Both the position numbers and the translations under genes were made by a program. Positions 1 through 64,000 of a DNA stretch of 64,000 nt are shown here, one piece after another. Position 1 is the first letter of the stretch. Every line of letters starts with the position of its first letter. Source of the stretch: Halorussus ruber. Lineage in GTDB: Archaea > Halobacteriota > Halobacteria > Halobacteriales > Haladaptataceae. The notes beneath the pieces were generated by a model. That model was not told where the DNA came from. It was given only the letters and a program-made list of their open reading frames with translations, and made no database searches. Where the stretch lies: positions 248,001 through 312,000 of the forward strand of contig NZ_SBIT01000006.1 in the NCBI RefSeq assembly GCF_004765785.1, in the 5' to 3' direction.

Positions 1-153
1 GGGACCGGCACGCCCGGCGGCGGGGTCGAGCGAATCGAGCGCGGTCGCCGACTCGCCGAGGTCCGCGGCGGGAAGATCCGCGTCGCGGACTGGTCGCCCG
101 ACGACCCGATACGCGTCGCCGTCTCGAAGGCGACCGCGAGGTGGTCCGGATGA
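1..153 (+). CDS. 3' end of an unidentified protein (truncated by window edge)
   Basis: An open frame runs from base 1 and ends in TGA at 151-153. Its last four bases form an ATGA overlap with the start of the next gene, the usual sign of translational coupling. About 50 residues are visible. They are rich in Arg, Gly and Asp, end in ARWSG, and carry no motif I recognise. The call rests on the unbroken frame and the ATGA junction. Function unknown. Confidence 0.55.
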   Translation, partial: GTGTPGGGVERIERGRRLAEVRGGKIRVADWSPDDPIRVAVSKATARWSG

Positions 154-1634
154 GCGGACGAGCGATTTCGGCGTCCCCGGAACGAGGAGCGACGAGTTTC
201 GGCGGGACCGTCGCGGTCCTCGTGACCGCGGCGGTGGGCCTCGCGCTCGGCGTCGCCAGCGGGAGCCTCTGGCCCACGCTCGGCGGACTGGCGGGCGCGG
301 TAATCGCGGCGCTGGGCATCCGAGCGATTCAGTTCGAGACCAACGCCCGGCGCGCGGTCGGAAGCGTCGCCCTCGTCTCCGGCGCGGCGGCGTTCGCTGG
401 CGTGGCGCTGGCAGGCGACCCCGTCGCGCTGCTCGTCGGGACCGCGGTGGTTGCCGCCGCGGTCAACGCCGTCGTCTCCTTCGACGCGACCGTCGAGCGC
501 CCGGCGGTCTCGTCGGTCTGGCGGTCGGCGACCGTCCTCACGCTCGGGGCAGTCCTCGCGGTCGGCCTCCACCTCGGGATGGTCGGCGCGTTCGGGCAAC
601 TGCTCGGCGTCGGCGTCTCGGGGTTCTCCTCGACCAGCGCGCTCGCCCTGCTGGTGGTCCTACAGGTCCAACTCTTCGTCTTCGCCGAACTGCTGCACCT
701 CGTGGTGCCGATACTCGACCGGTGGCTCCCCGACGAGCGGGACGTGCGGGCCGCGACCGTCGAGCGGTTCGACTTCCGGGCCGAGGACGCCCCGCGGGCC
801 TACTGGGTCGCGTTCGTCCTGCAGACCGGCCTCGCGCTGAGTTCGTGGGGGCCGCGGTGGTTCGCGGCCTTCCTCGACCTGCTGTCGGTCCTCGGGCGAG
901 CGATAGAACTGGTGCTGACGACGGGCGTTCTGCACCTCCCGCTCTCGGTCGCAATCCTCGGTCTGTTCGGCGTCCTGCTGGCGCGGGGCGTGCAGGCGCT
1001 GTTCGTCAGTTGGGCCGGGAGCGACCCGCCGCGGGCGATGGCCCACGCCGCGGGCGGGTTCGTGACGCTCGGGGTGGCCGTCTTGCTGGCGCTCTCGCCC
1101 GCCGGGGACGCGCTCCTCGCCGCCGCGGGGCCGGGGTGGACCGCGACGATACACGACGTCGGCCTGACGGCGGCGCTCGCTGGCGCGGTCGCAACCGCGC
1201 TGTTCGCCGTCGCGGCCGCCCGGCGAGGTCTCGCCGTCTTGGTCGCGCCGTGGGTCGCCACGGAGTCGGCCACCGGGTTCGCGGTCGCTGGCGGCGCGCT
1301 CTTCGCGGCCGCGCTGGTCGTCGCCGAGGGCGGCGGGTCCGCGCTTGCCGCGCTGGCAGGGGTCGCCGGGGCGCTCGTGGTCCACGACCTCGGGAGCAAC
1401 GCCGTGGACCTCGGCGTGCAGGTCGGCCGCGAGGCCGAGACGCGGACCGGCGAGGCCGCCCATGCGGTCGGAAGCCTGCTGGTCGGGGCCGGAGCCGTCG
1501 CGCTGGCCGGTGCGACCGCCTTCGTCATGGGCGCGGTCGAGTTCTCGGTCGCGGCGTGGCGGGCCAGACTCGCCGTCGCGCTCCTGCTGGTCGCGGTGCT
1601 GTGCTTCGTGGTGCTGTTCGAGCGCGAGGAGTAG
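150..1634 (+). CDS. Large multi-pass membrane protein, function unknown
   Basis: About 494 residues, almost entirely hydrophobic Ala/Val/Leu/Gly segments; I estimate a dozen or more membrane spans with short charged loops. The longest soluble loop, near residues 190-220, is acidic and arginine-rich. I chose the ATG at 150 over the GTG at 141 because it overlaps the upstream stop as ATGA, so the two genes are probably co-transcribed. In haloarchaea, proteins like this often sit at the end of MoxR/DUF58 clusters (DUF7519 type), but I cannot prove membership from sequence alone. No catalytic motif is visible. Confidence 0.75.
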   Translation: MSGRAISASPERGATSFGGTVAVLVTAAVGLALGVASGSLWPTLGGLAGAVIAALGIRAIQFETNARRAVGSVALVSGAAAFAGVALAGDPVALLVGTAVVAAAVNAVVSFDATVERPAVSSVWRSATVLTLGAVLAVGLHLGMVGAFGQLLGVGVSGFSSTSALALLVVLQVQLFVFAELLHLVVPILDRWLPDERDVRAATVERFDFRAEDAPRAYWVAFVLQTGLALSSWGPRWFAAFLDLLSVLGRAIELVLTTGVLHLPLSVAILGLFGVLLARGVQALFVSWAGSDPPRAMAHAAGGFVTLGVAVLLALSPAGDALLAAAGPGWTATIHDVGLTAALAGAVATALFAVAAARRGLAVLVAPWVATESATGFAVAGGALFAAALVVAEGGGSALAALAGVAGALVVHDLGSNAVDLGVQVGREAETRTGEAAHAVGSLLVGAGAVALAGATAFVMGAVEFSVAAWRARLAVALLLVAVLCFVVLFEREE

Positions 1635-1707
1635 CGGAATAATTTTGTCTGTTTGAGACTTAGACCTGTTTTGAAAATGGTTGTGTAGTTGGTTAGCGTC
1701 GGCGAAA

Positions 1708-2103
1708 TTACTCCCGGTCGGTTCCTAGCACCATCACTTTCACTCGCGCCACCGAGTCGAAGTCCCGCAGTCGGTAGACCAGATTCCGGACCTCCTCGGC
1801 CGGACCCTCGCAGAAGGCGGTCTCCATGCACCACTCGCCCTTGTGGACGTGGTTGGTCGAGGTAATCACGTCGCCGAACTCGTGTTGAATCGCGTGGAGG
1901 TCGTGGATGACGGGGTCGTGTTCGTAGTCGTAGGCCAGCACGGCCGTCACGGTGCCCTCGGCCGCTTCGAGTTCGGCGTGCGATTCGACGTACTCGCGCA
2001 TGGCCTCTCGAATGGCCCGCGAGCGAGAGTCGAGGCCCTCGGCCTGCCACGTCTCGTCGAACGCCGCGAGGACCTCCTCGGGAACGTTGAGGCTGGTTCG
2101 CAT
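1708..2103 (-). CDS. NikR-like ribbon-helix-helix metal-responsive regulator
   Basis: 131 residues. The N-terminus (1-45) is a ribbon-helix-helix DNA-binding domain (MRTSLNVPEEVLAAFDE...). The rest resembles the ACT-like NikR sensor domain. Candidate metal ligands are His74, His85, His87 and Cys92 in the segment STNHVHKGEWCMET. This resembles the E. coli NikR square-planar nickel site (His76, His87, His89, Cys95), but the second His to Cys spacing is one residue shorter. The predicted role is metal-dependent repression of uptake genes. No nickel permease genes lie nearby. It lies about 100 bp downstream of the PGF-CTERM gene on the same strand. The family is firm; nickel as the ligand is inferred. 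Confidence 0.8.
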   Translation of the reverse strand: MRTSLNVPEEVLAAFDETWQAEGLDSRSRAIREAMREYVESHAELEAAEGTVTAVLAYDYEHDPVIHDLHAIQHEFGDVITSTNHVHKGEWCMETAFCEGPAEEVRNLVYRLRDFDSVARVKVMVLGTDRE

Positions 2104-2207
2104 GAGTCCGGATTGGTCGTGGCGGGGGTTCTAATCTTCGGACTGCCTTGGACTGGAACAGATTCTGCGGTGACCAGCGGTCTCGCCGCCTCTCGACGCG
2201 CCCGGCG

Positions 2208-3236
2208 TCACGACTCGGCCCGCCGCACGAGGAGCGCCAGCGCGGCCAGCGCCGCCAGAACCCCGGCCGCGAAGTCGAAGCCCGGGACCTCGCCGGAGTC
2301 GGTCGCGCTGGTCGTGTCGCCGCGCTCGGTCGTGGTCGCTTCCGACTCCTCGGTCGTAGATGTCGGGTCGCTGGTCGTCGCCTCCGCCTGCTCCTCGCCG
2401 ACCGTGACCTCGGTCGTCTCGGGTTCGAGTCCCGCCTCGGTGGTCTGGCGGGTCGTCGTGGTCGAGTTCGCGGTCGTCACCGCTGTCGTCGTGGTCGTCT
2501 CGGGCGCGGAATCAGACTGTGACTGACCGCCGGGGTTTCCTGCGTCGTCGTCGTTTTCGTCGTCGTCCTGACCATCGCCTGCGCCCGGGTCGTCGCCGGA
2601 GTCCTCAGTGGTGGTCGCGGTTTTTTCTGTGGTGGTCGAGGAGTCTTCGGTCGTGGTCGGGGTCTCCTCGGTGGTGGTCGAGGAGTCTTCGGTCGTAGTT
2701 TGGGTTTTTTCCGTGGTGGTCGCTGTGGTCGTCGCGGTCGTCTTCGTCGTGGTTTCGGTAGTCGTCTTCGTCGTCGTTTCGGCGGTGGTCGTCTCGGTAG
2801 TCGTCGCGGTGGTTTTCTCGGTAGTCGTCGCGGTAGTGCCTTCGGTGGTCGTCGTAGTCTGGGTAGTCTGCTTCGTCGTCTGGGTCGTCTCTGTGGTCGT
2901 GGTAGTTTCGGTGGTGGTCGTTTCAGTAGTCGTCGTTTGGGTCGTCTCTGCGGTCGTGGTTTCGGTGGTCGTCTCGGTCGGCGTATTCCCGACGCTGGTG
3001 GTCGTGGGCGAGTTCCCGGCGGTCGTGGTCGTCGAGCCGCCATCTGCCGTGGTCGAGGTCTCCGGGCTGTTCCCGACTGTGGTCTGGGTGTCGGTCGCAA
3101 CGTCGGCCCCGAGAGCGACCTCGCCGGTCTCGCTGTCGCTGTAGGAGGCGTAGCTGAACCCGGTAAGCAGCCCGCCGAGGAGAACCGCGACCGCGGCGAG
3201 CGCGACGACCTTCGTCAGCGCCGCGTCGTCGGTCAT
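2208..3236 (-). CDS. Thr-rich surface protein with PGF-CTERM sorting signal
   Basis: 342 residues. A hydrophobic N-terminal signal (about 8-30) is followed by YASYSDSETGEVALGA, similar to the start of SipW-processed TasA/CalY proteins. Most of the protein is a low-complexity stalk of TTTE/TTET repeats, a typical heavily O-glycosylated region. The C-terminus has PGF (about 318-320), a hydrophobic helix, then Arg-Arg: the tripartite PGF-CTERM signal used by archaeosortase A for cleavage and lipid anchoring. The start codon overlaps the stop of the signal peptidase gene by four bases, so the pair is translationally coupled. Probably a cell-wall-spanning stalk or pilus accessory. Confidence 0.85.
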   Translation of the reverse strand: MTDDAALTKVVALAAVAVLLGGLLTGFSYASYSDSETGEVALGADVATDTQTTVGNSPETSTTADGGSTTTTAGNSPTTTSVGNTPTETTTETTTAETTQTTTTETTTTETTTTTETTQTTKQTTQTTTTTEGTTATTTEKTTATTTETTTAETTTKTTTETTTKTTATTTATTTEKTQTTTEDSSTTTEETPTTTEDSSTTTEKTATTTEDSGDDPGAGDGQDDDENDDDAGNPGGQSQSDSAPETTTTTAVTTANSTTTTRQTTEAGLEPETTEVTVGEEQAEATTSDPTSTTEESEATTTERGDTTSATDSGEVPGFDFAAGVLAALAALALLVRRAES

Positions 3237-3799
3237 GGTTTGGGCTCCTCGCTCGCGTCTCGTTTCCCTCGGGCCGCGCCGACCAGCGAGCGAACCTCGG
3301 TCAGCACGAGGAGCGCCAGCGGTGCGACCACCAGCGCGGCGAAGCCGAGTTGCGACCGGGCGAACACGACGACGTGGCCCGCCAGCGGGAGGCTGAAGAC
3401 GACTTTCCCGGCCACGGCCTCGCTGGGCACGAGTCGCCTGTCCGGGGCGTCGTTGGCGTCACCTTTCGTCCGGAAGTAGGTGCCGCCGTCGCGCTCTACC
3501 ACCTCCACGACGCGGTGGGTCACGTACTCGGCGTCACCTCCGCTCGCGGTCGGGGCGCGGGAACTCCGGAAGGTGATGACGTCGCCGGTCGAAATCGAGT
3601 CGGTCGGCGTCTCGGCCACGAGAATCACGTCGCCCGCACGCAACTCTGGACTCATGCTCGAGGAGAGGACGACGTAGCTCTGGTCGGCACCGGCCAGCGA
3701 GGGCACGGCGAAGACGACGAACGGGACGACTGCCGCGAGGACGACCAGCGTGGCGAGTACGCGCAGGGTCGTGGGTCGGTCGGGAATCTCTGGTGTCAT
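3233..3799 (-). CDS. Signal peptidase I, SipW/ER type
   Basis: 188 residues with an N-terminal membrane helix (about 13-36), catalytic core and C-terminal membrane helix (about 150-170). The nucleophile is Ser48 in LSSSMSPELRAGD. The general base is His95 in YVTHRVVEV, not Lys, which marks the ER/archaeal/SipW subtype. A TKGDAN motif supplies the conserved Asp. It sits between a TasA-like substrate upstream and a PGF-CTERM protein downstream, overlapping the latter by four bases. This suggests a dedicated peptidase for these two exported proteins, as SipW is for TasA in Bacillus. The enzyme class is clear; substrate assignment is inferred from context. Confidence 0.88.
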   Translation of the reverse strand: MTPEIPDRPTTLRVLATLVVLAAVVPFVVFAVPSLAGADQSYVVLSSSMSPELRAGDVILVAETPTDSISTGDVITFRSSRAPTASGGDAEYVTHRVVEVVERDGGTYFRTKGDANDAPDRRLVPSEAVAGKVVFSLPLAGHVVVFARSQLGFAALVVAPLALLVLTEVRSLVGAARGKRDASEEPKP

Positions 3800-3818
3800 G
3801 TTGGGAGCCGGATGTGAG

Positions 3819-3859
3819 GACCCACCGGCGGAGTCGAACCGCCGCGGTCCGCGTGGGTC
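3819..3859 (-). other. tRNA-like acceptor/T-arm structure in an intergenic gap
   Basis: On the minus strand a 7-bp outer stem (GACCCAC with GTGGGTC) encloses a possible tiny hairpin (GCG-GAC-CGC) and a perfect T-arm-like hairpin CGGCGG-TTCGACT-CCGCCG. The loop matches the tRNA TTCRANY consensus. D and anticodon arms are absent, so this is not a normal tRNA. It may be a tRNA remnant, a small structured RNA, or an element between the TasA-like gene and the signal peptidase gene. It could also be chance in GC-rich DNA. Confidence 0.35.
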
Positions 3860-3959
3860 GAGTGGAAAGGGGTTACAAGCGCCGCGGGGTCGGTGTCTCG
3901 GGCCGCGAGGTCAGTCTCGCGGGCCGCAGGGGTCGGTCCGTGGAATCAAGCCGTGAAGC

Positions 3960-5180
3960 TCATTCGAGGACCACGTCCAGCGCAACGTCCTCGTCGCCGC
4001 CGGGGAAGTCGTCCTGAATCGTGACCTCGGCCATGCCTTCGATGGTGAATCCGTCTGCGAGGTCGCTGGCGCTCGTGTTCGCCACGAGGTAGTTCAGGGC
4101 GCGACCGCCCGTGTCACCGTTGCTGGCGTCGTCGTTGCTCGCGGTCAGGTCGATGTTGGAGACGATCTTCTTCGGGCCCTTCAGGTGGAGCGTGGCGTCG
4201 TGGACCTGCACGGTGGCCTCGTCGGCCTTGCCCTGGATTCCGATGCGACCGTTGAGGTTGTTGTCGAAGGAGGTCGAGACCGAGGTCCCGTCGAGCGTGA
4301 AGGTGGCCTCGTCGGTGTCGAAGCCCGAGTACTCGAACTTGAACGGGACCTCCTCGCCCGAGGTCCAGTCGTACTGGCCCTGGTCGTCCACGTTGTCGTC
4401 GTTGCCGACCGCGACCTCCCACGTCTGGGTGCTGCCGCCGCCGTCGCCGTACCGGGCGCGGGCGTATCCGGACTTGGTCTCGTTCTCGTTGAAGTTCTCC
4501 GAGACTTTGACGAAGCCGGTGCCCCTGTCCACGATGTCGCACTTCTGGTAGAGGCGCAGGTCGAGGTCGAAGGTGAGACTGTCCTTCATCGCCTCGTTGT
4601 TGTCCTCACGGTGCGGGAAGTAGAAGCCGACCTCCAGCTTCAGCTTGTTCCCGCCGTTCTTCTGGAGGAGGACGCCGTCGTCACCGAGGATGGTGACCAT
4701 CCCGCGGCGCGCGTGGCGGAAGGGGATGCGGGGAATGTGCGCGAGGACCTCGCCCGTCTCGACATCCTTGACCTTCCCTCCGATCTTTATCTGGTCGTCG
4801 AGTTCGCCGCCGTTGGAGTGGTCCGTGTCGGTCTCGGCGTCGGGGGTCTTGCCCTCTCGGCTCTTCACGTTCGAGATGCGCATGCCCAGACACGCGCCGT
4901 CGGTCTGGCCGACGTTCTTGAGGTATTCTGTGTCCTTCACGGTGTCGCCGGGCGAAATCTCGCCGAGTTTGACCCGGATCGGTCCGTTCCGCCAAGGACC
5001 GCTCCGCTCGTCGCCGATTCGAAGGTCGAGCGACCCCGCGTGCGTGCTGAGTTGTTTGACTTCGTCGTCGGTGTAGCCTGCCCACGTACTCGCACCGATG
5101 CCGCCAGCCGCGATGCCGATGGTGCCGATACTTCCCAATACTTTGCGCCGCGAAAGTCCGAAGTTGTCGTCGTCCGTCAT
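3960..5180 (-). CDS. TasA/CalY-like exported fibre-type protein with Tat signal
   Basis: 406 residues. LSRRKVLGSIGTIG (Arg11-Arg12) is a twin-arginine signal, followed by a hydrophobic stretch and AGYTDDE, like the SipW cleavage neighbourhood of TasA/camelysin proteins. Residues about 40-210 fit the TasA-like beta-sandwich (LDLRIGD, LGEISPGDTVKDTEYLKNVG). The part from about 225 on (SGYARARYGDGGGSTQTWEV) looks like a second all-beta domain, possibly choice-of-anchor or concanavalin-like. It is first in a minus-strand run followed 160 bp later by a SipW-type peptidase. Likely role: secreted fibre or matrix subunit. Filament formation is inferred. Confidence 0.75.
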   Translation of the reverse strand: MTDDDNFGLSRRKVLGSIGTIGIAAGGIGASTWAGYTDDEVKQLSTHAGSLDLRIGDERSGPWRNGPIRVKLGEISPGDTVKDTEYLKNVGQTDGACLGMRISNVKSREGKTPDAETDTDHSNGGELDDQIKIGGKVKDVETGEVLAHIPRIPFRHARRGMVTILGDDGVLLQKNGGNKLKLEVGFYFPHREDNNEAMKDSLTFDLDLRLYQKCDIVDRGTGFVKVSENFNENETKSGYARARYGDGGGSTQTWEVAVGNDDNVDDQGQYDWTSGEEVPFKFEYSGFDTDEATFTLDGTSVSTSFDNNLNGRIGIQGKADEATVQVHDATLHLKGPKKIVSNIDLTASNDDASNGDTGGRALNYLVANTSASDLADGFTIEGMAEVTIQDDFPGGDEDVALDVVLE

Positions 5181-5647
5181 GGTTCGTGCTCCTTTGCAAC
5201 GCCGTCCGGGGCCACACTCCGTCTAAGCTCACCGTGTCGTTCCCGATAGGGTCGAAGTAACCCTCGGAGGGTCTCGCTTAACGCCCGTCCCGGCGTCGCT
5301 ATTTCTTCATACGGACAGATTCCGTATTTGTTATGAGCGAGCTGACGGATTTCAGCGTCTGTATGGGGAGTTTTCAGGCTATCCGTCTCGCAGGTTCAGA
5401 ATCGAAAATCGGTGACAAAGAGACCGAGCGTCGAGTTAGGAGTCGCTTACGCCGGGTTCAGGCCCTCCTTTCCGGTTCGCTCGCCGGGGTTCGTTCACCC
5501 GATTTCGGGGTTCGGTTATCTCCCGAAGTAGTTTCTATTTTGACTATTGGCTCAAAACTCACGCGTGTTCGCTCGGTTTTTCCAAACCCTCCTTCCTGCA
5601 TTATTATTAATTAACTACATATGGCTCTCCGTTGTCGCTCTATTTGC
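5181..5647. promoter_or_regulatory. Intergenic regulatory region between TasA-like and ABC binding-protein genes
   Basis: A 467-bp gap between divergently transcribed genes, so it must hold both promoters. It contains a 7-bp perfect inverted repeat, ATACGGA-CAGAT-TCCGTAT (5309-5327), an operator-like 19-bp palindrome about 130 bp upstream of the TasA-like start. The AT-rich stretch at about 5598-5616 (TATTATTAATTAAC) is the likely TATA region for the binding-protein gene. A 93-codon open frame at 5333-5614 has no recognisable protein character and I do not call it. Confidence 0.5.
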
Positions 5648-7432
5648 ATGTCCGAGAAATCCAACATGTCTCGACGGTCGTTCCTCAAGGCGACCGGCGG
5701 GACCGCATCGGCCGTCGCGCTCACAGGTACTGCCGCAGGTCAGGAGACCACCACGACTCAGCAGGATGGGGGTGGTGCCGATGGCACGCTCAACCTCATC
5801 AACACCGGGACGATGAGTACGCTCGACCCGGTCAAGGCGACCGACACCGCCTCGGGGCGAGTCATTCAGCAGGTGTTCGACGCGCTGATGAACTATCCGG
5901 ACGGGGCGATAGACGTCGAGACACAGCTCGCGCAGGGGTTCGAACAGTCCGACGACTTCACGACCTACACGTTCAACCTCAAGCAGGGTGCGCAGTTCCA
6001 CGGGGACTACGGCGAGGTCACCGCGCAGGACTTCATCTACTCGTGGGAGCGGTTGGCCGCCTCCGAGGAGTCCCGGCGGGCGTACTTCATCCTCGACTCC
6101 ATCGGCGTCCAGCACGAGACCGACGACGAGGGCAACTACCAGCCGGGAACGCTCGCCCTCGAAGCGGTAGACGACTACACGCTCCGGGTGACGCTCGAAG
6201 AGCCTTTCCACGCCACGCTTCCGATGCTGGCGTACACCGCGTTCGCGGCGCTCCCAGAGGGTATCCTCGGCGACATCGAGGGCTACGACGGCGAGATGGA
6301 GTATCAGGAGTTCGCCACGTCGAACCCCATCGGGGCCGGACCGTTCCAGTTCGAGACGTGGCAACCCAACGACGAGGCGGAGGTGTCGCGGTTCGCGGAC
6401 TACCACGGTCAGGCCGCGCAAATCGAGGCGGTCAACTGGCGCATCATCGAGGACGACAACGCCGTCTACACCTACGCGATGAATCAGAACGCCGACTACT
6501 TCCCGATTCCGACGCCGTTCTACGACCCGAACAAGGTCAACGTCGAGGAGACCGACGACCAAGGGCGCGAAATCGGGACGTACGGACCGGTTCGGAACGG
6601 CGAGACGGTGAACTACCTCGCGGTGGCGACCATCAACGCCTTCTACATCGGATTCAACACGGCGCGGGTCGAGAAACCCGTGCGACAGGCCGCCGCGTAC
6701 GCGATGAACCAGCAACAGGTCATCGAGCAAATCTTCAAGGGGCGCGGACAGGCGGCCTACCACTTCACGCCGCCGAACATCTACCCCGGTGGCCCCGACG
6801 CCTACACCCAGCACGCCGAGCAGAACTACCCCTACGGGTACAACCAGACCCAACTCGACCAGGCCCGACAGGTGATGGAAGAGGCCGGGTACGGGCCGGA
6901 CAACCAGTACGAGTTCACCTTCACCATCTACTCGGGGTCCGACACGTGGAGTCAGACGGCCCAACTCCTGCGCGACCAGTTGGCGAGCGCCCACATCAAC
7001 ATGACAATCGAGTCCGCGCCGTTCTCGACCCTGCTCCAGCGCGGCCGCGAGGGTAACTTGCAGGCGTACTCGCTGGGGTGGATCATGGACTGGCCCGCGC
7101 CGGACAACTTCCTCCAGTTGCTCAACCCGCCACAGACCGACACCTCGCAGGACGCGCCCATCTCCTACGTCAACTGGTCGGGCACCGAGGCGGCCCAGCA
7201 GGCGACCAGCGCCTACGAGCAGATTCGGGACAACCCCGCGCCGACCGACGAGGCCGAGGCGGCCCGCAACGAGTCGTACGTCACGATAGAGGAGGCCAAC
7301 TGGGAGGACGTGGTGTTCCTCCCCGTCTACCACGAGACCGACGAGCGGTTCTGGTACGACAACGTCGAAATCGACGCCTTCGGCGCGGCAGGACCCAGTC
7401 GCCAGATGTACGACACGACCAGTCTGAAGTAA
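5648..7432 (+). CDS. ABC transporter substrate-binding protein, family 5 (peptide/nickel type)
   Basis: About 594 residues, the usual size for DppA/OppA-type proteins. The start at 5648 puts a Tat signal SRRSFLKATGG at residues 8-18, then a Thr/Gln/Gly-rich linker typical of membrane-tethered haloarchaeal binding proteins. Family features: LDPVKATDTASGRVIQQVFD near the mature start, the PIGAGPFQFETW motif, and VRQAAAYAMN in the second lobe. It should capture oligopeptides or similar ligands for an inner-membrane importer. No permease or ATPase genes are adjacent, so it is an orphan. A NikR-like regulator lies 3.5 kb away, but nickel binding is only a guess. Confidence 0.88.
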   Translation: MSEKSNMSRRSFLKATGGTASAVALTGTAAGQETTTTQQDGGGADGTLNLINTGTMSTLDPVKATDTASGRVIQQVFDALMNYPDGAIDVETQLAQGFEQSDDFTTYTFNLKQGAQFHGDYGEVTAQDFIYSWERLAASEESRRAYFILDSIGVQHETDDEGNYQPGTLALEAVDDYTLRVTLEEPFHATLPMLAYTAFAALPEGILGDIEGYDGEMEYQEFATSNPIGAGPFQFETWQPNDEAEVSRFADYHGQAAQIEAVNWRIIEDDNAVYTYAMNQNADYFPIPTPFYDPNKVNVEETDDQGREIGTYGPVRNGETVNYLAVATINAFYIGFNTARVEKPVRQAAAYAMNQQQVIEQIFKGRGQAAYHFTPPNIYPGGPDAYTQHAEQNYPYGYNQTQLDQARQVMEEAGYGPDNQYEFTFTIYSGSDTWSQTAQLLRDQLASAHINMTIESAPFSTLLQRGREGNLQAYSLGWIMDWPAPDNFLQLLNPPQTDTSQDAPISYVNWSGTEAAQQATSAYEQIRDNPAPTDEAEAARNESYVTIEEANWEDVVFLPVYHETDERFWYDNVEIDAFGAAGPSRQMYDTTSLK

Positions 7433-7714
7433 CCGCTTCGGTCGAATCCATTCTTTTGGACCGAGACAGGACGAGCGACGAGTCCGCCAAAGGGGAGGGG
7501 AGTCTCCCCAGGTAACGACAATGAGTTATGGCCGGTGTCAGAGGCACACAGCGGCTGGTCCACGGAACCAGCACCATACGCTTCTCAGCCACCCGTCTTT
7601 ATCTCACCTACTGACTAACCCTCTCACAAAATTAATAAAAATATAAAAAACTTTCTTCTATTTATGAGACAAAAAGTGTGTGGTTTCTTATGAAGACGGT
7701 GACTACGTCGGGAT

Positions 7715-8503
7715 ATGCGCTCTGGTCCCGCTGACCTCCAAAAGTGCCTCCGCAATCGGAGTCACTTTCTGCGACGCCTCCGCAGTCCGTGCGAGAAGTG
7801 CGAGTTGGTCCGCGAACTCGAGGAGTCCCGCTCGACCATCGACCGCGCGCTCCGCGAACTCGAACGCGCCGGGTTCGTCGCGCGCGACGACGACGGCTTT
7901 CGGACGACGCTCGCGGGCGAACTCGCGCTGGCCGAACACGAGCGCCACGTCGCCCGCCTCGACGGAATCACGTCGGTCGCCGACCGCCTCGGGGCGCTCC
8001 CCGCCGACGCGCCCCTCGACGCCGCGCTGTTCGAGGGTGCCGACGTCTCGCTTCCGACTCGGCGCTCGCCCCACGAACCGGTCGAATCGCTCGAAGCCCT
8101 CGTCGCGGACGCCGACCACGCCCGGGTGTTCGGAACCACCGTCATCCCCTCCTACGTGGACCTGTACCACGAGCGCATCGTAGAGGGTGGGATGACCGCC
8201 GAACTCGTCCTCTCGGAGCGAGTCATCGAGTGGTTGCTCTCCCGGCGCGAGGAGGCGATGGTGGCCACCGCTTCGACCGAGGGCGTCACCGTCGCCGAGA
8301 CGGACGCCACCCACTCGTTCAGTCTCACCGTCGTCGAGTCAAAGAGCGGCGGCGGGGCGTCCGACCGCTCGGTCGGCGTGATGATTTACGACGAGGGGAC
8401 GCTCCACGGGTTCGTCCAAAACGACACCCGCGAGGCCGTCGCGTGGGGCGACGCGCTGTTCGACCGACTCGCGGGCGAGGCGCAGGTGTTGGAAGTCGCA
8501 TGA
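7715..8503 (+). CDS. Winged-helix transcriptional regulator, FilR1-type
   Basis: 262 residues. Residues about 8-75 form a winged helix (CELVRELEESRSTIDRALRE, then a DDDGFRTTLAGELAL wing). Residues about 90-255 match the C-terminal FilR1/DUF1724 sensor domain common in haloarchaeal and methanogen regulators (VFGTTVIPSYVDLYHERIVE, GVMIYDEGTLHGFVQND). Four Cys lie near the N-terminus in no standard metal motif. It is preceded by a very AT-rich stretch (7625-7680) that should hold its promoter. A 52-codon ORF begins inside its stop codon. Ligand and targets are unknown. Confidence 0.8.
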   Translation: MRSGPADLQKCLRNRSHFLRRLRSPCEKCELVRELEESRSTIDRALRELERAGFVARDDDGFRTTLAGELALAEHERHVARLDGITSVADRLGALPADAPLDAALFEGADVSLPTRRSPHEPVESLEALVADADHARVFGTTVIPSYVDLYHERIVEGGMTAELVLSERVIEWLLSRREEAMVATASTEGVTVAETDATHSFSLTVVESKSGGGASDRSVGVMIYDEGTLHGFVQNDTREAVAWGDALFDRLAGEAQVLEVA

Positions 8504-8658
8504 ACCGACGTACCTACCTCGCCTCGCTCGTCACGGGGTCCGGCGCGCTCGGCGGCGGTATCGCCCTCGCCGACCTCCGACCGGGGAGGTACCGGTTCCT
8601 ACTGGTCGGGACCTCGCCCTATCTGGCGACCGAGTTTCAGGTTCTCGACGGCGAGTAG
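8500..8658 (+). CDS. 52-residue exported or membrane-anchored peptide
   Basis: ATG at 8500 overlaps the regulator's stop as ATGA, and the frame ends at 8658. The product starts MNRRTYLASLVTGSG, a Tat-like twin-arginine motif with a hydrophobic run (GALGGGIALA), followed by a short tail with SPYLATEFQVLDGE. I know no family for it. The coupled start and signal-like N-terminus argue for a real gene; it could instead be the remnant of a longer exported protein. Function unknown. Confidence 0.5.
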   Translation: MNRRTYLASLVTGSGALGGGIALADLRPGRYRFLLVGTSPYLATEFQVLDGE

Positions 8659-8755
8659 GGACGAGTGCCCCGAAAGTACGAGGAGGGCCGCGCACCCGAC
8701 TACGGGTTTCGCTCGGTGTTACAAGTGACATCCTTGGCGGACTGAAAGGGCGACC

Positions 8756-8792
8756 GCGAACCGCGCGAGGGCTTTCGAGGACGTTGCTGTCC
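8756..8792 (+). repeat. 37-bp dispersed repeat, copy 1
   Basis: These 37 bases match the reverse complement of 23783-23819 with one mismatch (core GAGGGCTTTCGAGGACGTTG). Copy 1 lies 19 bp outside the left-end region of the TnpB element. Copy 2 is in a noncoding gap 15 kb away. Confidence 0.6.
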
Positions 8793-8818
8793 CGTTTACC
8801 TGAATTGAGGCGCTAAGG

Positions 8819-8861
8819 CCCCTTCCTCAACGAACGAGCGAAGCGAGTGAGTAGGGTGGGG
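8819..8861 (+). repeat. Left-end imperfect hairpin of the IS element
   Basis: CCCCTTCCT (8819-8827) pairs imperfectly with AGGGTGGGG (8853-8861). The loop contains GAACGAGCGAAGCGAG. The 3' arm is identical to the right-end hairpin's 3' arm, supporting its role as an element end. Confidence 0.65.
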
Positions 8862-8960
8862 ATACAGCGCCGCACGGTTCTCAAACACGTTCGACGCTCG
8901 GCGCACAGACCCACCATTTCTATCGGCATCTTTATGGAGTATCGTGTGTATCATACTTAT

Positions 8961-9083
8961 GTGGCAACGCGCAAGAACATCACCGTCCGCGACGACCAAG
9001 AGGAGTGGATTCAGGAGAATCACCTGAACCTCTCCCGATTCGTTCAAGACAAGTTGGACGAACTCATCGAAGAGCGCTCGTAG
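8961..9083 (+). CDS. 40-residue ribbon-helix-helix-like protein associated with TnpB
   Basis: I chose GTG at 8961 because the conserved part begins there (MATRKNITVRDDQEEWIQ). The ORF could be extended upstream but that part looks noncoding. The product has a beta-strand NITVRDD followed by two helices (EWIQENHLNLSRFVQDKLDE), the Arc/CopG-like fold. Its TAG stop directly abuts the ATG of tnpB. Such short ORFs recur upstream of haloarchaeal IS1341-type tnpB genes and probably bind the element's own promoter; that role is inferred. Confidence 0.7.
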   Translation: MATRKNITVRDDQEEWIQENHLNLSRFVQDKLDELIEERS

Positions 9084-10307
9084 ATGAACTACAACTACAG
9101 GTATCGACTCCGACCGTCCGACGCTCTCGAACAGCAGTTAGCGTGGACTGTCGATACCTGTAGACAGGTCTACAACCACTTCCTCCACCGACTCAACCGC
9201 ACCGACGACACCTCGGCCTACAGCGAACAGAAACGCCTGCCGAGCCTCAAGAAGTGGTGGAGTGACCTGAAACAAGTTCACTCGAAGGTGCTACAGAAAG
9301 TCGTTCAAAGACTATACGACAACCTCTCGACGCTTCGCGGTCGTAAAGAGAACGGCCACCGCGTCGGCCAACTCAAGTGGAAAGCACCGGGCGAGTATCG
9401 CAGTTTCACCTACAGCCAATCCGGCTTCAAGCTCAAGAACACGAGCGGTCGGACAAAACTGTGGCTCTCGAAACTCGGAGAAATCCCGCTCACCTTCCAC
9501 CGCGAGTTGCCCGACGACGCCGAAATCAAGACTGTCACGGTCAAACGCGAACCGACCGGCAAGTGGTACGCCATCCTCGGCGTCGAAACCCCCGACGACC
9601 CGCCCGCGAAACCGGAGAATCCCGAGCGGTGCGTCGGTATCGACGTAGGGATTCTCAAATACGCCCACGACACCGACGGCATGGCGGTCGAATCACTCGA
9701 CCTTTCAGACGAACGCGAACGCTTGGAACGCGCCCAACGCGACCTTTCGCGGAAACAGCACGGGTCCGCGAATTGGGAGGAACAGCGCCGTGTCGTGGCC
9801 GAACGCCACGCCGAGTTGAAGAACAAGCGTCGGGACTTCCTTCACAAGTTGTCAAACTACTACGCCCGCGAGTACGACCTCGTGGCGGTCGAGGACTTGG
9901 ACGCGAAGGGCTTGGTCGAGCTACCGGGCAACTCGCGGAACCGGGCAGGCGCGGCGTGGGGCACGTTCCTACGGATGCTCGAATACAAGTGCGAGCGTGA
10001 GGGGACGCACTTCGTGGCTGTGAATCCGCGCGGGACGACGAAAGAGTGCGCGTCCTGTGGTGTTTCGACGGATAAGCCGTTGTGGGTGCGCGAACACTCC
10101 TGCCCGGCGTGTGGGTTCGAGGCGGATAGAGACGCGAACGCGGCGTGGAACATCCTTTCTCGCGGCGTCAAGAAGCAGTTAGGAGCGGGACGCTCCGAAT
10201 CAACGCCTGTGGAGACTGCGCTCCCTGTGTCCTCGGTTGTGGATGCAAAGCGCGTCGTTGAAGCAGGAAGCCCCACCCTCAAGCGCGAGCCGTCAGGCGA
10301 GCGGTAG
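9084..10307 (+). CDS. tnpB: TnpB RNA-guided endonuclease, IS1341 type
   Basis: 407 residues, full length for TnpB. The N-terminus (MNYNYRYRLRPSDALEQQL) is the usual helix-turn-helix start. The RuvC triad appears intact: Asp187 in CVGIDVGILKYA, Glu270 in LVAVEDLDAKGL and Asp350 in DRDANAAWNIL. A zinc ribbon uses Cys322/Cys325 (ECASCG) and Cys340/Cys343 (CPACG). TnpB proteins cleave DNA using a guide RNA from the element's right end, which helps the element persist. All key residues are present, so it is probably active. It follows the small ribbon-helix-helix ORF with no gap. Confidence 0.93.
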   Translation: MNYNYRYRLRPSDALEQQLAWTVDTCRQVYNHFLHRLNRTDDTSAYSEQKRLPSLKKWWSDLKQVHSKVLQKVVQRLYDNLSTLRGRKENGHRVGQLKWKAPGEYRSFTYSQSGFKLKNTSGRTKLWLSKLGEIPLTFHRELPDDAEIKTVTVKREPTGKWYAILGVETPDDPPAKPENPERCVGIDVGILKYAHDTDGMAVESLDLSDERERLERAQRDLSRKQHGSANWEEQRRVVAERHAELKNKRRDFLHKLSNYYAREYDLVAVEDLDAKGLVELPGNSRNRAGAAWGTFLRMLEYKCEREGTHFVAVNPRGTTKECASCGVSTDKPLWVREHSCPACGFEADRDANAAWNILSRGVKKQLGAGRSESTPVETALPVSSVVDAKRVVEAGSPTLKREPSGER

Positions 10308-10325
10308 GGTGGGGTAGTTCACTTC
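10180..10325 (+). ncRNA. Predicted omega (reRNA) guide scaffold at tnpB 3' end
   Basis: In TnpB elements the guide scaffold overlaps the 3' end of tnpB and the right end, with the spacer just outside. Here the right-end hairpin (10271-10314) has a perfect 9-bp stem, CCCCACCCT with AGGGTGGGG, and spans the tnpB stop. The guide would begin near 10323 (TTCTGCTATACTGGGCG). The 5' boundary is a guess; existence is inferred from the family. Confidence 0.5.
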
Positions 10326-10443
10326 TGCTATACTGGGCGTGAGACTTCAAAATCTCGACTCGAAAATAAATTAGTAAACCGACAGACCAATTCCGCGGTC
10401 GGGGAACCGCGGAAATCGGGTACTTTCGCTCTGCTTCGACCGA

Positions 10444-11199
10444 CTACAGCGGCGTCCACTCGGTCACGAGTTCGCGCCGGGGAACGTGCCAGCGCTGTTG
10501 GGCGTCGTGGTCGTGTTCGACGGGGTCCACCGCGCGAAGTTCGATGACGGCGTCCACGTTCGAGACGAGCGACTGGACGCGCTCGCTGTCGTACTCCTCG
10601 GTGAGGACGTAGTGGGCCATCCCGTTGTGCTTGCGGACGTGCCCGCCGACCATGCTGAGACACCGCCGGACGGCGTCCTCGCCGTAGTGGTCCACGAGCG
10701 GGTCGAGCGAATCGACGCCGACGCGCAGGTCGGCCGGTCGGAGGTCGTTCGCCTCGGCCACCACGTCGTCGATGGTATTCACGAGTTCGGACTGGAGGCC
10801 CTGTAGCTCGGGGTCGGCGACGTGGGTCTCCTGAATCCCGGCGAGTTCGGCGGGCGCGTCGGCGTTCGCGGCGGACGCGACCGACCGCGGCGCGCCCGCG
10901 TGGTTCAGGATGCGCGCCGTCTCGCCCAGCGGCCGAGGCGTCTCCTCGGGATTGGGAAGGCGCTCGGCGATGCTCTCGGGCGTGGCGTCGGTGACGGCGA
11001 CGACCCGGTGGCGAATCGACTCGGCGTCGCCGAGCAGGTTCTCGCTCGCGCGCGTGAACAACTCGCGTGGCGCGTCGCCGACGACCAGCAGGTTACAGCC
11101 GGTCGCCTTCAGCTCGTTCAGCAGGCTGAGGAACGCGGTGAAGTCGTCTGGCGGTACGTCGTCGTCTGGTCCCCGAACGACGGACTGGTCTGTCGTCAT
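10444..11199 (-). CDS. DUF7504-like haloarchaeal protein
   Basis: 251 residues, acidic, no signal or membrane span. The start of the core (LLNELKATGCNLLVVGDAPR) looks like the first strand and loop of a RecA/KaiC-like fold but has no Walker A Lys. Later segments (HRVVAVTDATPESIAERLP, DLRVGVDSLDPLVDHYGEDA, MAHYVLTEEYDSERVQSLV) fit alternating strand-helix units. I match it to DUF7504 from memory of haloarchaeal proteins with this layout. Its neighbour across a 440-bp AT-rich gap is a 45-residue DUF7503-like peptide opposite a CHAT protein, a grouping I recall elsewhere in haloarchaea. Biochemical role unknown. Confidence 0.6.
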   Translation of the reverse strand: MTTDQSVVRGPDDDVPPDDFTAFLSLLNELKATGCNLLVVGDAPRELFTRASENLLGDAESIRHRVVAVTDATPESIAERLPNPEETPRPLGETARILNHAGAPRSVASAANADAPAELAGIQETHVADPELQGLQSELVNTIDDVVAEANDLRPADLRVGVDSLDPLVDHYGEDAVRRCLSMVGGHVRKHNGMAHYVLTEEYDSERVQSLVSNVDAVIELRAVDPVEHDHDAQQRWHVPRRELVTEWTPL

Positions 11200-11228
11200 A
11201 GCGAGGTCGTGTATGGACTTCCTTCTTT

Positions 11229-11240
11229 TCGCTTATAAAT
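11229..11240 (-). promoter_or_regulatory. TATA box of the DUF7504-like gene
   Basis: Minus-strand TTTATAAG lies about 35 bp upstream of the start codon at 11199. This places transcription start around 11209 and predicts a leader of roughly 10 bases. Confidence 0.55.
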
Positions 11241-11637
11241 TTTCCCTATCATGGTATTACTTTCATATAATACTAACACGAATGATGGGCCGTCACTCGG
11301 GTTTCGTCGCTATTCTCGGCTGTGAGGGGTTTGGAGAACCGAAAGTTCACGATGAGAAATGTCTTTTCATTGCTTAAATATATGAAAAGTATTATCTAAA
11401 ACCTAGAATTAATAGTGTAGAACATGTATTTCGTTTCTAAACGTGACGGGTTGAGGCGGCCGTCGTCGCTCGGCGTCTCCTCGGACGCTCCCCCGATATT
11501 ATTCCCGACAAGAATAAGTTTCTACGGATTATTAATAAAATTGGCAGTCTTCTCGATTCTTAGGGTTTCTATCTCCTTTTTGCTCTAGGCAATATTTAGA
11601 AAAATAGATAATAACTGATGTGTTATGGTTTGATGTG
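11241..11637. other. AT-rich intergenic region before the small membrane peptide gene
   Basis: No credible gene is seen. The region is much more AT-rich than its surroundings (for example CATATAATACTAACACG near 11263 and several A/T runs at 11380-11620). It should hold the promoter of the 11638 ORF; an AATATTTAGAAAAA stretch at 11591-11604 is a TATA candidate. The unusual composition suggests either a long regulatory region or transferred DNA. Confidence 0.4.
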
Positions 11638-11775
11638 ATGGCACACAGCGAAAACGTCACGGAATGGCTCGCGGAACACCCGAAGATGATGGGCGCGCTT
11701 TGGATGTTACTCTTCGTTCTATCCCAGACAGGAGTTGCATTTGCGGGTGGGTCAAGCGCGAAGGCTGGACCTTAA
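11638..11775 (+). CDS. 45-residue single-span membrane peptide, DUF7503-like
   Basis: ATG at 11638, TAA at 11773-11775. The layout is an acidic N-terminus with WLAEHPKMMGALW, one hydrophobic helix (MLLFVLSQTGVAFA) and a short Gly/Ser tail ending AGP. This is the pattern of the tiny haloarchaeal DUF7503 proteins. Its stop overlaps the end of the convergent CHAT gene by four bases. The close pairing with a caspase-like protein suggests the peptide may be a membrane partner or substrate; that is inference. Confidence 0.6.
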   Translation: MAHSENVTEWLAEHPKMMGALWMLLFVLSQTGVAFAGGSSAKAGP

Positions 11776-14114
11776 ACAGTAAAGAACTCGTCTGTCCACA
11801 AAAGTTTTCCATCAACAACTAACGGTTCAGAGTTCGAGTTAAACGCCTCCCGAAATTCATACGTTTTTGTTCGGCATTTAATCCCACCCCCTCCTGCAAT
11901 ATGTCGGGTATCAATTTTATCAAGATGCATTCGTAACGAAGAGCCGATATTATAGCCTCGAATTGGATAGGAGTGCGCTTCGACGAGAAGTTCTTCCGTA
12001 TCCAAGTCTTCGTCGCCCGAATTTCGTTGTATGTGGTACATAGACGGTAGTCCATTCTCACACTGTGCAAGCGTCACACCGGGGTCACCGACTACAACGT
12101 ACTCCCGGCCGAGCGACGTGTATTCTCGTACAATCGTCATCGCGTGACCGATTGTGAACCCGTGGAAGAACAACCGGGCTAGCGTCTCGCCGACTTCGAC
12201 CGCGCCAGCGTTCCAGAGGTCGGCTAGACTCACGACCGCGGCCCTCGCCCCTGACTTTACCAGTTCGATACCCTGGTCGTGGGAGCGACAGCCGTTGAGG
12301 AGGACTGTCTCCGCGCCGGTCTTCTCTATCTCCTCGGCGTCCACGATGCCGTCCGCGCATTGGAACCCGTGGCCGTCGATGTGGCCGATGAAGTGGAACA
12401 TGTCGCTGTCCGCCGCGAGGAGGTCCCGTAGTTCGTCGGTCGAGACGTCGAACTCGCAGGTGACGTTGGCCCGCAGGTCCTCGCGGTCGGCGTAGATTTC
12501 GGCCGCGGCGTCCCACTCCTCGCGCATCTCCTCGTCGTTGCAGACCACGGTAATCTCGACCGCGCCGTTCTCGGACGCCGTGACGTCGTGTTCGAAGGCC
12601 TCCTTGAGGAGTTTGGTCCCCTCGATCGGCGTGCGGTCGCCGATCCACGCTCGTTCGAGCGCGTCCGACTCCGGCAACGGCATGTAGCCGCCTTCGCCGG
12701 GGACGCCGCGCGCCGACTCGGCCTCCTCTCGGTCCGCACTCTCGGCCGGGTCCCCGTCGTCTTCCCAGTCCGCGTCTGCTTCGTCGCGCTGGTCGTCGGG
12801 GCGTTCGATGCCGTCGCTCCGTCGAATCGAGCGGGTCGTCCTCGCCGACCGGAGGAAGTCGTCGTCGCCGCCGTACTCGCTTCCGCGTTCGCCGCCGGAC
12901 TTGCTCCCGCGCTCGCCGCCGTACTCGTTCCTGCCCCCGCCACCGGCCCGCGCCGTCGAGGTCGGCGACCGGACGAACTCCGCAAGCGCCTCGCTGGTCT
13001 GGCGCTGGGCCTCGGTCGGCGACCACGCCTCGTCGCTCGCGGTCTTGACCTTGACCAGCGAGAGGTCGTTGACGACGTAGGGCATGAGTTCGGCCGCGTC
13101 GGGGCCGGGTTCGGCCTCGACGTGGGTGACTCGGTGCCACGGCGACTCGATGGCCGCGACGGCCTCGTCGTCCACCGCGAGGTAGTCCGCGAGTCGGTCG
13201 GCGATGGACGACTCGTACAGGTCCTCGAAGTCGAGGTCCGTGCGGGCCTCCAGCACGTCGCGCTCGTGGAGTTCGTCGGGGTAGAGTCCCTCGGTTCTGG
13301 TCACGCAGTCCAGCAGGAACACGCGCTTGAGGATGTCCTCGACCGACTCGCCGACCTCGCCCACGTCGCTCCCGAGGTACTCCGAGACGCCCGACTCGGC
13401 GGTCAGGTTGGCCGTCCCGCTCGGGACAATCTCGGCACCCAGATAGTAGGCCAGCGGCGCGACGGCGTAGACGTAGCCGTACTCCGGCGGGACCGCGATT
13501 CGGATGCCCGTCTCCGGCGCGTCGAGACCGTCGGGAATGTCCAACTCGTCGCCGCGCTCGATTCGAGGCGGGTGGCCTCGGAGCGTGGGCCACGACCGCT
13601 CGGGCGAGGTGGTCTTGAGCGCCGAGGAGAACGCCGACACCGCTTTCATCAGCGCCGCGGGGTCGTCGGGCACCGTAATCGTCGCCGCCGGAGAACTGTG
13701 ATACGACCGCGCGCCGACCTCGACTGCGGTTTCCCCGCCGAACTCGATTCTGACGGTCTCCTCGGTCGCGTCGATGGAGAGCGCGCCCGAGACTTGGAGA
13801 TAGACCTTGATGGGCGAGTGGAGTTCCAGCAGGTACTCGCCCTCGGGGAACTCCCGCGAGGTCGGCGGGTCGATGGACGTTCGGTGGTCTCCCTCGGGCG
13901 ACCGCACGTCCATCGGAATCATGTGGGGGAGCGTCACTTCGCCCGTCCGAATCCGACAGGCCGTGGCGACCGGGAAAGCGAACCGCTCCGGGTCCACCTC
14001 GGTCGGCTCGACCGGCGAGTCCGTCAGCAGCGAGAAGTGCCGCGTCTCGATGGGGTCGACGATGTCGAGACCGGCCTCCTCGGACAGCGGACGGAACTTC
14101 GGATGTGTGGACAT
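11772..14114 (-). CDS. CHAT-domain (caspase-like) protein
   Basis: 780 residues from the ATG at 14114. A GTG at 14177 would add 21 residues, but a TATA-like GATTTTTACG lies between them and favours 14114. The first 400 residues form a haloarchaeal conserved region with no named fold. Residues about 400-480 are a disordered Gly/Arg/Glu linker with repeats like GGERGSKSGGERGSEYGG. From about 500 on is the CHAT caspase fold. The catalytic dyad candidates are His578 in FHFIGHIDGHGF and Cys609 in LLNGCRSHDQGI. CHAT proteases act in immunity and programmed death in prokaryotes. Its neighbours are a tiny membrane peptide and a DUF7504-like protein. The substrate is unknown. Confidence 0.85.
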   Translation of the reverse strand: MSTHPKFRPLSEEAGLDIVDPIETRHFSLLTDSPVEPTEVDPERFAFPVATACRIRTGEVTLPHMIPMDVRSPEGDHRTSIDPPTSREFPEGEYLLELHSPIKVYLQVSGALSIDATEETVRIEFGGETAVEVGARSYHSSPAATITVPDDPAALMKAVSAFSSALKTTSPERSWPTLRGHPPRIERGDELDIPDGLDAPETGIRIAVPPEYGYVYAVAPLAYYLGAEIVPSGTANLTAESGVSEYLGSDVGEVGESVEDILKRVFLLDCVTRTEGLYPDELHERDVLEARTDLDFEDLYESSIADRLADYLAVDDEAVAAIESPWHRVTHVEAEPGPDAAELMPYVVNDLSLVKVKTASDEAWSPTEAQRQTSEALAEFVRSPTSTARAGGGGRNEYGGERGSKSGGERGSEYGGDDDFLRSARTTRSIRRSDGIERPDDQRDEADADWEDDGDPAESADREEAESARGVPGEGGYMPLPESDALERAWIGDRTPIEGTKLLKEAFEHDVTASENGAVEITVVCNDEEMREEWDAAAEIYADREDLRANVTCEFDVSTDELRDLLAADSDMFHFIGHIDGHGFQCADGIVDAEEIEKTGAETVLLNGCRSHDQGIELVKSGARAAVVSLADLWNAGAVEVGETLARLFFHGFTIGHAMTIVREYTSLGREYVVVGDPGVTLAQCENGLPSMYHIQRNSGDEDLDTEELLVEAHSYPIRGYNIGSSLRMHLDKIDTRHIAGGGGIKCRTKTYEFREAFNSNSEPLVVDGKLLWTDEFFTV

Positions 14115-14209
14115 AATTTGACAGCCCCCGAACGTGTACTGAAGACACTCAGTCGGAGCGTAAAAATCCTCGGGCACGTTTCACGATTCGGTGTCTCTCT
14201 CTGATTGTT

Positions 14210-15976
14210 TCACTCCGGTTTTCGCTCCCCGCCGGACCGTTTCAGCTCCGCGGACCCCGCCGGAACTCGGTACCTGCACAGGAGTTGCTTGGGCGCGTCG
14301 GCGGAATCGACGCTCCGGTCTACCGCGTACGCCGAGTAGACGAGTTCGTCTCGGCCGATTTCCACGGTCGCGTAGCCCCAGTGACTGCTGTCGAACCACT
14401 CGACGTGGGGATTCTCGGCCTGCAAGGCGTCCACGAACGTCTCGGTCGCCGTGTTCGGGAGTTCGTCCATCGCCACGAGGTTGTCGCTACTGACTGCCGG
14501 AGCCATGAACTCGACGCCCGCCCGCGACTCCCCGGACTGGCCGCCTGACCCTCCTCCCTCGTCGTCCGCGCTCGCGGTCAACTCGTACTCGGTCAGCAGG
14601 TAGCCCGCGAGATAGCTGTGCATGTCGCCGGTGAGCGCGACGAGGTTCTCGACGCCCGCCTCGTCGAGGCCCGACAAGATTCGCTGGCGCTCGGTGCGGT
14701 AGCCGTCCCACGCGTCGGCGTTGACCGTCATCCCGCCGCCCTGCACGAACCGGAAGGCGGCCGCAAGCACCTCGTTGCCCCAGAGCTTCCACCGGGCGTC
14801 GGAGTCGGTCATCCCGTCGAGGAGCCACTCGCGCTGGGTGTCTCCGAGCATGGTCCGACCGGGGTTCTCCGCCGCGAGTTCGGCCGGGACCGACGCCCCC
14901 GGTTCGTCGGCTCCCGGCGGTGGCGAGCGATAGAGGCGCTCGTCGGTCACGAACAGGTCCGCGAGGTCGCCGAACGCGAACGACCGGTAGAGCCGGAAGT
15001 TCTCGTGGATGGCGTCGGCGGGGAGGCTCCGATTGTCACTACCTGCTGGCTCGTACTTCGCTCGGACGGGGACGTACTCGGTGTAGGCCCGAATCCCCTC
15101 GACGTACAACTGGCGCATGAACTCGGGGTCCCCGCCGCGGGGGTGGCTCTCGGTCTCGGGGGCGTCGGTCTCGTAGTTCCACCACCGGTCGCTGACGATC
15201 TCGTGGTCGTCCCACGTGTGAATCAGAGTGTGGTTCCGGAGCGCGCGCCGGAGGTTCTCGTCCGAGCGATACGTCCGGTAGAGGTGCCTGAAGTCGTCTA
15301 AGCCCCACGCCTTCTCCTCGCCGCTCGGCAGGTCGATGGACCGGTCGCCCATCCCGTCGCCCGCGTACTCGTAGATGAAGTCTCCGAGGTGGAGCAGGAA
15401 GTCGGCGTCCTCCTCGGCGACGTGGCCGAACGCGCCGAAGTAGCCGTGGAGGTAGTTGTTGCACGAGGCGACCGCGAGGTCGAGCGAGTCGGGACTCCCG
15501 CCGGGTTTCGGCAGGGTGCGACACCGCCCGACCGCGCTGGCGTCGCCGTCGTAAACGAATCGGTAGAAGTACTCGCTGTTCGGGCCGAGTTCGCCGTCTA
15601 CGTCCACGACGGCGGTGAAGTCGCGCTCCGGGCCGAACGCTCCGGGCGGGACGGTGCCCCGATACGCGGCCCGGTCGAAGTTCTCGTCCTCGGCGACTTC
15701 GACGCGGAGAGGAGTCTCGCCGTCGTGGGCGTCCGGGGCGACGCGGGTCCAGAGCAGGACGCCCTTCGGGGTGGGACCGCCGCTTGCGACCGACTGGGGG
15801 AACACCGACGAGGCGCGCTCGCGCTCGACCGCAAACTCCTCGCTGTCGCCGGACTCGTCGGGCACGAGTCGCTCGGCGGCGGCCTCCTCGGCGGAGAGCG
15901 CCGACAGCGCTCCTCCGAGCGTGGCCGCTCCGGCGGCCTCCAGTACGTCGCGGCGAGTGTGGTTTCGTCCGGTCAC
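14210..15976 (-). CDS. PhoD-like alkaline phosphatase/phosphodiesterase
   Basis: 588 residues. Tat signal TRRDVLEAAGAATLGG near residues 7-22. An N-terminal fibronectin-like PhoD domain (FPQSVASGGPTPKGVLLWTR, then SEYFYRFVYDG) precedes the metallophosphatase core. Metal-site motifs are LAVASCNN, LLHLGDFIYEYAGD, THTWDDHEI-type sequence (IHTWDDHEIVSDRWW) and LTGDMHSYLAGYL. PhoD enzymes hydrolyse phosphodiesters or phosphomonoesters outside the cell using Ca/Fe and typically respond to phosphate starvation. It stands alone, with the CHAT gene downstream on the same strand. Tat export fits cofactor loading before secretion. Confidence 0.9.
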   Translation of the reverse strand: MTGRNHTRRDVLEAAGAATLGGALSALSAEEAAAERLVPDESGDSEEFAVERERASSVFPQSVASGGPTPKGVLLWTRVAPDAHDGETPLRVEVAEDENFDRAAYRGTVPPGAFGPERDFTAVVDVDGELGPNSEYFYRFVYDGDASAVGRCRTLPKPGGSPDSLDLAVASCNNYLHGYFGAFGHVAEEDADFLLHLGDFIYEYAGDGMGDRSIDLPSGEEKAWGLDDFRHLYRTYRSDENLRRALRNHTLIHTWDDHEIVSDRWWNYETDAPETESHPRGGDPEFMRQLYVEGIRAYTEYVPVRAKYEPAGSDNRSLPADAIHENFRLYRSFAFGDLADLFVTDERLYRSPPPGADEPGASVPAELAAENPGRTMLGDTQREWLLDGMTDSDARWKLWGNEVLAAAFRFVQGGGMTVNADAWDGYRTERQRILSGLDEAGVENLVALTGDMHSYLAGYLLTEYELTASADDEGGGSGGQSGESRAGVEFMAPAVSSDNLVAMDELPNTATETFVDALQAENPHVEWFDSSHWGYATVEIGRDELVYSAYAVDRSVDSADAPKQLLCRYRVPAGSAELKRSGGERKPE

Positions 15977-16306
15977 GAGTAGTCGCTCACGCCACGAACG
16001 TGTATAAACAGAGCGCTAATGACGAACAGCGAATTCGGTTGATATATCTTCATTCTTGTCCCGAACATGTATTTAATTGGATTGTATCTATCTAGATTGC
16101 TTAACCGAACATATTTATTTCTCTCAACGTCCCGCGCGACTCGCACGTCCCGGGCGACCGTCCGCGTGCATCTGGAACCGGTCTAGTCTCCGAGTTCGCC
16201 CGGATTGAATCTGGTGTCCGAACGACGGTTCGGCAGTCGAGCGCCCATCTCTGTTATCTGACGAATAACCGGTTTATTTATCACCTCTACTCGTCATTGC
16301 CGAGAC
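15977..16306. promoter_or_regulatory. Divergent promoter region of phoD-like and universal stress genes
   Basis: A 330-bp gap between divergent genes. A TATA-like TTTATTTA at 16272-16279 is 28-35 bp before the stress-protein ATG (16307), which predicts an almost leaderless transcript. Two copies of CCGAACAT, each followed by an A/T-rich run, occur at 16061 and 16105. No ORF is supported here. Confidence 0.5.
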
Positions 16307-16753
16307 ATGGAACGCGCACTTGCAGTCGTGGACGCCGAGGAGTCCACCAAGGCCCTCGTCCGCGAAGCGGGCGAACTCGCCGCCGCGGTGGACGCCGAAC
16401 TGGTCCTGCTCCACGTCACGACCAACGACGAGTACGAGGAGATGCGCCAGACGATGGAGTCGATTCCGAACAGTCCGGTCGGCTACTCGGCCCAGAAGGC
16501 CCGCAAGGGTGCCGAGGAGTTCGCCGCCGACATCGGCCGCGAGGTCCTCGACGGCATCGACGTGGACTACGAGTCGGTCGGCGCGCTCGGCGACGAGCAG
16601 ACCGAAATCCTCGACACCGCCGAGGAGTACGACTGCGACCACCTCTTCATCGCGGGCGAGAAGCGCTCGCCCACCGGGAAGGCGCTGTTCGGCGACCTGA
16701 CGCAGTCGATTATCCTGAACTTCGACGGGCCGGTTACCGTCGTTACTGAGTAA
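16307..16753 (+). CDS. Universal stress protein (UspA family)
   Basis: 148 residues, the standard single-domain length. MERALAVVDAEESTKALVREA is the first strand and helix. The C-terminal nucleotide-binding motif is present in divergent form: CDHLFIAGEKRSPTGKALFG followed by DLTQSIILNFDGPVTVV. The usual G-2x-G-9x-G(S/T) is therefore close but altered (GEKRSPTGKALFGD), so ATP binding is likely but not certain. UspA proteins help cells survive stress by unclear mechanisms. It is a single-gene unit with its own near-leaderless promoter. Confidence 0.88.
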   Translation: MERALAVVDAEESTKALVREAGELAAAVDAELVLLHVTTNDEYEEMRQTMESIPNSPVGYSAQKARKGAEEFAADIGREVLDGIDVDYESVGALGDEQTEILDTAEEYDCDHLFIAGEKRSPTGKALFGDLTQSIILNFDGPVTVVTE

Positions 16754-17123
16754 GGAGTTTGCGGGTTTTTCTGGTGTCGTTTTTGGCGGATTGTGCTTCT
16801 GTCGGGGCTGAGTAGCGAGAGCAACGCGGATTCGGGGTCGAACTGCACCGCGACAGCAACGCGGACTATTCCCGAAGCCTAGGCGTCTCCGCCCCGCAAC
16901 CGCACCGCAACCTCCCCGCAACCGCCACAGCCCCGCAACCGCGGGCCTCACACCTCCCCAACCTCCTGCGGTCCTCGGGGTTCGCTTCGCTCACACCCTG
17001 CGGTCCTCGTCCCTCGCGCGCGTTGCTCGCGCGCGCCGGAAACCATTTTACTATATGTCGCTACCGGCGCGTGAAGAGTCCAGAGGGCCAACGACTTTGC
17101 CGTCAGCGGCCGTCGTCCCGCGT
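16754..17123. repeat. Low-complexity C-rich noncoding region with short repeats
   Basis: No gene is supported in these 370 bases. Three copies of CCCCGCAACCGC occur at 16892, 16914 and 16931. CCTGCGGTCCTCG occurs at 16965 and 16998, and GCAACGCGGA occurs twice near 16830-16865. An 8-bp stem CGCGCGCG with loop TTGCT closes the region at 17015-17035, about 90 bp before the enolase-like start. It reads as a haloarchaeal noncoding repeat cluster. Confidence 0.5.
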
Positions 17124-18155
17124 ATGAGTCTCTACGAGCGAGTCGCGGACCTCCCGCTGACCGTCGAGGGAGTCGAGTACGACCGCCGCGAGCGCGAGAC
17201 GGCCAAGTTCACCCGCGCGACCACCGTGGTCTCGCTGTCCGGCGCGGGCGAAGTCGGAAAGGGCGAGGACGTGACCTACGAGGCCGAACTCCACCCGATT
17301 CCCGACGCGTTCGACCTCGCTGGCGAGTACACCCTCGACTCGTTCGCGGCCGAAATCGCGGACCTCGACCTCTTCCCCGACGCCGAGGAGGACGACGTAG
17401 ACGACCACTTCCGCCACTACCGGCGCTGGGCGCTCGAAAGCGCGGCGCTCGACCTCGCGCTCCGGCAGGCCGACACGAATCTCGGCGCGGAACTCGGCCG
17501 CGAATACAGTCCTGTCCGGTTCGTCGCCAGTCCCGTCCTCGGGGACCCGCCGAGCGCCGACCCGATTCGAACGTGGCACGAGCGCAACCCGAACTTGGAG
17601 TTCAAACTCGACGCCGACGAGGACTGGTCGTCGGACCTGCTGGCGGACCTCGCCGACTCGGGCGTTCGCGTGGTCGATTTCAAGGCCCACTACGAGGACG
17701 CCGACGTCGCCGGGAGCGCGGACCCCGACCTCTACCGCGAGGTGGCCGCGGCCTTCCCCGACGCGATCTTGGAGGACCCGGCGTGGACCGACGACACTGC
17801 AGACGCGCTCGATTCCGCCCGGAGTCGCGTCTCGTGGGACTACCCGATAACCGGCGTCGAGAGCGTCCGGAACCTCCCTTTCGAACCGGACTGGCTGAAC
17901 ATCAAGCCCTCGCGGTTCGGGTCGGTCGAGGCCCTGCTCGACACCATCGACTACTGCGAGGAGCGCGACGTCTCGATGTACGGCGGCGGCCAGTTCGAAC
18001 TCGACGTGGGCCGCAGGCACCTCCACCTGCTGGCGTCGCTGTGCTACCCCGACTCGCCGAACGACGTGGCTCCCAGCGAGTACAACGACCCCAATCCGCC
18101 CGAGGACCTCCCGACCAGTCCGCTCGCCATCGGCGACGTTCGCGGGTTCAGATAA
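17124..18155 (+). CDS. Enolase-superfamily-like protein
   Basis: 343 residues from ATG 17124; the in-frame ORF reaches further back but that part looks noncoding. The order of segments matches the (beta/alpha)7-beta barrel of the mandelate racemase/muconate cycloisomerase group: LEFKLDADEDWSSDLLADL (candidate catalytic Lys), VVDFKAHYEDAD, AILEDPAWTDD (metal-ligand Glu region), VSWDYPITGVES, LNIKPSRFGSVEALLDTIDY, and MYGGGQFELDVGRRHLHLLA. The N-terminal capping domain is divergent. The predicted chemistry is proton abstraction from a carboxylate substrate; the substrate is unknown. It stands alone. Confidence 0.7.
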   Translation: MSLYERVADLPLTVEGVEYDRRERETAKFTRATTVVSLSGAGEVGKGEDVTYEAELHPIPDAFDLAGEYTLDSFAAEIADLDLFPDAEEDDVDDHFRHYRRWALESAALDLALRQADTNLGAELGREYSPVRFVASPVLGDPPSADPIRTWHERNPNLEFKLDADEDWSSDLLADLADSGVRVVDFKAHYEDADVAGSADPDLYREVAAAFPDAILEDPAWTDDTADALDSARSRVSWDYPITGVESVRNLPFEPDWLNIKPSRFGSVEALLDTIDYCEERDVSMYGGGQFELDVGRRHLHLLASLCYPDSPNDVAPSEYNDPNPPEDLPTSPLAIGDVRGFR

Positions 18156-18182
18156 GCGTGAAGAGCGTGGTACGAACTCGAC

Positions 18183-18782
18183 TCAGAAGCAAACGAGGAG
18201 AGTTCCGTCTTCGAGGGGGTCCGGCGTCTGCTTTCGAATCGACCCCTCGATGTTGCCGCGATACTCCGTTGCGGTCCGAACCAGACCGGTCCCGTCAATC
18301 GCGTACACGGCCGCTTCGCCAGCGGGTTCCGTCATCACGACCCCATCTCCGCTTACGGCCTCGAAGTGAACAGCGAAGTCGAGTCGGACAGTCGTAATCT
18401 CGTCGTGGAAGTCGAGCAACTCGGTTTTCTCTACCATCACCTCGAAATCCACGACGCTATCGCCGCGTCTGGCGACGAATTCGTTCCGCTGATACGCTCT
18501 TTCGTGTTCTTCGACGAACGTGCGGACAGTATCGTCGTCGAACGACGACGGCGAGGCGGGATACTCGGTCGAGCCGACGCTCTCGTAGACGGTCGTCTCG
18601 CCGCGTTCTTCTATTTCGTGTTCGACACCTTCGGCAACGTCGGGCGTAGGTCGGTAGGCCTCCGCACAGTCGAATCGGTCGGAGATGGGAGGCTCTTCCC
18701 CACCCGCTTCGCCACCGATGCAACCGCTGAACGAGAGCGAGACGAGAGAACCGACCCCGGACAAGAGTGTGCGACGGTTCAC
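18183..18782 (-). CDS. Haloarchaeal lipoprotein, function unknown
   Basis: 199 residues. MNRRTLLSGVGSLVSLSFSGC is a Tat-type signal ending in the lipobox FSGC (lipidated Cys21). The mature part is acidic, with SFDDDTVRTFVEEHERAYQRNEFV, a pattern I have seen in haloarchaeal secreted lipoproteins of unknown function. A later segment, TTVRLDFAVHFEA, looks like beta strands. It probably sits on the outer face of the membrane. It converges with the enolase-like gene and lies just upstream (on its strand) of nothing obvious. Confidence 0.75.
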   Translation of the reverse strand: MNRRTLLSGVGSLVSLSFSGCIGGEAGGEEPPISDRFDCAEAYRPTPDVAEGVEHEIEERGETTVYESVGSTEYPASPSSFDDDTVRTFVEEHERAYQRNEFVARRGDSVVDFEVMVEKTELLDFHDEITTVRLDFAVHFEAVSGDGVVMTEPAGEAAVYAIDGTGLVRTATEYRGNIEGSIRKQTPDPLEDGTLLVCF

Positions 18783-18880
18783 ATTTTCACACTATCCGAG
18801 GTGTCGATAAATGCTTTCTCCGAAGTACAACCGGCCATCCCGATTTCGGGCAGGACTTCGGATACGTAAGCCGAGTGCTG

Positions 18881-20437
18881 TTACGCCGTCGAAATCTCGA
18901 AGCGCGCGCCGCCCGACTCGCTCTCGGTCGCCGAAATCGTCCACCCGTGGGCGTCCACGATGCTACTCACGATGGAGAGGCCGAGTCCCGACCCGTCCTC
19001 GGTGGTGGTGTGGCCGTGTTCGAAGATTTTGTCGCGCTCGGCCTCCGGAATCCCCGGCCCGTCGTCTTCGACGTAGAACCCGTCCCTGTTGGCTCGGTGG
19101 GTCGGCGGCGCGTCGCTGGCGTCCACGTCGTCGCCGAGCGTCCCGACGCGAATCGTCACGTTCTCGCCGGGTTCGACGGTGTCGCCGTCTTCCGGCGAAC
19201 TGCTCGTGGAACCGTGTTCCACGGCGTTGCGAAACAGGTTCTCGAACAACTCCTGCAGGCGGCCGTCGTCGGCCTCGACCTCGCCCAAATCGTCGCCCAC
19301 GTCGAGGGTGGCCTGCCCGGTCGAGACGGTAGACCACGCGCGGCGGACCACGTTTCGGAGGTTCACGGGTTCGGTGTCGCTCACGTCTTGGCCCTGCCGG
19401 GCGAGTTTGAGCAGGTCGTCGATGAGCGACTCCATCCGGTCGAGCGCCGCGCCGGTCTTCTCGAAGTGGCGGTCCTCGCCGGTCTCGTGGGCGAGTTCGA
19501 GGTGGCCCTGCGCGACGTTGAGCGGGTTGCGCAGGTCGTGGCTGACCACGCTGGCGAACTCCTTCAGGCGCTCGTTCTGGCGCTCTACCTTCTGCTTTCG
19601 CTTCCGGCGCTCGGTCACGTCGCGGGCCGACCCGAGGTGGGCGTCCTCGCCGTCGTAGGAGATGACCTGCACGCTGAGTTCGACGTAGCGAACCTCTCCG
19701 TCTCGGGTCCGGATGCGCAACTCGTAGTGGGGCGTGTCCTCGGTCTCCTTGCTTCTCGCAATTCGCTCGACGCGCTCGCGGTCGTCCTCGTGAACCACGT
19801 CCCAGACCGACATCCCGAGGAGTTCCTCCCGACTGTAGCCCGTGAGTTCTGCGACGCGGTCGTTGACGAACAAAAACTCCTCGTCGCCGTGAATGAAGAT
19901 GGCGTCGTGGCTCCCCTCCACCAATGTCCGGTACTTCTCCTCGCTCTCGCGGAGCGCCGACTGGGAGTCGATGCGGGAGATGACCTCGGTGACGTGGCTC
20001 ATCAGCAGTTCCGCGAGTTCGAGGTCGTCCTCGTCGAAGGCCTGGGGTTCGCGCGACCCGGCCTGAAAGACGCCGTAGTCGCTCAGGGGCACGCTCAGAA
20101 TCGAGCGATACTCCATGTTCACCGGTTCGGCCTCGCTCATCGTCCGCACGTCCGGAATGACGAACGACTCGCCCTTCTGGAAGGTCCGGCCCGCCAGTCC
20201 CTTGTCGGCTTCGAGGGCGTCGTAGCCGTCGTTGGGCATCTCGGTCGAGGTGGCCTTCGGGACGAGATAGCCGTCCTCCTCGACGTCGATGCCGCAGATG
20301 TCGAACTCCAGAATCCCCTCTGCGGCGTCCACGCCGAGGCGGTAGACCTCGTCTTTGGTGTGGCAGGCCTCCATCTCGGAGGCGATTTCGTGTAGCTCTT
20401 CTATCTTCCGCTTCTCTTCGCGTAACTGTTCACTCAT
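18881..20437 (-). CDS. GAF-PAS sensor histidine kinase, soluble
   Basis: 518 residues from the ATG at 20437. Order: a short coiled N-terminus (EQLREEKRKIEELHEIASEM), GAF (about 30-165: FDICGIDVEEDGYLVPKAT), PAS/PAC (about 175-300: RTLVEGSHDAIFIHG, YSREELLGMSVWDVV), HisKA with phospho-acceptor His in SVVSHDLRNPLNVAQ, then HATPase_c with N box ENLFRNAVEHG, G1 VEDDGPGIPEAE and G2 GSGLGLSIV. No membrane helices, so it senses a cytoplasmic signal. This is the standard haloarchaeal architecture. No partner response regulator is adjacent; it is an orphan kinase. Confidence 0.92.
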   Translation of the reverse strand: MSEQLREEKRKIEELHEIASEMEACHTKDEVYRLGVDAAEGILEFDICGIDVEEDGYLVPKATSTEMPNDGYDALEADKGLAGRTFQKGESFVIPDVRTMSEAEPVNMEYRSILSVPLSDYGVFQAGSREPQAFDEDDLELAELLMSHVTEVISRIDSQSALRESEEKYRTLVEGSHDAIFIHGDEEFLFVNDRVAELTGYSREELLGMSVWDVVHEDDRERVERIARSKETEDTPHYELRIRTRDGEVRYVELSVQVISYDGEDAHLGSARDVTERRKRKQKVERQNERLKEFASVVSHDLRNPLNVAQGHLELAHETGEDRHFEKTGAALDRMESLIDDLLKLARQGQDVSDTEPVNLRNVVRRAWSTVSTGQATLDVGDDLGEVEADDGRLQELFENLFRNAVEHGSTSSSPEDGDTVEPGENVTIRVGTLGDDVDASDAPPTHRANRDGFYVEDDGPGIPEAERDKIFEHGHTTTEDGSGLGLSIVSSIVDAHGWTISATESESGGARFEISTA

Positions 20438-20827
20438 GCTCGTGTTCGGTCCTGTCTCCGACGCCGTTCGCGCCCACCGCCGACGGGTCGTCGGGACGAC
20501 CGGAATTCCCGGCGCGGTCCGCTCGGGTTTCGTTCGATTGGTCGTCGATTCCGGTAGAAATATTTTTCCCAACGACCGCGGACGAAACCCGGACGGTCGT
20601 CGTGGGGCACACCGGTCGCTCGCCGTCGCCAGCCGCGGGTTTCGCGCGGGCCGTGTTCCGACGCAGCCCCGCGAAGGCTAGCAAATTTGACTGATTCGAC
20701 CGGTTAATCCAATCCATACTACTGGCTATGGGTCGGGTATCGCGCTCCCGGTTTAAAAAGCGATGGCATTTGGTGTCAACCTTTAATAGTCATGCTCCGT
20801 CGGTGAGGGTTCCGGACCTCCCCCGAC
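20438..20827. other. Intergenic region, no gene seen
   Basis: These 390 bases lie upstream of the histidine kinase (start 20437) and downstream of the macrodomain gene's stop. They should contain the kinase promoter. GGTTTAAAAAGCG near 20750 and CCTTTAATAG near 20780 are the only A/T-rich spots. I see no supported ORF or repeat. Confidence 0.4.
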
Positions 20828-21337
20828 TCACGCGCCCGTCACGTCGTCGGCCACCGTCCGAATCGTCTCGTACTCGTCGTCGGCGTAGGCGATGACGCGA
20901 ACGTCTTCGAGCGACTGCGGTTCGAACGCGGCTATCTCCTCGCAGATAATTCGCGCGCCCTCTCGGAGGTCGAACCCCGCCACGCCGCAACCGAGCGCGG
21001 GAATCACCAGCGAGTTCGCGCCCCGGTCGTCCGCGACTTCGAGGCTGTTGCGGGTCGCGTCGCGGATGCTCTGTTCGGTCGCGTTTCCGTCTCCGTAGTG
21101 GGGCATGGCCGCGGCGTGGACGACGAACTCGGCGTCGAGGTCGTAGGCGTCGGTGACCGCAACCTCGCCGAGGTCCACCGGGCCTTTCGCGGTGGCTTCG
21201 TCGTTGATTCGCGCGCCCGCTTTCCGCCGGAGCGCCCCGGCCACGCCGCTTCCCATCTGGAGGCTGGTGCCCGCCGCGTTGACGAGGGCGTCGGCCTCCT
21301 GTCGTGCGATGTCGCCCCGAACGACGGTGAACTCCAT
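20828..21337 (-). CDS. Macrodomain protein (ADP-ribose binding/hydrolase)
   Basis: 169 residues starting MEFTVVRGDIARQEADALVN (ATG 21337). Hallmarks: NAAGTSLQMGSGVAGALRRKAG (the NAAN..GGGVAGAI-type loop), VHAAAMPHYGDGNATE, and NSLVIPALGCGVAGFDLREGA, which contacts the distal ribose and diphosphate. This puts it in the O-acetyl-ADP-ribose deacetylase / ADP-ribosyl hydrolase macrodomain family. It removes or binds ADP-ribose marks. It is followed 49 bp upstream on the same strand by a 61-residue conserved protein and may be co-transcribed with it. Confidence 0.9.
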   Translation of the reverse strand: MEFTVVRGDIARQEADALVNAAGTSLQMGSGVAGALRRKAGARINDEATAKGPVDLGEVAVTDAYDLDAEFVVHAAAMPHYGDGNATEQSIRDATRNSLEVADDRGANSLVIPALGCGVAGFDLREGARIICEEIAAFEPQSLEDVRVIAYADDEYETIRTVADDVTGA

Positions 21338-21386
21338 ATCTGGGGCCACACCGCCCGAGGCCAAGGATGTGACGGTCGATAGCTTC

Positions 21387-21572
21387 CTATCGACGGCGCA
21401 GTCGGTGCCAGACCGCCGCCAGCAGGGACTCGCCGCCGTCGCCGCGACTCAGCCGCACGTCGTCGGTGTACTGGGTTTCGGGCGTCAGGTCCTCGGGCGA
21501 GCGGGCGTAGGGTGGCGTCTCGCAGAAGCTCTCGATGCGCTCCTTGTCGTCGTCCGTGATTCCGGAACTCAT
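21387..21572 (-). CDS. Small acidic conserved haloarchaeal protein
   Basis: 61 residues, MSSGITDDDKERIESFCETPPYARSPEDLTPE at the start in outline (acidic N-terminus, one Cys) and a basic tail AVWHRLRRR. I chose ATG 21572 because the upstream extension is basic and noncoding in character. I believe this small family recurs in haloarchaea but I cannot name it. It lies upstream of the macrodomain gene on the same strand and may share its transcript. Confidence 0.6.
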   Translation of the reverse strand: MSSGITDDDKERIESFCETPPYARSPEDLTPETQYTDDVRLSRGDGGESLLAAVWHRLRRR

Positions 21573-22014
21573 TGGACGATACCAGAGCGTAGAGGATATT
21601 AGACACGGACGACGCTTGCCCATAGTCCGACCCAATTAACCGGAATTTAGGCCGGTAACGGAACGTGGGAAATAGTTAGCGACCCGATCTGTCTCCGCGC
21701 TGGACTGCGAGTGTGGCTTACGTGTCGCTCTCCAGACTGGTTTTCGCCCGGTCTCGAACCGCTCGCGCCGCGGATTTCACGGCGGTAATCGGTCGATTCG
21801 TCTCGGGTTCGGAACGTTCGAAGCGCGCCCGGTCCGGCGGGCCGGGCGCGCCAAGCCCTGTCACGGCCACACGGAGCGAAATCGTCGAGTGAAAGGCTTC
21901 GGGAGTACCGAGTGAAAGACTTCGGGAATCCGGTCTGGTGCTCGTCGTCGTTCGGCCCCCGATTCGCCCCGCCACTCCGCCCACGATTATGGTCCCGGCC
22001 GCCCAACGAGGCGT
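21573..22014. other. Intergenic region with a 23-bp tandem duplication
   Basis: These 442 bases separate divergent genes. A near-identical pair, CGAGTGAAAGGCTTCGGGA (21886-21904) and CGAGTGAAAGACTTCGGGA (21909-21927), repeats with a 23-bp period about 90-130 bp before deoA. That could be tandem operator half-sites. The 21843-21853 segment GGGCGCGCC is strongly GC-rich. No ORF is supported. Confidence 0.45.
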
Positions 22015-23493
22015 ATGGAACTCGTCGCAAGCGAAATCGACATCGGGACTCACCTGCCGACGGTCCTGCTCAACGGCGGGGACGCCGAGGAGTTAGGCGT
22101 CCATCCCCTCGACCGCGTCCAGATTACCACCGACGGGACGACGGTCATCGGAATCGTGGAGGTCACCGAGGAGTTGGTCGCGCCGGGCACGCTCGGGGTC
22201 ACGCGCCGACTCGGCCACGTCGAGGGACCGGTCGATGTCACCGCCGCGCCCAAACCCCGGTCGGTCCGCTACGTCCGGAAGAAACTCGACGACCGCGAAC
22301 TGGAGGCCGACGAGATTCGGGCCATCGTCCGCGACATCGAGGCCGACCGGCTCAACGACGTGGAACTGTCGGCCTACGTCTCGGGCATCTACTCGAACGG
22401 CATGTCCGACGCCGAGACCACCCACCTGACCGAGGCGATGGCCGAAGTCGGCGAGCGCCTCTCGTGGCCCGACGAGGTCGTCGCCGACAAACACTCCATC
22501 GGCGGCGTGGCGGGCAACCGCGTCTCGCCGATTCTGGTGCCAATCATTGCCGCCGCGGGCGTCAAAATCCCCAAGACCTCCTCGCGGGCCGTGACCTCGC
22601 CCGCCGGGACCGCCGACACGATGGCGGTGTTCTGCGACGTGGAGTTCTCCATCCCCGAACTCCGCGACATCGTCGAGGAGACCAACGGCTGTCTGGTCTG
22701 GGGCGGTTCGGTGGACCTCTCGCCCGTGGACGACAAGATAATCCGCGCCGAAAACCCCCTCTCGCTCGACCCGACCGGGCAGCTCATCGCCTCGGTCCTC
22801 TCGAAGAAGTACAGCGCGGGTTCGACCCACGTCATCATCGACGTGCCCTACGGCGAGGGCGCGAAGGTGGACGGCCACAGCGAGGCCCGCGAACTCGGCG
22901 ACGACTTCGAGCGCGTCGGCGACCACCTCGGCGTCCGGGTCGCGCCCGCCGTCTCGCCCGGCCACGAACCCATCGGTCGGGGCATCGGCCCGGTCCTCGA
23001 AGCGCGCGACGTGCTGGCGGTCCTCGGCGGCGACGGTCCCGAGGACCTGCGACTCAAGAGCGAGCGCCTCGCCTACTTGCTCCTCGACGCCTGCGGCGTG
23101 GACGCCGACGCCGGGGAACTCCTCGACTCGGGCCGCGCCGAGGAGAAGTTCCGCGAAATCGTGGCCGCCCAAGGCGGCGACCCCGACGTGACTGCCGGGG
23201 ACCTCACACCGGCCGAGGAGCGCGCCGCCGTCACCGCCGACCGCGCGGGCGTCGTCACCCACATCGACAACCGCATCGTGAGCGAACTGGGTCGCCGAGC
23301 GGGCGCGCCCAAGGACCCCGGCGCGGGCCTCACTCTCGCCCGCCACGTCGGCGACGAAGTCGCCACCGGCGACGAGTTGTTCACCGTCTACGCCGAGACC
23401 ACGGGCAAACTGGACGACGCGCTCGCCCTCGCCGACCGCGCAGAACCGGTCCGCGTCAGAAGCCGCGAAGAAGCGATGGTCGAGCGAATCTGA
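22015..23493 (+). CDS. deoA: AMP phosphorylase (archaeal thymidine-phosphorylase family)
   Basis: 492 residues, the size of archaeal AMP phosphorylases, which carry an N-terminal extension of about 80 residues over bacterial DeoA. Core motifs: LNDVELSAYVSGIYSNGMS, ADKHSIGGVAGNRVSPILVP (phosphate-binding region), TSSRAVTSPAGTADTMAVF (the conserved family loop), and a C-terminal AGVVTHIDNRIVSELGRRAG domain. It converts AMP and phosphate to adenine and ribose-1,5-bisphosphate. In haloarchaea this feeds the pentose bisphosphate pathway through R15P isomerase and, where present, form III RuBisCO. Neither partner is in this window. Confidence 0.92.
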   Translation: MELVASEIDIGTHLPTVLLNGGDAEELGVHPLDRVQITTDGTTVIGIVEVTEELVAPGTLGVTRRLGHVEGPVDVTAAPKPRSVRYVRKKLDDRELEADEIRAIVRDIEADRLNDVELSAYVSGIYSNGMSDAETTHLTEAMAEVGERLSWPDEVVADKHSIGGVAGNRVSPILVPIIAAAGVKIPKTSSRAVTSPAGTADTMAVFCDVEFSIPELRDIVEETNGCLVWGGSVDLSPVDDKIIRAENPLSLDPTGQLIASVLSKKYSAGSTHVIIDVPYGEGAKVDGHSEARELGDDFERVGDHLGVRVAPAVSPGHEPIGRGIGPVLEARDVLAVLGGDGPEDLRLKSERLAYLLLDACGVDADAGELLDSGRAEEKFREIVAAQGGDPDVTAGDLTPAEERAAVTADRAGVVTHIDNRIVSELGRRAGAPKDPGAGLTLARHVGDEVATGDELFTVYAETTGKLDDALALADRAEPVRVRSREEAMVERI

Positions 23494-23520
23494 CTCCCAG
23501 AATCGGGTCCGCCGACTCGA

Positions 23521-23691
23521 CTACCAGACCATCTGGCCGTCGTCGGTGATGTTGCCGACGTACAGCAGGTGTGCGAACGGGACGAACGCCATGAACTCGC
23601 CCTCCTCGTCGTAGAGTTCCACGCCGCTCTCGCCGACCTCGTAGTCCTCGCACTCGATCTGCTCGCCGTCGGAGATTTGCGCTTTGAACAT
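23521..23691 (-). CDS. 56-residue conserved haloarchaeal protein
   Basis: MFKAQISDGEQIECEDYEVG then GVELYDEEGEFMAFVPFAHL and YVGNITDDGQMVW at the end. It reads as a compact antiparallel beta protein with no signal or membrane span. ATG is at 23691, stop at 23521. I recognise the pattern as a short conserved haloarchaeal protein but not its role. It converges with deoA, with 27 bp between stops. Confidence 0.65.
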   Translation of the reverse strand: MFKAQISDGEQIECEDYEVGESGVELYDEEGEFMAFVPFAHLLYVGNITDDGQMVW

Positions 23692-24162
23692 CCGTGCGAG
23701 ATTCCCAACGCCTACCGGCAAATGGTTGTCGGCGCTCTCGGTGGGTGTTTTCGGACACGGAAATTGCCGGGAAGAGCCGAGAGGACAGCAACGTCCTCGA
23801 AAGCCCTCTCGCGGTTCGCCGCTGTCGGTCCTTCGGCCCGACGAGCCGTGACTCACTTCGTTCGTCACGCCGCCGGAAGACATTCCTCCTCGCTTCGCTG
23901 TCTCCGAAAACAGGGATTTCCGGGATGGCGAAAATCGAAGGCCGGAGGCCGAACTGCCGTTACGGCCCGAACCCCCGTTCGTAGCAAGTAGTATTGTGAA
24001 TATCATGAAATACTGTGGGGTTCGGGTGCGGAATCTCCTCGCGCTGTCTGGCTTCGATTCACCGCCGGATTGGATTTTATTTGGACTCGAATCGGCCCCG
24101 ACTCGGTCTCGCCCCGATAGAGCGACCGAACAATATTGTGCTTTCAGAACATACGACCTCAC
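23692..24162. other. Intergenic region with dispersed-repeat copy 2
   Basis: 471 bases with no credible gene. It contains copy 2 of the 37-bp dispersed repeat (23783-23819, inverted relative to copy 1). A separated inverted pair TGTTTTCGGA (23746-23755) and TCCGAAAACA (23903-23912) flanks that copy. The DUF1684 promoter should lie near 24100-24160; AACAATATTGTGC at 24129 is the A/T-rich candidate. Confidence 0.45.
23783..23819 (-). repeat. 37-bp dispersed repeat, copy 2
   Basis: The reverse complement of these bases matches 8756-8792 with a single A/C difference. It lies inside a 157-bp segment bounded by the inverted pair at 23746-23755 and 23903-23912, which may mean it is part of a small nonautonomous element. 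Confidence 0.6.
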
Positions 24163-24744
24163 ATGAGCACCGACTGGCGAGCGGCCGTCCGACGACAGCG
24201 CGAGGAGAAAGACGAGTACTTCGGCGAGCATCCGCGCTCGCCGATTCCGGACGACGAGCGCGACGAGTTCGAGGGCCTGAACTACTACCCCATCGACGAG
24301 GACTACCGGTTCCTCCTCCCGCTGCACGAACACAGCGACAAGGAAGCCGTCACCGTCTCGACCAGCACCGAGGGCGAGCAGGAGTACGTCCGCTGGGGCG
24401 AGTTCCGATTCGAGGTCGATGGCGAGGAGGTGACCCTGCAAGCCTACAAGTCCGACCCCGACGAGGACCGCCTCTGGGTTCCCTTCCGCGACGAGACCAG
24501 CGGCGAGGAGACGTACGGCGCGGGCCGGTACCTCGACCTCGAACCCGAACACCACCGCATCGACCGGGGGGAAACCGACGATGTCGAGGGCGACAATGTC
24601 GAGGCCGACGACGAGTGGGTGCTGGACTTCAACGCGGCGTACAACCCGACCTGCGCGTACTCCGACCGATACGAGTGTCCGCTCCCGCCGATGGAGAACT
24701 GGCTCGACGTGCCCATCGAAGCGGGCGAGAAGTCGTATCACTAA
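24163..24744 (+). CDS. DUF1684 family protein
   Basis: 193 residues, start MSTDWRAAVRRQREEKDEYF. The family signature is present: KDEYFGEHPRSPIP near the start, LNYYPIDEDYRFLLPL, a beta-rich middle ending in LWVPFRDETSGEETYGAGRYL, and DFNAAYNPTCAYSDRYECPLPP with its conserved Asn and Cys residues. DUF1684 proteins occur widely in bacteria and archaea and have no proven function. A GETDDVEGDNVEADDE insert before the last motif is probably an acidic halophilic loop. It stands alone. Confidence 0.88.
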   Translation: MSTDWRAAVRRQREEKDEYFGEHPRSPIPDDERDEFEGLNYYPIDEDYRFLLPLHEHSDKEAVTVSTSTEGEQEYVRWGEFRFEVDGEEVTLQAYKSDPDEDRLWVPFRDETSGEETYGAGRYLDLEPEHHRIDRGETDDVEGDNVEADDEWVLDFNAAYNPTCAYSDRYECPLPPMENWLDVPIEAGEKSYH

Positions 24745-24865
24745 GCGCTGCGTCCGCCGGATTTCGGCGATTCCGCCGATGCCGACGGAGAGAAGAGGAA
24801 CAAAACTATTCGCTTAGAAATTGTATTTCAGCTCTGAATGGCGAATTTTATCTCCTAGCGGTTAC

Positions 24866-25636
24866 TCACTCGTCCCGAACGCTCGGATGGGTGACCTGCT
24901 CGTCAGGGTGGCGCTCGGCGAAGAACTCCCGCATGATTTCGAGCGACTCCTCCTCGCGGCGTCGGCGCTCGTCGTCGTCTATCTCCTCGCACCCCGGCGG
25001 GACCTCGCGCCCGCGGTCGGTGAAGTAGCCCTCGGGCGCGACCCAGTCGTGGTAGAACGGCCGGTCGTCGTCTTCGAGGAGCGTCACGGCGACTTCGGCC
25101 CCGTGGCCCGCGTTGATGACGGCCTGATACGGTTTCTCGGCGAGTCGGCCCGCGGCGTAGAGCCCGTCCACGCCGGTCCGGCCGCGCTCGTCGGTGTCCA
25201 CGAACGACTTGCCGCGGTCGATGACGCCCACGCCGTCGATGGCGTCGAGGTAGTCGGTCGTGTTCTTCGTCGCCGCGATGACGTACTCGGCGTCGAGGCG
25301 CTCGCCGTCGGCCGTCTCGGCGGCGAATCCGTCCTCGACCACTTCGACGCGCTCGATTTCGCCTTCTCGGCGCTCGCACCCCGCGCGGTCTGCCTGCTCG
25401 CCCAGCAAGTCGAGCAGGAGTCGGGCGTTGACCCCCGCGGGAAAGCCGGGGTAGTTCTCCAGGTGGGCGTTCCGGCGCACGATGGAGTCGCCGCCGTCCA
25501 CGACCAGCGTGTCGAGGTCCGCCCGCGCGGTGAACACCGCCGCCGAGAGGCCCGCGACGCCGCCGCCGACGACGAGGACATCCCAGTCGTCGGAATCGGA
25601 CTCGTCGGTCCCAGTACCGTCTGGTTCGTCGGTCAT
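24866..25636 (-). CDS. Thioredoxin-reductase-like flavoprotein without CxxC
   Basis: 256 residues. The start MTDEPDGTGTDESDSDDWDV leads directly to the FAD-binding Rossmann motif VLVVGGGVAGLSAAVFTARA. Then IVRRNAHLENYPGFPAGV (as in TrxR) and GLYAAGRLAEKPYQAVINAG, the C-terminal FAD-contacting loop. There is no CxxC redox pair and the NADPH domain is shortened, so it is not a normal thioredoxin reductase. The long acidic Arg/Glu C-terminus (DDDERRRREEESLEI) is unusual. It may be a monooxygenase-like or regulatory flavoprotein. It is followed on the same strand by the cupin gene upstream. Confidence 0.8.
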   Translation of the reverse strand: MTDEPDGTGTDESDSDDWDVLVVGGGVAGLSAAVFTARADLDTLVVDGGDSIVRRNAHLENYPGFPAGVNARLLLDLLGEQADRAGCERREGEIERVEVVEDGFAAETADGERLDAEYVIAATKNTTDYLDAIDGVGVIDRGKSFVDTDERGRTGVDGLYAAGRLAEKPYQAVINAGHGAEVAVTLLEDDDRPFYHDWVAPEGYFTDRGREVPPGCEEIDDDERRRREEESLEIMREFFAERHPDEQVTHPSVRDE

Positions 25637-25698
25637 ACACCCGACCGTGGGCGCGACGAGGATAAAAACCGAACGGCGCGACCGCTCTCCCAACCCGG

Positions 25699-26769
<1,071 letters not shown>

Positions 26770-26800
26770 CTATTTCCGGCGAAAAAAGGCGAACCCGGTC

Positions 26801-27313
26801 TTACTCGAACAGGTCGCCGTGTCGCCCCGCCAAATCGGTGTACTCGCCCGAGGAGAACTCCTCGAACGTCTCGGCGGCGTCCACGTCGGTCTCGGAAAGT
26901 GGCGTCACCCGCGCCGGAACTCCTCGGGCGAACGACTCGGGCGGAATCTCGTACTCGTCGGGAATCACGGTGCCCGCCGCGACGATGGACTCGCCGCCGA
27001 CCGTCACGTCCGTGTTCACGGTGGCGTTGAACCCCACGAGCGCGCCGTCGCCGACCTCGGCGTCGTTCAAGATTGCGCCGTGGCCCACCATCACGCGGTC
27101 GCCGACCGTCGCGCCGTGGAGGACCGCGTTGTCCCCGACGTGGGACTCCTCGCCGATTCGGACCGGTGCCACGTCGCCCCGGAGGACGACGCCGGGCCAG
27201 ACGCTGGCGTCCTCCTCGACCGATACGTCGCCGACCAGCGTGGCCTCCCCGCTCACGTGCGCGTCGTCGTGAATCTCTGGTTCGGTGCCTTCGAAGTCGT
27301 AGCTCCCACCCAT
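26801..27313 (-). CDS. Gamma-carbonic-anhydrase-like hexapeptide protein with altered third ligand
   Basis: 170 residues from ATG 27313. Left-handed beta-helix repeats (hexapeptides such as VGDVSV, IGEESH, VGDNAV, VGDGAL) fill residues 20-125, then a C-terminal helix. Aligned with Cam/PaaY-type proteins, metal ligands His66 (NAVLHG) and His78 (VGHGAI) are present, but the third His is Asn83 (AILNDA); the 78-83 spacing matches Cam His117-His122. Metal binding may therefore be weak or changed, and carbonic anhydrase activity is doubtful. Not linked to carbon-fixation genes. Confidence 0.85.
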   Translation of the reverse strand: MGGSYDFEGTEPEIHDDAHVSGEATLVGDVSVEEDASVWPGVVLRGDVAPVRIGEESHVGDNAVLHGATVGDRVMVGHGAILNDAEVGDGALVGFNATVNTDVTVGGESIVAAGTVIPDEYEIPPESFARGVPARVTPLSETDVDAAETFEEFSSGEYTDLAGRHGDLFE

Positions 27314-27374
27314 AGCGCGGTAGACGGTAGCATCCGACAAAAGGATTCGTCGTAGCGCAACTCTTTCGGCGAAG

Positions 27375-28067
27375 TCAGGACGACGCGACGCGCTCTGCCA
27401 CCCTGTCCACCGCCCACAGCGCGCCGAACACGCCCGCCGTAATCACGAAGTGGTTGCCCACGAGGCCGAGGACCATGCCGATGGAGTAGGCCGCGCTGTC
27501 GAGGTCCAGCACCGGGAGGGTTCCCCGTCGCCACTGCACCGCGTACCAGCCAGCGAGCGCGAGGCCGCCGAGGTGGGGCGCGCGTCGAATCCCCGCGGCG
27601 GCGAGTCTCGACCCCTCGAACTCTCGGAAGGTGTCGGCCCGGAAGATGAACGGGACGTAGACGAACACCAGCGCGTAGACGAAACTCGACCCGAGGACGC
27701 TCTCGGCCCCCGTGGCGTACCGGCCGAGGATGACCAGCACCACCGAGACGACCAGCGTGACGAACGAGTACATGAAGACGGCGTAGCCGAACACAAGCAG
27801 ATACTCGCCGTGCCGCCGAGCGCGCTCGGTGCATCGGTAGGAGTTGCGCACCGCCACCGAGGAGGTCAGCAGAAACAGGAGCAGAATCGCTCCGACCGAC
27901 CCCGTGGTGGCTTCCGAGGAAGACTGCTGGAACTTCATCAGGTAGACCGAGAGCGCGCCGAACATGCCGATGACGGTGAACAACTGGTGGTTGGTTTCGA
28001 GGAACTCCTCGATGGTCGGCGGGCGCTCGTCGCCGCCGTCGTGCAGTCGCCCCGCGAGTTCCCCCAC
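27375..28067 (-). CDS. Multi-pass membrane protein, function unknown
   Basis: About 230 residues if it starts at GTG 28067 (VGELAGRLHDGGDERPPT). A much longer frame reaches 28307 but its extra part has noncoding character. Hydrophobic segments: LFTVIGMFGALSVYLM, VGAILLLFLLTSSVAV, LVFGYAVFMYSFVTLVVSVV, SSFVYALVFVYVPFIF, GLALAGWYAVQW, then two near the C-terminus, giving about seven spans. The first cytoplasmic loop reads NSYRCTERARRHGEY. I know no family name. Adjacent on the same strand to the gamma-carbonic-anhydrase-like gene. Confidence 0.65.
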   Translation of the reverse strand: MGELAGRLHDGGDERPPTIEEFLETNHQLFTVIGMFGALSVYLMKFQQSSSEATTGSVGAILLLFLLTSSVAVRNSYRCTERARRHGEYLLVFGYAVFMYSFVTLVVSVVLVILGRYATGAESVLGSSFVYALVFVYVPFIFRADTFREFEGSRLAAAGIRRAPHLGGLALAGWYAVQWRRGTLPVLDLDSAAYSIGMVLGLVGNHFVITAGVFGALWAVDRVAERVASS

Positions 28068-28527
28068 CGACCCATGGGTAGTGGAGTCCGAGGGGTTTCC
28101 ATAAAGCCAGCGCAACCGTGACTCGACAGGTCCCGTGACGGATGTATCAAATTTAGCAATAATAAACGTTCCCTGAAAAACAAATATATTTCTAAAAGAC
28201 AATCTATTATTTCTTTTTGGCCCTGTATTTCCCGCGCCGCGGAAGAGTGACGCGCCGAGACGAGGAGTCTCAGAGTCGAGTCGGAACCGTCGGTGCGGTA
28301 ACTGCACCGACTTCGGAAGCCCCGGGCGCTCGCTTCGATTGTAATGGGTCTCTCGTGACCGCCAGAATCGGCGTGGTGTCGTCTTTTGAAGCGCCCGGCC
28401 CCTTCACCCCACCCTGTCGGCTGGTTCGGCTGGTGTCTGCCGGTGGTTTGTCCGGCCGGGCGCAAACACCACCTCCCGCGCTCGGGGACACGCTCAAGTC
28501 GCTCGGCGTCGTGTTGGAGTACCGGCG
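28068..28527. other. Intergenic region with AT-rich stretch and stem-loop
   Basis: 460 bases. AT-rich sequence at 28150-28225 (AAACAAATATATTTCTAAAAG) should hold promoters. A perfect 8-bp stem GTCGGTGC-ggtaact-GCACCGAC sits at 28289-28311, about 220 bp before the zinc-ribbon gene, and could be a transcript structure. The remainder is GC-rich noncoding sequence; no ORF is supported. Confidence 0.4.
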
Positions 28528-28659
28528 ATGACGCTCCTCGTGGACATCGCGTGCCCGGACTGCGGCCGGAAGCGGTCGGTCCGCAAGCGCGGCCTCGGGC
28601 GGTACTACTGCGAGAACTGCGGTCGGGAGTTCACCCAGCGCGACGTGGTGCCCGAGTAG
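28528..28659 (+). CDS. 43-residue zinc-ribbon protein
   Basis: ATG at 28528, TAG at 28657. Two CxxC knuckles, Cys9/Cys12 (ACPDCGRKR) and Cys28/Cys31 (YYCENCGREF), are separated by a basic stretch (RKRSVRKRGLGR) and followed by TQRDVVPE. This is the compact zinc-ribbon layout of haloarchaeal small zinc-finger proteins, which are abundant and mostly uncharacterised. The basic linker suggests nucleic-acid binding. It lies upstream of the YdjM-like gene with 127 bp between. Confidence 0.7.
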   Translation: MTLLVDIACPDCGRKRSVRKRGLGRYYCENCGREFTQRDVVPE

Positions 28660-28786
28660 GTCGGGCAGGTCGGTCGGACTGCCGAACTGAACAGACAACC
28701 GGGACGGTCGGGCGACCGCAGAACTTTCATCTCGCCGATAGCTCGACGCCCGAAGGCCTAACCCGGCGCGCTCCAAATGAGCGTCC

Positions 28787-29344
28787 ATGTGGCCTTGGGG
28801 GCATCTCGCGGTGGGGTATCTGCTGTACTCGACGCTCGTTCACCTCCGGTACCGTCGAGCGCCGGACGGCTTCGCGGCCGTCGCGCTGGCGTTCGGCACC
28901 CAGTTTCCGGACCTCGTGGACAAGCCGCTGGCGTGGTCGCTCGGCGTCATCCCGAACGGGCGGTCGCTGACCCACTCGCTCATCACGGCGACGCTGGTCA
29001 TCGCAGTCGTGGGACTCCTCGCACACCGTCGAGGCTACGGGTCGATTGCGACCGCGTTCGCCGTGGGCTACCTCTCGCACCTGTTCGGCGACGCGCTTCG
29101 CCCCGCGCTCTCGGGGGACCTCTACTCGCTGGGCTTTCTCGCGTGGCCGGTCGTTCCAGCCATCGAGTACGAGACCACTCAGAGCTTCGCCGCGCACCTC
29201 GGACAACTCTCGCTGGAGTCGTTCGCAACCGCCGAATTCGCACTCGGCCTCGGCGTCTTCCTCCTCTGGTTGCTCGACGGCGGCCCCGGCCTCAGGGTCG
29301 TCAGCGCGATTCCGCGGTGGCTCGACCGGAAATTCTCGGCCTGA
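28787..29344 (+). CDS. YdjM/DUF457-family membrane-bound metal-dependent hydrolase-like protein
   Basis: 185 residues, five or so hydrophobic spans. Conserved metal-binding residues in order: MWPWGHLAVGYLLYS (His6), FGTQFPDLVDKP (Asp pair), RSLTHSLITAT, and VGYLSHLFGDALRP. These match the LexA-binding inner-membrane-associated hydrolase/YdjM family, of unproven substrate. The conserved His-Asp layout suggests a metal-dependent hydrolase acting on lipid-like substrates at the membrane. Single-gene unit. Confidence 0.82.
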   Translation: MWPWGHLAVGYLLYSTLVHLRYRRAPDGFAAVALAFGTQFPDLVDKPLAWSLGVIPNGRSLTHSLITATLVIAVVGLLAHRRGYGSIATAFAVGYLSHLFGDALRPALSGDLYSLGFLAWPVVPAIEYETTQSFAAHLGQLSLESFATAEFALGLGVFLLWLLDGGPGLRVVSAIPRWLDRKFSA

Positions 29345-29452
29345 CCCGGTCGAACTCGGCCCCGACACGGGCGTGAACGGTACCGAAACGAAGCTGAAAG
29401 CCGTCCTTAACCACCTGCGAGGCTGAAACCCCAGCTATCGACCGCCAGCGGA

Positions 29453-29458
29453 TTTATA
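29453..29458 (+). promoter_or_regulatory. TATA box of the DUF7282 surface-protein gene
   Basis: TTTATA with its centre about 25 bp upstream of the ATG at 29480 places transcription start at or beside that ATG. The mRNA would be leaderless, which supports 29480 over the upstream 29465 and downstream 29498 start codons. Confidence 0.6.
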
Positions 29459-29479
29459 CCAATCGTGGTGGATTGTCCG

Positions 29480-31312
29480 ATGGGGGAGAAAAAGTACATG
29501 AGCCGCAGAAGCGCCCTTTTAGTGGCTATACTGCTCGTAACGACGACGTTCGGAGGAGCGGCCACCTCGCTCGCCGCGACTGGGACCGACACCCAACAGG
29601 CCCAGTCGCCGCCAGCGGAGGTCGTCCGCCAGACACAGACGAATAACACGACAGTCACGTTCGAGAATCAGACCAGCGACGGGACTACCGTCACGATTTC
29701 GCAGGTCAACCTGAGCGACGGCGGGTTCGTCGTGGTCCACGACGAGGGACTGCTCGAAGGGTCCGTCCTCGGGAGCATCGTCGGGACCAGCGAGTACCTC
29801 GAACCCGGCGTCCACGAGAACGTCACGGTGACGCTCGACGAGCCGCTGAGCGGGACTCAGCGACTCCTCGCGCTCCCGTACCAGGACACCAACGACAACG
29901 AGACCTTCGACTTCGTGGAGTCGCAGGGTCAGGACGACAGTCCCTACACCCGCGACAATCAGGTCATCGCCGACGAGGCCGTCATCACCGTCGAGGACGT
30001 GACCGAGACGACTACGACGACCGAGGGACCGGTGGAGACGACCACGACGACCGAGGAGCCAGTCGAGACGACCACGACAACCGAGGAGCCAGTCGAGACG
30101 ACCACGACAACCGAGGAGCCAGTCGAGACGACCACGACAACCGAGGAGCCAGTCGAGACGACCACGACAACCGAGGAGCCAGTCGAGACCACCACGACGA
30201 CTGAGGAACCGGTCGAAACCACCACGACGACCGAAGAACCGGTGGAAACGACCACTACGACGACCGAGGAGCCGGTGGAGACCACTACGGAAGAGCCGGT
30301 GGAGACAACGACCGAAGAGCCGGTGGAAACCACCACGACGACCGAGGAACCTGTGGAGACCACCACCGAGGAACCGGCGGAGACGACCACGGAAACGCCG
30401 ACCGAGGGCGTCGAGGAAGAGACCTTCAGCTTCCGCATCGACAACCTCCAAGTCGAACAGCTTTCGTTCGTCGTCGGTGACTCGGCCGAACCCGACCGGA
30501 CGATTACGGTCGAGGACGTCTCTGTCAGCGACCGCACGGTCGAACTCGACCTCACGGAACTGCTCCGTAGCGAGTCGGTCGACACGGACCTCCAGACGGT
30601 TCAGGTCGTCGTTCGGAACGTGTCGGTCCAGAACGTCACGTTCGTCGTGACCGCACCCGAGGACGTCAAATCGCAGTTAGTCGACGTTCCGGAGGTGCCG
30701 GAGGAGACGACGACCGAAGAGGACGAAGAGCCTGCTGAAACCACGACCGAAGCAGAAGAAGAGGAGCCGACCGAGACGACGACCGAAGCAGAGGAAGAGC
30801 CTGCTGAAACGACGACTGTAGAGGAAGAAGAACCGGCCGAAACCACGACTGCGGAAGAAGAGGAACCGGCCGAGACGACGACCGTAGAGGAGGAAGAACC
30901 CGAAGAAACCACGACTGAAGCGGAAGAAGCGGAACCGACTGAGACGACGACTGAAGCGGAAGAAGCAGAAGAACAACCGTCGCTTCAGGTCGCCTCGCTG
31001 ACCGCGCCCGGGACCATCGTGCTGAACGAGGGCACGCTGGTCGTGAACTCGCAGGTCCGGAACCCGAGCGACCAAGTCGTGACCGACACGGTTCAGCTTC
31101 GACTCAACGGAACCGTCGTCGAGACACAGCGCGTGAAGATTGACTCCGGCGAGTCCGCGCAGGTCCAGTTCCGCGTGGACCGCGAGGACCTCGGACTCGA
31201 ACCGGGCGAGGCCTTCCTCGAAGTGCTGACCCGTGACTTCGGCAAGAGCATCACGGTGTCGGTCCAAGAGGCCCCGCCGGAAGACGACGATAGCGACGAT
31301 AGCGACGAGTAA
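29480..31312 (+). CDS. Repeat-rich surface glycoprotein with DUF7282-like domain
   Basis: 610 residues. Signal peptide MGEKKYMSRRSALLVAILLV, then a DUF7282-like domain (about 55-170: GGFVVVHDEGLLEGSVLGSI, YLEPGVHENVTVTLDEPLSG). A stalk of repeated EPVETTTTTE units follows; four perfect 30-bp copies span 30061-30180. A middle beta domain (about 310-395), a second acidic Thr/Glu stalk, then a C-terminal CARDB-like domain (VVNSQVRNPSDQVVTDTVQL). There is no PGF-CTERM or membrane anchor; it ends in DDDSDDSDE. Expected to be secreted or S-layer associated and heavily O-glycosylated on Thr. Repeat number may vary between strains. Confidence 0.82.
   Translation: MGEKKYMSRRSALLVAILLVTTTFGGAATSLAATGTDTQQAQSPPAEVVRQTQTNNTTVTFENQTSDGTTVTISQVNLSDGGFVVVHDEGLLEGSVLGSIVGTSEYLEPGVHENVTVTLDEPLSGTQRLLALPYQDTNDNETFDFVESQGQDDSPYTRDNQVIADEAVITVEDVTETTTTTEGPVETTTTTEEPVETTTTTEEPVETTTTTEEPVETTTTTEEPVETTTTTEEPVETTTTTEEPVETTTTTEEPVETTTTTTEEPVETTTEEPVETTTEEPVETTTTTEEPVETTTEEPAETTTETPTEGVEEETFSFRIDNLQVEQLSFVVGDSAEPDRTITVEDVSVSDRTVELDLTELLRSESVDTDLQTVQVVVRNVSVQNVTFVVTAPEDVKSQLVDVPEVPEETTTEEDEEPAETTTEAEEEEPTETTTEAEEEPAETTTVEEEEPAETTTAEEEEPAETTTVEEEEPEETTTEAEEAEPTETTTEAEEAEEQPSLQVASLTAPGTIVLNEGTLVVNSQVRNPSDQVVTDTVQLRLNGTVVETQRVKIDSGESAQVQFRVDREDLGLEPGEAFLEVLTRDFGKSITVSVQEAPPEDDDSDDSDE
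30061..30180 (+). repeat. Perfect 30-bp tandem repeats, four copies, with degenerate flanking copies
   Basis: Four identical 30-bp units (codons for EPVETTTTTE) in phase within the surface-protein gene; imperfect copies continue on both sides to about 30390. Perfect identity suggests recent expansion by slippage or recombination. Confidence 0.9.
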
Positions 31313-31433
31313 TCAGTCGGCCTCCTCGCCGTAGTCGGCGAGGAGCGCGCTGGATTTGGCTCGCGCCGCCGAACCACTCGAACTTTTCTCTTTTATCGAA
31401 CCGAGACAGCGACAGCAACCTGTGGCCCCACCG

Positions 31434-31619
31434 CTACTCGCTCCGGTCGAGCGTGTCGAGGCCGAGGTACGCGTCGGCGCAGTCGGTGCAGAACAGTCGC
31501 TCGGTGGTCTCTTTATCCGCGGTCCGGACGTCCATCGAGGTCTGTGCGACCGAGACGTGGTGGTCGCTCGCCGGGTCGAGCGCGTCGTCGCATCGAGAAC
31601 ACGTGTCGTTGTCCCCCAT
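31434..31619 (-). CDS. Small zinc-finger protein
   Basis: 61 residues starting MGDNDTCSRCDDALDPAS. Two Cys pairs, CSRC near residues 7-10 and CTDC near 44-47, frame a helix-rich middle. That is the treble-clef/zinc-ribbon layout common in haloarchaeal small proteins. ATG 31619 was chosen because the frame upstream is arginine-rich noncoding sequence. It lies between the surface protein and the FtsX permease genes and has no obvious link to either. Confidence 0.7.
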   Translation of the reverse strand: MGDNDTCSRCDDALDPASDHHVSVAQTSMDVRTADKETTERLFCTDCADAYLGLDTLDRSE

Positions 31620-31740
31620 CGGAGAAACGTCGAATGGTGACGAACATAAAGATTGGTTCGAGAGTCGCCGACTCGCCCCGACTTGACCCGACCCGGCCCG
31701 ACCCGACTCACCGCGGGAGTCGGTCGAGTCGCGCCTCGAC

Positions 31741-32955
31741 TCACCGCGAGAGCTGGTCGATGCCGACCGTCCGGAGGGTCCGCCACCCGGCGACGGCGGC
31801 CGCGAGAGTCCCGATGACCAGCGCGATGGCACCGCCGAGGACGAGGACCGACCCCGGAGCCTGCACCAACCCCTCGAAGCCGACGATTTCCGCGGCGACC
31901 CAGTTCAGGCCGACCACGAACGGCGGCGTGACCGCGACCCCGAGGAGACCGCCGACCGCGCCGAGCAGCACCCCCTGCGCGGCCACCATCCCGACGAGCG
32001 TCTTCGAGGAGACCCCGAGCGCGGTCAGCGCCGCGAGCTCCTCCTTCTGCTGGAAGACGACGATGGAGAGGACGTTGAGCGTGAGCGCGAACCCCGCGAT
32101 GACCGAGAGGACGACCAGCGCGCCGCCGACTGCGATGACCACCGCGTTGTGCTGAAGCACCGCGCGCATCTGCTCCTGGTTCGTCCGGACCGTGTAGTCG
32201 GGGTACTGGCGCTGTAGTTGCTGTTCTATCGCGGAGGCGTTCGCGCCGTCTTCGAGCGAGACCGTGACGAACGTGGCCTTGTCGGTGCCCGTCGTTCCGG
32301 TCACTTCCTGTAGTTCGCTCAGGTGGGCGGTCACCGTCGGCGCGCCGAGAAAGCTCGAGAACGTCGAGGAGATGCCGACGACCTCGAACTCGTTTTCGCG
32401 GGCGCTCTCGACCGACCCGCCGATGCGGAGGGTGTCCCCGACGCCCACGTCGAGCATCTCGGCGGTCCGCGGGTCGATGATGATGTGGCGGTACATCGGC
32501 CCCTCGTAGGTCCCGTTCTCGTAGTGGGCGTCACCGTGGGTGAATCCCGGGCCCTCTTCGAGTTCGATGGCCGGTCCCTCGCCGGGGACGCCGACGCCGA
32601 CGAGCGTCTGCATCTGTCCGGAGCCGTTCCCGACGTAGACCGCCCTGAACGCCATCGGGACCGCGGCCTGCACCCCCTCGACCGAATCGATGTTCTGCGA
32701 GACGTTGTGGGCGTCGTGAATGGACGTGCCGAACCCGCCCGGCCCCTTCGAGATCGACCCGCCGGTCACCCAGAGGTCCCGCCCCGACGAGTCGAACTTC
32801 TGCTGGCCGGTCTCGAAGACGCCGTAGCCGAGGCTGGCCAGCAGGGTGGTCGAGAGGACCGCGACCGCGATGCCGACCACCGCGAGGACGGTCCGGGCGC
32901 GGTCGTGGCGGAGTTGGGCCGACGCGACCGAGAGCGCGACCCGGAGTCGGCTCAT
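31741..32955 (-). CDS. FtsX-like ABC transporter permease 2
   Basis: 404 residues: an N-terminal helix (VLAVVGIAVAVLSTTLLASL), a large extracellular MacB-like domain (about 45-270) and three C-terminal helices (VVIAVGGALVVLSVIAGFAL, then LGVSSKTLVGMVAAQGVLLG). This is the MacB/FtsX layout, a mechanotransmission exporter that does not pump through the membrane in the usual way. It overlaps the next permease gene by an ATGA at 32952-32955, so the two permeases are coupled. With the upstream ATPase they form a LolCDE/MacB-type complex. Cargo unknown: a lipoprotein or secreted factor. Confidence 0.88.
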   Translation of the reverse strand: MSRLRVALSVASAQLRHDRARTVLAVVGIAVAVLSTTLLASLGYGVFETGQQKFDSSGRDLWVTGGSISKGPGGFGTSIHDAHNVSQNIDSVEGVQAAVPMAFRAVYVGNGSGQMQTLVGVGVPGEGPAIELEEGPGFTHGDAHYENGTYEGPMYRHIIIDPRTAEMLDVGVGDTLRIGGSVESARENEFEVVGISSTFSSFLGAPTVTAHLSELQEVTGTTGTDKATFVTVSLEDGANASAIEQQLQRQYPDYTVRTNQEQMRAVLQHNAVVIAVGGALVVLSVIAGFALTLNVLSIVVFQQKEELAALTALGVSSKTLVGMVAAQGVLLGAVGGLLGVAVTPPFVVGLNWVAAEIVGFEGLVQAPGSVLVLGGAIALVIGTLAAAVAGWRTLRTVGIDQLSR

Positions 32956-34193
32956 CGAATCACCTCCGAGACGCCCTCGGTCCGGCGCTCCATCGCCAGC
33001 AGGTAGGGCACGACCAGCACCCCGATGAGCGCCGAGACGCCCAGTCCGTAGACCACCAGCAGGGGGTGGAAGGTAGCGATGGGGACCGGCGCGATGGCGC
33101 GCGTGGCGGCGTAGTTCGTGATAGCCGTCGTGACGTAGGCCAGCACGATTCCGAGCGCGCCGCCGACGAGGGTCAGCGCGAGGGCTTGCACCACTAGCAG
33201 GACCGCTCTGGCCCGCCGGGAGAACCCGATTGCGGTGAGGGTCGCCAACTGCTCGCTGTCGGCCTCGACCTGCAGGCCCTGCGTGGTAGCGACGAACAGC
33301 GCGCCGACCACGATGGCGATGAGCAGGGCGGCCAGACCCATCGCCAGCGGGAGGTCCGAGTCCACCGAGTTCTGGGCCGTGAAGCCCGACCGCGTGACGG
33401 CGCTCGCGCCGGTGAACCGGTCTTCGAGTTCGGACTTCAGGCCGCCGGTGTTCGACTGGACGAGAATCTGGTCGGCCTGGTCGGCGGACTGCGCGCCGGA
33501 AATCGCTTGGAGTTCGCTCAGGTGGACGAGCATGACCGGCATCCCCGAGAGGCCCGACTCCACGTCGGCCGGTTCGACCGCCGTGACTTGCAGTTCGCGC
33601 GCTCCCGACCCCGCGATTGCGCCCTTCATCGTGAGGGTCGCGTTGGGGCCGACGCCGAGGCTATCGGCCGTGCCCGACGAGATGACGGTCTCGCCGGTCC
33701 ACGTCCCGTTGTAGTCCCCGTCGGCGTAGTAGGGGTCGCCGGGCGAAAGCGGCGCTGTCGGGAGTCCGGCCACCTTGTCGAGTCTCGGGTCCGGGACGAC
33801 GCCGACGCCGAGGACGTACTCGCTCTTGCCGCCCTTCTTGCCGACCTTCAGGACCTCGATTTGGACCGGCGTGGCGTACTCGATTCGCTCGTCGGCGGTC
33901 AGGTTCGCGCTCTTCTGGTGCACGCCGCCGAGTTGGGCCGACCCCGTCGAGACGACCATCGTGGACGCGCCGCCGGACTGCGGGACGACCCAATAGTCCA
34001 CGGCGTCTCCGCGGACGGTCGTACCCTGCACGAGGCCGAGACCGGTCGCGGTCACGACCAGCATGAGCGCGACCGCGATGGCCACGCCGAGGACGCTGAC
34101 GGCGGTCTGGCGCGGCGCGGTCCGGGTCGCCTTGGTCGCGGTCCGCCGGAGCGCGACCCCGACGAGACCGACCCAGCGCGTCAGTTTCGACAC
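32952..34193 (-). CDS. FtsX-like ABC transporter permease 1
   Basis: 413 residues, paralogue of the downstream permease. N-terminal helix VSVLGVAIAVALMLVVTATG, a periplasm-facing MacB_PCD-like domain (about 55-280) and three C-terminal helices (LPLAMGLAALLIAIVVGALF, VLLVVQALALTLVGGALGIV, LLVVYGLGVSALIGVLVV). The gene starts 30 bp after the ATP-binding gene ends and overlaps the next permease by four bases, indicating one operon: ATPase, permease 1, permease 2. Confidence 0.88.
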   Translation of the reverse strand: MSKLTRWVGLVGVALRRTATKATRTAPRQTAVSVLGVAIAVALMLVVTATGLGLVQGTTVRGDAVDYWVVPQSGGASTMVVSTGSAQLGGVHQKSANLTADERIEYATPVQIEVLKVGKKGGKSEYVLGVGVVPDPRLDKVAGLPTAPLSPGDPYYADGDYNGTWTGETVISSGTADSLGVGPNATLTMKGAIAGSGARELQVTAVEPADVESGLSGMPVMLVHLSELQAISGAQSADQADQILVQSNTGGLKSELEDRFTGASAVTRSGFTAQNSVDSDLPLAMGLAALLIAIVVGALFVATTQGLQVEADSEQLATLTAIGFSRRARAVLLVVQALALTLVGGALGIVLAYVTTAITNYAATRAIAPVPIATFHPLLVVYGLGVSALIGVLVVPYLLAMERRTEGVSEVIR

Positions 34194-34224
34194 GCTCTCT
34201 CCCCCTTCGTGCGGATTTTCCTCT

Positions 34225-34983
34225 TCACGCGGACTTCACCTGCCCGTCGCGCAGGCGGATGACTCGGTCGGTCCGGTCCAACGCCTGCTCGTCGTGGGAG
34301 GCCAGCACGACCGCCCGGTCCTCCGCGAGGTCTCCGAGCAAGTTCAGGATGGTCGCGCCCGTGTCGGTGTCGAGTTCGCCGGTCGGTTCGTCGGCGAACA
34401 CGACGAGGGGGTCGCCAGCCAAGGCGCGAGCCACCGCGACTCGCTGCTGCTCGCCGCCGGACATCTCGCCCGGTCGGTGGCTCTGGCGGTCGCCCAGTCC
34501 CACGCGCTCCAGCAAGTCGGCGGCCTCCTCGCGGCGTTCGCTCTTGCCCATGCCGCGCTCGACCAGCGGGAGGGCGACGTTCGCCCGCGCCGACAGCGAC
34601 GGCAGGAGGTGAAACCGCTGGAAGACGATGCCGACCTGTTCGAGCCGCAGGCGAGTGAGTTCGTTCTGCGAGAGGTCCGAGACCTCCTCGCCCGCGAGCG
34701 TGACGGTGCCCTCGCTGGGCGTGTCTAACCCGGCTAACAGGTGGATGAGCGTGGACTTGCCGCTCCCGCTCGGTCCCGACAGGCCGACGAACTCGCCGCG
34801 CTCGATGGTCAGCGAGACGTCGTCGAGCGCGGTCACGGTCGGTAACTCCTCGCGGCCGCCGTCGCCGAACGACAGCCAGCCGCCGCCACCGCCGCGCTCG
34901 TACGTGCGGGTGACTCTCGAACACTCTACGACCGCCTCTCTCCGTGCCGATTCCTCCGTCGCTGTTCGTGTACTCGCGTCCAT
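34225..34983 (-). CDS. ABC transporter ATP-binding protein (MacB/LolD type)
   Basis: 252 residues from ATG 34983. Walker A GPSGSGKSTLIH, Q-loop region RLEQVGIVFQRFHLLP, signature MSGGEQQRVAVARALAG, Walker B LVVFADEPTGELDTDTG and switch His in VVLASHDEQALDRTD are all intact. The FQRFHLLPSLSARANVALPL segment is typical of the LolD/MacB subfamily that pairs with FtsX-type permeases. It drives the two permeases encoded just downstream. The promoter should lie in 34984-35100. Confidence 0.93.
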   Translation of the reverse strand: MDASTRTATEESARREAVVECSRVTRTYERGGGGGWLSFGDGGREELPTVTALDDVSLTIERGEFVGLSGPSGSGKSTLIHLLAGLDTPSEGTVTLAGEEVSDLSQNELTRLRLEQVGIVFQRFHLLPSLSARANVALPLVERGMGKSERREEAADLLERVGLGDRQSHRPGEMSGGEQQRVAVARALAGDPLVVFADEPTGELDTDTGATILNLLGDLAEDRAVVLASHDEQALDRTDRVIRLRDGQVKSA

Positions 34984-35146
34984 CAGTCCCCCACCAGAAT
35001 GGGAGTGTAGAAGACACGGACCCACTTAGCGTTTCAGGCCGTTCTAGGGGTAGAACGGTTAAATCAAGGCTTAACGATGTTTTCGGTTGATTGTCCGCCC
35101 GCATCCCCGGTGGATTTGGGCGAATCGTCTGGTGAAGCTTACTTGT

Positions 35147-35180
35147 CCGTCCGGCGACGGCGCGCGCCGTCGCCGGACGG
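35147..35180. repeat. 34-bp perfect palindrome
   Basis: The arm CCGTCCGGCGACGGCGC is followed immediately by its exact reverse complement, with no loop. As RNA it would form a 17-bp hairpin; as DNA it is a candidate protein-binding site or recombination hotspot. Confidence 0.95.
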
Positions 35181-35257
35181 TTCGGCCACTGCCGCCGCTG
35201 GGCGGCTCACCTGCTGCTGCCGGACGGCCCGGCCACCGTCGCCGGACGGTTCGGCCA
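35167..35257. repeat. 22-bp direct repeats overlapping the palindrome
   Basis: The segment CCGTCGCCGGACGGTTCGG and the next three bases (CCA) occur at 35167-35188 and again at 35236-35257. A diverged third copy (CCGGACGGCCCGGCCA) lies at 35220-35235. The first copy forms the right arm of the palindrome. Confidence 0.9.
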
Positions 35258-35450
35258 TCGTCGCAGACGATTGAATCGTCATTTCGCCCGCCCTAAGACA
35301 GAAATAAGTTGCTTAAGAATATACATTAGTTTCTTTAATAACGATATTATTTTTTCCTACCCGACGTATCGCTACCTCGTCCTGTTTTGGCGCTGATTCT
35401 ATCCGAAACGAACATGGTTTTTCATTACATACTTTCGCCGGGGCGTCAGC

Positions 35451-35684
35451 ATGGACGTGATTACCGCTCAAGAGGCCGCGTTCGGAAGCGGGGGCCACTA
35501 CCACCTGTTGAACGAGGAGCGAACGGCGAGCGTCTGCGGCACAGTTCAGAAAGACACGTTGTTCGCGGGCCAAGCCCACGAAATCCTCTCGAAAACCGAG
35601 GCCGAGCGACAGGGCCTCGAGCCGTGCGAGCGTTGCACCGCGTACACACAGACCGGCGACTCCACGAACCGAGACGAGCGTTAG
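35451..35684 (+). CDS. 77-residue Cys/His-containing haloarchaeal protein
   Basis: MDVITAQEAAFGSGGHYHLL then ASVCGTV, DTLFAGQAHEILS, and GLEPCERCTAYTQTGD. His-Tyr-His near residue 16, a lone Cys at about 29 and a CERC pair near 59-62 suggest a small metal-binding domain. No signal or membrane span. I know no family name. It lies directly after the repeat region, with an AT-rich upstream stretch at 35315-35355. Confidence 0.6.
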   Translation: MDVITAQEAAFGSGGHYHLLNEERTASVCGTVQKDTLFAGQAHEILSKTEAERQGLEPCERCTAYTQTGDSTNRDER

Positions 35685-35736
35685 CGAACGATTCGCCCGG
35701 AGTCGGCCCGCCCGGCCGACGACTTCGGGTCGGCGC

Positions 35737-36048
35737 TCAGCGTATCGGTTCCTGAATCACGATGCGGCCGTGGCTCTTGACCGTCACCTCGTGGCTGTGA
35801 TAGCTGAACGTGACGCGACACTCCTCGGCCTCGCTCGTCGTCGGACTGAACAGTTCGTCCAGCGCGTCCGGGTCGATGCTGGTCGCGTCGTACAGCGGGT
35901 CGAGGTCGGTCACGATGCCGCCGGTCACCTCCATGAGCGCGAGCGGGACCGCCACGCTCGGCGGTTCCGACGGGTAGCTGTAGGTCACGCGGTACGTGCC
36001 GGTCGCCGGGTCTGCGTCGACGATTTCTCGCTTCGGCTCGAAGCTCAT
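35737..36048 (-). CDS. HalOD1 output-domain protein, second copy in window
   Basis: 103 residues. PPSVAVPLALMEVTGGIVTD then DLDPLYDATSIDPDALDELF and CRVTFSYHSHEVTVKSHGRIVI follow the HalOD1 pattern (helix with DLxPLYxxID, then two or three strands). It is a free-standing copy with no receiver or kinase next to it. Compared with the copy at 26394-26720 the N-terminal strand region is longer. Putative signalling output, mechanism unknown. Confidence 0.82.
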   Translation of the reverse strand: MSFEPKREIVDADPATGTYRVTYSYPSEPPSVAVPLALMEVTGGIVTDLDPLYDATSIDPDALDELFSPTTSEAEECRVTFSYHSHEVTVKSHGRIVIQEPIR

Positions 36049-36410
36049 ACCCGACCCCTACTCTAGAAAGGTCCTTTAAAAGGGAAGACTGTACCGTGCT
36101 TCCCACTACCTCATGGGAGAATTGTAATGGCCTCCGCGGGCATTTCGCGTCGATTGCAACAGTTATTCTCGCGGTAATCACGGTCGTTTTGTACTAGAGA
36201 ACTGTTTTCGAACGAAGCGCGTTAGGCGGGTAACGAGACGTTTTCCCCGACCGTATCGGATAGGTACGGGTTTCACAATTCTCTGCGATTACGAACGGCA
36301 CCTCGTCGCTCGACTCACCGTCTCGATTCTCGATTCCGCGCGGTCTCGGCCCCCGAATCGCCGTGTCAGTTTTCCCGTTAGACGTGTACGAACGACGAGA
36401 GGGGTGTGAA
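36049..36410. other. Intergenic region, no gene seen
   Basis: 362 bases between divergent genes, moderately A/T-rich at 36060-36120 and 36170-36200. It should contain promoters for the HalOD1 gene and for the GH13 gene. An in-frame ORF extension of the GH13 gene begins at 36363, but its leader resembles noncoding sequence, so I prefer ATG 36411. Confidence 0.4.
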
Positions 36411-38144
36411 ATGGGAACCAAAGACTACTGGTACGAGAACGCGACGTTCTACGCCATCGACGTGGAGGCGTTCGCCGACGCGAGCGGCGACGGAGTGGGC
36501 GATTTCGAGGGGCTTACCGGTCGCCTCGACTACCTCGAGAGCCTCGGTATCGACTGCATCTGGCTGTTACCGTTCTACCCGTCGCCGAACCGCGACAACG
36601 GCTACGACGTGACGGATTATTACGGGGTCGACGACCGCCACGGGACGCTTGGCGACTTCGTGGAGTTCGTCCGCGAGACCGACCGCCGGGGGATTCGGGT
36701 CATCATCGACTTGGTGGTCAACCACACCTCGGACCAGCACCCGTGGTTTCAGGCCGCCCGGAGCGACCCGGACTCGGAGTACCGCGATTACTACGTCTGG
36801 CGCGAGGACCTGCCCGAGGAGTCGGACCCCGCCCGCGGGCCGGTGTTCCCCGGCGAGGAGGAGAACGTCTGGAGTTACGACGAGGAGGCCGAGGCGTTCT
36901 ACTACCACCGGTTCTACCACTACCAGCCGGACCTGAATCTGGCCAACCCGGCCGTGCGCGAGGAGATTCGCAAGGTGATGGGCTTCTGGCTCGAACTCGG
37001 CGTCTCGGGCTTCCGAGTGGACGCCGCGACCCTGATGATAGACCACAAGGGCGGGCTGGAGTCCACGAAACTCGAAGACCCCCACGGCGTCCTCCGCGAC
37101 ATGCGTCACTTCGTCGAGCGCCGCGGCGACGAGGCCATCCTGTTCGCGGAGGCCGACGACGCGCCCGAACACCTCGGCGACTACTTCGGCGGAAGCGTCG
37201 GGGGCCAGACTACCGCCGAGGTCTCGGCCGAAGGTGCCGAGGCCGACCCAGCGGCCCGCGAGGGCGACGAGATGAACGTCCTGCTCAACTTCCTGCTCGA
37301 CGCCTACCTCGTGCTGGCGCTCGCCGACGAGGAGGCCGACCCGATTCGGGAGGTCCTCGACATCCTTCCGGAACCCCCCGAAGGCGGCCAGTGGGCCAAC
37401 TTCCTCCGGAACTACGACGAACTCAACGTCGGTCGCCTCTCGCGGGAGGACCAACAGCGCGTCTTCGAGGCGTTCGCGCCCGACGAGGAGATGCGCATCT
37501 ACGACCGGGGCATCCGACGCCGACTCGCGCCGATGCTGGAGGGGGACCCCGACCGCATTCGCCTCGCCTACAGCCTCCTCTTTTCGCTTCCGGGCGCGCC
37601 CCTCATCGTCTACGGCGACGAAATCGGGATGGGCGACGACCTCAGCCTTCCCGGCCGAGCGGCGGTCCGGACGCCGATGCAGTGGTCGGCGGAGAACAAC
37701 GGCGGGTTCTCGACGGCCGACCCGGAGGACCTCGTGCGCCCGGTGGTCTCGGGCGGCGAGTACGGCTACGAGTCGGTCAACGTCGCCGACCAGCGCGGCG
37801 ACCCCGACTCGCTCCTCCAGTGGTTCTCGCGCCTGAACCGCCTCCGGGGCGAGTGCCCCGAAATCGGCCACGGCGACTGCGAGGTCGTAGACACCGACGA
37901 CCCCGCGGTCTTCGCCCACCGGCTGACCAGCGACCACGGGGCGGTCGTCGCGGTCCACAACCTCGCGGAACCGTCGGCAGAGGCGACCCTCGAACTGGAC
38001 GACGACCCGGTGCGACTGTTCGGTCCGGCCGATTTCGAGCGCGTCGAGACCGCCGACGGAGATGTGGGCGGGAGCGAGACCACCGATACGTGGCACTTCG
38101 AACTCGGTCGGTACGGCTACTGCTGGATTCGCCTCAGGGAGTAA
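36411..38144 (+). CDS. GH13 alpha-glucan enzyme, trehalose-synthase-like
   Basis: 577 residues. The (beta/alpha)8 barrel carries DVTDYYGVDDRHGTLGDF, VIIDLVVNHTSDQHPWFQAA (Asn104-His105), GFRVDAATLM with nucleophile Asp204, ILFAEADDAPEHL with acid/base Glu247, and FLRNYDELNVGRL with Asp336. The motif preceding Asp336 is normally NHD; here His is Tyr335. The order and the PWFQ, YYVWRED and LNLANPAVREE segments place it with trehalose synthase/maltose glucosyltransferase-type GH13 proteins. A C-terminal beta domain follows. Likely substrate is maltose or a related glucoside; the His-to-Tyr change could alter specificity or activity. Confidence 0.85.
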   Translation: MGTKDYWYENATFYAIDVEAFADASGDGVGDFEGLTGRLDYLESLGIDCIWLLPFYPSPNRDNGYDVTDYYGVDDRHGTLGDFVEFVRETDRRGIRVIIDLVVNHTSDQHPWFQAARSDPDSEYRDYYVWREDLPEESDPARGPVFPGEEENVWSYDEEAEAFYYHRFYHYQPDLNLANPAVREEIRKVMGFWLELGVSGFRVDAATLMIDHKGGLESTKLEDPHGVLRDMRHFVERRGDEAILFAEADDAPEHLGDYFGGSVGGQTTAEVSAEGAEADPAAREGDEMNVLLNFLLDAYLVLALADEEADPIREVLDILPEPPEGGQWANFLRNYDELNVGRLSREDQQRVFEAFAPDEEMRIYDRGIRRRLAPMLEGDPDRIRLAYSLLFSLPGAPLIVYGDEIGMGDDLSLPGRAAVRTPMQWSAENNGGFSTADPEDLVRPVVSGGEYGYESVNVADQRGDPDSLLQWFSRLNRLRGECPEIGHGDCEVVDTDDPAVFAHRLTSDHGAVVAVHNLAEPSAEATLELDDDPVRLFGPADFERVETADGDVGGSETTDTWHFELGRYGYCWIRLRE

Positions 38145-38172
38145 CGGAAAGTCGGGCGGCCTTTCGGGGCGC

Positions 38173-39828
38173 TCACTCCAGATAGCCCATGTCTTCGAGT
38201 CGGCTCTCTACGTCGTCGTCCGTGGTCGCCGTCTCGGCACCCGGTTCGTAGGACCGATAGGTGGTCTCTCCGGCGTCCGAAACGACGCCGAGGACCTCGC
38301 CGTCCATCGACTCGGCGCGCGGCACGCCGAAGGTGGCAAGCACCGTCGGACAGACGTCGAAGACGTGAGGGTCCCCGAGACTCCCGTCCGGGTCGATGTC
38401 GCTCCCTCGGGCCGCGAAGACGCCGTGGCGCTTGTGATTCCACTGGTTGGTCAACTCCGCGAACACGTCGTCGCCGACGCGAACCGAGAGCAAGTGCCGG
38501 AAGTCCTCGGGCACGGTGACGACGTCCGGCCCGCGTTCGACGTACGGCCCCTCGAAGTACTCGTCTCGCGGAGCCACGCGCTCGAATATCGGCTCCCCGT
38601 CCGGGGTCGTCGCCGACGACAAAAGCGAGACGAGTTCCGACCGCACCGACTCGTACTCGTCTCGGGGGACGACGCCGTTCGGTTCCCGGCCTTCGAGGTT
38701 GAGTCTGAGTCCGCACTCGCTCCGGGTCCGCATGTACGCCGTCGACTCCTCGAAGGCGACGCTCTGCTCGGTCGCGGTGACGAACTCCTCCGGCACGACT
38801 CGGCCGAGGAGTCCGGCCAGTCCGAGGCGCTGGACCAGCGGGACGAGACGCTGAACGTTCACGTCGTACCTCGCCAGCGCCTCCCCGGCGCGAGTTGCGA
38901 GGCCGGACGCGACGTTCGCCAGCGCGTCGGCGTCGCCCGAATCTGAATCCGAACTCGGTTTCGACGCTGACTCCGACTCTGTCCCCCCGGACTCCGCGAG
39001 TGTCGCCTTCCAGCGCGGGCGACCGACGCCTCCGGTCGTCGCGTCGAGATACCCGTTTCTCCGGAGGAACTCGTTTACCCGGAACTCGCACCCGTCGTAG
39101 GCCTCCGCGCCGTGGTCGCTGACGACGACCACGTTGTCCGGGTCCCACCGGTCGAGGAGTCGGCCGACCTGCTCGTCCACGCTGCCGTACACCGCTTCGA
39201 GCGCGTCGGCGTCCCCTGGTCGCGCGTGGATTATCGAGTCGGTCTGCTGGAACTCCACGAACCCGAAGTCCGGGTCGAACCGGTCGGCGAGCAGGTCGAA
39301 CGCCTCCCGACGCCGACGAATCGCGTCCAAGCGCCGGGAGAGGTCCGTCCGCTCGGACCCGGTGACGTCGCTCTGGGGGTACACCTCGTAGCCGTCCAGT
39401 TCCGAGCGAAGCGTCTCGAAGATTCCGTCGGGGTGACACTCGGGTTCGGGCGGAGCCATGTACCCCGGCACGAGCGCGCCGTCGAACGGTTTCGCGGGAT
39501 GGGTCGTCGGCACGTTCACGACGACGCTGGAGCGGTCGTACCAGTCCAGTACCTCCCACATCGACGGTTCTCGCACGTGGGTCGCGTTGGTGAGGCTCCA
39601 CTCGTATCCCTCGTACCGCAGGAAGTCGAAGACGCCGTGCTTCCCCGGGTTCTTCCCGGTGTAGATGGAGGGCCACGCGCTCGGCGTCCACGGCGGAATC
39701 TGGGACTCCAAGGGCGCGCTCGCCCCCTCCGAGACTATCGACTGCACGTTCGGCGTCGCCCCGCGCTCGAACACGGTTTCGAGAACGGACCAACTCGCCC
39801 CGTCCAGTCCGACGAGGAGCGTTTTCAT
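38173..39828 (-). CDS. Alkaline-phosphatase-superfamily hydrolase (phosphodiesterase/sulfatase-like)
   Basis: 551 residues from ATG 39828. Metal-site motifs: MKTLLVGLDGASWSVL (first Asp), IPPWTPSAWPSIYTGKNPGKHG with the nucleophile Thr/Ser position, FVEFQQTDSIIH (Asp and His), and VVVVSDHGAEAYDGCEFRVN (Asp-His). This fold covers nucleotide pyrophosphatases and phosphoglycerate mutase-like enzymes. In surface-polysaccharide regions such proteins remove or transfer phosphate or sulfate esters. No export signal is seen, so it is probably cytoplasmic. Convergent with the GH13 gene. Confidence 0.85.
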   Translation of the reverse strand: MKTLLVGLDGASWSVLETVFERGATPNVQSIVSEGASAPLESQIPPWTPSAWPSIYTGKNPGKHGVFDFLRYEGYEWSLTNATHVREPSMWEVLDWYDRSSVVVNVPTTHPAKPFDGALVPGYMAPPEPECHPDGIFETLRSELDGYEVYPQSDVTGSERTDLSRRLDAIRRRREAFDLLADRFDPDFGFVEFQQTDSIIHARPGDADALEAVYGSVDEQVGRLLDRWDPDNVVVVSDHGAEAYDGCEFRVNEFLRRNGYLDATTGGVGRPRWKATLAESGGTESESASKPSSDSDSGDADALANVASGLATRAGEALARYDVNVQRLVPLVQRLGLAGLLGRVVPEEFVTATEQSVAFEESTAYMRTRSECGLRLNLEGREPNGVVPRDEYESVRSELVSLLSSATTPDGEPIFERVAPRDEYFEGPYVERGPDVVTVPEDFRHLLSVRVGDDVFAELTNQWNHKRHGVFAARGSDIDPDGSLGDPHVFDVCPTVLATFGVPRAESMDGEVLGVVSDAGETTYRSYEPGAETATTDDDVESRLEDMGYLE

Positions 39829-39982
39829 GAACACCTTCCACGTTCGCCGAACACTTATCCGCTTTCCCGAGACGCTTTTGCGACGTAAATTTCCGGACCG
39901 GGTCGCCGTCTGGGCCTTGTATTTTATGTAATCCCGTGACGTATGCGGTTGCGCAACGAATATTGGATATCTAAGAGTAACT

Positions 39983-41047
39983 ATGAAACAAGCTCACGTA
40001 CGACAAAGCATCAGTGAAGTGAACGAGGGGGCGTGGAACAACGTCGTAGAGCAGTCTGAAGGGGGGAGCGTTTTTCACCGGACGGGATGGCTCCGTGCTG
40101 TCGAGGAGGGACTCGGCAGACCGGCGCGCCATCTGGTCGTAGAGAAGAGCGGCAATCCGATAAGCGTCTTTCCGAACTTCCTCGTCGATATCTCTGTCCC
40201 CGATATCGGACCCGTCCCGTTCGACGGACTCGGACTGCGCCGTCTCACGTCTCTCAAACCGGGGTTCGGCGGTCCGGTGTTCGTCGGCGACGAACAGACG
40301 AACTTCGAGGTGACGTTCGACAACGCGAAACGACTGTTCGCGGAGACAGACGCTATGAGCCACCTGCTGAAGCCGTCTTCATCCAATTTTGCGAGGTACG
40401 CCTCGCAACTCGCGGACCGTGGGTATCGGTCGGAGGTCCGAAGCTGTCGCTTCGTCATCGACCTCCGGCAGGGGTGGGACGAGATTAAATCGAACATGCA
40501 CCGGTCGAAGCGGTCGAACCTCAAACGCGCGAGCGAGAACTCGGCGACGGTCGAGGACCGACAACTCGACGACGTCGCTCTGGAGGAGTTCTACAACACG
40601 TACACGTCGGCGATGGACCGCGTCGACGGAATCCAGTACCCGTTTCGGTTCTTCGAGGTGCTTCAGCGCGAACTCGCCGACCGCATCAAGTTGTTCACCG
40701 TCACCGCGGATGGGGAGTTCGCTGGCGGGCAGTTGTATCTGCTAGACGACGAGTCCTCCACTATGCACGAGTTCTTCCGGGGACTGGACGCGGAGTACTT
40801 CGAGTACAATCCCTCGGAACTCATCAGCGAACGAGCAATCAAGTGGGCGATCGAACACGGTTACGACGAGTACGACCTCGGCAGTACGGCCGCCGACTTC
40901 ACCAGCGGTTCGTTCACCTACAAAGAGGAACTCGGCGGAGAACTGCGACCGATTATCGTGTGGGAGCGCGGCGATTCGACGCCGCAGTGGCACATCTATC
41001 GGGCGGGCCGGTGGTTCGTCCGGAATCAGGACCGAATCAAGGCGTAG
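39983..41047 (+). CDS. FemAB-like acyltransferase, copy 1 (GNAT fold)
   Basis: 354 residues, no signal. Two GNAT-like halves: WNNVVEQSEGGSVFHRTGWL near the start and IKSNMHRSKRSNLKRASENS with EEFYNTYTSAMDRVDGIQYP, then ELADRIKLFTVTADGEFAGG and IKWAIEHGYDEYDLGSTAAD. This is the FemX/BioF2/PEP-CTERM-associated FemAB layout. FemAB proteins use aminoacyl-tRNA or acyl-CoA to add amino acids or acyl groups. Archaea lack murein, so the acceptor is unknown. It is one of three paralogues here. An A/T-rich TATTTTATG at 39920 is the likely promoter. Confidence 0.8.
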   Translation: MKQAHVRQSISEVNEGAWNNVVEQSEGGSVFHRTGWLRAVEEGLGRPARHLVVEKSGNPISVFPNFLVDISVPDIGPVPFDGLGLRRLTSLKPGFGGPVFVGDEQTNFEVTFDNAKRLFAETDAMSHLLKPSSSNFARYASQLADRGYRSEVRSCRFVIDLRQGWDEIKSNMHRSKRSNLKRASENSATVEDRQLDDVALEEFYNTYTSAMDRVDGIQYPFRFFEVLQRELADRIKLFTVTADGEFAGGQLYLLDDESSTMHEFFRGLDAEYFEYNPSELISERAIKWAIEHGYDEYDLGSTAADFTSGSFTYKEELGGELRPIIVWERGDSTPQWHIYRAGRWFVRNQDRIKA

Positions 41048-41073
41048 CGTGGACCGGAACCAGGGTCACGCTA

Positions 41074-41460
41074 TTACTCTATGCCGAACTCGTCTTCCAA
41101 CAGCGCGACGTTGCGCTCGTTGGCCTTCCAGACCGCGTCGATGATGGTCCCGAGGACAGGAATCGACCCGACGACGGAGTCGATGCCGATGTTGAGCAGC
41201 ATCTTCAGCACGGTGTCCCGGGAGGCACCCATCCGCGCCCCCTCGGCCACGATGTACAGCGAGATGGCCGCCGAGACGGCGTCACCGCCGACAGGCAGGA
41301 TGCCGAGGATGGGGTCGAGACCGATTTTGTAGTTGATGCCCGGAAGCTCGAACGCCTCGTCGAGGAGGTCCGCGATGGCCCGCACGCGCTCCATTCCCGG
41401 CGGTTCGTCCTCGACCGATACTTCGATGGGTTGTCCTTCTTCGTCGGGTCCGATGTCCAT
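41074..41460 (-). CDS. DUF4112 membrane protein
   Basis: 128 residues starting MDIGPDEEGQPIEVSVED. The core ADLLDEAFELPGINYKIGLD, then PILGILPVGGDAVSAAISLY and GSIPVLGTIIDAVWKANERN, is the DUF4112 signature: two membrane-associated helices, each after a Gly-Pro-rich turn. Function unproven. It is convergent with FemAB copy 1, with 26 bp between stops. Confidence 0.9.
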   Translation of the reverse strand: MDIGPDEEGQPIEVSVEDEPPGMERVRAIADLLDEAFELPGINYKIGLDPILGILPVGGDAVSAAISLYIVAEGARMGASRDTVLKMLLNIGIDSVVGSIPVLGTIIDAVWKANERNVALLEDEFGIE

Positions 41461-41506
41461 GTGCCCGGATTGGGCGCGCGAAGTCAAAGGCCTGCTGGCT
41501 ATCGGG

Positions 41507-42298
41507 TCACGTCACGAGGAAGTAGGGGTCAGACCGTATCTCGGGACTCGTCGCCGCCTCGATGTCGGCGATGGAAGCGACGAACACGCGCAATCCGTTC
41601 AAGTCGTACTCGTCCACGACCCCGCGCTCTCGCCAGTGTCGGTGGAGCTTCAGCTTGTTGAACCGCCAGAACCCGTCCCAGTACTGGCAGGTCTGCTCGA
41701 TTCGCCGGGACTGGTCTCCGTCGATGAGCGTCCCCTCGTAGGTGTCTTCGTACACGTAGGGGACCTCGTGCTTCGATTCGAGGTAGTGGAGGAACGAACA
41801 CATGAGCCACGGCGTGCCGATGCTGGCGAGCAACACGTCGTCGTCGCGCAACTGGGCGAAACAACCCTCGGGGCTGAAGGTGTCGTGATGGTTGCGCTCC
41901 TCGAATCGGTAGTCTCCGCGAACGAGAATCGACTTGCAGGCGTCGTCGGTCCGGTAGTCCGCGTCGCCCAGAAACAGCGAGTTGAACTTCCCGTACATCG
42001 GCCGGGAGTGTTCCTTGGCGTACACTCCCGACTTCCGGAAGTAGTCGGTGAACCCGGGGGCCAGAATCGAGTCGAAGTGACGCTCCAGCACGTCGAGGAC
42101 GGTTTCGTAGGGATTACCCGGTAGCGCCGCGTTCACGTCGCTCAGTCCCGCGTGGACGAAAACGGTGTCGTCGGCGTATCGCTCGAAGACGCTCGCAAAT
42201 CGTTCGGGGTCGGCGGGCTTGACCCGGCGCGGACGCTCGTGGAGCAACTTGTGGAGCGCGAAGTTGGGCCAGCGTTTCCAGTACTGCTCTCCGACCAT
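41507..42298 (-). CDS. AAC(3)-fold acetyltransferase-like protein
   Basis: 263 residues. The pattern matches the aminoglycoside 3-N-acetyltransferase (Antibiotic_NAT/YokD) family: VFVHAGLSDVNAALPGNPYE, a central TDYFRKSGVYAKEHSRPMYG (family: G..SE..R...SxHP), RNHHDTFSPEGCFAQL (SP..L with the upstream HH) and LLASIGTPWLMCSFLHYLES (IG...T..H..E). In surface-glycan loci such proteins acetylate sugars, not drugs. The SxHP loop is altered to SRPMYG, so activity is uncertain. Part of a minus-strand pair with the VpsJ-like gene. Confidence 0.7.
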   Translation of the reverse strand: MVGEQYWKRWPNFALHKLLHERPRRVKPADPERFASVFERYADDTVFVHAGLSDVNAALPGNPYETVLDVLERHFDSILAPGFTDYFRKSGVYAKEHSRPMYGKFNSLFLGDADYRTDDACKSILVRGDYRFEERNHHDTFSPEGCFAQLRDDDVLLASIGTPWLMCSFLHYLESKHEVPYVYEDTYEGTLIDGDQSRRIEQTCQYWDGFWRFNKLKLHRHWRERGVVDEYDLNGLRVFVASIADIEAATSPEIRSDPYFLVT

Positions 42299-42359
42299 CG
42301 TTCTCGTCGGATTCCACGCCGGTCGTTATACCAGTTGTGGGGACCGAACGAGCTACCAG

Positions 42360-43493
42360 TCAGGTTCTCGCTCGGGCGAGATTCCGGACCTCGTACTCCT
42401 CGCTGACGCTCATCAGCGCGTCCGAGAAGAACTTCACGCCCCAGTTGGGGTACCGGAGGAACATGTAGCGACCGAACACCGGGGACGACCCCGGGAGCGC
42501 ACCGTCGATTGCCGCCGGACCTCCGAGTACCTGCTTGCGCTTGAGAAACTGCACCGAGTTCCGGGCGGCCGCTCGGTACTCGTCGTTTCCGGTCTGGCGG
42601 TGGAGTATCGACCAGACGAGCGCCATCTGGGCGTTGCCCGTCAGACAGTAGTACCACGTGTCGTCCCACGAGTCGTCGAACGACCCCCGGAGTATTCCGT
42701 CTCGCTCCTGCATCGCTAACAGCCTGTCCGCCGACCGTCTGGCGGCGTCGACGATGGCTCGGTCTCGAAGCGCGATTCCGCCTTCGAGCAGCCCCCGAAT
42801 CGTGTACGCGATGGTGTGAAGGAAAGCGCGAGAGCCGTCTCCGAACCCCGCCCCGTCGAACCACCCGTTCGCCCGCTGTCGCCCCATCGCCCACTCGAAG
42901 TTGCTCCGGGCGGCCTCGCGGTATCTCGCCCGACTGTCCTCGACGAGTTCTCCTCCTTCGAGGAGCGCCCACGCGACCCGAGTCGAGTAGGTGTGGACGT
43001 TGTTCTTGTAGGTGTGGCGGTCCCAGTACCCCTCCGGGGACTGCTGTTCGACCAGCCAGTCGCAGGCCCGTATCGCGCTCCGGCGGTATCGGTCGTCTCC
43101 GGTCTCGCGGTAGGCCGCGACGAGGCCGAAGATGATTTGCCCGGTGTTGAAGACGCTCGGCCCCCCGCTCTCGCCGGTCCCCTCCGGAAACGCCCCGTCC
43201 GGGCGTTGGACTCCGAGGAGCCACTCGGCCATCTGCATCGCCCTGTTCACGAGCGAGGGCTCCTCTCGCTGGGTTCCGTATTCGAGCAACGTGGGGACGA
43301 TGTACCCCGTCGTTTCCGGATAGGCGTCTCCCCACCCCAAGACGAGGTTGTAACAGCTCGCAGACCCCCCGTTTCCGGTCACGTCCTGACTTCGGCAGAG
43401 CCACCGGAGCGCTCCCGCCAGATGCTGTTCGTCGGACCGCGGCCTTCCCTCGCCGCCCGCAAGCGCGTCCCACGCCGTCCCGAGTCGTCCCAT
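42360..43493 (-). CDS. VpsJ-like (alpha/alpha)6-barrel protein
   Basis: 377 residues composed of helical repeats with Gly/Trp turns: WLCRSQDVTGNGGSASCYNL, AEWLLGVQRPDGAFPEG, DWLVEQQSPEGYWDRHTYKN, FEWAMGRQRANGWFDGAGF, LLAMQERDGILRGSFDDSWD. The QxxDG(F/W) turns are of the squalene-cyclase/prenyltransferase-like alpha-barrel class, used by polysaccharide proteins such as VpsJ and by several uronate lyases and epimerases. No signal peptide. It likely processes or modifies a polysaccharide. The exact enzyme type is uncertain. It precedes the AAC(3)-like gene on the same strand by 61 bp. Confidence 0.65.
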   Translation of the reverse strand: MGRLGTAWDALAGGEGRPRSDEQHLAGALRWLCRSQDVTGNGGSASCYNLVLGWGDAYPETTGYIVPTLLEYGTQREEPSLVNRAMQMAEWLLGVQRPDGAFPEGTGESGGPSVFNTGQIIFGLVAAYRETGDDRYRRSAIRACDWLVEQQSPEGYWDRHTYKNNVHTYSTRVAWALLEGGELVEDSRARYREAARSNFEWAMGRQRANGWFDGAGFGDGSRAFLHTIAYTIRGLLEGGIALRDRAIVDAARRSADRLLAMQERDGILRGSFDDSWDDTWYYCLTGNAQMALVWSILHRQTGNDEYRAAARNSVQFLKRKQVLGGPAAIDGALPGSSPVFGRYMFLRYPNWGVKFFSDALMSVSEEYEVRNLARART

Positions 43494-43594
43494 TAGTACG
43501 ACTCCCTGACTACACAGGATGGTATTAACTTACTGGGGGTATCGGTCGCTTTCGGCGACAGATAGATGTGAGGCTGAGGCGTTAGGCAGAGAGA

Positions 43595-44308
43595 ATGACC
43601 GACGTACCAAGCGCGTTTACGGACGAGAAAAGAATCGACGCTACCGCTCAGTCGGTCGAGGAGGGGCTGTACGAGGTCGAGCGCCGAGCTATCGGCTCGC
43701 ACTTCACTCGGTCCGGCGCGACCGTCTTGGACCTCGGGTGCGGCACGGGTCGCACGACCGGCGTCCTCGACGAGATGGGGTTCGACGTCGTCGGCGTGGA
43801 CGTGAGCGAACCGATGGTCTCGCGCGCCCGGCAACTCTTTCCGCACATCGAGTTCCGGTCCGGCGACGCGCGGGACCTCCAGTTCGAAGACGAGCGCTTC
43901 GACTACGTCCTGTTCTCGTTCAACGGCCTCGACTACGTCAAGCCGGAGGGCGACCGATACGTGGCGCTGCGGGAAATCTGGCGCGTGCTGAAACCCGACG
44001 GCACGTTCGTCTTCAGTTCCCACAACCCGTTTTACTTGCTCCCCGCCGACCCGACGAGCCTCTACGGCTATCTCCACCTCGCCCGATTCTGGAAGCACAA
44101 TCTTTTCGACGGAACTATCGCGTCCCGGTACAAGACCGACGCCTATTCCGAGAAGGAAATAGACACCTACTTCATCTCGCCGCGGGGCCAGCACAAGCAA
44201 CTGGCCCGATGCGGCTTCGAACTCTTGGAAATCGTTCATAAGGAGATGCTACCGTCGGCGTGGCTCGACCCGTGGCCCTACTACGTCGCCGAGAAACGCC
44301 CGCAGTAA
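43595..44308 (+). CDS. Class I SAM-dependent methyltransferase
   Basis: 237 residues. SAM-binding motif I VLDLGCGTGRTTGVLDEMGF, motif II DVVGVDVSEPMVSRARQL, motif III SGDARDLQFEDERFDYVLFS and motif IV IWRVLKPDGTFVFSSHNPFY are all present. The C-terminal half (YLHLARFWKHNLFDGTIASR) is aromatic and specific. In this region it probably methylates a sugar or an amino-sugar carboxylate. It starts its own plus-strand unit just before the ATP-grasp gene. Confidence 0.9.
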   Translation: MTDVPSAFTDEKRIDATAQSVEEGLYEVERRAIGSHFTRSGATVLDLGCGTGRTTGVLDEMGFDVVGVDVSEPMVSRARQLFPHIEFRSGDARDLQFEDERFDYVLFSFNGLDYVKPEGDRYVALREIWRVLKPDGTFVFSSHNPFYLLPADPTSLYGYLHLARFWKHNLFDGTIASRYKTDAYSEKEIDTYFISPRGQHKQLARCGFELLEIVHKEMLPSAWLDPWPYYVAEKRPQ

Positions 44309-44474
44309 CGGTTTCTCGCCGACGGACCGGACCGCAACATCGGCACGCAGAATCATAAAAAACTATACTTTACGGCGAGTTCTCACTAATAACTATAGGA
44401 AAATAAACGATTACATGAGTCATTGATTGGAATACTACTAAGACTCGTTCTACCTTCGTAGCATTCGCATCCGC

Positions 44475-45740
44475 ATGACGTCTGAGAAAAACAATTCGGT
44501 CCTGATACCTCACGAAGGGGGAACACGAGGCTATCACTGCCTGCGGTCGTTCGGGAAACGGGGGTTCGACACGATTCTGGGAGCCGACGGGACGACGCCC
44601 GGTTCGATGTCGCGGTACTGCGACGAGACGGTGTCGCTTCCCTCCACGGAGACTGACCTCGAAGTCTACAAAGACGCGCTCCTGGAGGTCGCGTCTCGGT
44701 CGGACGTTCGAACCATCGTTCCCGTCTGGGAAGCGACCGCGTTCGTGCTATCGAAGTACCGCGACGAGTTCGAGGACCACGTCGATTTGGCGGTGCCGTC
44801 TCTCGACCAACTCCGGACCGTCCAAGACCGGGTTCGCCTCGTCGAGGCCGCCGAGCGGGCGGGGGTTCCGGCCCCGGAGACGCGACCGCTCACCGAGGTC
44901 GAGAACTGGGACCGGGAACTCCTCGTCAAGTCGCGGTACAACCTCCTCACGAGCGATTACGTCGACTCCTTTTCGAGCGGTTCGGGAACTTCCGACCGCA
45001 TCGAACACCTCCGAGTCGGCGAGCGTCCGGACGTAGACGAGTTGGTCGCCGACATGGACCACGTGCCCATCGCTCAAGAGTTCGTCAAGTGGCGAGACGA
45101 GTACATGGTCGGCGCGATTTGCGACCGCGGGCGGCCGGTGGCGACGATTCAACTCCGCCAGATACGCGAAAACTCCTACAAGGGCGGCGGCGGCGTCTAC
45201 CGGAAGACGACCTACGAACCGGACCTCGACCGCGTGGCCCGCGACCTGCTCTCGGAACTCGACTGGCACGGGCTGGCGTGTCTCGAATACATGGAAGACG
45301 CCGACACCGGGGAGTTCAAACTGACCGAAATCAACCCTCGAATCTGGCAGTCCATCGGCCCCTCGATGCGAGCGGGCCAGGACTTCCCGTACTACTACTG
45401 GCTGGTGGCGTCGGGCGAAGCCGACCGCATCGACCCGGCGTACGAGTTGGGCGTCGGCAGTCACTTGCTCATGGGCGAGGCCCAGCACTTAAAGAGCATC
45501 CTCGACGAGGATTCGCCGCGGGTCGAGAAACCGAACTTCTACGCCACGCTGGGGGCGGTCGCGCTCTCGTGTCTGGTCGAACCGCGCTTCGACATCCTCC
45601 GGTTCGACGACCCGGCACCCTTCTTCTACGGGGCGTTCTCGGGGATTCGGCAACGACTCGGTTCGACGCTAGAGGCCGATTCTGGCCCCGAGCCGATTGG
45701 GAACCGCGCGGAGTACGCCGTCGATTCGGCCGAGGAGTAA
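44475..45740 (+). CDS. ATP-grasp carboxylate-amine ligase, intact copy
   Basis: 421 residues. An N-terminal Rossmann-like preATP-grasp part (VLIPHEGGTRGYHCLRSFGK) is followed by the ATP-grasp domain: DRELLVKSRYNLLTSDY (ATP-binding Lys), AQEFVKWRDEYMVGAI, NSYKGGGGVYRKTTYE (Gly-rich flexible loop), LACLEYMEDADTGEFKLTEI and NPRIWQSIGP with the terminal Glu/Asn metal ligands (TEINPR). Such ligases join an amino group to a carboxylate using ATP, for example in D-Asp ligation. A decayed copy lies 1.4 kb downstream. Likely substrate: an amino acid or uronate attached to a glycan. Confidence 0.88.
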   Translation: MTSEKNNSVLIPHEGGTRGYHCLRSFGKRGFDTILGADGTTPGSMSRYCDETVSLPSTETDLEVYKDALLEVASRSDVRTIVPVWEATAFVLSKYRDEFEDHVDLAVPSLDQLRTVQDRVRLVEAAERAGVPAPETRPLTEVENWDRELLVKSRYNLLTSDYVDSFSSGSGTSDRIEHLRVGERPDVDELVADMDHVPIAQEFVKWRDEYMVGAICDRGRPVATIQLRQIRENSYKGGGGVYRKTTYEPDLDRVARDLLSELDWHGLACLEYMEDADTGEFKLTEINPRIWQSIGPSMRAGQDFPYYYWLVASGEADRIDPAYELGVGSHLLMGEAQHLKSILDEDSPRVEKPNFYATLGAVALSCLVEPRFDILRFDDPAPFFYGAFSGIRQRLGSTLEADSGPEPIGNRAEYAVDSAEE

Positions 45741-45824
45741 CCGGCCAGTAACCATCAGTCCGGGCCGCCGTACCTCTTGGTCTGGGTCGCCGTCTTCGTT
45801 GGTCCCTGCCGCCCCATTCCGGAG

Positions 45825-46859
45825 TCACGTCGATTTGGAATCGGCGTACCGCTGGTACATCCCTCGCGCGAACTTGTACATCGGCCACACGACCGGCGAA
45901 CAGCCCCGTTCCCAGCAGAGGGCCGGGACCGGTTTCGCGCCGAACTTCTCCTTGAACCGGAACACGCCGTCCCTGAAGTCGCCGGTCGTCCCGCCGAAGT
46001 TGTACGTCTCGTAGCCGTTCTCTTGGCCCCACTTGATGGCGTACTCGTGGAGGAGTTCCGAGGGATGATACTCGAAGTCCGCCTCGGTGATTCCCGACAG
46101 TTCGTAGTTGAGCGTCGATTGGCCCTCGTCGAGTGTGAGGAGTATCGTGCCGCGCTCGCCGCCGTCGACTCGGAGCGTCAGCAGTTTCAGTCGGTCGGCC
46201 ATCTCGGTCAGTTCGAGGAAGAAATCCCGCGTGTACTCGTCGCCGTCGACCCGGTCCATCACCGACGAGAGCTTGTCGAAGAACGCCGACATCGACTCCT
46301 CGGTGATGTCCTCGTCCACCACCTCGAAGTCCTGTTCGTGACCGCTCCTGATGGCGCGCCGCCGCGAACTGTGCATCTCCTCCTTTATCGTCTCCCAGTC
46401 GTCCGTGATGTCGAGCAGGAAATCGCAGTAGTCGAACTTCGACTCGTATCCGTTCTCCCGGAAGAGTTCGTTGTACCGACTGAACTTCGACTTGGTGGTG
46501 TGGACCTTGTTCGAGACGACGGTCCTGTCCCCGATTTCGGGCACCGCGCTCAGGAACGACTCCATGACCTCCTCGGTGTCCGTGGTCGCTATGGGACCGG
46601 CGGAACCGGGCTTGGGCGGATAGAGGTGCTGAACCGGCAACGTATCGCCCTCCCGGAGGAAAATCGGAAAGACGCCCACCGGGTTGCCGCTCTTGGACGC
46701 GACGAGGTGTCTCGGTTCGTAGTCGGTCCCGTCCTCCATCGCCCGCAACCACTCGTAGCGGTGGTACACCTGTCCGAGTTCGGCTTGTTCGACCACGTTG
46801 TTCCACTGATTTCGATTGACGGACTCGATGGTATCGGTGCTGTAGACGTCTACTGCCAT
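45825..46859 (-). CDS. FemAB-like acyltransferase, copy 2
   Basis: 344 residues from ATG 46859. It shares the layout of copies 1 and 3: RNQWNNVVEQAELGQVYHRY, IKEEMHSSRRRAIRSGHEQD, FDKLSSVMDRVDGDEYTRDF, then LLHEYAIKWGQENGYETYNF and GTTGDFRDGVFRFKEKFGAK. It is more divergent than the other two. It converges with the intact ATP-grasp gene, which could link their activities. Substrate unknown. Confidence 0.8.
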   Translation of the reverse strand: MAVDVYSTDTIESVNRNQWNNVVEQAELGQVYHRYEWLRAMEDGTDYEPRHLVASKSGNPVGVFPIFLREGDTLPVQHLYPPKPGSAGPIATTDTEEVMESFLSAVPEIGDRTVVSNKVHTTKSKFSRYNELFRENGYESKFDYCDFLLDITDDWETIKEEMHSSRRRAIRSGHEQDFEVVDEDITEESMSAFFDKLSSVMDRVDGDEYTRDFFLELTEMADRLKLLTLRVDGGERGTILLTLDEGQSTLNYELSGITEADFEYHPSELLHEYAIKWGQENGYETYNFGGTTGDFRDGVFRFKEKFGAKPVPALCWERGCSPVVWPMYKFARGMYQRYADSKST

Positions 46860-47135
46860 TTTGTTCTCCCCCGAATGTACCTCTCTGACGAGAATCGGGA
46901 TGAAAAAAGGTTTGGCTAAATGATACACGGCCGCAACTATGCGGAAATTGCAGAGCCGACCCACGAGAGCTAAACGGGCCGTATTCCTCCGTTAATCGAG
47001 TAACGACGGCCGAAAGTGACGATTGGTTCTCACTCTCGCGGAAAAATTTACAATACGTCGTTCACATCGACTTTTCCCAATAATTCCGTGATAACGGCGA
47101 GAATATTTACAACGTCGGAGCCGGAGATTTCGAGT

Positions 47136-48494
47136 ATGGTGGGGATGTCGAACGGACGACCAGCATCTTTGACACCCAGTAGCACGCAAGATTCGCCGGG
47201 GTACCCCTGCGTTCGGTCGCTCGGCCGACGCGGCGTCCGCACGATATACGGGACGAAGTACGGCGAAAGCACGATTTCCTCCTCGCGCTACTGCGACGAG
47301 ACCGTCGAACTTCCGGTTCCGGACGAGGACGTCGCCGCCTACAAGGATGCGCTCCTTCGCGTCGCTTCTCGGCCCGACGTGTGCACCATCGTCCCGACCA
47401 ACGAGTACGACGCCTTCGTCCTCTCGAAGTTCAAATCCGAATTCGACCCGTCGGTCTCGCTCCCGGTGCCGTCGTTCGAGACCCTCGGCGTCGTCTACGA
47501 CCGGATGCGGTTGTTCGCGGCGGCCGAGGCGGCTGGCGTCCCGATGCCTGAGACGATGTCGTTCGACGAGGTCACCGACTAGGACCGGGAGCTAACCGTG
47601 AAAGCCCGGTACAACCTCGTCACGAACGACTACGACGAGTCGTGCCCGCCCAACGAGGGCCACCGGGTCAAAGACGTGGCGCACCTCCGCGTGGGCGAGA
47701 CGCCCGACTCCGACCAGACCGTTGAGGAAATGAAGCACGTCCCATCGCCCAGGAGTACGTCCCGTGCGAAAACGAGTACATGGTCGGCGCGCTGCGTCGA
47801 GACGGCGACCCGGTTGCGACGGTTCAACTCGACCAGATTCGAGAGGACTCCTACAAGGGCGGCGGGGGCGTCTACCGGAAATCGACCTACGACCCGGAAC
47901 TCGACCGGGTGGCCCGCGACCTCCTGGCGGAACTGGACCGGACTGGCGTGTCTCGAATACATGGAGGACGACGAGACGGGCGAGTTCGAACTCGCCGAAA
48001 TCAACCCGCGGATGTGGCAGTCGATGGCCCCGGCCGTTCGGGCGGGGCAGGACTTCCCGTACTACTACTGGCTGATGGCGGCGGGCGAGACCGACCGCAT
48101 CGACCCCGACTACGAGTTGGGCGTCGGAAGCCACCTGCTGGCGGGCGAGGCCCAGCACTTAAAGAGCATCCTCGACGAGGACTCCCCGCGGGTCGAGAAA
48201 CCCGACTTCGCCGCCGCGGTCGCGGCGGTCGCGCTCTCGTGTCTGGTCGAACCGCGCTTCGACATCTTCCGGTTCGACGACCCGGCCCCGTTCGCCTTGG
48301 CCGCGTTCGCGGGCGTCCGGAACCGACCGCATCGCTCTGAGCGCGACCACTCTCCGAGCGCGAATCGCTCCGACCCCGAACTGCTCGACTCGCTCCGACC
48401 CGACGGCCCACAAACGCTATTTGCTCCGTCGTCGTCCGTATCAGGTATCCCACGGCGTCGCCCGGACCGCTGGCGTCGGACGAGACACGAATGA
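47136..48494 (+). pseudogene. Decayed ATP-grasp ligase paralogue
   Basis: This is a second copy of the ATP-grasp gene at 44475. It is readable from end to end in shifting frames, with three lesions. A TAG at 47580-47582 replaces the TGG of the intact copy's NWDREL. One base is lost at about 47740 relative to CACGTGCCCATC. About five bases are lost at 47936-47945, restoring the frame. The region between is read correctly in another frame (YMVGALRRDGDPVATVQ...). The ends are well conserved (GQDFPYYYWL, LKSILDEDSPRVEKP), so inactivation appears recent. Start taken at ATG 47136. Confidence 0.85.
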
Positions 48495-48697
48495 GCTTCC
48501 GATTCGACATCGAGCGCGTCGTCCTCGGCGTCGTCGCGCTCGGCATGGCCGCGTTCTTCGCCGCGCACAGCTTCGTGCTTCTGAAGGGGAGCGACGAGCA
48601 GACGATGACGCTGGTCCGCTCGACGTGGTTGCTGGGTCTCGTCGTGTTACTCCTCGTCGGCGGCTTTCTCACCGCGGCGCGGCGCAACGCCGCCTGA
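48491..48697 (+). CDS. 68-residue two-span membrane protein
   Basis: MSFRFDIERVVLGVVALGMA then FFAAHSFVLLKGSDEQTMTL and SWLLGLVVLLLV-type second helix (STWLLGLVVLLLVGGFLTAA) ending in RRNAA. Its ATG overlaps the terminal TGA of the decayed ATP-grasp gene. No known family. The coupling may mean it once formed an operon with that gene. Function unknown. Confidence 0.6.
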   Translation: MSFRFDIERVVLGVVALGMAAFFAAHSFVLLKGSDEQTMTLVRSTWLLGLVVLLLVGGFLTAARRNAA

Positions 48698-48737
48698 GGG
48701 CGGCGCTCGTCGGTCAGAAACCCTCGTACTGCGCCGG

Positions 48738-49871
48738 TCACCGAACCTCGTACATCCCGAGTGACCAGTGGTTCGGCCCGAACGCGCGGCCGCCCCACCC
48801 GACGTTGCCATCGACCGCGCACCGCCAGCCGTCGGCGGTGTACCACGGGTCGATGTGGTGCATCCGGCCCGAGTTCCACCCGAGCCGCCGGTTCGACCCT
48901 TCGAGAATCGGCGACTCTGGGCGCTCGCGGTCGGCGTAGGCCGTCGGCGAAAGCTCCTCGACGTCGAAGGCCCGGACCTTGTCGCCGTACTGGGCCGCGC
49001 AGTCCTGAAAGAAGACCACAATTCCGTCTTCGGTGACAATCGGGCGGCCCGCGGGTCGCCCGGCCTCGGGGCGGTCGGGCGCGACGGGGTTGCGCTCGTG
49101 GGGCGTCCACCCGTCGCGCAGGAGGTCGTCGCTGTAGTACAGACACAGGTCGTGGTTGCCGTCGTCGCTCCCGAGCATCGCCCACCACAGGTCGTTCCAC
49201 CGGAACAGCACGCAGTCGGCGAGCTGTCGGTCCGGGTCCACGACGGTCGAGACGGGCCGCCAGCCGCCGGGCAACGAGTCGGTCTCGAAGAGGCGCACCG
49301 TCGCCGGTCGCTCGCGGTTCCACCGGTCCGGAACCATGTAGAACGTTTCTTCCAATTTAAATATATATGGAAAAGCAAGGTGTATCTTGTCTTTCAGCAC
49401 GACGCGGTCGTACTCCCACGACCGACCGCGGTCGGTGCTGGTGGCGTGGCCGACGACGCCGGTCGGTCGCCGGTCGCGGTTGTAGACCTCGAAGAAGAGC
49501 CGCCACGGGCCGGTCTCGGGGACGTACAGGAAGGGGTCGGCGACGAGGTCTACCGCCCCGTAGTCGGTCACGTCGGACGCGGTCAGGACCGGATTCGACG
49601 CCGACGCCATCGGGACCGGCCGGAAGGGCGGGGCACTCGACGCGCCGTCGAGGTGGAAGGGCCGAATCCGGTGGTCCGCGGACTGCTCGGCGGCTTCAGC
49701 GCCGGATCGGCCGGACTTATCGGACTGATGCGGTCGCTCGCGCTCGCGGCGAGCGCGAGCGACCGAGTCGAGGAGTCCGTCACCGAGTCGCCGGTGGACG
49801 AACTCTCCGGCCGTCCACCGGGCCGCGTGGGCGTACCGATTCGACCCGAGTCGAGAGACGATTCGCCGCAT
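48738..49871 (-). CDS. GINT1_N-like five-bladed beta-propeller protein
   Basis: 377 residues from ATG 49871. After a basic N-terminal tail come propeller motifs: VADPFLYVPETGPWRLFFEV, VVGHATSTDRGRSWEYDRVV, HLAFPYIFKLEETFYMVPDR, CVLFRWNDLWWAMLGSDDGN, RPAGRPIVTEDGIVVFFQDC. These match the glucosamine inositolphosphorylceramide transferase N-terminal (GINT1_N) / GH43-like fold, seen in bacterial polysaccharide loci. A local A/T-rich spot at 49353-49370 lies inside the gene. Probably a glycan-modifying or -recognising protein; the reaction is not known in prokaryotes. Confidence 0.72.
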   Translation of the reverse strand: MRRIVSRLGSNRYAHAARWTAGEFVHRRLGDGLLDSVARARRERERPHQSDKSGRSGAEAAEQSADHRIRPFHLDGASSAPPFRPVPMASASNPVLTASDVTDYGAVDLVADPFLYVPETGPWRLFFEVYNRDRRPTGVVGHATSTDRGRSWEYDRVVLKDKIHLAFPYIFKLEETFYMVPDRWNRERPATVRLFETDSLPGGWRPVSTVVDPDRQLADCVLFRWNDLWWAMLGSDDGNHDLCLYYSDDLLRDGWTPHERNPVAPDRPEAGRPAGRPIVTEDGIVVFFQDCAAQYGDKVRAFDVEELSPTAYADRERPESPILEGSNRRLGWNSGRMHHIDPWYTADGWRCAVDGNVGWGGRAFGPNHWSLGMYEVR

Positions 49872-50141
49872 CGTTACGCCGGTCCCTCGCCAGACCTCGA
49901 CTGTTCGAGGGCCGTCGTTTTCCACCGAGCGCGAGCGACCGAGGTCGGGTGTCGGCGCGGGCGATTCATGCCACTCCCGACGACGGCGCGCCTCAAAAAA
50001 GGAAGCTATCTTGTGGTATGCGAACGAATGTCAATATATCTCACTTTACGGTCCGCCAGAGTTCAAATGGCCACCATGATTAATATGAAATGCAGGCTTT
50101 GATACGACAGGTGTCCGCCAAGGGGGATTCCAGATATTTCC

Positions 50142-51224
50142 ATGAGTGAGAAAAATTTTCAAATATACGATAGTATAAACGACCTCAACGAGAACCAATG
50201 GAATGACGTGGTGAAGCAGTCCGACCGGGGGAGTGTCTTCCACCGGGCCGGATGGCTCCGAGCAGTCGAGGAGGGCCTCGACCGGTCGGCGAGACATCTC
50301 GTCCTCGAGAAGGGGAACAACCCGATTGCGCTTCTGCCGAACTTCGTCAGGCGGGTCGAGTTGCCGTCCTCGCTCCCGTCGGTCGTGGACCGACTCGACG
50401 CCAAGCGCCTCACGTCAATCGAACCCGGATTCGGCGGGCCGCTGTTCATGGGGAGCGAGCGGTCGAACTTCGAGATGATGTTCGACCACATCGACCGCCT
50501 GCTCGAACGCGACGACTTCGTCAACCACCGCGTGAAGGCGGCCAACGACGAGTATCTGCGCTACTCTCGACCGTTCTCGGAGTACGGCTATCAGCTCAGC
50601 TCCGGCGTCTGTCGGCTCGTCATCGACCTCGACCAAGGCTGGGAGTCCATCGAGTCGAACATGAACAAGTCCAAGCGCTCGAACATCTCCAAGGCCCGGG
50701 AGAACGACGCGACGGTCTACGAGCGCTCGCTCGAAGGCGAGGCCCTCGAGCGGTTCTACGAGACCTACCAGCAGGCCATGGACCGCGTCGGCGGGACCGC
50801 CTACCCCTACGCCTTCCTCGAACGAATCGGCGAGGAGTTGGCCGACCGGACCGAACTCTTCACGGTCGAGGTCGACGGCGAGTTCGCGGCCGGTCAGGTG
50901 TATCTCGTCGACGACGAGCAATCGTCGGTCCACTGCTTCTTCCAAGCGGTCGACGCGGACTACTTCGACTACTACCCGTCGGAACTCCTCGACGAGTACG
51001 GGATGAAGTGGGCCATCGAGCGCGATTACGGCGAGTACGACCTCGGAAGCAGTCCGTCTGACTTCACGGACGGCTCGTTCCGGTACAAGAACGAACTCGG
51101 TGCCCAACCCCGGCCGGTCCTCTCCTGGGAACGGGGCTGTTCGCCCATCAAGTGGCCGATGTACCGCCTCGGGCGCTGGTACCTCAAGAACCGTAACGGG
51201 TCGAGCGAACTCTCCTCTGCGTAG
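50142..51224 (+). CDS. FemAB-like acyltransferase, copy 3
   Basis: 360 residues and clearly a sister of copy 1: FHRAGWLRAVEEGLDRSARH compared with FHRTGWLRAVEEGLGRPARH. Core: IESNMNKSKRSNISKARENDA, YQQAMDRVGGTAYPYAFLER, then ELFTVEVDGEFAAGQVYLVD and MKWAIERDYGEYDLGSSPSD. The C-terminus is less conserved. Its 3' end overlaps the convergent 51184 gene by 41 bp. Likely acyl or aminoacyl transfer onto a surface glycan. Confidence 0.82.
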   Translation: MSEKNFQIYDSINDLNENQWNDVVKQSDRGSVFHRAGWLRAVEEGLDRSARHLVLEKGNNPIALLPNFVRRVELPSSLPSVVDRLDAKRLTSIEPGFGGPLFMGSERSNFEMMFDHIDRLLERDDFVNHRVKAANDEYLRYSRPFSEYGYQLSSGVCRLVIDLDQGWESIESNMNKSKRSNISKARENDATVYERSLEGEALERFYETYQQAMDRVGGTAYPYAFLERIGEELADRTELFTVEVDGEFAAGQVYLVDDEQSSVHCFFQAVDADYFDYYPSELLDEYGMKWAIERDYGEYDLGSSPSDFTDGSFRYKNELGAQPRPVLSWERGCSPIKWPMYRLGRWYLKNRNGSSELSSA

Positions 51225-53193
51225 TGACCGCGTGCGCTCTCCGCTCGGTTTCACTTGATAGCGCGTCGGCTTCATCGCCTTCGCCCGGTAGCGCGACGTT
51301 CTGTTTGATTTCACCAGGTAGCGAGACGCTTTGGTTCCCGCTAGTTAGCGCGGCGCTCCCGTTTGTGCTAGTCCCGTTCGCGGCCGTCCGGTTCGCTCGA
51401 CCGACGCCGCTGACCACGTAGAGGTCGAGCGTCCCGTCGTCGTAGACGTGTCCGACCGACGGCTTGCGTTCGAGGCGGTCGAAGTCCTCGGGCGAGTGAC
51501 GCCAGAACTCCCGGTAGTTCGGGTACAACCGGGGGTTGCTGACGCGACCGAGTTCGGTCGTCACGAGGTAACGCCGGTCGGCGACCGCGCTCGACGGTAG
51601 CTCCTCGGCCGACGCGTTGGCGTAATCGAAGTGGTCGGGCGGGGGTGGGAGTTCGAACCGGATGTTCTCTGTCTCCTCCAAGTTCTCGTAGGTGGACATC
51701 CGGTACTGGCTGATTCCCAGTTGGTCGATGGCGAGCGACTGGTTGCGGTGTTGGAACGTCCACTCCATGCCCTCGACCTCGGCCTCGGTAATCTGGAGGT
51801 TCGAGCCGTTCGACAGGGGCGAGGAGTAGAGGTAGAACACCGAGAGGAAGGCGAGCGCGAACAGCGAGGCGTACGCTACCGGCCGGAGATACCTCGCGGC
51901 GGCGTCGGCGTCGAGCCGCCGGAACAGCGTGTAGAACCCGGCACCGACGAGGACGACGCCCGCCAGTCGGGCGTACCGAACGACCCGGTAGAAGCCGATG
52001 GTCACGTCCACCGCGAAGGCGAGGGCGGCACCGACGGTGAACACGCACAGCGTGCTGGCGAGGAAGGCCTCGATGGGGTCGAACGCTCGCTCGCCGCGCG
52101 CCACGAGGAGGGCGTAGTAGCCGACGAACACGAACGCCATACCGATTATCGCCCCGACGAGGCCGTAGGTGTAGATTCCGACGAGCGCGATGTCGGAGAT
52201 CGCCGGGGTCGTCCGCGAGAAGACCGACGCGATGTTGCCGAGCTGGGACGACCCCTCCGAGACCCCCATCAGCGTGTAGACGATGATGAGCGTGCTACCG
52301 ATAATCGACTCGAAGGAGTAGTACCACGCGAAGAAGAGGACGAACGCGAGGACGGCGACGACGAGCGGCGACCTGCGGGTCACCGTGGTCGTGCCTGCGA
52401 GGCGTTTGCTCCCAATCACGGAGAGCCACAGCAGGCCCAGCATCCCGACGAAGAACACCGTCACGACCGGATGGTAGAACGTGATGGAGACGACGACGAC
52501 CAACAGCGCGGCCCTGAACCGGGTCGTCGCTCGGCCGCCGTAGCTCCGGAAGAGGAGGTAGAACGCGAAGGGAAGCGTCATGAACGCGAAGACGCTCGGG
52601 TGGAAGAAGACGTGTTCGCCGCTGAACAGCAGCAGCGAGGAGAACGGGAGGACGAAAAGCACCTTCCGCGACCCGCCGAAGGTGACGTTCAGAAGCGGGT
52701 ACAGCGAGACGATGTAGAACAGCGAGGCCACCGGCGGCAGGACGTTGATGACCGTCGAGGGCGCGATTCCGGTCGCGTAGGACACCGTCAGCGCGAGCAG
52801 GTGGACGTTCGGGTAGTAGTTGGTCCGGGGCACCGCGCCGAGGTCGCCGATGCGCCGAATCATGCCGATGTACGTGAGCATGTCTCCTCGGGCGAACAGT
52901 TCGTAGCGGAGCGCCGGGATGAACAGCAGGACGGCGTTGACCGCGAGGACGAGCGCCAGTCCCCACTTCCAGTATCGGTGCCACCGCTCGGGATAGCCGC
53001 CCTCGAAGATGACGAGTTGGCCGAAGAACACCGCAATCAGCGCGAGGAGCCAGAACGGGAGCGGGTAGGCGTCGTACACCGATAGCTCGTAACTGGTCGC
53101 TTGGGGGTCGGCGGCGACGAAGACCAGCGCGACCGCCGTGGCGGCGGCTCCGACCGCGAGCAGTAGCTTCAGCCGGATTCGTCGCTCTACCAC
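51184..53193 (-). CDS. GT-C-like multi-pass membrane protein
   Basis: About 669 residues if the start is the GTG at 53193; a GTG at 53202 is equally possible and the frame is open to 53343. Twelve or more membrane helices begin with LKLLLAVGAAATAVALVFVA. The first large extracellular loop contains ALRYELFARGDMLTYIGMIR and TNYYPNVHLLALTVSYATGI, resembling GT-C glycosyltransferases that use lipid-phosphate sugars, although no clear DxD motif is visible. The C-terminal 150 residues are soluble and Asn/Thr/Ser-rich with several N-glycosylation sequons. Its convergent 3' end overlaps FemAB copy 3. Confidence 0.75.
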   Translation of the reverse strand: MVERRIRLKLLLAVGAAATAVALVFVAADPQATSYELSVYDAYPLPFWLLALIAVFFGQLVIFEGGYPERWHRYWKWGLALVLAVNAVLLFIPALRYELFARGDMLTYIGMIRRIGDLGAVPRTNYYPNVHLLALTVSYATGIAPSTVINVLPPVASLFYIVSLYPLLNVTFGGSRKVLFVLPFSSLLLFSGEHVFFHPSVFAFMTLPFAFYLLFRSYGGRATTRFRAALLVVVVSITFYHPVVTVFFVGMLGLLWLSVIGSKRLAGTTTVTRRSPLVVAVLAFVLFFAWYYSFESIIGSTLIIVYTLMGVSEGSSQLGNIASVFSRTTPAISDIALVGIYTYGLVGAIIGMAFVFVGYYALLVARGERAFDPIEAFLASTLCVFTVGAALAFAVDVTIGFYRVVRYARLAGVVLVGAGFYTLFRRLDADAAARYLRPVAYASLFALAFLSVFYLYSSPLSNGSNLQITEAEVEGMEWTFQHRNQSLAIDQLGISQYRMSTYENLEETENIRFELPPPPDHFDYANASAEELPSSAVADRRYLVTTELGRVSNPRLYPNYREFWRHSPEDFDRLERKPSVGHVYDDGTLDLYVVSGVGRANRTAANGTSTNGSAALTSGNQSVSLPGEIKQNVALPGEGDEADALSSETERRAHAVTTQRRVRSTRYGS

Positions 53194-53400
53194 CGACCCC
53201 ACCCCATCGTTCGCTCGGACGACCCCCTCGGTCTTGGTTTTTCTGGCGTCACCGGAAATTTGGCGGCTGTTAGCGAGTGACACGCCACTTGCGGTGCGTC
53301 TGCGGCATGCGGCGGGAACATTTATCCTCGGGTTTGCCGTCACTCCCCCTGTGCAACGACCGATGGGGGGCCGGGTTTTCAGCGCCCAGGGTGGATACTG

Positions 53401-54822
53401 ATGGACGTCAGTCGCTCTAGCTTCAAAATCTTCCTCGCCGAATCGCTCGGGATGGTGCTCTCGTTAGGGGGCATCACGTACTTCGCCCGCGAACTCGGCT
53501 CCGGCGAACTCGGCGCGTTCTTCCTGTTTCAGGCGCTGCTGTTCTTCCTCGCCGTGCCCTCGGACATGGGCGTCAGAATCGCGGTCGAGAAGCGAATCAG
53601 CGAGCGGTCGAACCCCGATTCGGTCCTCTCTACGGCCCTGCTGATGAAACTCGGGCTGTTGTCGCTCACCGTGACCGGCGTGTTTCTGGCGGGCGGGCTG
53701 GTCCGCTCGTACATCGGCTACGACCTCGTGGCGTTCCTCGCGGTCGGTATCGTGCTGCAAGAGCTGTCCGGGCTGATGAAGAACGTCCTCGCCGGGGAAC
53801 TCCGGGTGGGCGAGACCGCGTCCATCGACTTCGCAAACACGCTGACGAAGTACGGCGTCGGAGCGGTCTTGGTCTACGCCGGGTACGGCGTCGTCGGACT
53901 CGCCGCGAGCGTCCTCGCCGGGTTGTTCGTCCGACTCGTGTTAGCGTACCGCGCCTGCGACACCGGGTTCGGTCGCCCCAGGAAGGACGTGATGCGCTCG
54001 CTCGGTAACTACGGGAAGTACGCGATTCTTCCCCATATCGGTAGGCAGGTCCACCAGTGGATGGACGTGTTACTCCTCGGGTTCATGCTGACGACGAGCG
54101 CGGTCAGCGTCTACGAACTCGCGTGGCGGGTCGCGGGGCCGGTGTTGCTGTTGTCGCGGTCCATCGGCACGGCCATCTTCCCGCAGTTCAGTTCGTGGGA
54201 CTCCGCGGGGTCCCGAGAGGCCATCGAACGGCTGTTCTCGAACATCATCACGCCCTCGCTGTTGCTGGTCTTCCCGGCCCTGTTCGGGGCGGCGGTCCTC
54301 TCGCGGGAGATTCTCTCGCTGGTGTTCGGGGCCGAGTACGCCGCGGGCTGGCTCGTGCTAATCGTTCTCATGGCCGGGAAGATTCCGGGTGCCGTCCAGA
54401 GCATCGTGGGACGGTCGCTGTACGGTCTCGACGAACCCCAGTACGTCACTATCGGAACCACGGTCACGATAGCCACCAACCTCGTGTTCAACGTCCTCCT
54501 CATCTGGCAGTTCGGCGTCGTCGGCGCGGCGCTGGGCACGATGGCGTCTCGGACCATCTCGACGGGCCTCCAGTTCTACTTCCTCTCGGAACTCATCGAC
54601 GTGCGCATCCCCTACGACGAACTCGGCTGGTGTCTCGGCGCGTCCGCGGTCATGGCCGCCGTCCTCTCCGCCGTCAAGACGACGGTCGCGGTCGATTCGG
54701 TCGTCCGACTCACCGGGTTCGTCCTCGCCGGAGCGGCGCTGTACGGCGCGTTCGTGGCGATGTATCCGCCGCTCAAGAACCAGATCACGACTCAAATCCA
54801 GAAGTCGGTCCCGTGGACCTGA
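53401..54822 (+). CDS. MATE/Wzx-type polysaccharide flippase
   Basis: 473 residues, about 12-14 spans. LGMVLSLGGITYFARELGSG and LGAFFLFQALLFFLAVPSDM at the N-terminus, then GKYAILPHIGRQVHQWMDVL, VFPALFGAAVLSREILSLVF and a LVFNVLLIWQFGVVGAALGT segment near the centre of the second half match MurJ/Wzx-like lipid-linked oligosaccharide flippases. It would move a lipid-linked glycan across the membrane. It is the only flippase in the window and ties the surface-glycan genes together. It begins 57 bp after the first in-frame ATG of the upstream intergenic region. Confidence 0.9.
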   Translation: MDVSRSSFKIFLAESLGMVLSLGGITYFARELGSGELGAFFLFQALLFFLAVPSDMGVRIAVEKRISERSNPDSVLSTALLMKLGLLSLTVTGVFLAGGLVRSYIGYDLVAFLAVGIVLQELSGLMKNVLAGELRVGETASIDFANTLTKYGVGAVLVYAGYGVVGLAASVLAGLFVRLVLAYRACDTGFGRPRKDVMRSLGNYGKYAILPHIGRQVHQWMDVLLLGFMLTTSAVSVYELAWRVAGPVLLLSRSIGTAIFPQFSSWDSAGSREAIERLFSNIITPSLLLVFPALFGAAVLSREILSLVFGAEYAAGWLVLIVLMAGKIPGAVQSIVGRSLYGLDEPQYVTIGTTVTIATNLVFNVLLIWQFGVVGAALGTMASRTISTGLQFYFLSELIDVRIPYDELGWCLGASAVMAAVLSAVKTTVAVDSVVRLTGFVLAGAALYGAFVAMYPPLKNQITTQIQKSVPWT

Positions 54823-55016
54823 AGCGTCTCGGCTCTGAGAAATAATTTCAATTGTTAAAAATAACTAATTCAGTTTTAGAGGAACTACTACATTGTTCTG
54901 TTCGGCTTACGCCGTCGGGAGCCGCGAACGGCTTCCCGCGTGTGCCGCCGGTAGGCAAACCGTACCCGCCGAACGGGCCGAAGCTATTTCCGGTCGTTCA
55001 TCGTGCCTTCTGTAGA

Positions 55017-56498
55017 ATGATTCCGCCGAGGCAGTACTACCTCACGTCCACGCGCCCCGAGGAGATTCCGGACGGGTATCGGTCGGTGTCGGTCGACGAC
55101 TGGCACCTCGTCTTCGACGACAGTTTCGACTCGCTCCCGGTCGTGGCCGACGGCGAGCGCGTCGGCCACGTCGTCGGGACGATACTCGACGTGCGCGACC
55201 GGCGCGAGGACGGCGAACTCCGGCTCTCGCCCGGCGACGCGGACTCGCTCGACGCGGCGTTTCAGGACGCGCTCGTGGACTTCGCCGGGCACTTCCTCGG
55301 TCTCCTCGACGCCAACCAGTCCTCGGCGTACACGGACCCCATCGGCGGGTGTCCGCTCGTCTACGACCCCGACGAGGGCGTGGCCGGGGCGACGCCCGCC
55401 GCGCTTCCGGGCATCGACCGCGAGGCGCGCTTCCAGACCGCGCTCTTCGACCGGCTGAACCACAACGAGGACTACATCTTCCTCCCCGGGGCCGTCACCT
55501 ACTACCGGAACGTCGAGCGCCTCCTCCCGAATCACCGTCTGGACCTCGATTCGTGGGAGACGACCCGATTCTGGCCCTCGGACCCGGAGGCCATCTCGAC
55601 TTACGACGAGACGACCGCCGTCGCCGAGTCCATGAGCCAACTGCTCCGCGACGTGTTCGCGGAAATCGCGGCGACCTACGAGAACCCGGTCAATCCCCTG
55701 ACCGCGGGGCAGGACTCGCGCACCCTGCTGGCGGCGGCGCGTCCGTGGGTCGCCGACGGTGACATCCAGACCGTGACGTGGGACACCGGCGAACTTGTAG
55801 ACGTTGACATGGACGTTGCGCGGCGACTCTCGGCCAACCACGAGGTCGATTGGAACCCGGTCCCGACCGTGACCGCGACCGAGGCCCAGAAGCGGTGGTG
55901 GCTGGAGACTACCGGCCACGCCGTCGGCGGCACCATCAAGGACATCCACCCGACGCTGGAACTGTTCGACGCCGACCTGCACGTCAACGGGTTCGGCGGC
56001 GCAATCGCCCGCGGGAAGTTCTGGGAGGACGCCGACGGCCCCGACTCGACGTTCGACGCGGGCGAACTCCTCGCCAGACTCCACCGCCCGGAGGACCCCG
56101 TTCTGGAGGAGGCAGTCGAGGAGTGGTACGAGGGCGTCTCGCAGTTCGACGCCTACACCCAGTTGGACCTCGTGACCCAAGAACTCCGGTACGGCTGTTG
56201 GGCCGGGCCGCACTTCCCGGGGCTGGCGCGCCACCGCGACGTGGTGTCGCCGCTGGCGTACTTCCCGGTCGTCCGCGAGATGTTCCGGTTGGCTCCGCCG
56301 GTCCGCCGGAACGGCAACGTCCAGCACCTCATCGTGGACCGGTTGTGGTCGGAACTGAACGAGTACCCTTACAACATGTTCACCGACTGGCGGGAGTTCG
56401 TCCGGCGCGCCAAGCACCTCAAGTACAAGTCCCAGTACGCGGCCAAGCGTCCCGACCTCGTCTACTCCTTCCTCAGTCGGAAGCTCACCGGCGAGTAG
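55017..56498 (+). CDS. Asparagine-synthase-like protein
   Basis: 493 residues from ATG 55017 (MIPPRQYYLTSTRPEEIPDG); upstream extension looks noncoding. It has an N-terminal Ntn-like part without the catalytic Cys2 and a C-terminal ATP-pyrophosphatase part: NPVNPLTAGQDSRTLLAAAR is the PP-loop, degenerate compared with SGGxDS. QTVTWDTGELVDVDMDVARR follows. GGTIKDIHP and the WAGPHFPGLARHRDVVSPLA segments are typical of polysaccharide-locus relatives. It therefore may not use glutamine and could amidate or couple another amine. The two coding ends overlap the next gene by 14 bp. Confidence 0.78.
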   Translation: MIPPRQYYLTSTRPEEIPDGYRSVSVDDWHLVFDDSFDSLPVVADGERVGHVVGTILDVRDRREDGELRLSPGDADSLDAAFQDALVDFAGHFLGLLDANQSSAYTDPIGGCPLVYDPDEGVAGATPAALPGIDREARFQTALFDRLNHNEDYIFLPGAVTYYRNVERLLPNHRLDLDSWETTRFWPSDPEAISTYDETTAVAESMSQLLRDVFAEIAATYENPVNPLTAGQDSRTLLAAARPWVADGDIQTVTWDTGELVDVDMDVARRLSANHEVDWNPVPTVTATEAQKRWWLETTGHAVGGTIKDIHPTLELFDADLHVNGFGGAIARGKFWEDADGPDSTFDAGELLARLHRPEDPVLEEAVEEWYEGVSQFDAYTQLDLVTQELRYGCWAGPHFPGLARHRDVVSPLAYFPVVREMFRLAPPVRRNGNVQHLIVDRLWSELNEYPYNMFTDWREFVRRAKHLKYKSQYAAKRPDLVYSFLSRKLTGE

Positions 56499-57657
56499 GA
56501 GCAGGGCTATTCGCCTTCGACCGGTTGTCCTCGAACAGCAGTTTCTCGTAGTCCGTGACGACGTTCTCCGCCGTGAAGTCCATCGCCCGGTCGCGCAGTC
56601 GCCCCGGGTCCGGCGGGTCCCGAAGCGTCGAGTACATCGCCGCCGCGAGGGCGTCGGCGTCCTCCGTCGGCACGAGCGGCCCGAACTCCCCGTCGTTCAG
56701 AATCTCTCTGGGACCCTTCGAGCAGTTCGTCGAGACCACGGGGCACCCGAAGGCCATCGCCTCGATGAGCGTGGACGGGAGCGCCTCGGAGTTCGAGGAG
56801 ACGGCCAACACCGACGCCTCTCGCATGTAGGGGTAGGGATTGTCCGTACTGCCGGGGAGCGCGACCGACTCGTCCAGCCCCAGCTCCTCGACGCGGGCCT
56901 CCAACTTCGGTCTGGTCTGGCCCTCGCCCAGAATCATCAATCGGGCGTCCATCTCCTCCCGAAGGCGGTCGAACGCCTCGATTAGCAACGAGTAGTTCTT
57001 GTAGGGGTGGAGCCGCCCCGCCGCGAGGACGACCGGCGCGTCGTCCTCGAACCACGGGTGGTCGGGCGACTGCTCGCCCTTCTCCAGCAGTTCCGGCGTC
57101 ACGACCGGATTGTAGACGACGGAGACGTCCTCCTCGGCGATGCCCAGCACCTCCGCCGCGTCGGTCTTCACGCCCTCGGAGACCGCCACGATGCGCCCGG
57201 CCCGCGGGTAGAGGTACTTCGAGAGTTCGGTCTTCGCGGCGTGTGTCAACTCGTCGGCGTTCGCTATCTGGTCGGAGGTCATCCCGTGAAAGCTGACGAC
57301 GGTCCGGGTCGAGACCGACGCGAGGTGCCGTGCGAGTATCGCCACCATGTTGGGGTTCGGCTTCCCCGTGAGGAGGGCGTCGGGTTCGACGCGCCGGAGG
57401 TACCGCGCCAGCGGGACCACGCTGGCGAAGATGCCGATTCCGGGTGCCCGTCCCCGGTCGATTTCCATCGTCCGAACGTCGTCGGGCACCTCCGGCCGGA
57501 AGGCTCCCTCCTCGGAGACGAGGAGCAAATCGACCTCGTATCCCCGCTCGGTCAACTCGTCGATGAGGTTGACCAGCACGCGCTCGACGCCCCCGATTTC
57601 GAGATGGGTGTGAAAGATAGCGACGCGCCGGTCTCCCCCGGACTCCTCGTCGGTCAT
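56485..57657 (-). CDS. GT4-family glycosyltransferase 1
   Basis: 390 residues, GT-B fold. Acceptor side: VAIFHTHLEIGGVERVLVNL. Donor side: VLAAGRLHPYKNYSLLIEAF, LMILGEGQTRPKLEARVEEL, and SVLAVSSNSEALPSTLIEAM, the E-x7-E-type motif. AFGCPVVSTNCSKGPREIL closes the site. It transfers a sugar from a nucleotide donor onto a growing glycan at the membrane's inner face. The start was taken at ATG 57657. Overlaps the asparagine-synthase-like gene at the 3' ends. Confidence 0.92.
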   Translation of the reverse strand: MTDEESGGDRRVAIFHTHLEIGGVERVLVNLIDELTERGYEVDLLLVSEEGAFRPEVPDDVRTMEIDRGRAPGIGIFASVVPLARYLRRVEPDALLTGKPNPNMVAILARHLASVSTRTVVSFHGMTSDQIANADELTHAAKTELSKYLYPRAGRIVAVSEGVKTDAAEVLGIAEEDVSVVYNPVVTPELLEKGEQSPDHPWFEDDAPVVLAAGRLHPYKNYSLLIEAFDRLREEMDARLMILGEGQTRPKLEARVEELGLDESVALPGSTDNPYPYMREASVLAVSSNSEALPSTLIEAMAFGCPVVSTNCSKGPREILNDGEFGPLVPTEDADALAAAMYSTLRDPPDPGRLRDRAMDFTAENVVTDYEKLLFEDNRSKANSPAPTRR

Positions 57658-57764
57658 CACGTCACATCCACGGGATTCGTCGGCATAAGTGTCCTCCCGG
57701 GCGTTCGGAGAAACCGCGAAATAATACTGCCCGGCGACCGATACGCCGCCCGACAGATATGAAG

Positions 57765-57784
57765 CGCCCGGCGAGTACCGGGCG
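57765..57784 (-). terminator. Stem-loop 3' of the PL14-like gene
   Basis: A perfect 7-bp stem CGCCCGG-cgagta-CCGGGCG begins 16 bp beyond the stop codon at 57800. It has no following oligo-T on the minus strand, so it is better seen as an mRNA 3'-end structure than as a bacterial-type terminator. Confidence 0.5.
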
Positions 57785-57799
57785 TCGGCGACCGCGAAC

Positions 57800-59251
57800 T
57801 TAGAGCGTGATAGATTGGGTCTGCTTGGTGGTGTTCCCGGCGGTGTCCTCGACGCGCAGGTTCACCTCGAGGCTGGTCCCGACCGGGAACTGGAAGAGGT
57901 CCCACCCGGAGGCGCTGTCGCCGCTCGCGTCGTTCACCGAGAAGTTGATGTCCGTGCCCTCGGCCGCGACGACCTCGACGGTCTCCAGTCCGTTGTCCGT
58001 CCCCGAGACGGCCCACCGGACCGAGAACATCCGGTCGTCGCCGAGCTGTTCGCTCTTGGTGACGTCGAAGCGGTCGATGGCGGGGCCGCTGGACTCGACG
58101 ATGTCCGAGACCTGGACCTCTTTTCCGTCGTACCGGATGGTCCATTTCGACTCGTCGATGGTCATCGACTTGATGGGGCCGTCCACCCAGAAGGTGTCGC
58201 CGTGGCCGTTGCCCGAGACGCCCGAGACCGTCGTCGTCCCGTCGCCGTTGGAGGTGATGGTGTCGTTGTCCTCGGCGGCCATACTGCCCGAGTAGGTGTC
58301 TTTACTGACGTTTCCCTCGACCGTGAACTCGTACTCGACCGCCTCGGTGCCGTCGTTCGAGACGAGTTCGAGCTTCTTGCCGCTCTGGTCGCTGGTCTGG
58401 CGGGACGTGGCCATCTTCCAGTTGTCGATGTAGATGTCGTTGTCGGAGGGCGAGGGGTCGCCGCCGCCGTAGTAGACTTGGAAGGCGTAGTTGATGCCGT
58501 TCTCGGGGTAGAGGGTGAACGCCATGCTGTCGTCGTGGAACTGCCGGTTGCCGTCCACCCACATCGTGAGCTGACCGTCGCGGTTCGCGCTGCCGCCGCT
58601 GGTCGTGTTCAGCTTCATGTACTGCTCGATGTGGTGCCACTCGCCGCGGCTGATGGTGGTGGCCCGGAGGTCGTCTCCGTAGTTCCCGCTCATGTCCATG
58701 TGATAGCAGTAGTAGCCGATGCCGATGCCGTCGCTCTCGTTGACGTACTCTCCGCGGGCGGCCCACCCGTTCGTCCCGTCGGAGGCCCCGTCCCACGACG
58801 GACGCCGCTCGTGGTTCTCGAACCCAGGGAGCTTGCACGAGAAGGTGTCACCGCCAAAATCGAAGTCGTTCCCGAACTTGACCCAGTAGCTCGAATACAG
58901 CTCGCGGGGGTTCTCGCTGAGGAGTCCGCCGTCCTTCAGGTCGAGGGTCGTGTCCATGCCGTAGTGACTGCCCTCGGGGAGATTGACGTTCAGACACGAG
59001 TCGCCGGTGCGGGAGGTCTGGTCGGTGAGTTGGTCGTACTCGCCCTGTTTCCACGCGCTCGTGAACCAGTCGGAGTACTCCGAACTGGCGAAATCTTCTT
59101 CGAGAATAACGCCGCCGTCTTGGGCCGCCGCGCTAGAGGTGCCGAATCCCGCCACGGCCGCCGCGGACGCGCCAGCGAGTTTGAGATAACTGCGTCTGTC
59201 GAGGAGAGACTCTTTCGCTTCAGTTCGATGTGCCGTCTCGTCGCGTGCCAT
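57800..59251 (-). CDS. PL14-like polysaccharide lyase, Tat-exported
   Basis: 483 residues. DRRSYLKLAGASAAAVAGFG is a Tat signal at about residues 18-37. The catalytic domain (about 50-285) has the beta-sandwich pattern of family PL14: RELYSSYWVKFGNDFDFGG, SCKLPGFENHERRPSWDGAS, YYCYHMDMSGNYGDDLRAT, RGEWHHIEQYMKLNT, LTMWVDGNRQFHDD. The C-terminal 200 residues are beta-rich (immunoglobulin-like). PL14 enzymes eliminate across uronic acids, cleaving alginate or glucuronan, so this suggests the locus makes or degrades a uronate-containing polymer. Near-leaderless: TATA lies about 30 bp upstream of the ATG. Confidence 0.82.
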   Translation of the reverse strand: MARDETAHRTEAKESLLDRRSYLKLAGASAAAVAGFGTSSAAAQDGGVILEEDFASSEYSDWFTSAWKQGEYDQLTDQTSRTGDSCLNVNLPEGSHYGMDTTLDLKDGGLLSENPRELYSSYWVKFGNDFDFGGDTFSCKLPGFENHERRPSWDGASDGTNGWAARGEYVNESDGIGIGYYCYHMDMSGNYGDDLRATTISRGEWHHIEQYMKLNTTSGGSANRDGQLTMWVDGNRQFHDDSMAFTLYPENGINYAFQVYYGGGDPSPSDNDIYIDNWKMATSRQTSDQSGKKLELVSNDGTEAVEYEFTVEGNVSKDTYSGSMAAEDNDTITSNGDGTTTVSGVSGNGHGDTFWVDGPIKSMTIDESKWTIRYDGKEVQVSDIVESSGPAIDRFDVTKSEQLGDDRMFSVRWAVSGTDNGLETVEVVAAEGTDINFSVNDASGDSASGWDLFQFPVGTSLEVNLRVEDTAGNTTKQTQSITL

Positions 59252-59273
59252 GCAGTTCTCAATGGATTACCGC

Positions 59274-59287
59274 CAATTTAAAAAACC
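59274..59287 (-). promoter_or_regulatory. TATA box of the PL14-like gene
   Basis: Minus-strand GGTTTTTTAAATTG is centred about 30 bp upstream of the ATG at 59251 and predicts transcription start within about 3 bases of that ATG. Confidence 0.6.
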
Positions 59288-59486
59288 TCTGATTCCCTTT
59301 CAATGGCGAGTTTCCATTTTTAATGCATCGTTATCGGGCCATTACCGCCGGTCTCGGACGCGAAACCGGTGGTCGGAGCGCAATCGCTGTTCGACCGAAA
59401 TCGCGCTTTCGCCGGGCGCGAGTCGTCCGCGCCGTCGGTTCAACGACTCGTTGCCGACTGCTGTCGGCCCTGAGCGACGTGAAACG

Positions 59487-60980
59487 TCACTCTTCAGAAA
59501 GGAGTTCGGCGACGACCGGCTCGTACCCCTCCATGAGCGATTCCCACGCGTACTCCTCGCCCAACCGCTTGGCGTTCGCGGCCAGCGCCGCCTGTCGCTG
59601 TTCGGACTCGACCACCGCCTCGATGGCGCTGGCGAACTCGTCCCACGAGTTGCGCACCAGTGCGGTCTCGCCGTCTTCCAGCGGAAGCCCCTGCGTCCCG
59701 ACGTCTGTCGTGACGATGGGGAGGCCCGCCGCGAGGTAGTCGAGCATCTTCAGTTTCGTGCCCGACCCCATCGTGAGCGGACAGATGGCGACGTCCGCGA
59801 GCGAGAGGACGCCGGGGAGGTCTTCCACGAATCCCGGCGTCCGGACGTTCTCGCCCTCGACGTCCGGCGGGTCTCGCCCGACCAGCAGGAACTCCACGTC
59901 CGGAAGCGCCGGGGCCAGTTCGTCGGCGATGACGTTCGCCGCGACCTCGTTGGGGTCGTAGTCGAACGCGCCGACGAACACGCAGATTCGCTCGGCCCCG
60001 CCGAGACCGAGTTCCTCTCGGACCGCCTCGGGATTTCCGCCCTCGTCGATTGAGTGGAAGTCGGTCCCGTTGGGAATCACCGAGACGACGGTGTCGTCGG
60101 ACCACGTGAACCGCTCTAAGTCGTCGGCCGACTGGAACACCACGCCGTCGGCGGCGTCGATTCCGGCCTGCTCGAACTGCCGGAGGTTCCGGACCGCTCG
60201 CCGCCGCACGACTCCGGGGACCGACCTGAGTTCGAGTTGCTGGTCGAGGAGTTCGAACACCGCGTTGTGCTTGTTGAGCAGAAGTTTCGCGTCGTACTCG
60301 TCGGCGAGTCGCTTGCTCGCCCGGAGCATCTGGGGCGCTTCGCAACAGACGATGTCGAACTCGGCGTCGAGTCCGGAGAACGTCGAAACCGTCTCGCGGG
60401 ACTGCAACCGGTCGAAGCCGTTGTCCGCCGAGAGGCCGAGCATGGCGTTCCAGACGTAGATGGCCGAGGTCTTGAAGTCCAAGAACGGGTTGTCGGTGTC
60501 TACGACCCGGACCTCCTGTTCGTGTTCTCTTTGAATGGCCTCGCCCGAGGGCTGGGACAGCCAGACGGTCCCGAAGTCGGCGAATTTCTTCGACGTGTTC
60601 CAGATGCGCACCTCGCCGCCGTTCGACGGCGGGTAGACGTCGCCGCGCGCGAGTTGGAGGATGTTGGCGTCCTCGACGGCGGGGTCGATGTCGGACGACG
60701 AGGCGTCACCGGGGTTCACCCGGCCGAAGGCCGACCCGGGGACTGCGGTCGAGGTAGAGGGCGACCCCGCCTCGTCGTCGCCGCCAATCGTTTCGGACGC
60801 CGAGAGTGGCTCCTCGCGTCGTTCGGTTCGGTCGTGTTGCTCGTTTGGGTCGCGTCGCTCGTTTGGGTCGCGTCGCTCGTCTGGGTCGCGCTGTTCGGTT
60901 CGAATCTGTCGTCGCGGCGCGAGTCGCCGCAGATGCTGGGTAAAGTGAATCGTCATGTCTCGGGGCGAGTGTGTCGTCAC
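59487..60980 (-). CDS. GT4-family glycosyltransferase 2 with repeat-rich N-terminus
   Basis: 497 residues. The start used is GTG at 60980, whose GTGA overlap with the GT2 stop suggests coupling; ATG 60956 is the alternative. Residues about 26-58 are repeats of RDPNERR type, produced by an 18-bp repeat. The GT-B core has RIWNTSKKFADFGTVWLSQP, KLLLNKHNAVFELLDQQLEL, VVSVIPNGTDFHSIDEGG, RICVFVGAFDYDPNEVAANV, VAICPLTMGSGTKLKMLDYL and LAAGLPIVTTDVGTQGLPLE. It builds part of a glycan with the upstream GT2. Confidence 0.88.
   Translation of the reverse strand: MTTHSPRDMTIHFTQHLRRLAPRRQIRTEQRDPDERRDPNERRDPNEQHDRTERREEPLSASETIGGDDEAGSPSTSTAVPGSAFGRVNPGDASSSDIDPAVEDANILQLARGDVYPPSNGGEVRIWNTSKKFADFGTVWLSQPSGEAIQREHEQEVRVVDTDNPFLDFKTSAIYVWNAMLGLSADNGFDRLQSRETVSTFSGLDAEFDIVCCEAPQMLRASKRLADEYDAKLLLNKHNAVFELLDQQLELRSVPGVVRRRAVRNLRQFEQAGIDAADGVVFQSADDLERFTWSDDTVVSVIPNGTDFHSIDEGGNPEAVREELGLGGAERICVFVGAFDYDPNEVAANVIADELAPALPDVEFLLVGRDPPDVEGENVRTPGFVEDLPGVLSLADVAICPLTMGSGTKLKMLDYLAAGLPIVTTDVGTQGLPLEDGETALVRNSWDEFASAIEAVVESEQRQAALAANAKRLGEEYAWESLMEGYEPVVAELLSEE
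60829..60902 (-). repeat. 18-bp tandem repeats encoding RDPNER units
   Basis: TCGCTCGTTTGGGTCGCG-type units occur about three times with single-base changes, giving repeated RDPNER in the glycosyltransferase N-terminus. Confidence 0.7.
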
Positions 60981-62323
60981 GTTTCGTTCCTCGCGGTGTG
61001 GTCGGGAAGCGCTTCGACGTGGGTCTTAATCGAGTGCAGGATGACGCCCGTCAGCGCGAGCAGCGAGCCGACGACCGTCGTGAAGATGCAGAACAGGACG
61101 ATACCCGTCGGGAAGGACCCGGTCTGGAGGTAGTTGGCGACCGCCCAGTAGCCGAGGCCGAATCCCAAAAGCGCGGTCGTGAAGCCGGGCAACCCGATGA
61201 ACCGCAGGGGCTGTTCGCGCTCGATGGTCTGCAGGATGTTGCCGACGACCGAGAGGCCGTGAGACACCGGGTTCTGCGTGCTCGTTTCGTCGCCCTCGTA
61301 GTAGATGGTCGCGCCGACCTCCTCGACTTCGTAGTCGTGGCGTCGGGCGTGGTACAGAACGTCGGTGCTGGCGCTCATGTTGTCGCTGAGCGTGTCGTCG
61401 GTCGCCAGACTTGCGATGGCCCGCTCGTCGAAGGCCCGGAGGCCGCTCTGGGTGTCGGAGACCCACGACCGCCCGAGCGAGAGGTTCGTGAGGAGGTTGA
61501 TGACGAACAGGCCGAACCGGCGGTACAGCGGGACGTGGTGGTCCCCGTCGCTGTGAAATCGGCTCCCGATGACGAGGCTGGCGTCGCCGTCGCGCGCGGC
61601 GTTTACGAGCCTCGGCACGTCGTCGGGGTCGTGCTGGCCGTCGCCGTCGAGGGTCACCAGCACCTTCGCGTTCCGGTCGTGGGCTTCGGAGAACAGCGTC
61701 TGCATCGCCGCCCCGTACCCCCGATTCGTCTCGTGTTCGACCACCGTCGCGCCAGCGCGCTCCGCCACCGCGACCGTGTCGTCGCTACTCCCGTCGTCCA
61801 CGACGACCACCTCGTCGACGTGGTGCTGAACGCCCTGCACGACCGCCCCGATGGTGTCGCCCTCGTTGTAGGCGGGAATCGCCGCGACGACTTCGACGGC
61901 CCCGCGCGAGTCCTCCTCCGCGGAGACTCCGTCCGTCGTGGGGACTTCGATGCGGAAGTCGTCGGTCTCGCGGAACCGCGCTTCCAGACGCGCGAAATCG
62001 ACCTCGTCGTCCGACGGGTCGACGGGGACGAGCCCCGGAAAGTCGAACGCGCGGGCGACGCTCTCGACGGTATCGACCAGCGACTCGTCCGAGAATTCGA
62101 GTTCGAGGACGTAGGCGTCTAACCGCTCGGCGAGGTCTCCAATCGTCGAGTCGTCCGTGTCAGAGACGACGACGAACGCGGAGAAGCCGTGTTCGGAGGC
62201 CCGCAGAAGAGTGCGCGCGACCGCCCCTAACTCCGCGTCGGCGGCGGCGACGCATATGACTGGTAGTTGACGTTTTTCGGAGGGTCTCACCCCCTCATCG
62301 TGTCCTTTTTCGGTATTCTCCAT
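60977..62323 (-). CDS. GT2-family glycosyltransferase, DPM1-like with N-terminal extension
   Basis: 448 residues. The first 140 residues are a separate acidic alpha/beta part (VICVAAADAELGAVARTLLR, YVLELEFSDESLVDTVES) resembling a receptor or universal-stress-like domain. GT2 core: AIPAYNEGDTIGAVVQGVQH, VVVVDDGSSDDTVAVAERAG, ATVVEHETNRGYGAAMQTLF and VTLDGDGQHDPDDVPRLVNA (DGD metal site). DTQSGLRAFDERAIASL follows. Two C-terminal membrane helices (FTTALLGFGLGYWAVANYL and TVVGSLLALTGVILHSI). It resembles dolichol-phosphate sugar synthases, so it likely makes a lipid-phosphate sugar for GT-C enzymes such as the one at 51184. Confidence 0.9.
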   Translation of the reverse strand: MENTEKGHDEGVRPSEKRQLPVICVAAADAELGAVARTLLRASEHGFSAFVVVSDTDDSTIGDLAERLDAYVLELEFSDESLVDTVESVARAFDFPGLVPVDPSDDEVDFARLEARFRETDDFRIEVPTTDGVSAEEDSRGAVEVVAAIPAYNEGDTIGAVVQGVQHHVDEVVVVDDGSSDDTVAVAERAGATVVEHETNRGYGAAMQTLFSEAHDRNAKVLVTLDGDGQHDPDDVPRLVNAARDGDASLVIGSRFHSDGDHHVPLYRRFGLFVINLLTNLSLGRSWVSDTQSGLRAFDERAIASLATDDTLSDNMSASTDVLYHARRHDYEVEEVGATIYYEGDETSTQNPVSHGLSVVGNILQTIEREQPLRFIGLPGFTTALLGFGLGYWAVANYLQTGSFPTGIVLFCIFTTVVGSLLALTGVILHSIKTHVEALPDHTARNET

Positions 62324-62536
62324 CGGCGCTCTCTATGAGAGTGCGATGTATAGTTAGAAGCCCCGTACCTCGCATAAACCGGCGATGGAACGCTGAACGA
62401 CCGAAAACTGTCCGTTCAAAGAGGACATTACTACCGACCGACTCGTCCGGCCGTCGTCGCGTGGTTTATCCGGTCTTGCGGTGCGACTCATCTAGTCGTT
62501 GTCGCGTGGGCCATCTGGTCGTTGCCACGCGGGCCA

Positions 62537-63565
62537 TCAGGCTGTCTCCGTGACGTTCACCCAGACGTGGACGCTCCGATACGCGCTCTCGGCGGTCGGA
62601 TTCTCCGGCGGCGCGCCCCGATAGAGCAGGTACTGGAGTCGGAGTCGCTCGCCGGTCAGTCGGGGCGAGACGGTGTGGCGACGCTGAACCGTCTCGTTCG
62701 CGGGGACCTCGACTCGGAACTGGTCGAGACGCTGGGACTCGACGACGCTCCTCGTCCCGTTGTCCGCGGTCGTTCGCTGTAACCGGGCGACCACCGAGTA
62801 CTCGACTGTCTCCCGCTCGTGGTTGCCGATGCCGACGACGAACGTCGCGTTCTCGCTCGGTCCGAAGGTTGTCGGGTAGCCGTCGGCCACGAGTTCGCCC
62901 TCGTCGTTCTCGCCGAGGAGGTAGAACTCGGTGAAGGTCTGCTCGGCGCTCGGACCCAACGTTGCGTACGCGCCGGACCCGACCGCCACGAGCATCGAGA
63001 GGACGATGATCGCGTTCAGCGCCGTTTCGAGCGTCGAGGACGACTCGAACAGTTCCGCGCGGGCGGCGTCGGACCACTCGTCGTAGGGGACGGCGAATCG
63101 CTCGTCGGGCGGGAGTCGCCAGCGCCGGACGGCCCCGTAGAGTGCGGTCCCGACGGTCAGTCCGCCGACGGACAGCAGGAGCGTCCCGAAGCTGATGGGC
63201 CACGGCGAGAAGTTCAGCGCGAGGCCGACGAGCGGAACGACGGTGATGCTCACCCCGACCGAGAACACCGCCCGTTCGAGAATCGTGACGCCCTCGTGCG
63301 GTTGAGGCAACAGGTTCCGCCCCACGCGGACCTCGCCGGTCTCCTCGCTGGCCGCCGCCGGAAAGAGCGCGGCGGTGATAGCGTACCCCGGCAGGAAGAG
63401 CGCGAACGGAAGCCCGAACAGGACCCGGAGAACCGACCCACGGACGCCCGGCAGCGAGGCCGCGAGTCCGGCCGCGACGGTCAGTCCGACGACGACCGCG
63501 AGGTCGCGCGGGAACCGGCGGACCTGACGCGGCAGTAGCAACCGTAGCTCCGTGGTGTCTCCCAT
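62537..63565 (-). CDS. DUF1616 membrane protein
   Basis: 342 residues. Four N-terminal membrane helices, with the family segment VLFGLPFALFLPGYAITAAL and ILERAVFSVGVSITVVPLVGLAL, then a further helix (LNAIIVLSMLVAVGSGAYAT) and a large extracellular beta domain (TFTEFYLLGENDEGELVADG to VNVTETA). These are the marks of DUF1616 proteins, frequent in archaeal surface-glycan and archaeosortase regions. Function unproven. It precedes the GT2 gene on the same strand by about 210 bp. Confidence 0.87.
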   Translation of the reverse strand: MGDTTELRLLLPRQVRRFPRDLAVVVGLTVAAGLAASLPGVRGSVLRVLFGLPFALFLPGYAITAALFPAAASEETGEVRVGRNLLPQPHEGVTILERAVFSVGVSITVVPLVGLALNFSPWPISFGTLLLSVGGLTVGTALYGAVRRWRLPPDERFAVPYDEWSDAARAELFESSSTLETALNAIIVLSMLVAVGSGAYATLGPSAEQTFTEFYLLGENDEGELVADGYPTTFGPSENATFVVGIGNHERETVEYSVVARLQRTTADNGTRSVVESQRLDQFRVEVPANETVQRRHTVSPRLTGERLRLQYLLYRGAPPENPTAESAYRSVHVWVNVTETA

Positions 63566-63652
63566 GCTGGTCGTCGCCGATTCGCCGCGCTCGGTTAAAA
63601 ATAATTGGTGCTTTGCGCCTCTCTGATTGGGTTTTCGGGGTTGTCCGGCCTT

Positions 63653-63919
63653 TCAGAGAACACCCTCCGGCAGAACTTCGATCACGCGCTGGGCCATGAA
63701 GTAACCGAAGAGCAATATTCCTAATGCTATAACATATCTAAGCCTATCTCTCCACTCGGGCGCGACGTTCACGGGCGCGGTCAGTTCCGTCAGCACCAGC
63801 AGGCCGAGTAAGGACCCGAGGACGAACAGCTCCAGCGACAGCGCCCCGAGGACCGCGAGGAGAACTACCGTTCCGAGCATCCACGCCACCTGCCCGCGGA
63901 CGAACCGTTGCTGTCGCAT
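63653..63919 (-). CDS. Small membrane protein with three or four spans
   Basis: 88 residues: MRQQRFVRGQVAWMLGTVVL, LAVLGALSLELFVLGSLLGL, and VIALGILLFGYFMAQRVIEV. The loop LTAPVNVAPEWRDRLRY separates the hydrophobic halves. I recognise no family, though it is typical of short membrane proteins near DUF1616 genes. Start ATG 63919; upstream bases to the window edge stay open in this frame, so a longer protein remains possible. Confidence 0.7.
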   Translation of the reverse strand: MRQQRFVRGQVAWMLGTVVLLAVLGALSLELFVLGSLLGLLVLTELTAPVNVAPEWRDRLRYVIALGILLFGYFMAQRVIEVLPEGVL

Positions 63920-64000
63920 CGTTGGCGCTCCTACGACGACGGGACAGTAGAAGCTACCGCCCGACGCGACGGGCCGGAGACTGTGACGTGCTACCGTTTC

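Follow-up and report, generated by a model that had tools for sequence, protein, structure and literature searches.

A variable plasmid-borne surface-glycan locus of Halorussus ruber with three FemAB-family genes and a putative amino-acid or amide decoration module

Surface sugars which carry amino acids are known from bacteria. Mass spectrometry has provided evidence for an N-seryl-uronamide in P. gingivalis and an N-glycyl-uronic acid in T. forsythia, both of which are made via VimA, VimE and WbpS (PMC7468200). FemX, a transferase of the FemAB family, possesses Lys305 as its active-site lysine (PMC12945691). Concerning haloarchaea, the wall of Halococcus contains glycine and N-glycyl-glucosamine (PMC4187196), the glycine-glucosamine linkage having been reported in 1979. 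The published polysaccharides of H. mediterranei and H. denitrificans are listed with N-acetylated amino-uronic acids, sulfate and hexoses only and without amino acids (PMC3191746). Within the literature searched we found neither a haloarchaeal gene for the glycine-glucosamine step nor any report linking FemAB with haloarchaea.

The locus and its replicon

The stretch of DNA analysed here (64,000 nucleotides of contig NZ_SBIT01000006.1, henceforth “the window”) is part of a plasmid-like replicon of about 400 kb which matches Halorussus plasmids. Gene content differs strongly among these plasmids, and the locus within the window (Table 1) is a variable surface-glycan island. A sequence-only reading of positions 39983 to 57657 had proposed an amide- or peptide-modified surface polymer, a view which our analysis supports in part. 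Concerning its gene list, the three FemAB genes, all of which exceed the Pfam cut-offs for both Acetyltransf_6 (PF13480, 22 bits) and FemAB (PF02388, 24 bits), the flippase and, barely above its cut-off, the AAC(3)-like gene were recovered. The same is true for the ATP-grasp ligase, which is supported by an NCBIfam family match as well as by its predicted fold. Of the “several” glycosyltransferases a single clear one lies within that interval while two further ones are located just beyond it. The asparagine-synthase-like assignment, in turn, could not be upheld at family level since neither Pfam nor the relatives of the protein support an AsnB identity and a PF00733 (Asn_synthase) search of the own genome (E<=1) did not reach it. 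What points to a ligase is a TAGQDSR PP-loop motif which is conserved in two distant haloarchaeal relatives.

Table 1. Features of the surface-glycan locus (positions within the window)
Feature	Position	Strand	Match or remark
Type I phosphodiesterase / nucleotide pyrophosphatase	38173..39828	-	PF01663 122 bits
FemAB-family transferase 1 (354 aa)	39983..41047	+	PF13480 52 bits, PF02388 34 bits
AAC(3)-fold N-acetyltransferase-like	41507..42298	-	PF02522 27.9 bits (cut-off 25)
alpha/alpha-toroid protein	42360..43493	-	SQHop/Pec_lyase/C5-epimerase superfamily
Class I SAM methyltransferase	43595..44308	+	Methyltransf_25 86 bits
ATP-grasp carboxylate-amine ligase (421 aa)	44475..45740	+	PRK12767/PRK06849 family, below equivalog cut-offs
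FemAB-family transferase 2 (344 aa from ATG 46859)	45825..46859 (ORF open to 46964)	-	PF02388 41 bits, PF13480 39.5 bits
Degraded second ATP-grasp copy	~47193..48368	+	one in-frame TAG and a frame change
GINT1_N-type protein	48738..49871	-	PF24793 135 bits
FemAB-family transferase 3 (360 aa)	50142..51224	+	PF13480 62 bits, PF02388 34 bits
Polytopic membrane protein	51184..53202	-	related genes in FemAB/flippase loci elsewhere, H. mediterranei among them
Polysaccharide flippase (MurJ/Wzx-type, MOP superfamily)	53401..54822	+	PF13440 76 bits, MurJ 59 bits
AsnB-like PP-loop ligase (possible)	55017..56498	+	TAGQDSR motif
GT4 glycosyltransferase	56485..57657	-	PF00534 123 bits
GT4 glycosyltransferase, outside the reported interval	59487..60956	-	PF13692 70 bits
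GT2 glycosyltransferase, outside the reported interval	60977..62323	-	PF00535 94 bits
DUF1616 membrane protein, common in such glycan loci	62537..63565	-	PF07760 342 bits

Three further features, the degraded ATP-grasp copy, the GINT1_N-type protein and the alpha/alpha-toroid protein, had been absent from the sequence-only reading. The degraded copy is 55% identical to the intact one over 376 to 395 residues, with a second-frame match at positions 47738 to 48061. Genes for GINT1_N-type proteins recur beside ATP-grasp genes at five other loci (L078, L092, L096, L101, L107), just as the phosphodiesterase is a frequent neighbour of FemAB, being found beside or near it in L011, L093, L114-L116 and L119. 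A domain 43% identical to the AAC(3)-like protein forms part of a 562-aa protein encoded in one of these FemAB loci (L116). For the intact ATP-grasp protein, the top Foldseek matches of the predicted fold are ATP-grasp enzymes including PylC and L-amino acid ligases, and the homologue alignment reveals K152, E285 and N287 as invariant along with an E-x-N-P-R motif. The polytopic membrane protein, for which a Pfam search returned no match, is possibly a polymerase or a GT-C enzyme. Directly downstream of the window, genes for a UDP-GlcNAc 2-epimerase (WecB) and a UDP-ManNAc dehydrogenase are present. Neither the Rfam scan nor the tRNA scan of the window yielded a match.

Fold and catalytic lysine of the FemAB proteins

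The whole genome harbours five PF13480 genes, three of which reside in this locus. That FemAB proteins occur in an archaeon at all had been regarded as a surprise in itself, which turned out to be a weak premise as PF13480 proteins are present in 47 of 59 related genomes. The AF2 model of transferase 3 (pLDDT 91.9, pTM 0.88) adopts the double-GNAT fold of FemX, which is assigned to the other two proteins solely by alignment. Its best PDB matches in Foldseek are FemX, S. aureus FemX, Sba18/Sbb17 and FemA, all of which depend on aminoacyl-tRNA. At a sequence identity of 14-18%, the fold is shared with Weissella FemX and Sba18/Sbb17 (TM-scores of 0.72 and 0.83 by target length). Furthermore, Lys316, which is invariant in 33 homologues, aligns with the FK motif (F304-K305) of FemX, so that the active-site lysine of the latter is also present in the haloarchaeal proteins. 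In contrast, the positions of R211 and K36, the FemX contacts to UDP-MurNAc-pentapeptide which could be read off, are not conserved, meaning that the acceptor cannot be inherited from FemX. Archaea lack peptidoglycan, and for this reason, too, the acceptor must differ.

Gene neighbourhoods and comparison with bacterial pathways

In Halorussus orthologues FemAB and ATP-grasp are kept together in one plasmid locus. The orthologue of transferase 1 in the relative G016 is 67% identical, while those of transferase 2 (60% identical) directly adjoin ATP-grasp in G016 and G006. Across the FemAB loci, a member of the ATP-grasp family is found within 10 kb in 8 of 63 cases compared to 0.93 expected, an expectation which assumes uniform placement although glycan genes cluster anyway. 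ATP-grasp, toroid and FemAB genes are consecutive in three loci of Natrialbaceae (L126, L127, L131) and in L161. As to whether FemABs are scattered without such partners, the picture is divided: many of them are not near ATP-grasp, yet FemAB is present in most of the toroid-gene neighbourhoods sampled (15 of 20), some of which also contain a deacetylase. The toroid protein of the window was considered as a member of this conserved family and rejected, since it shows a remote match to one member only (L126, E 1e-5); a search of the own genome for the conserved family found none. In many Halorussus the ATP-grasp gene is additionally present by itself at a chromosomal site outside glycan loci, and in the sister plasmid locus L101 it occurs without FemAB. 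The genome scan with window-type FemABs gave matches that include no Halococcus; distant matches outside archaea come from a planctomycete (L133) and a member of Terriglobia (L135).

A comparable set of parts is assembled in a single polysaccharide locus on plasmid pHME505 of Haloferax mediterranei. In common with the window are two FemABs, an AsnB-related protein, ATP-grasp (50% identical), a flippase, DUF1616 and a homologue of the polytopic membrane protein. Its FemABs, however, belong to another (core) clade and are about 24% identical, and the toroid family, a deacetylase and the WbpB/E/D genes for diacetamido-uronic acid lie inside the locus. In Haloferax and others, FemAB adjoins a VimE-like sugar deacetylase in a diacetamido-uronic-acid operon. 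Such an operon is also present in the H. ruber genome itself, outside the window on contig C6, where a FemAB gene is accompanied by WecB, a dehydrogenase, a Gfo/Idh protein of the archaeal UDP-GlcNAc 3-dehydrogenase family, DegT and an LbH acetyltransferase, and is overlapped by 4 nt by a VimE-like gene. The product of the latter matches VimE at superfamily level (2.1e-14, 53 bits versus an equivalog cut-off of 440 bits), with the motifs LTHDVD, HGS, RQH and LWHPR conserved. In 6 of 11 cases the VimE-like gene lies at most 216 bp from FemAB on the same strand.

The C6 operon and the Haloferax loci resemble the bacterial Wbp/Vim pathway in that they possess UDP-diacetamido-uronic-acid genes, a VimE-like deacetylase and a FemAB protein (VimA in the bacteria). 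VimA matches the same family, TIGR03019, as the haloarchaeal FemABs, and an analogue of the AsnB-type WbpS is present in H. mediterranei. The window locus differs from this bacterial system by additional ATP-grasp and toroid genes and is devoid of recognised VimE-like, WbpB, WbpE and WbpD genes, WecB and the dehydrogenase being the only members of the UDP-diacetamido-uronic-acid set near the window. A polysaccharide deacetylase was also sought in the locus by PF01522, which does not detect the VimE-like family, and gave no match on contig C4. Wbp/Vim gene logic is a closer comparison than the XrtA/exosortase locus to which the locus had originally been likened. In the XrtA/PEP-CTERM EPS locus on an N. 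vulgaris plasmid (L181), FemAB overlaps a polysaccharide deacetylase, and the cluster also holds a DegT aminotransferase, a “sugar-transfer associated ATP-grasp” protein and a flippase. Yet, the FemABs of the window score 56-68 bits against TIGR03019, far below its cut-off of 260 bits, and a PF09721 search of the own genome found no exosortase, although the H. volcanii archaeosortase likewise escapes this profile. Archaeosortase A, for which the sequence-only reading had advised to inspect the flanks, does exist in the genome but is encoded on another contig (C11). We therefore discarded the link to XrtA or archaeosortase.

Competing readings and implications

It might be argued that the FemAB-like proteins are plain N-acyltransferases, dependent on acetyl-CoA for instance, which re-acylate sugar amines and thereby lead to a polymer bearing acetyl groups instead of amino acids. 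Many homologues are annotated by NCBI as “GNAT family N-acetyltransferase”, the known Haloferax polymers carry nothing but N-acetyl (PMC3191746), and simple re-acylation is a process to which a VimE-like deacetylase could contribute. The invariant FemX lysine and the aminoacyl-tRNA dependence of the closest structures render this explanation unlikely, albeit not negligible; tandem-GNAT acetyltransferases rank lower than FemX and Sba18 in the Foldseek search, and the acetyl-CoA signature [QR]xxGx[GA] produces scattered matches in 12 of the 33 homologues and is not a conserved feature. MprF-type lipid aminoacyl transferases likewise appear among the structural matches, which might suggest a lipid or, by S-layer or pilin modification, a protein as acceptor. 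Since they, too, rank below FemX and Sba18 and the gene context, with flippase and sugar-nucleotide genes, is that of glycan assembly, we consider a non-glycan acceptor very improbable.

A polymorphic glycan island may also have gathered FemAB, ATP-grasp, AAC(3)-like and AsnB-like proteins which act on different targets or are partly decaying, so that no joint pathway would exist. The variation among the plasmids, the degraded ATP-grasp copy, the occurrence of ATP-grasp outside glycan loci and the rarity of the AsnB-like type (3 of 146 genomes) are in line with such an origin. That FemAB groups 1 and 2 each stay with ATP-grasp in other Halorussus, and that ATP-grasp-toroid-FemAB cassettes recur in another family, makes it unlikely. 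On balance, the evidence tips slightly towards a megaplasmid-borne, variable surface-polysaccharide locus of the flippase type which includes an amino-acid or amide decoration module.

In such a locus, UDP-ManNAcA would be supplied by the 2-epimerase and dehydrogenase encoded downstream of the window, and the glycosyltransferases would assemble a lipid-linked repeat. As suggested by fold, catalytic lysine and the operon context of relatives, the FemABs would load the free amine of an amino sugar with an aminoacyl group, for which aminoacyl-tRNA is the most likely donor. The ATP-grasp enzyme, perhaps together with the PP-loop protein, would probably form an amide or amino-acid amide on the uronic carboxylate, and export of the repeat would fall to the flippase. 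Overall this working would resemble the Wbp/Vim pathway, whose full gene logic is found at C6, outside the window. A true haloarchaeal counterpart, in which deacetylated amino-uronic sugars are aminoacylated by FemAB from aminoacyl-tRNA and amidated by ATP-grasp or AsnB to yield aminoacyl surface polymers, is plausible but held by us with less than even confidence. The main counter-evidence is provided by the known Haloferax polymers, whose published structures show no amino acids and speak against a universal role; gene sets of this type are present in H. mediterranei and in a congener of H. denitrificans.

Since related archaea pair FemABs with the partner genes of bacterial serine and glycine sugars, archaea probably make amino-acid-decorated surface sugars. 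The conserved deacetylase-FemAB-toroid-ATP-grasp set, present in haloarchaea including the genetically tractable H. mediterranei, renders this question testable. If the reading is true, it could supply the missing genes for walls of the N-glycyl-glucosamine type, e.g. in Halococcus, and a free surface amine could serve protein anchoring. It would extend FemAB-type aminoacylation of surface sugars to Archaea, i.e. to organisms without peptidoglycan.

The glycan island and its replicon

In a plasmid collection, the DNA of the window best matches Halorussus plasmids, the top match, from Halorussus limi, being 414,603 bp long; contig C4, on which the window lies, measures 390,210 bp. A surface-glycan island occupies 38-64 kb of the window, where three of the five PF13480 genes of the whole genome fall inside 11.3 kb. 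The sequence-only reading had proposed an amide- or peptide-modified surface polymer made by three FemAB-like proteins with ATP-grasp, asparagine-synthase-like and AAC(3)-like partners and a flippase. This gene set is largely borne out, all three FemAB genes exceeding the Pfam cut-offs in a profile search of the window, except that the asparagine-synthase-like assignment is weak: the gene gives no Pfam match, a PF00733 search of the genome does not reach it, and its identity, suggested by just a PP-loop and two remote relatives, is uncertain. The broken state of a second ATP-grasp copy may reflect decay or a sequencing error in the draft genome. Genes for a UDP-GlcNAc 2-epimerase and a UDP-ManNAc-type dehydrogenase are present immediately beyond the window end (neighbourhood L007), and UDP-ManNAcA, an amino-uronic sugar, is therefore a likely precursor.

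Features of the window and of related loci (window coordinates unless a contig or a numbered gene neighbourhood, L, is named; L010 and L011 lie on contig C6 of the same genome)
Feature	Position	Strand	Remark
Putative Thr/Glu-rich secreted protein	2208-3236	-	PGF-CTERM-like end made up of PGFDF, a hydrophobic segment and RR; probably an archaeosortase substrate
Signal-peptidase-like gene	3233-3799	-	adjoins 2208-3236
Basic protein	9084-10307	+	Lys+Arg content of 17%, whereas the rest of the proteome is acidic; resembles IS605-type OrfB/TnpB
Putative secreted protein	29480-31312	+	long ETTTTTEEPV repeats, mucin-like
FemAB	39983-41047	+	
ATP-grasp ligase	44475-45740		
FemAB	45825-46859	-	
Second ATP-grasp copy, degraded	~47193-48368	+	in-frame TAG and frame change
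FemAB	50142-51224	+	
AAC(3)-like gene	in island		
Methyltransferase	in island		
GINT1_N protein	in island		
Polytopic membrane protein	in island		
Flippase	in island		
GT4 glycosyltransferase	within 39983-57657		
GT4, GT2 and DUF1616	just outside 39983-57657		
FemAB/VimE-like operon	C6 ~272600-280350 (L010:8620-16348)		diacetamido-uronic acid operon
Second C6 FemAB	L011:3752-4774		with two phosphodiesterase genes, ~15 kb from the VimE-like operon
562-aa protein	L116:3999-5687	-	AAC(3)-like C-terminal domain, N-terminal region of ~390 aa; locus with FemAB and flippase
Toroid-family protein	L148:17222-18538 (Haloferax alexandrinus)		annotated 'antibiotic ABC transporter permease'

FemAB and ATP-grasp proteins

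For the AF2 model of FemAB 50142-51224 (pLDDT 91.9), FemX, S. aureus FemX, the aminoacyl-tRNA-dependent peptide synthases Sba18/Sbb17 and FemA rank as better structural matches than MprF and acyl-CoA tandem GNATs. In a pairwise alignment, R211 of FemX is paired with Tyr, and the position of K36, which is M in the 1xe4 mutant, with Val. We take R211 and K36, from FemX mutagenesis, to be substrate contacts; hence the UDP-MurNAc contacts are not kept. Lys316, unchanged across an alignment of 33 haloarchaeal homologues, aligns to the FK motif of FemX, which includes the active-site lysine Lys305 (PMC12945691). Taken together, the model establishes the fold and the alignment the catalytic residue, while we infer donor and acceptor.

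The predicted structure of the ATP-grasp protein (pLDDT 91.7) is that of an ATP-grasp enzyme, with biotin carboxylase, a carbamoyl-phosphate-synthase-like protein, PylC and L-amino acid ligases among its matches, and Lys152 and the E285-x-N287-P-R motif are unchanged across 42 aligned homologues. The family also occupies a conserved non-glycan chromosomal site adjoining a DHDPS-family gene and is therefore not specific to glycan loci. An AsnB-related gene overlaps the ATP-grasp gene in Haloterrigena turkmenica, and on contig C9 of H. ruber an AsnB-type gene precedes a family member.

Recurrence in haloarchaea

In 30 related genomes with listed strong matches to both families, 8 of 63 FemAB loci carry a member of this ATP-grasp family at most 10 kb away, against 0.93 expected under uniform placement, a comparison which overstates the linkage because that model ignores the clustering of glycan genes. 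On sister Halorussus plasmids the equivalent site is bounded by DUF4112 and an alpha-amylase-family gene with variable content in between: both FemAB and ATP-grasp occur there in H. salilacus, H. limi and the related genomes G008 and G016, ATP-grasp without FemAB in H. pelagicus. ATP-grasp, alpha/alpha-toroid protein and FemAB are consecutive in Natrarchaeobius, Natrialba and genome G086. The toroid protein occurs in 51 of 195 haloarchaeal genomes; FemAB accompanies it in 15 and the VimE-like deacetylase in 7 of 20 sampled neighbourhoods, a fraction biased slightly upward by a few picked with a nearby FemAB already known. The permease name of the Haloferax alexandrinus protein is probably wrong, since it shares 47-53% identity with toroid proteins from other FemAB loci.

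On contig C6, FemAB overlaps by 4 nt the gene of a protein matching VimE, the UDP-diacetamido-glucuronate deacetylase (2.1e-14, well below the equivalog cut-off). Its operon partners are a UDP-GlcNAc 2-epimerase, a dehydrogenase, a Gfo/Idh oxidoreductase, a DegT aminotransferase and a left-handed beta-helix acetyltransferase, and the operon is probably the core archaeal one of Wbp/Vim-like type. Plasmids of Haloferax alexandrinus and H. mediterranei carry this type of operon with two FemABs.

Bacterial counterparts and surface chemistry

The island had been likened to bacterial exosortase (XrtA) loci, with which haloarchaeal loci share FemAB adjoining a deacetylase, plus a flippase; the XrtA-defining features fail here, and Wbp/Vim should replace exosortase as the closest comparison. 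The linking sugars that this pathway yields in P. gingivalis and T. forsythia are of the N-seryl-uronamide and N-glycyl-uronic types. VimE takes off an acetyl group, VimA, a match to TIGR03019, puts the amino acid in place, and the AsnB-type WbpS forms the amide, as concluded from a VimA swap, wbpS deletion and mass spectrometry, the paper taking VimA to catalyse its step directly (PMC7468200). The C6/Haloferax operon has equivalent kinds of parts, whereas the window locus, in which no deacetylase was found, is a variant with more FemABs and ATP-grasp.

The published exopolysaccharides of H. mediterranei and H. denitrificans contain N-acetylated amino-uronic acids, hexoses and sulfate without amino acid (PMC3191746), which, compared by species and not by plasmid locus, counts against a universal role. 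Glycine is a constituent of the wall of Halococcus morrhuae, from which N-glycyl-glucosamine has also been reported (PMC4187196 and its reference 41), showing that haloarchaea can bear aminoacylated amino sugars. An amino-acid- or amide-modified surface polymer, all chemical steps of which we infer, is the best reading of the island and has about an even chance of being correct.
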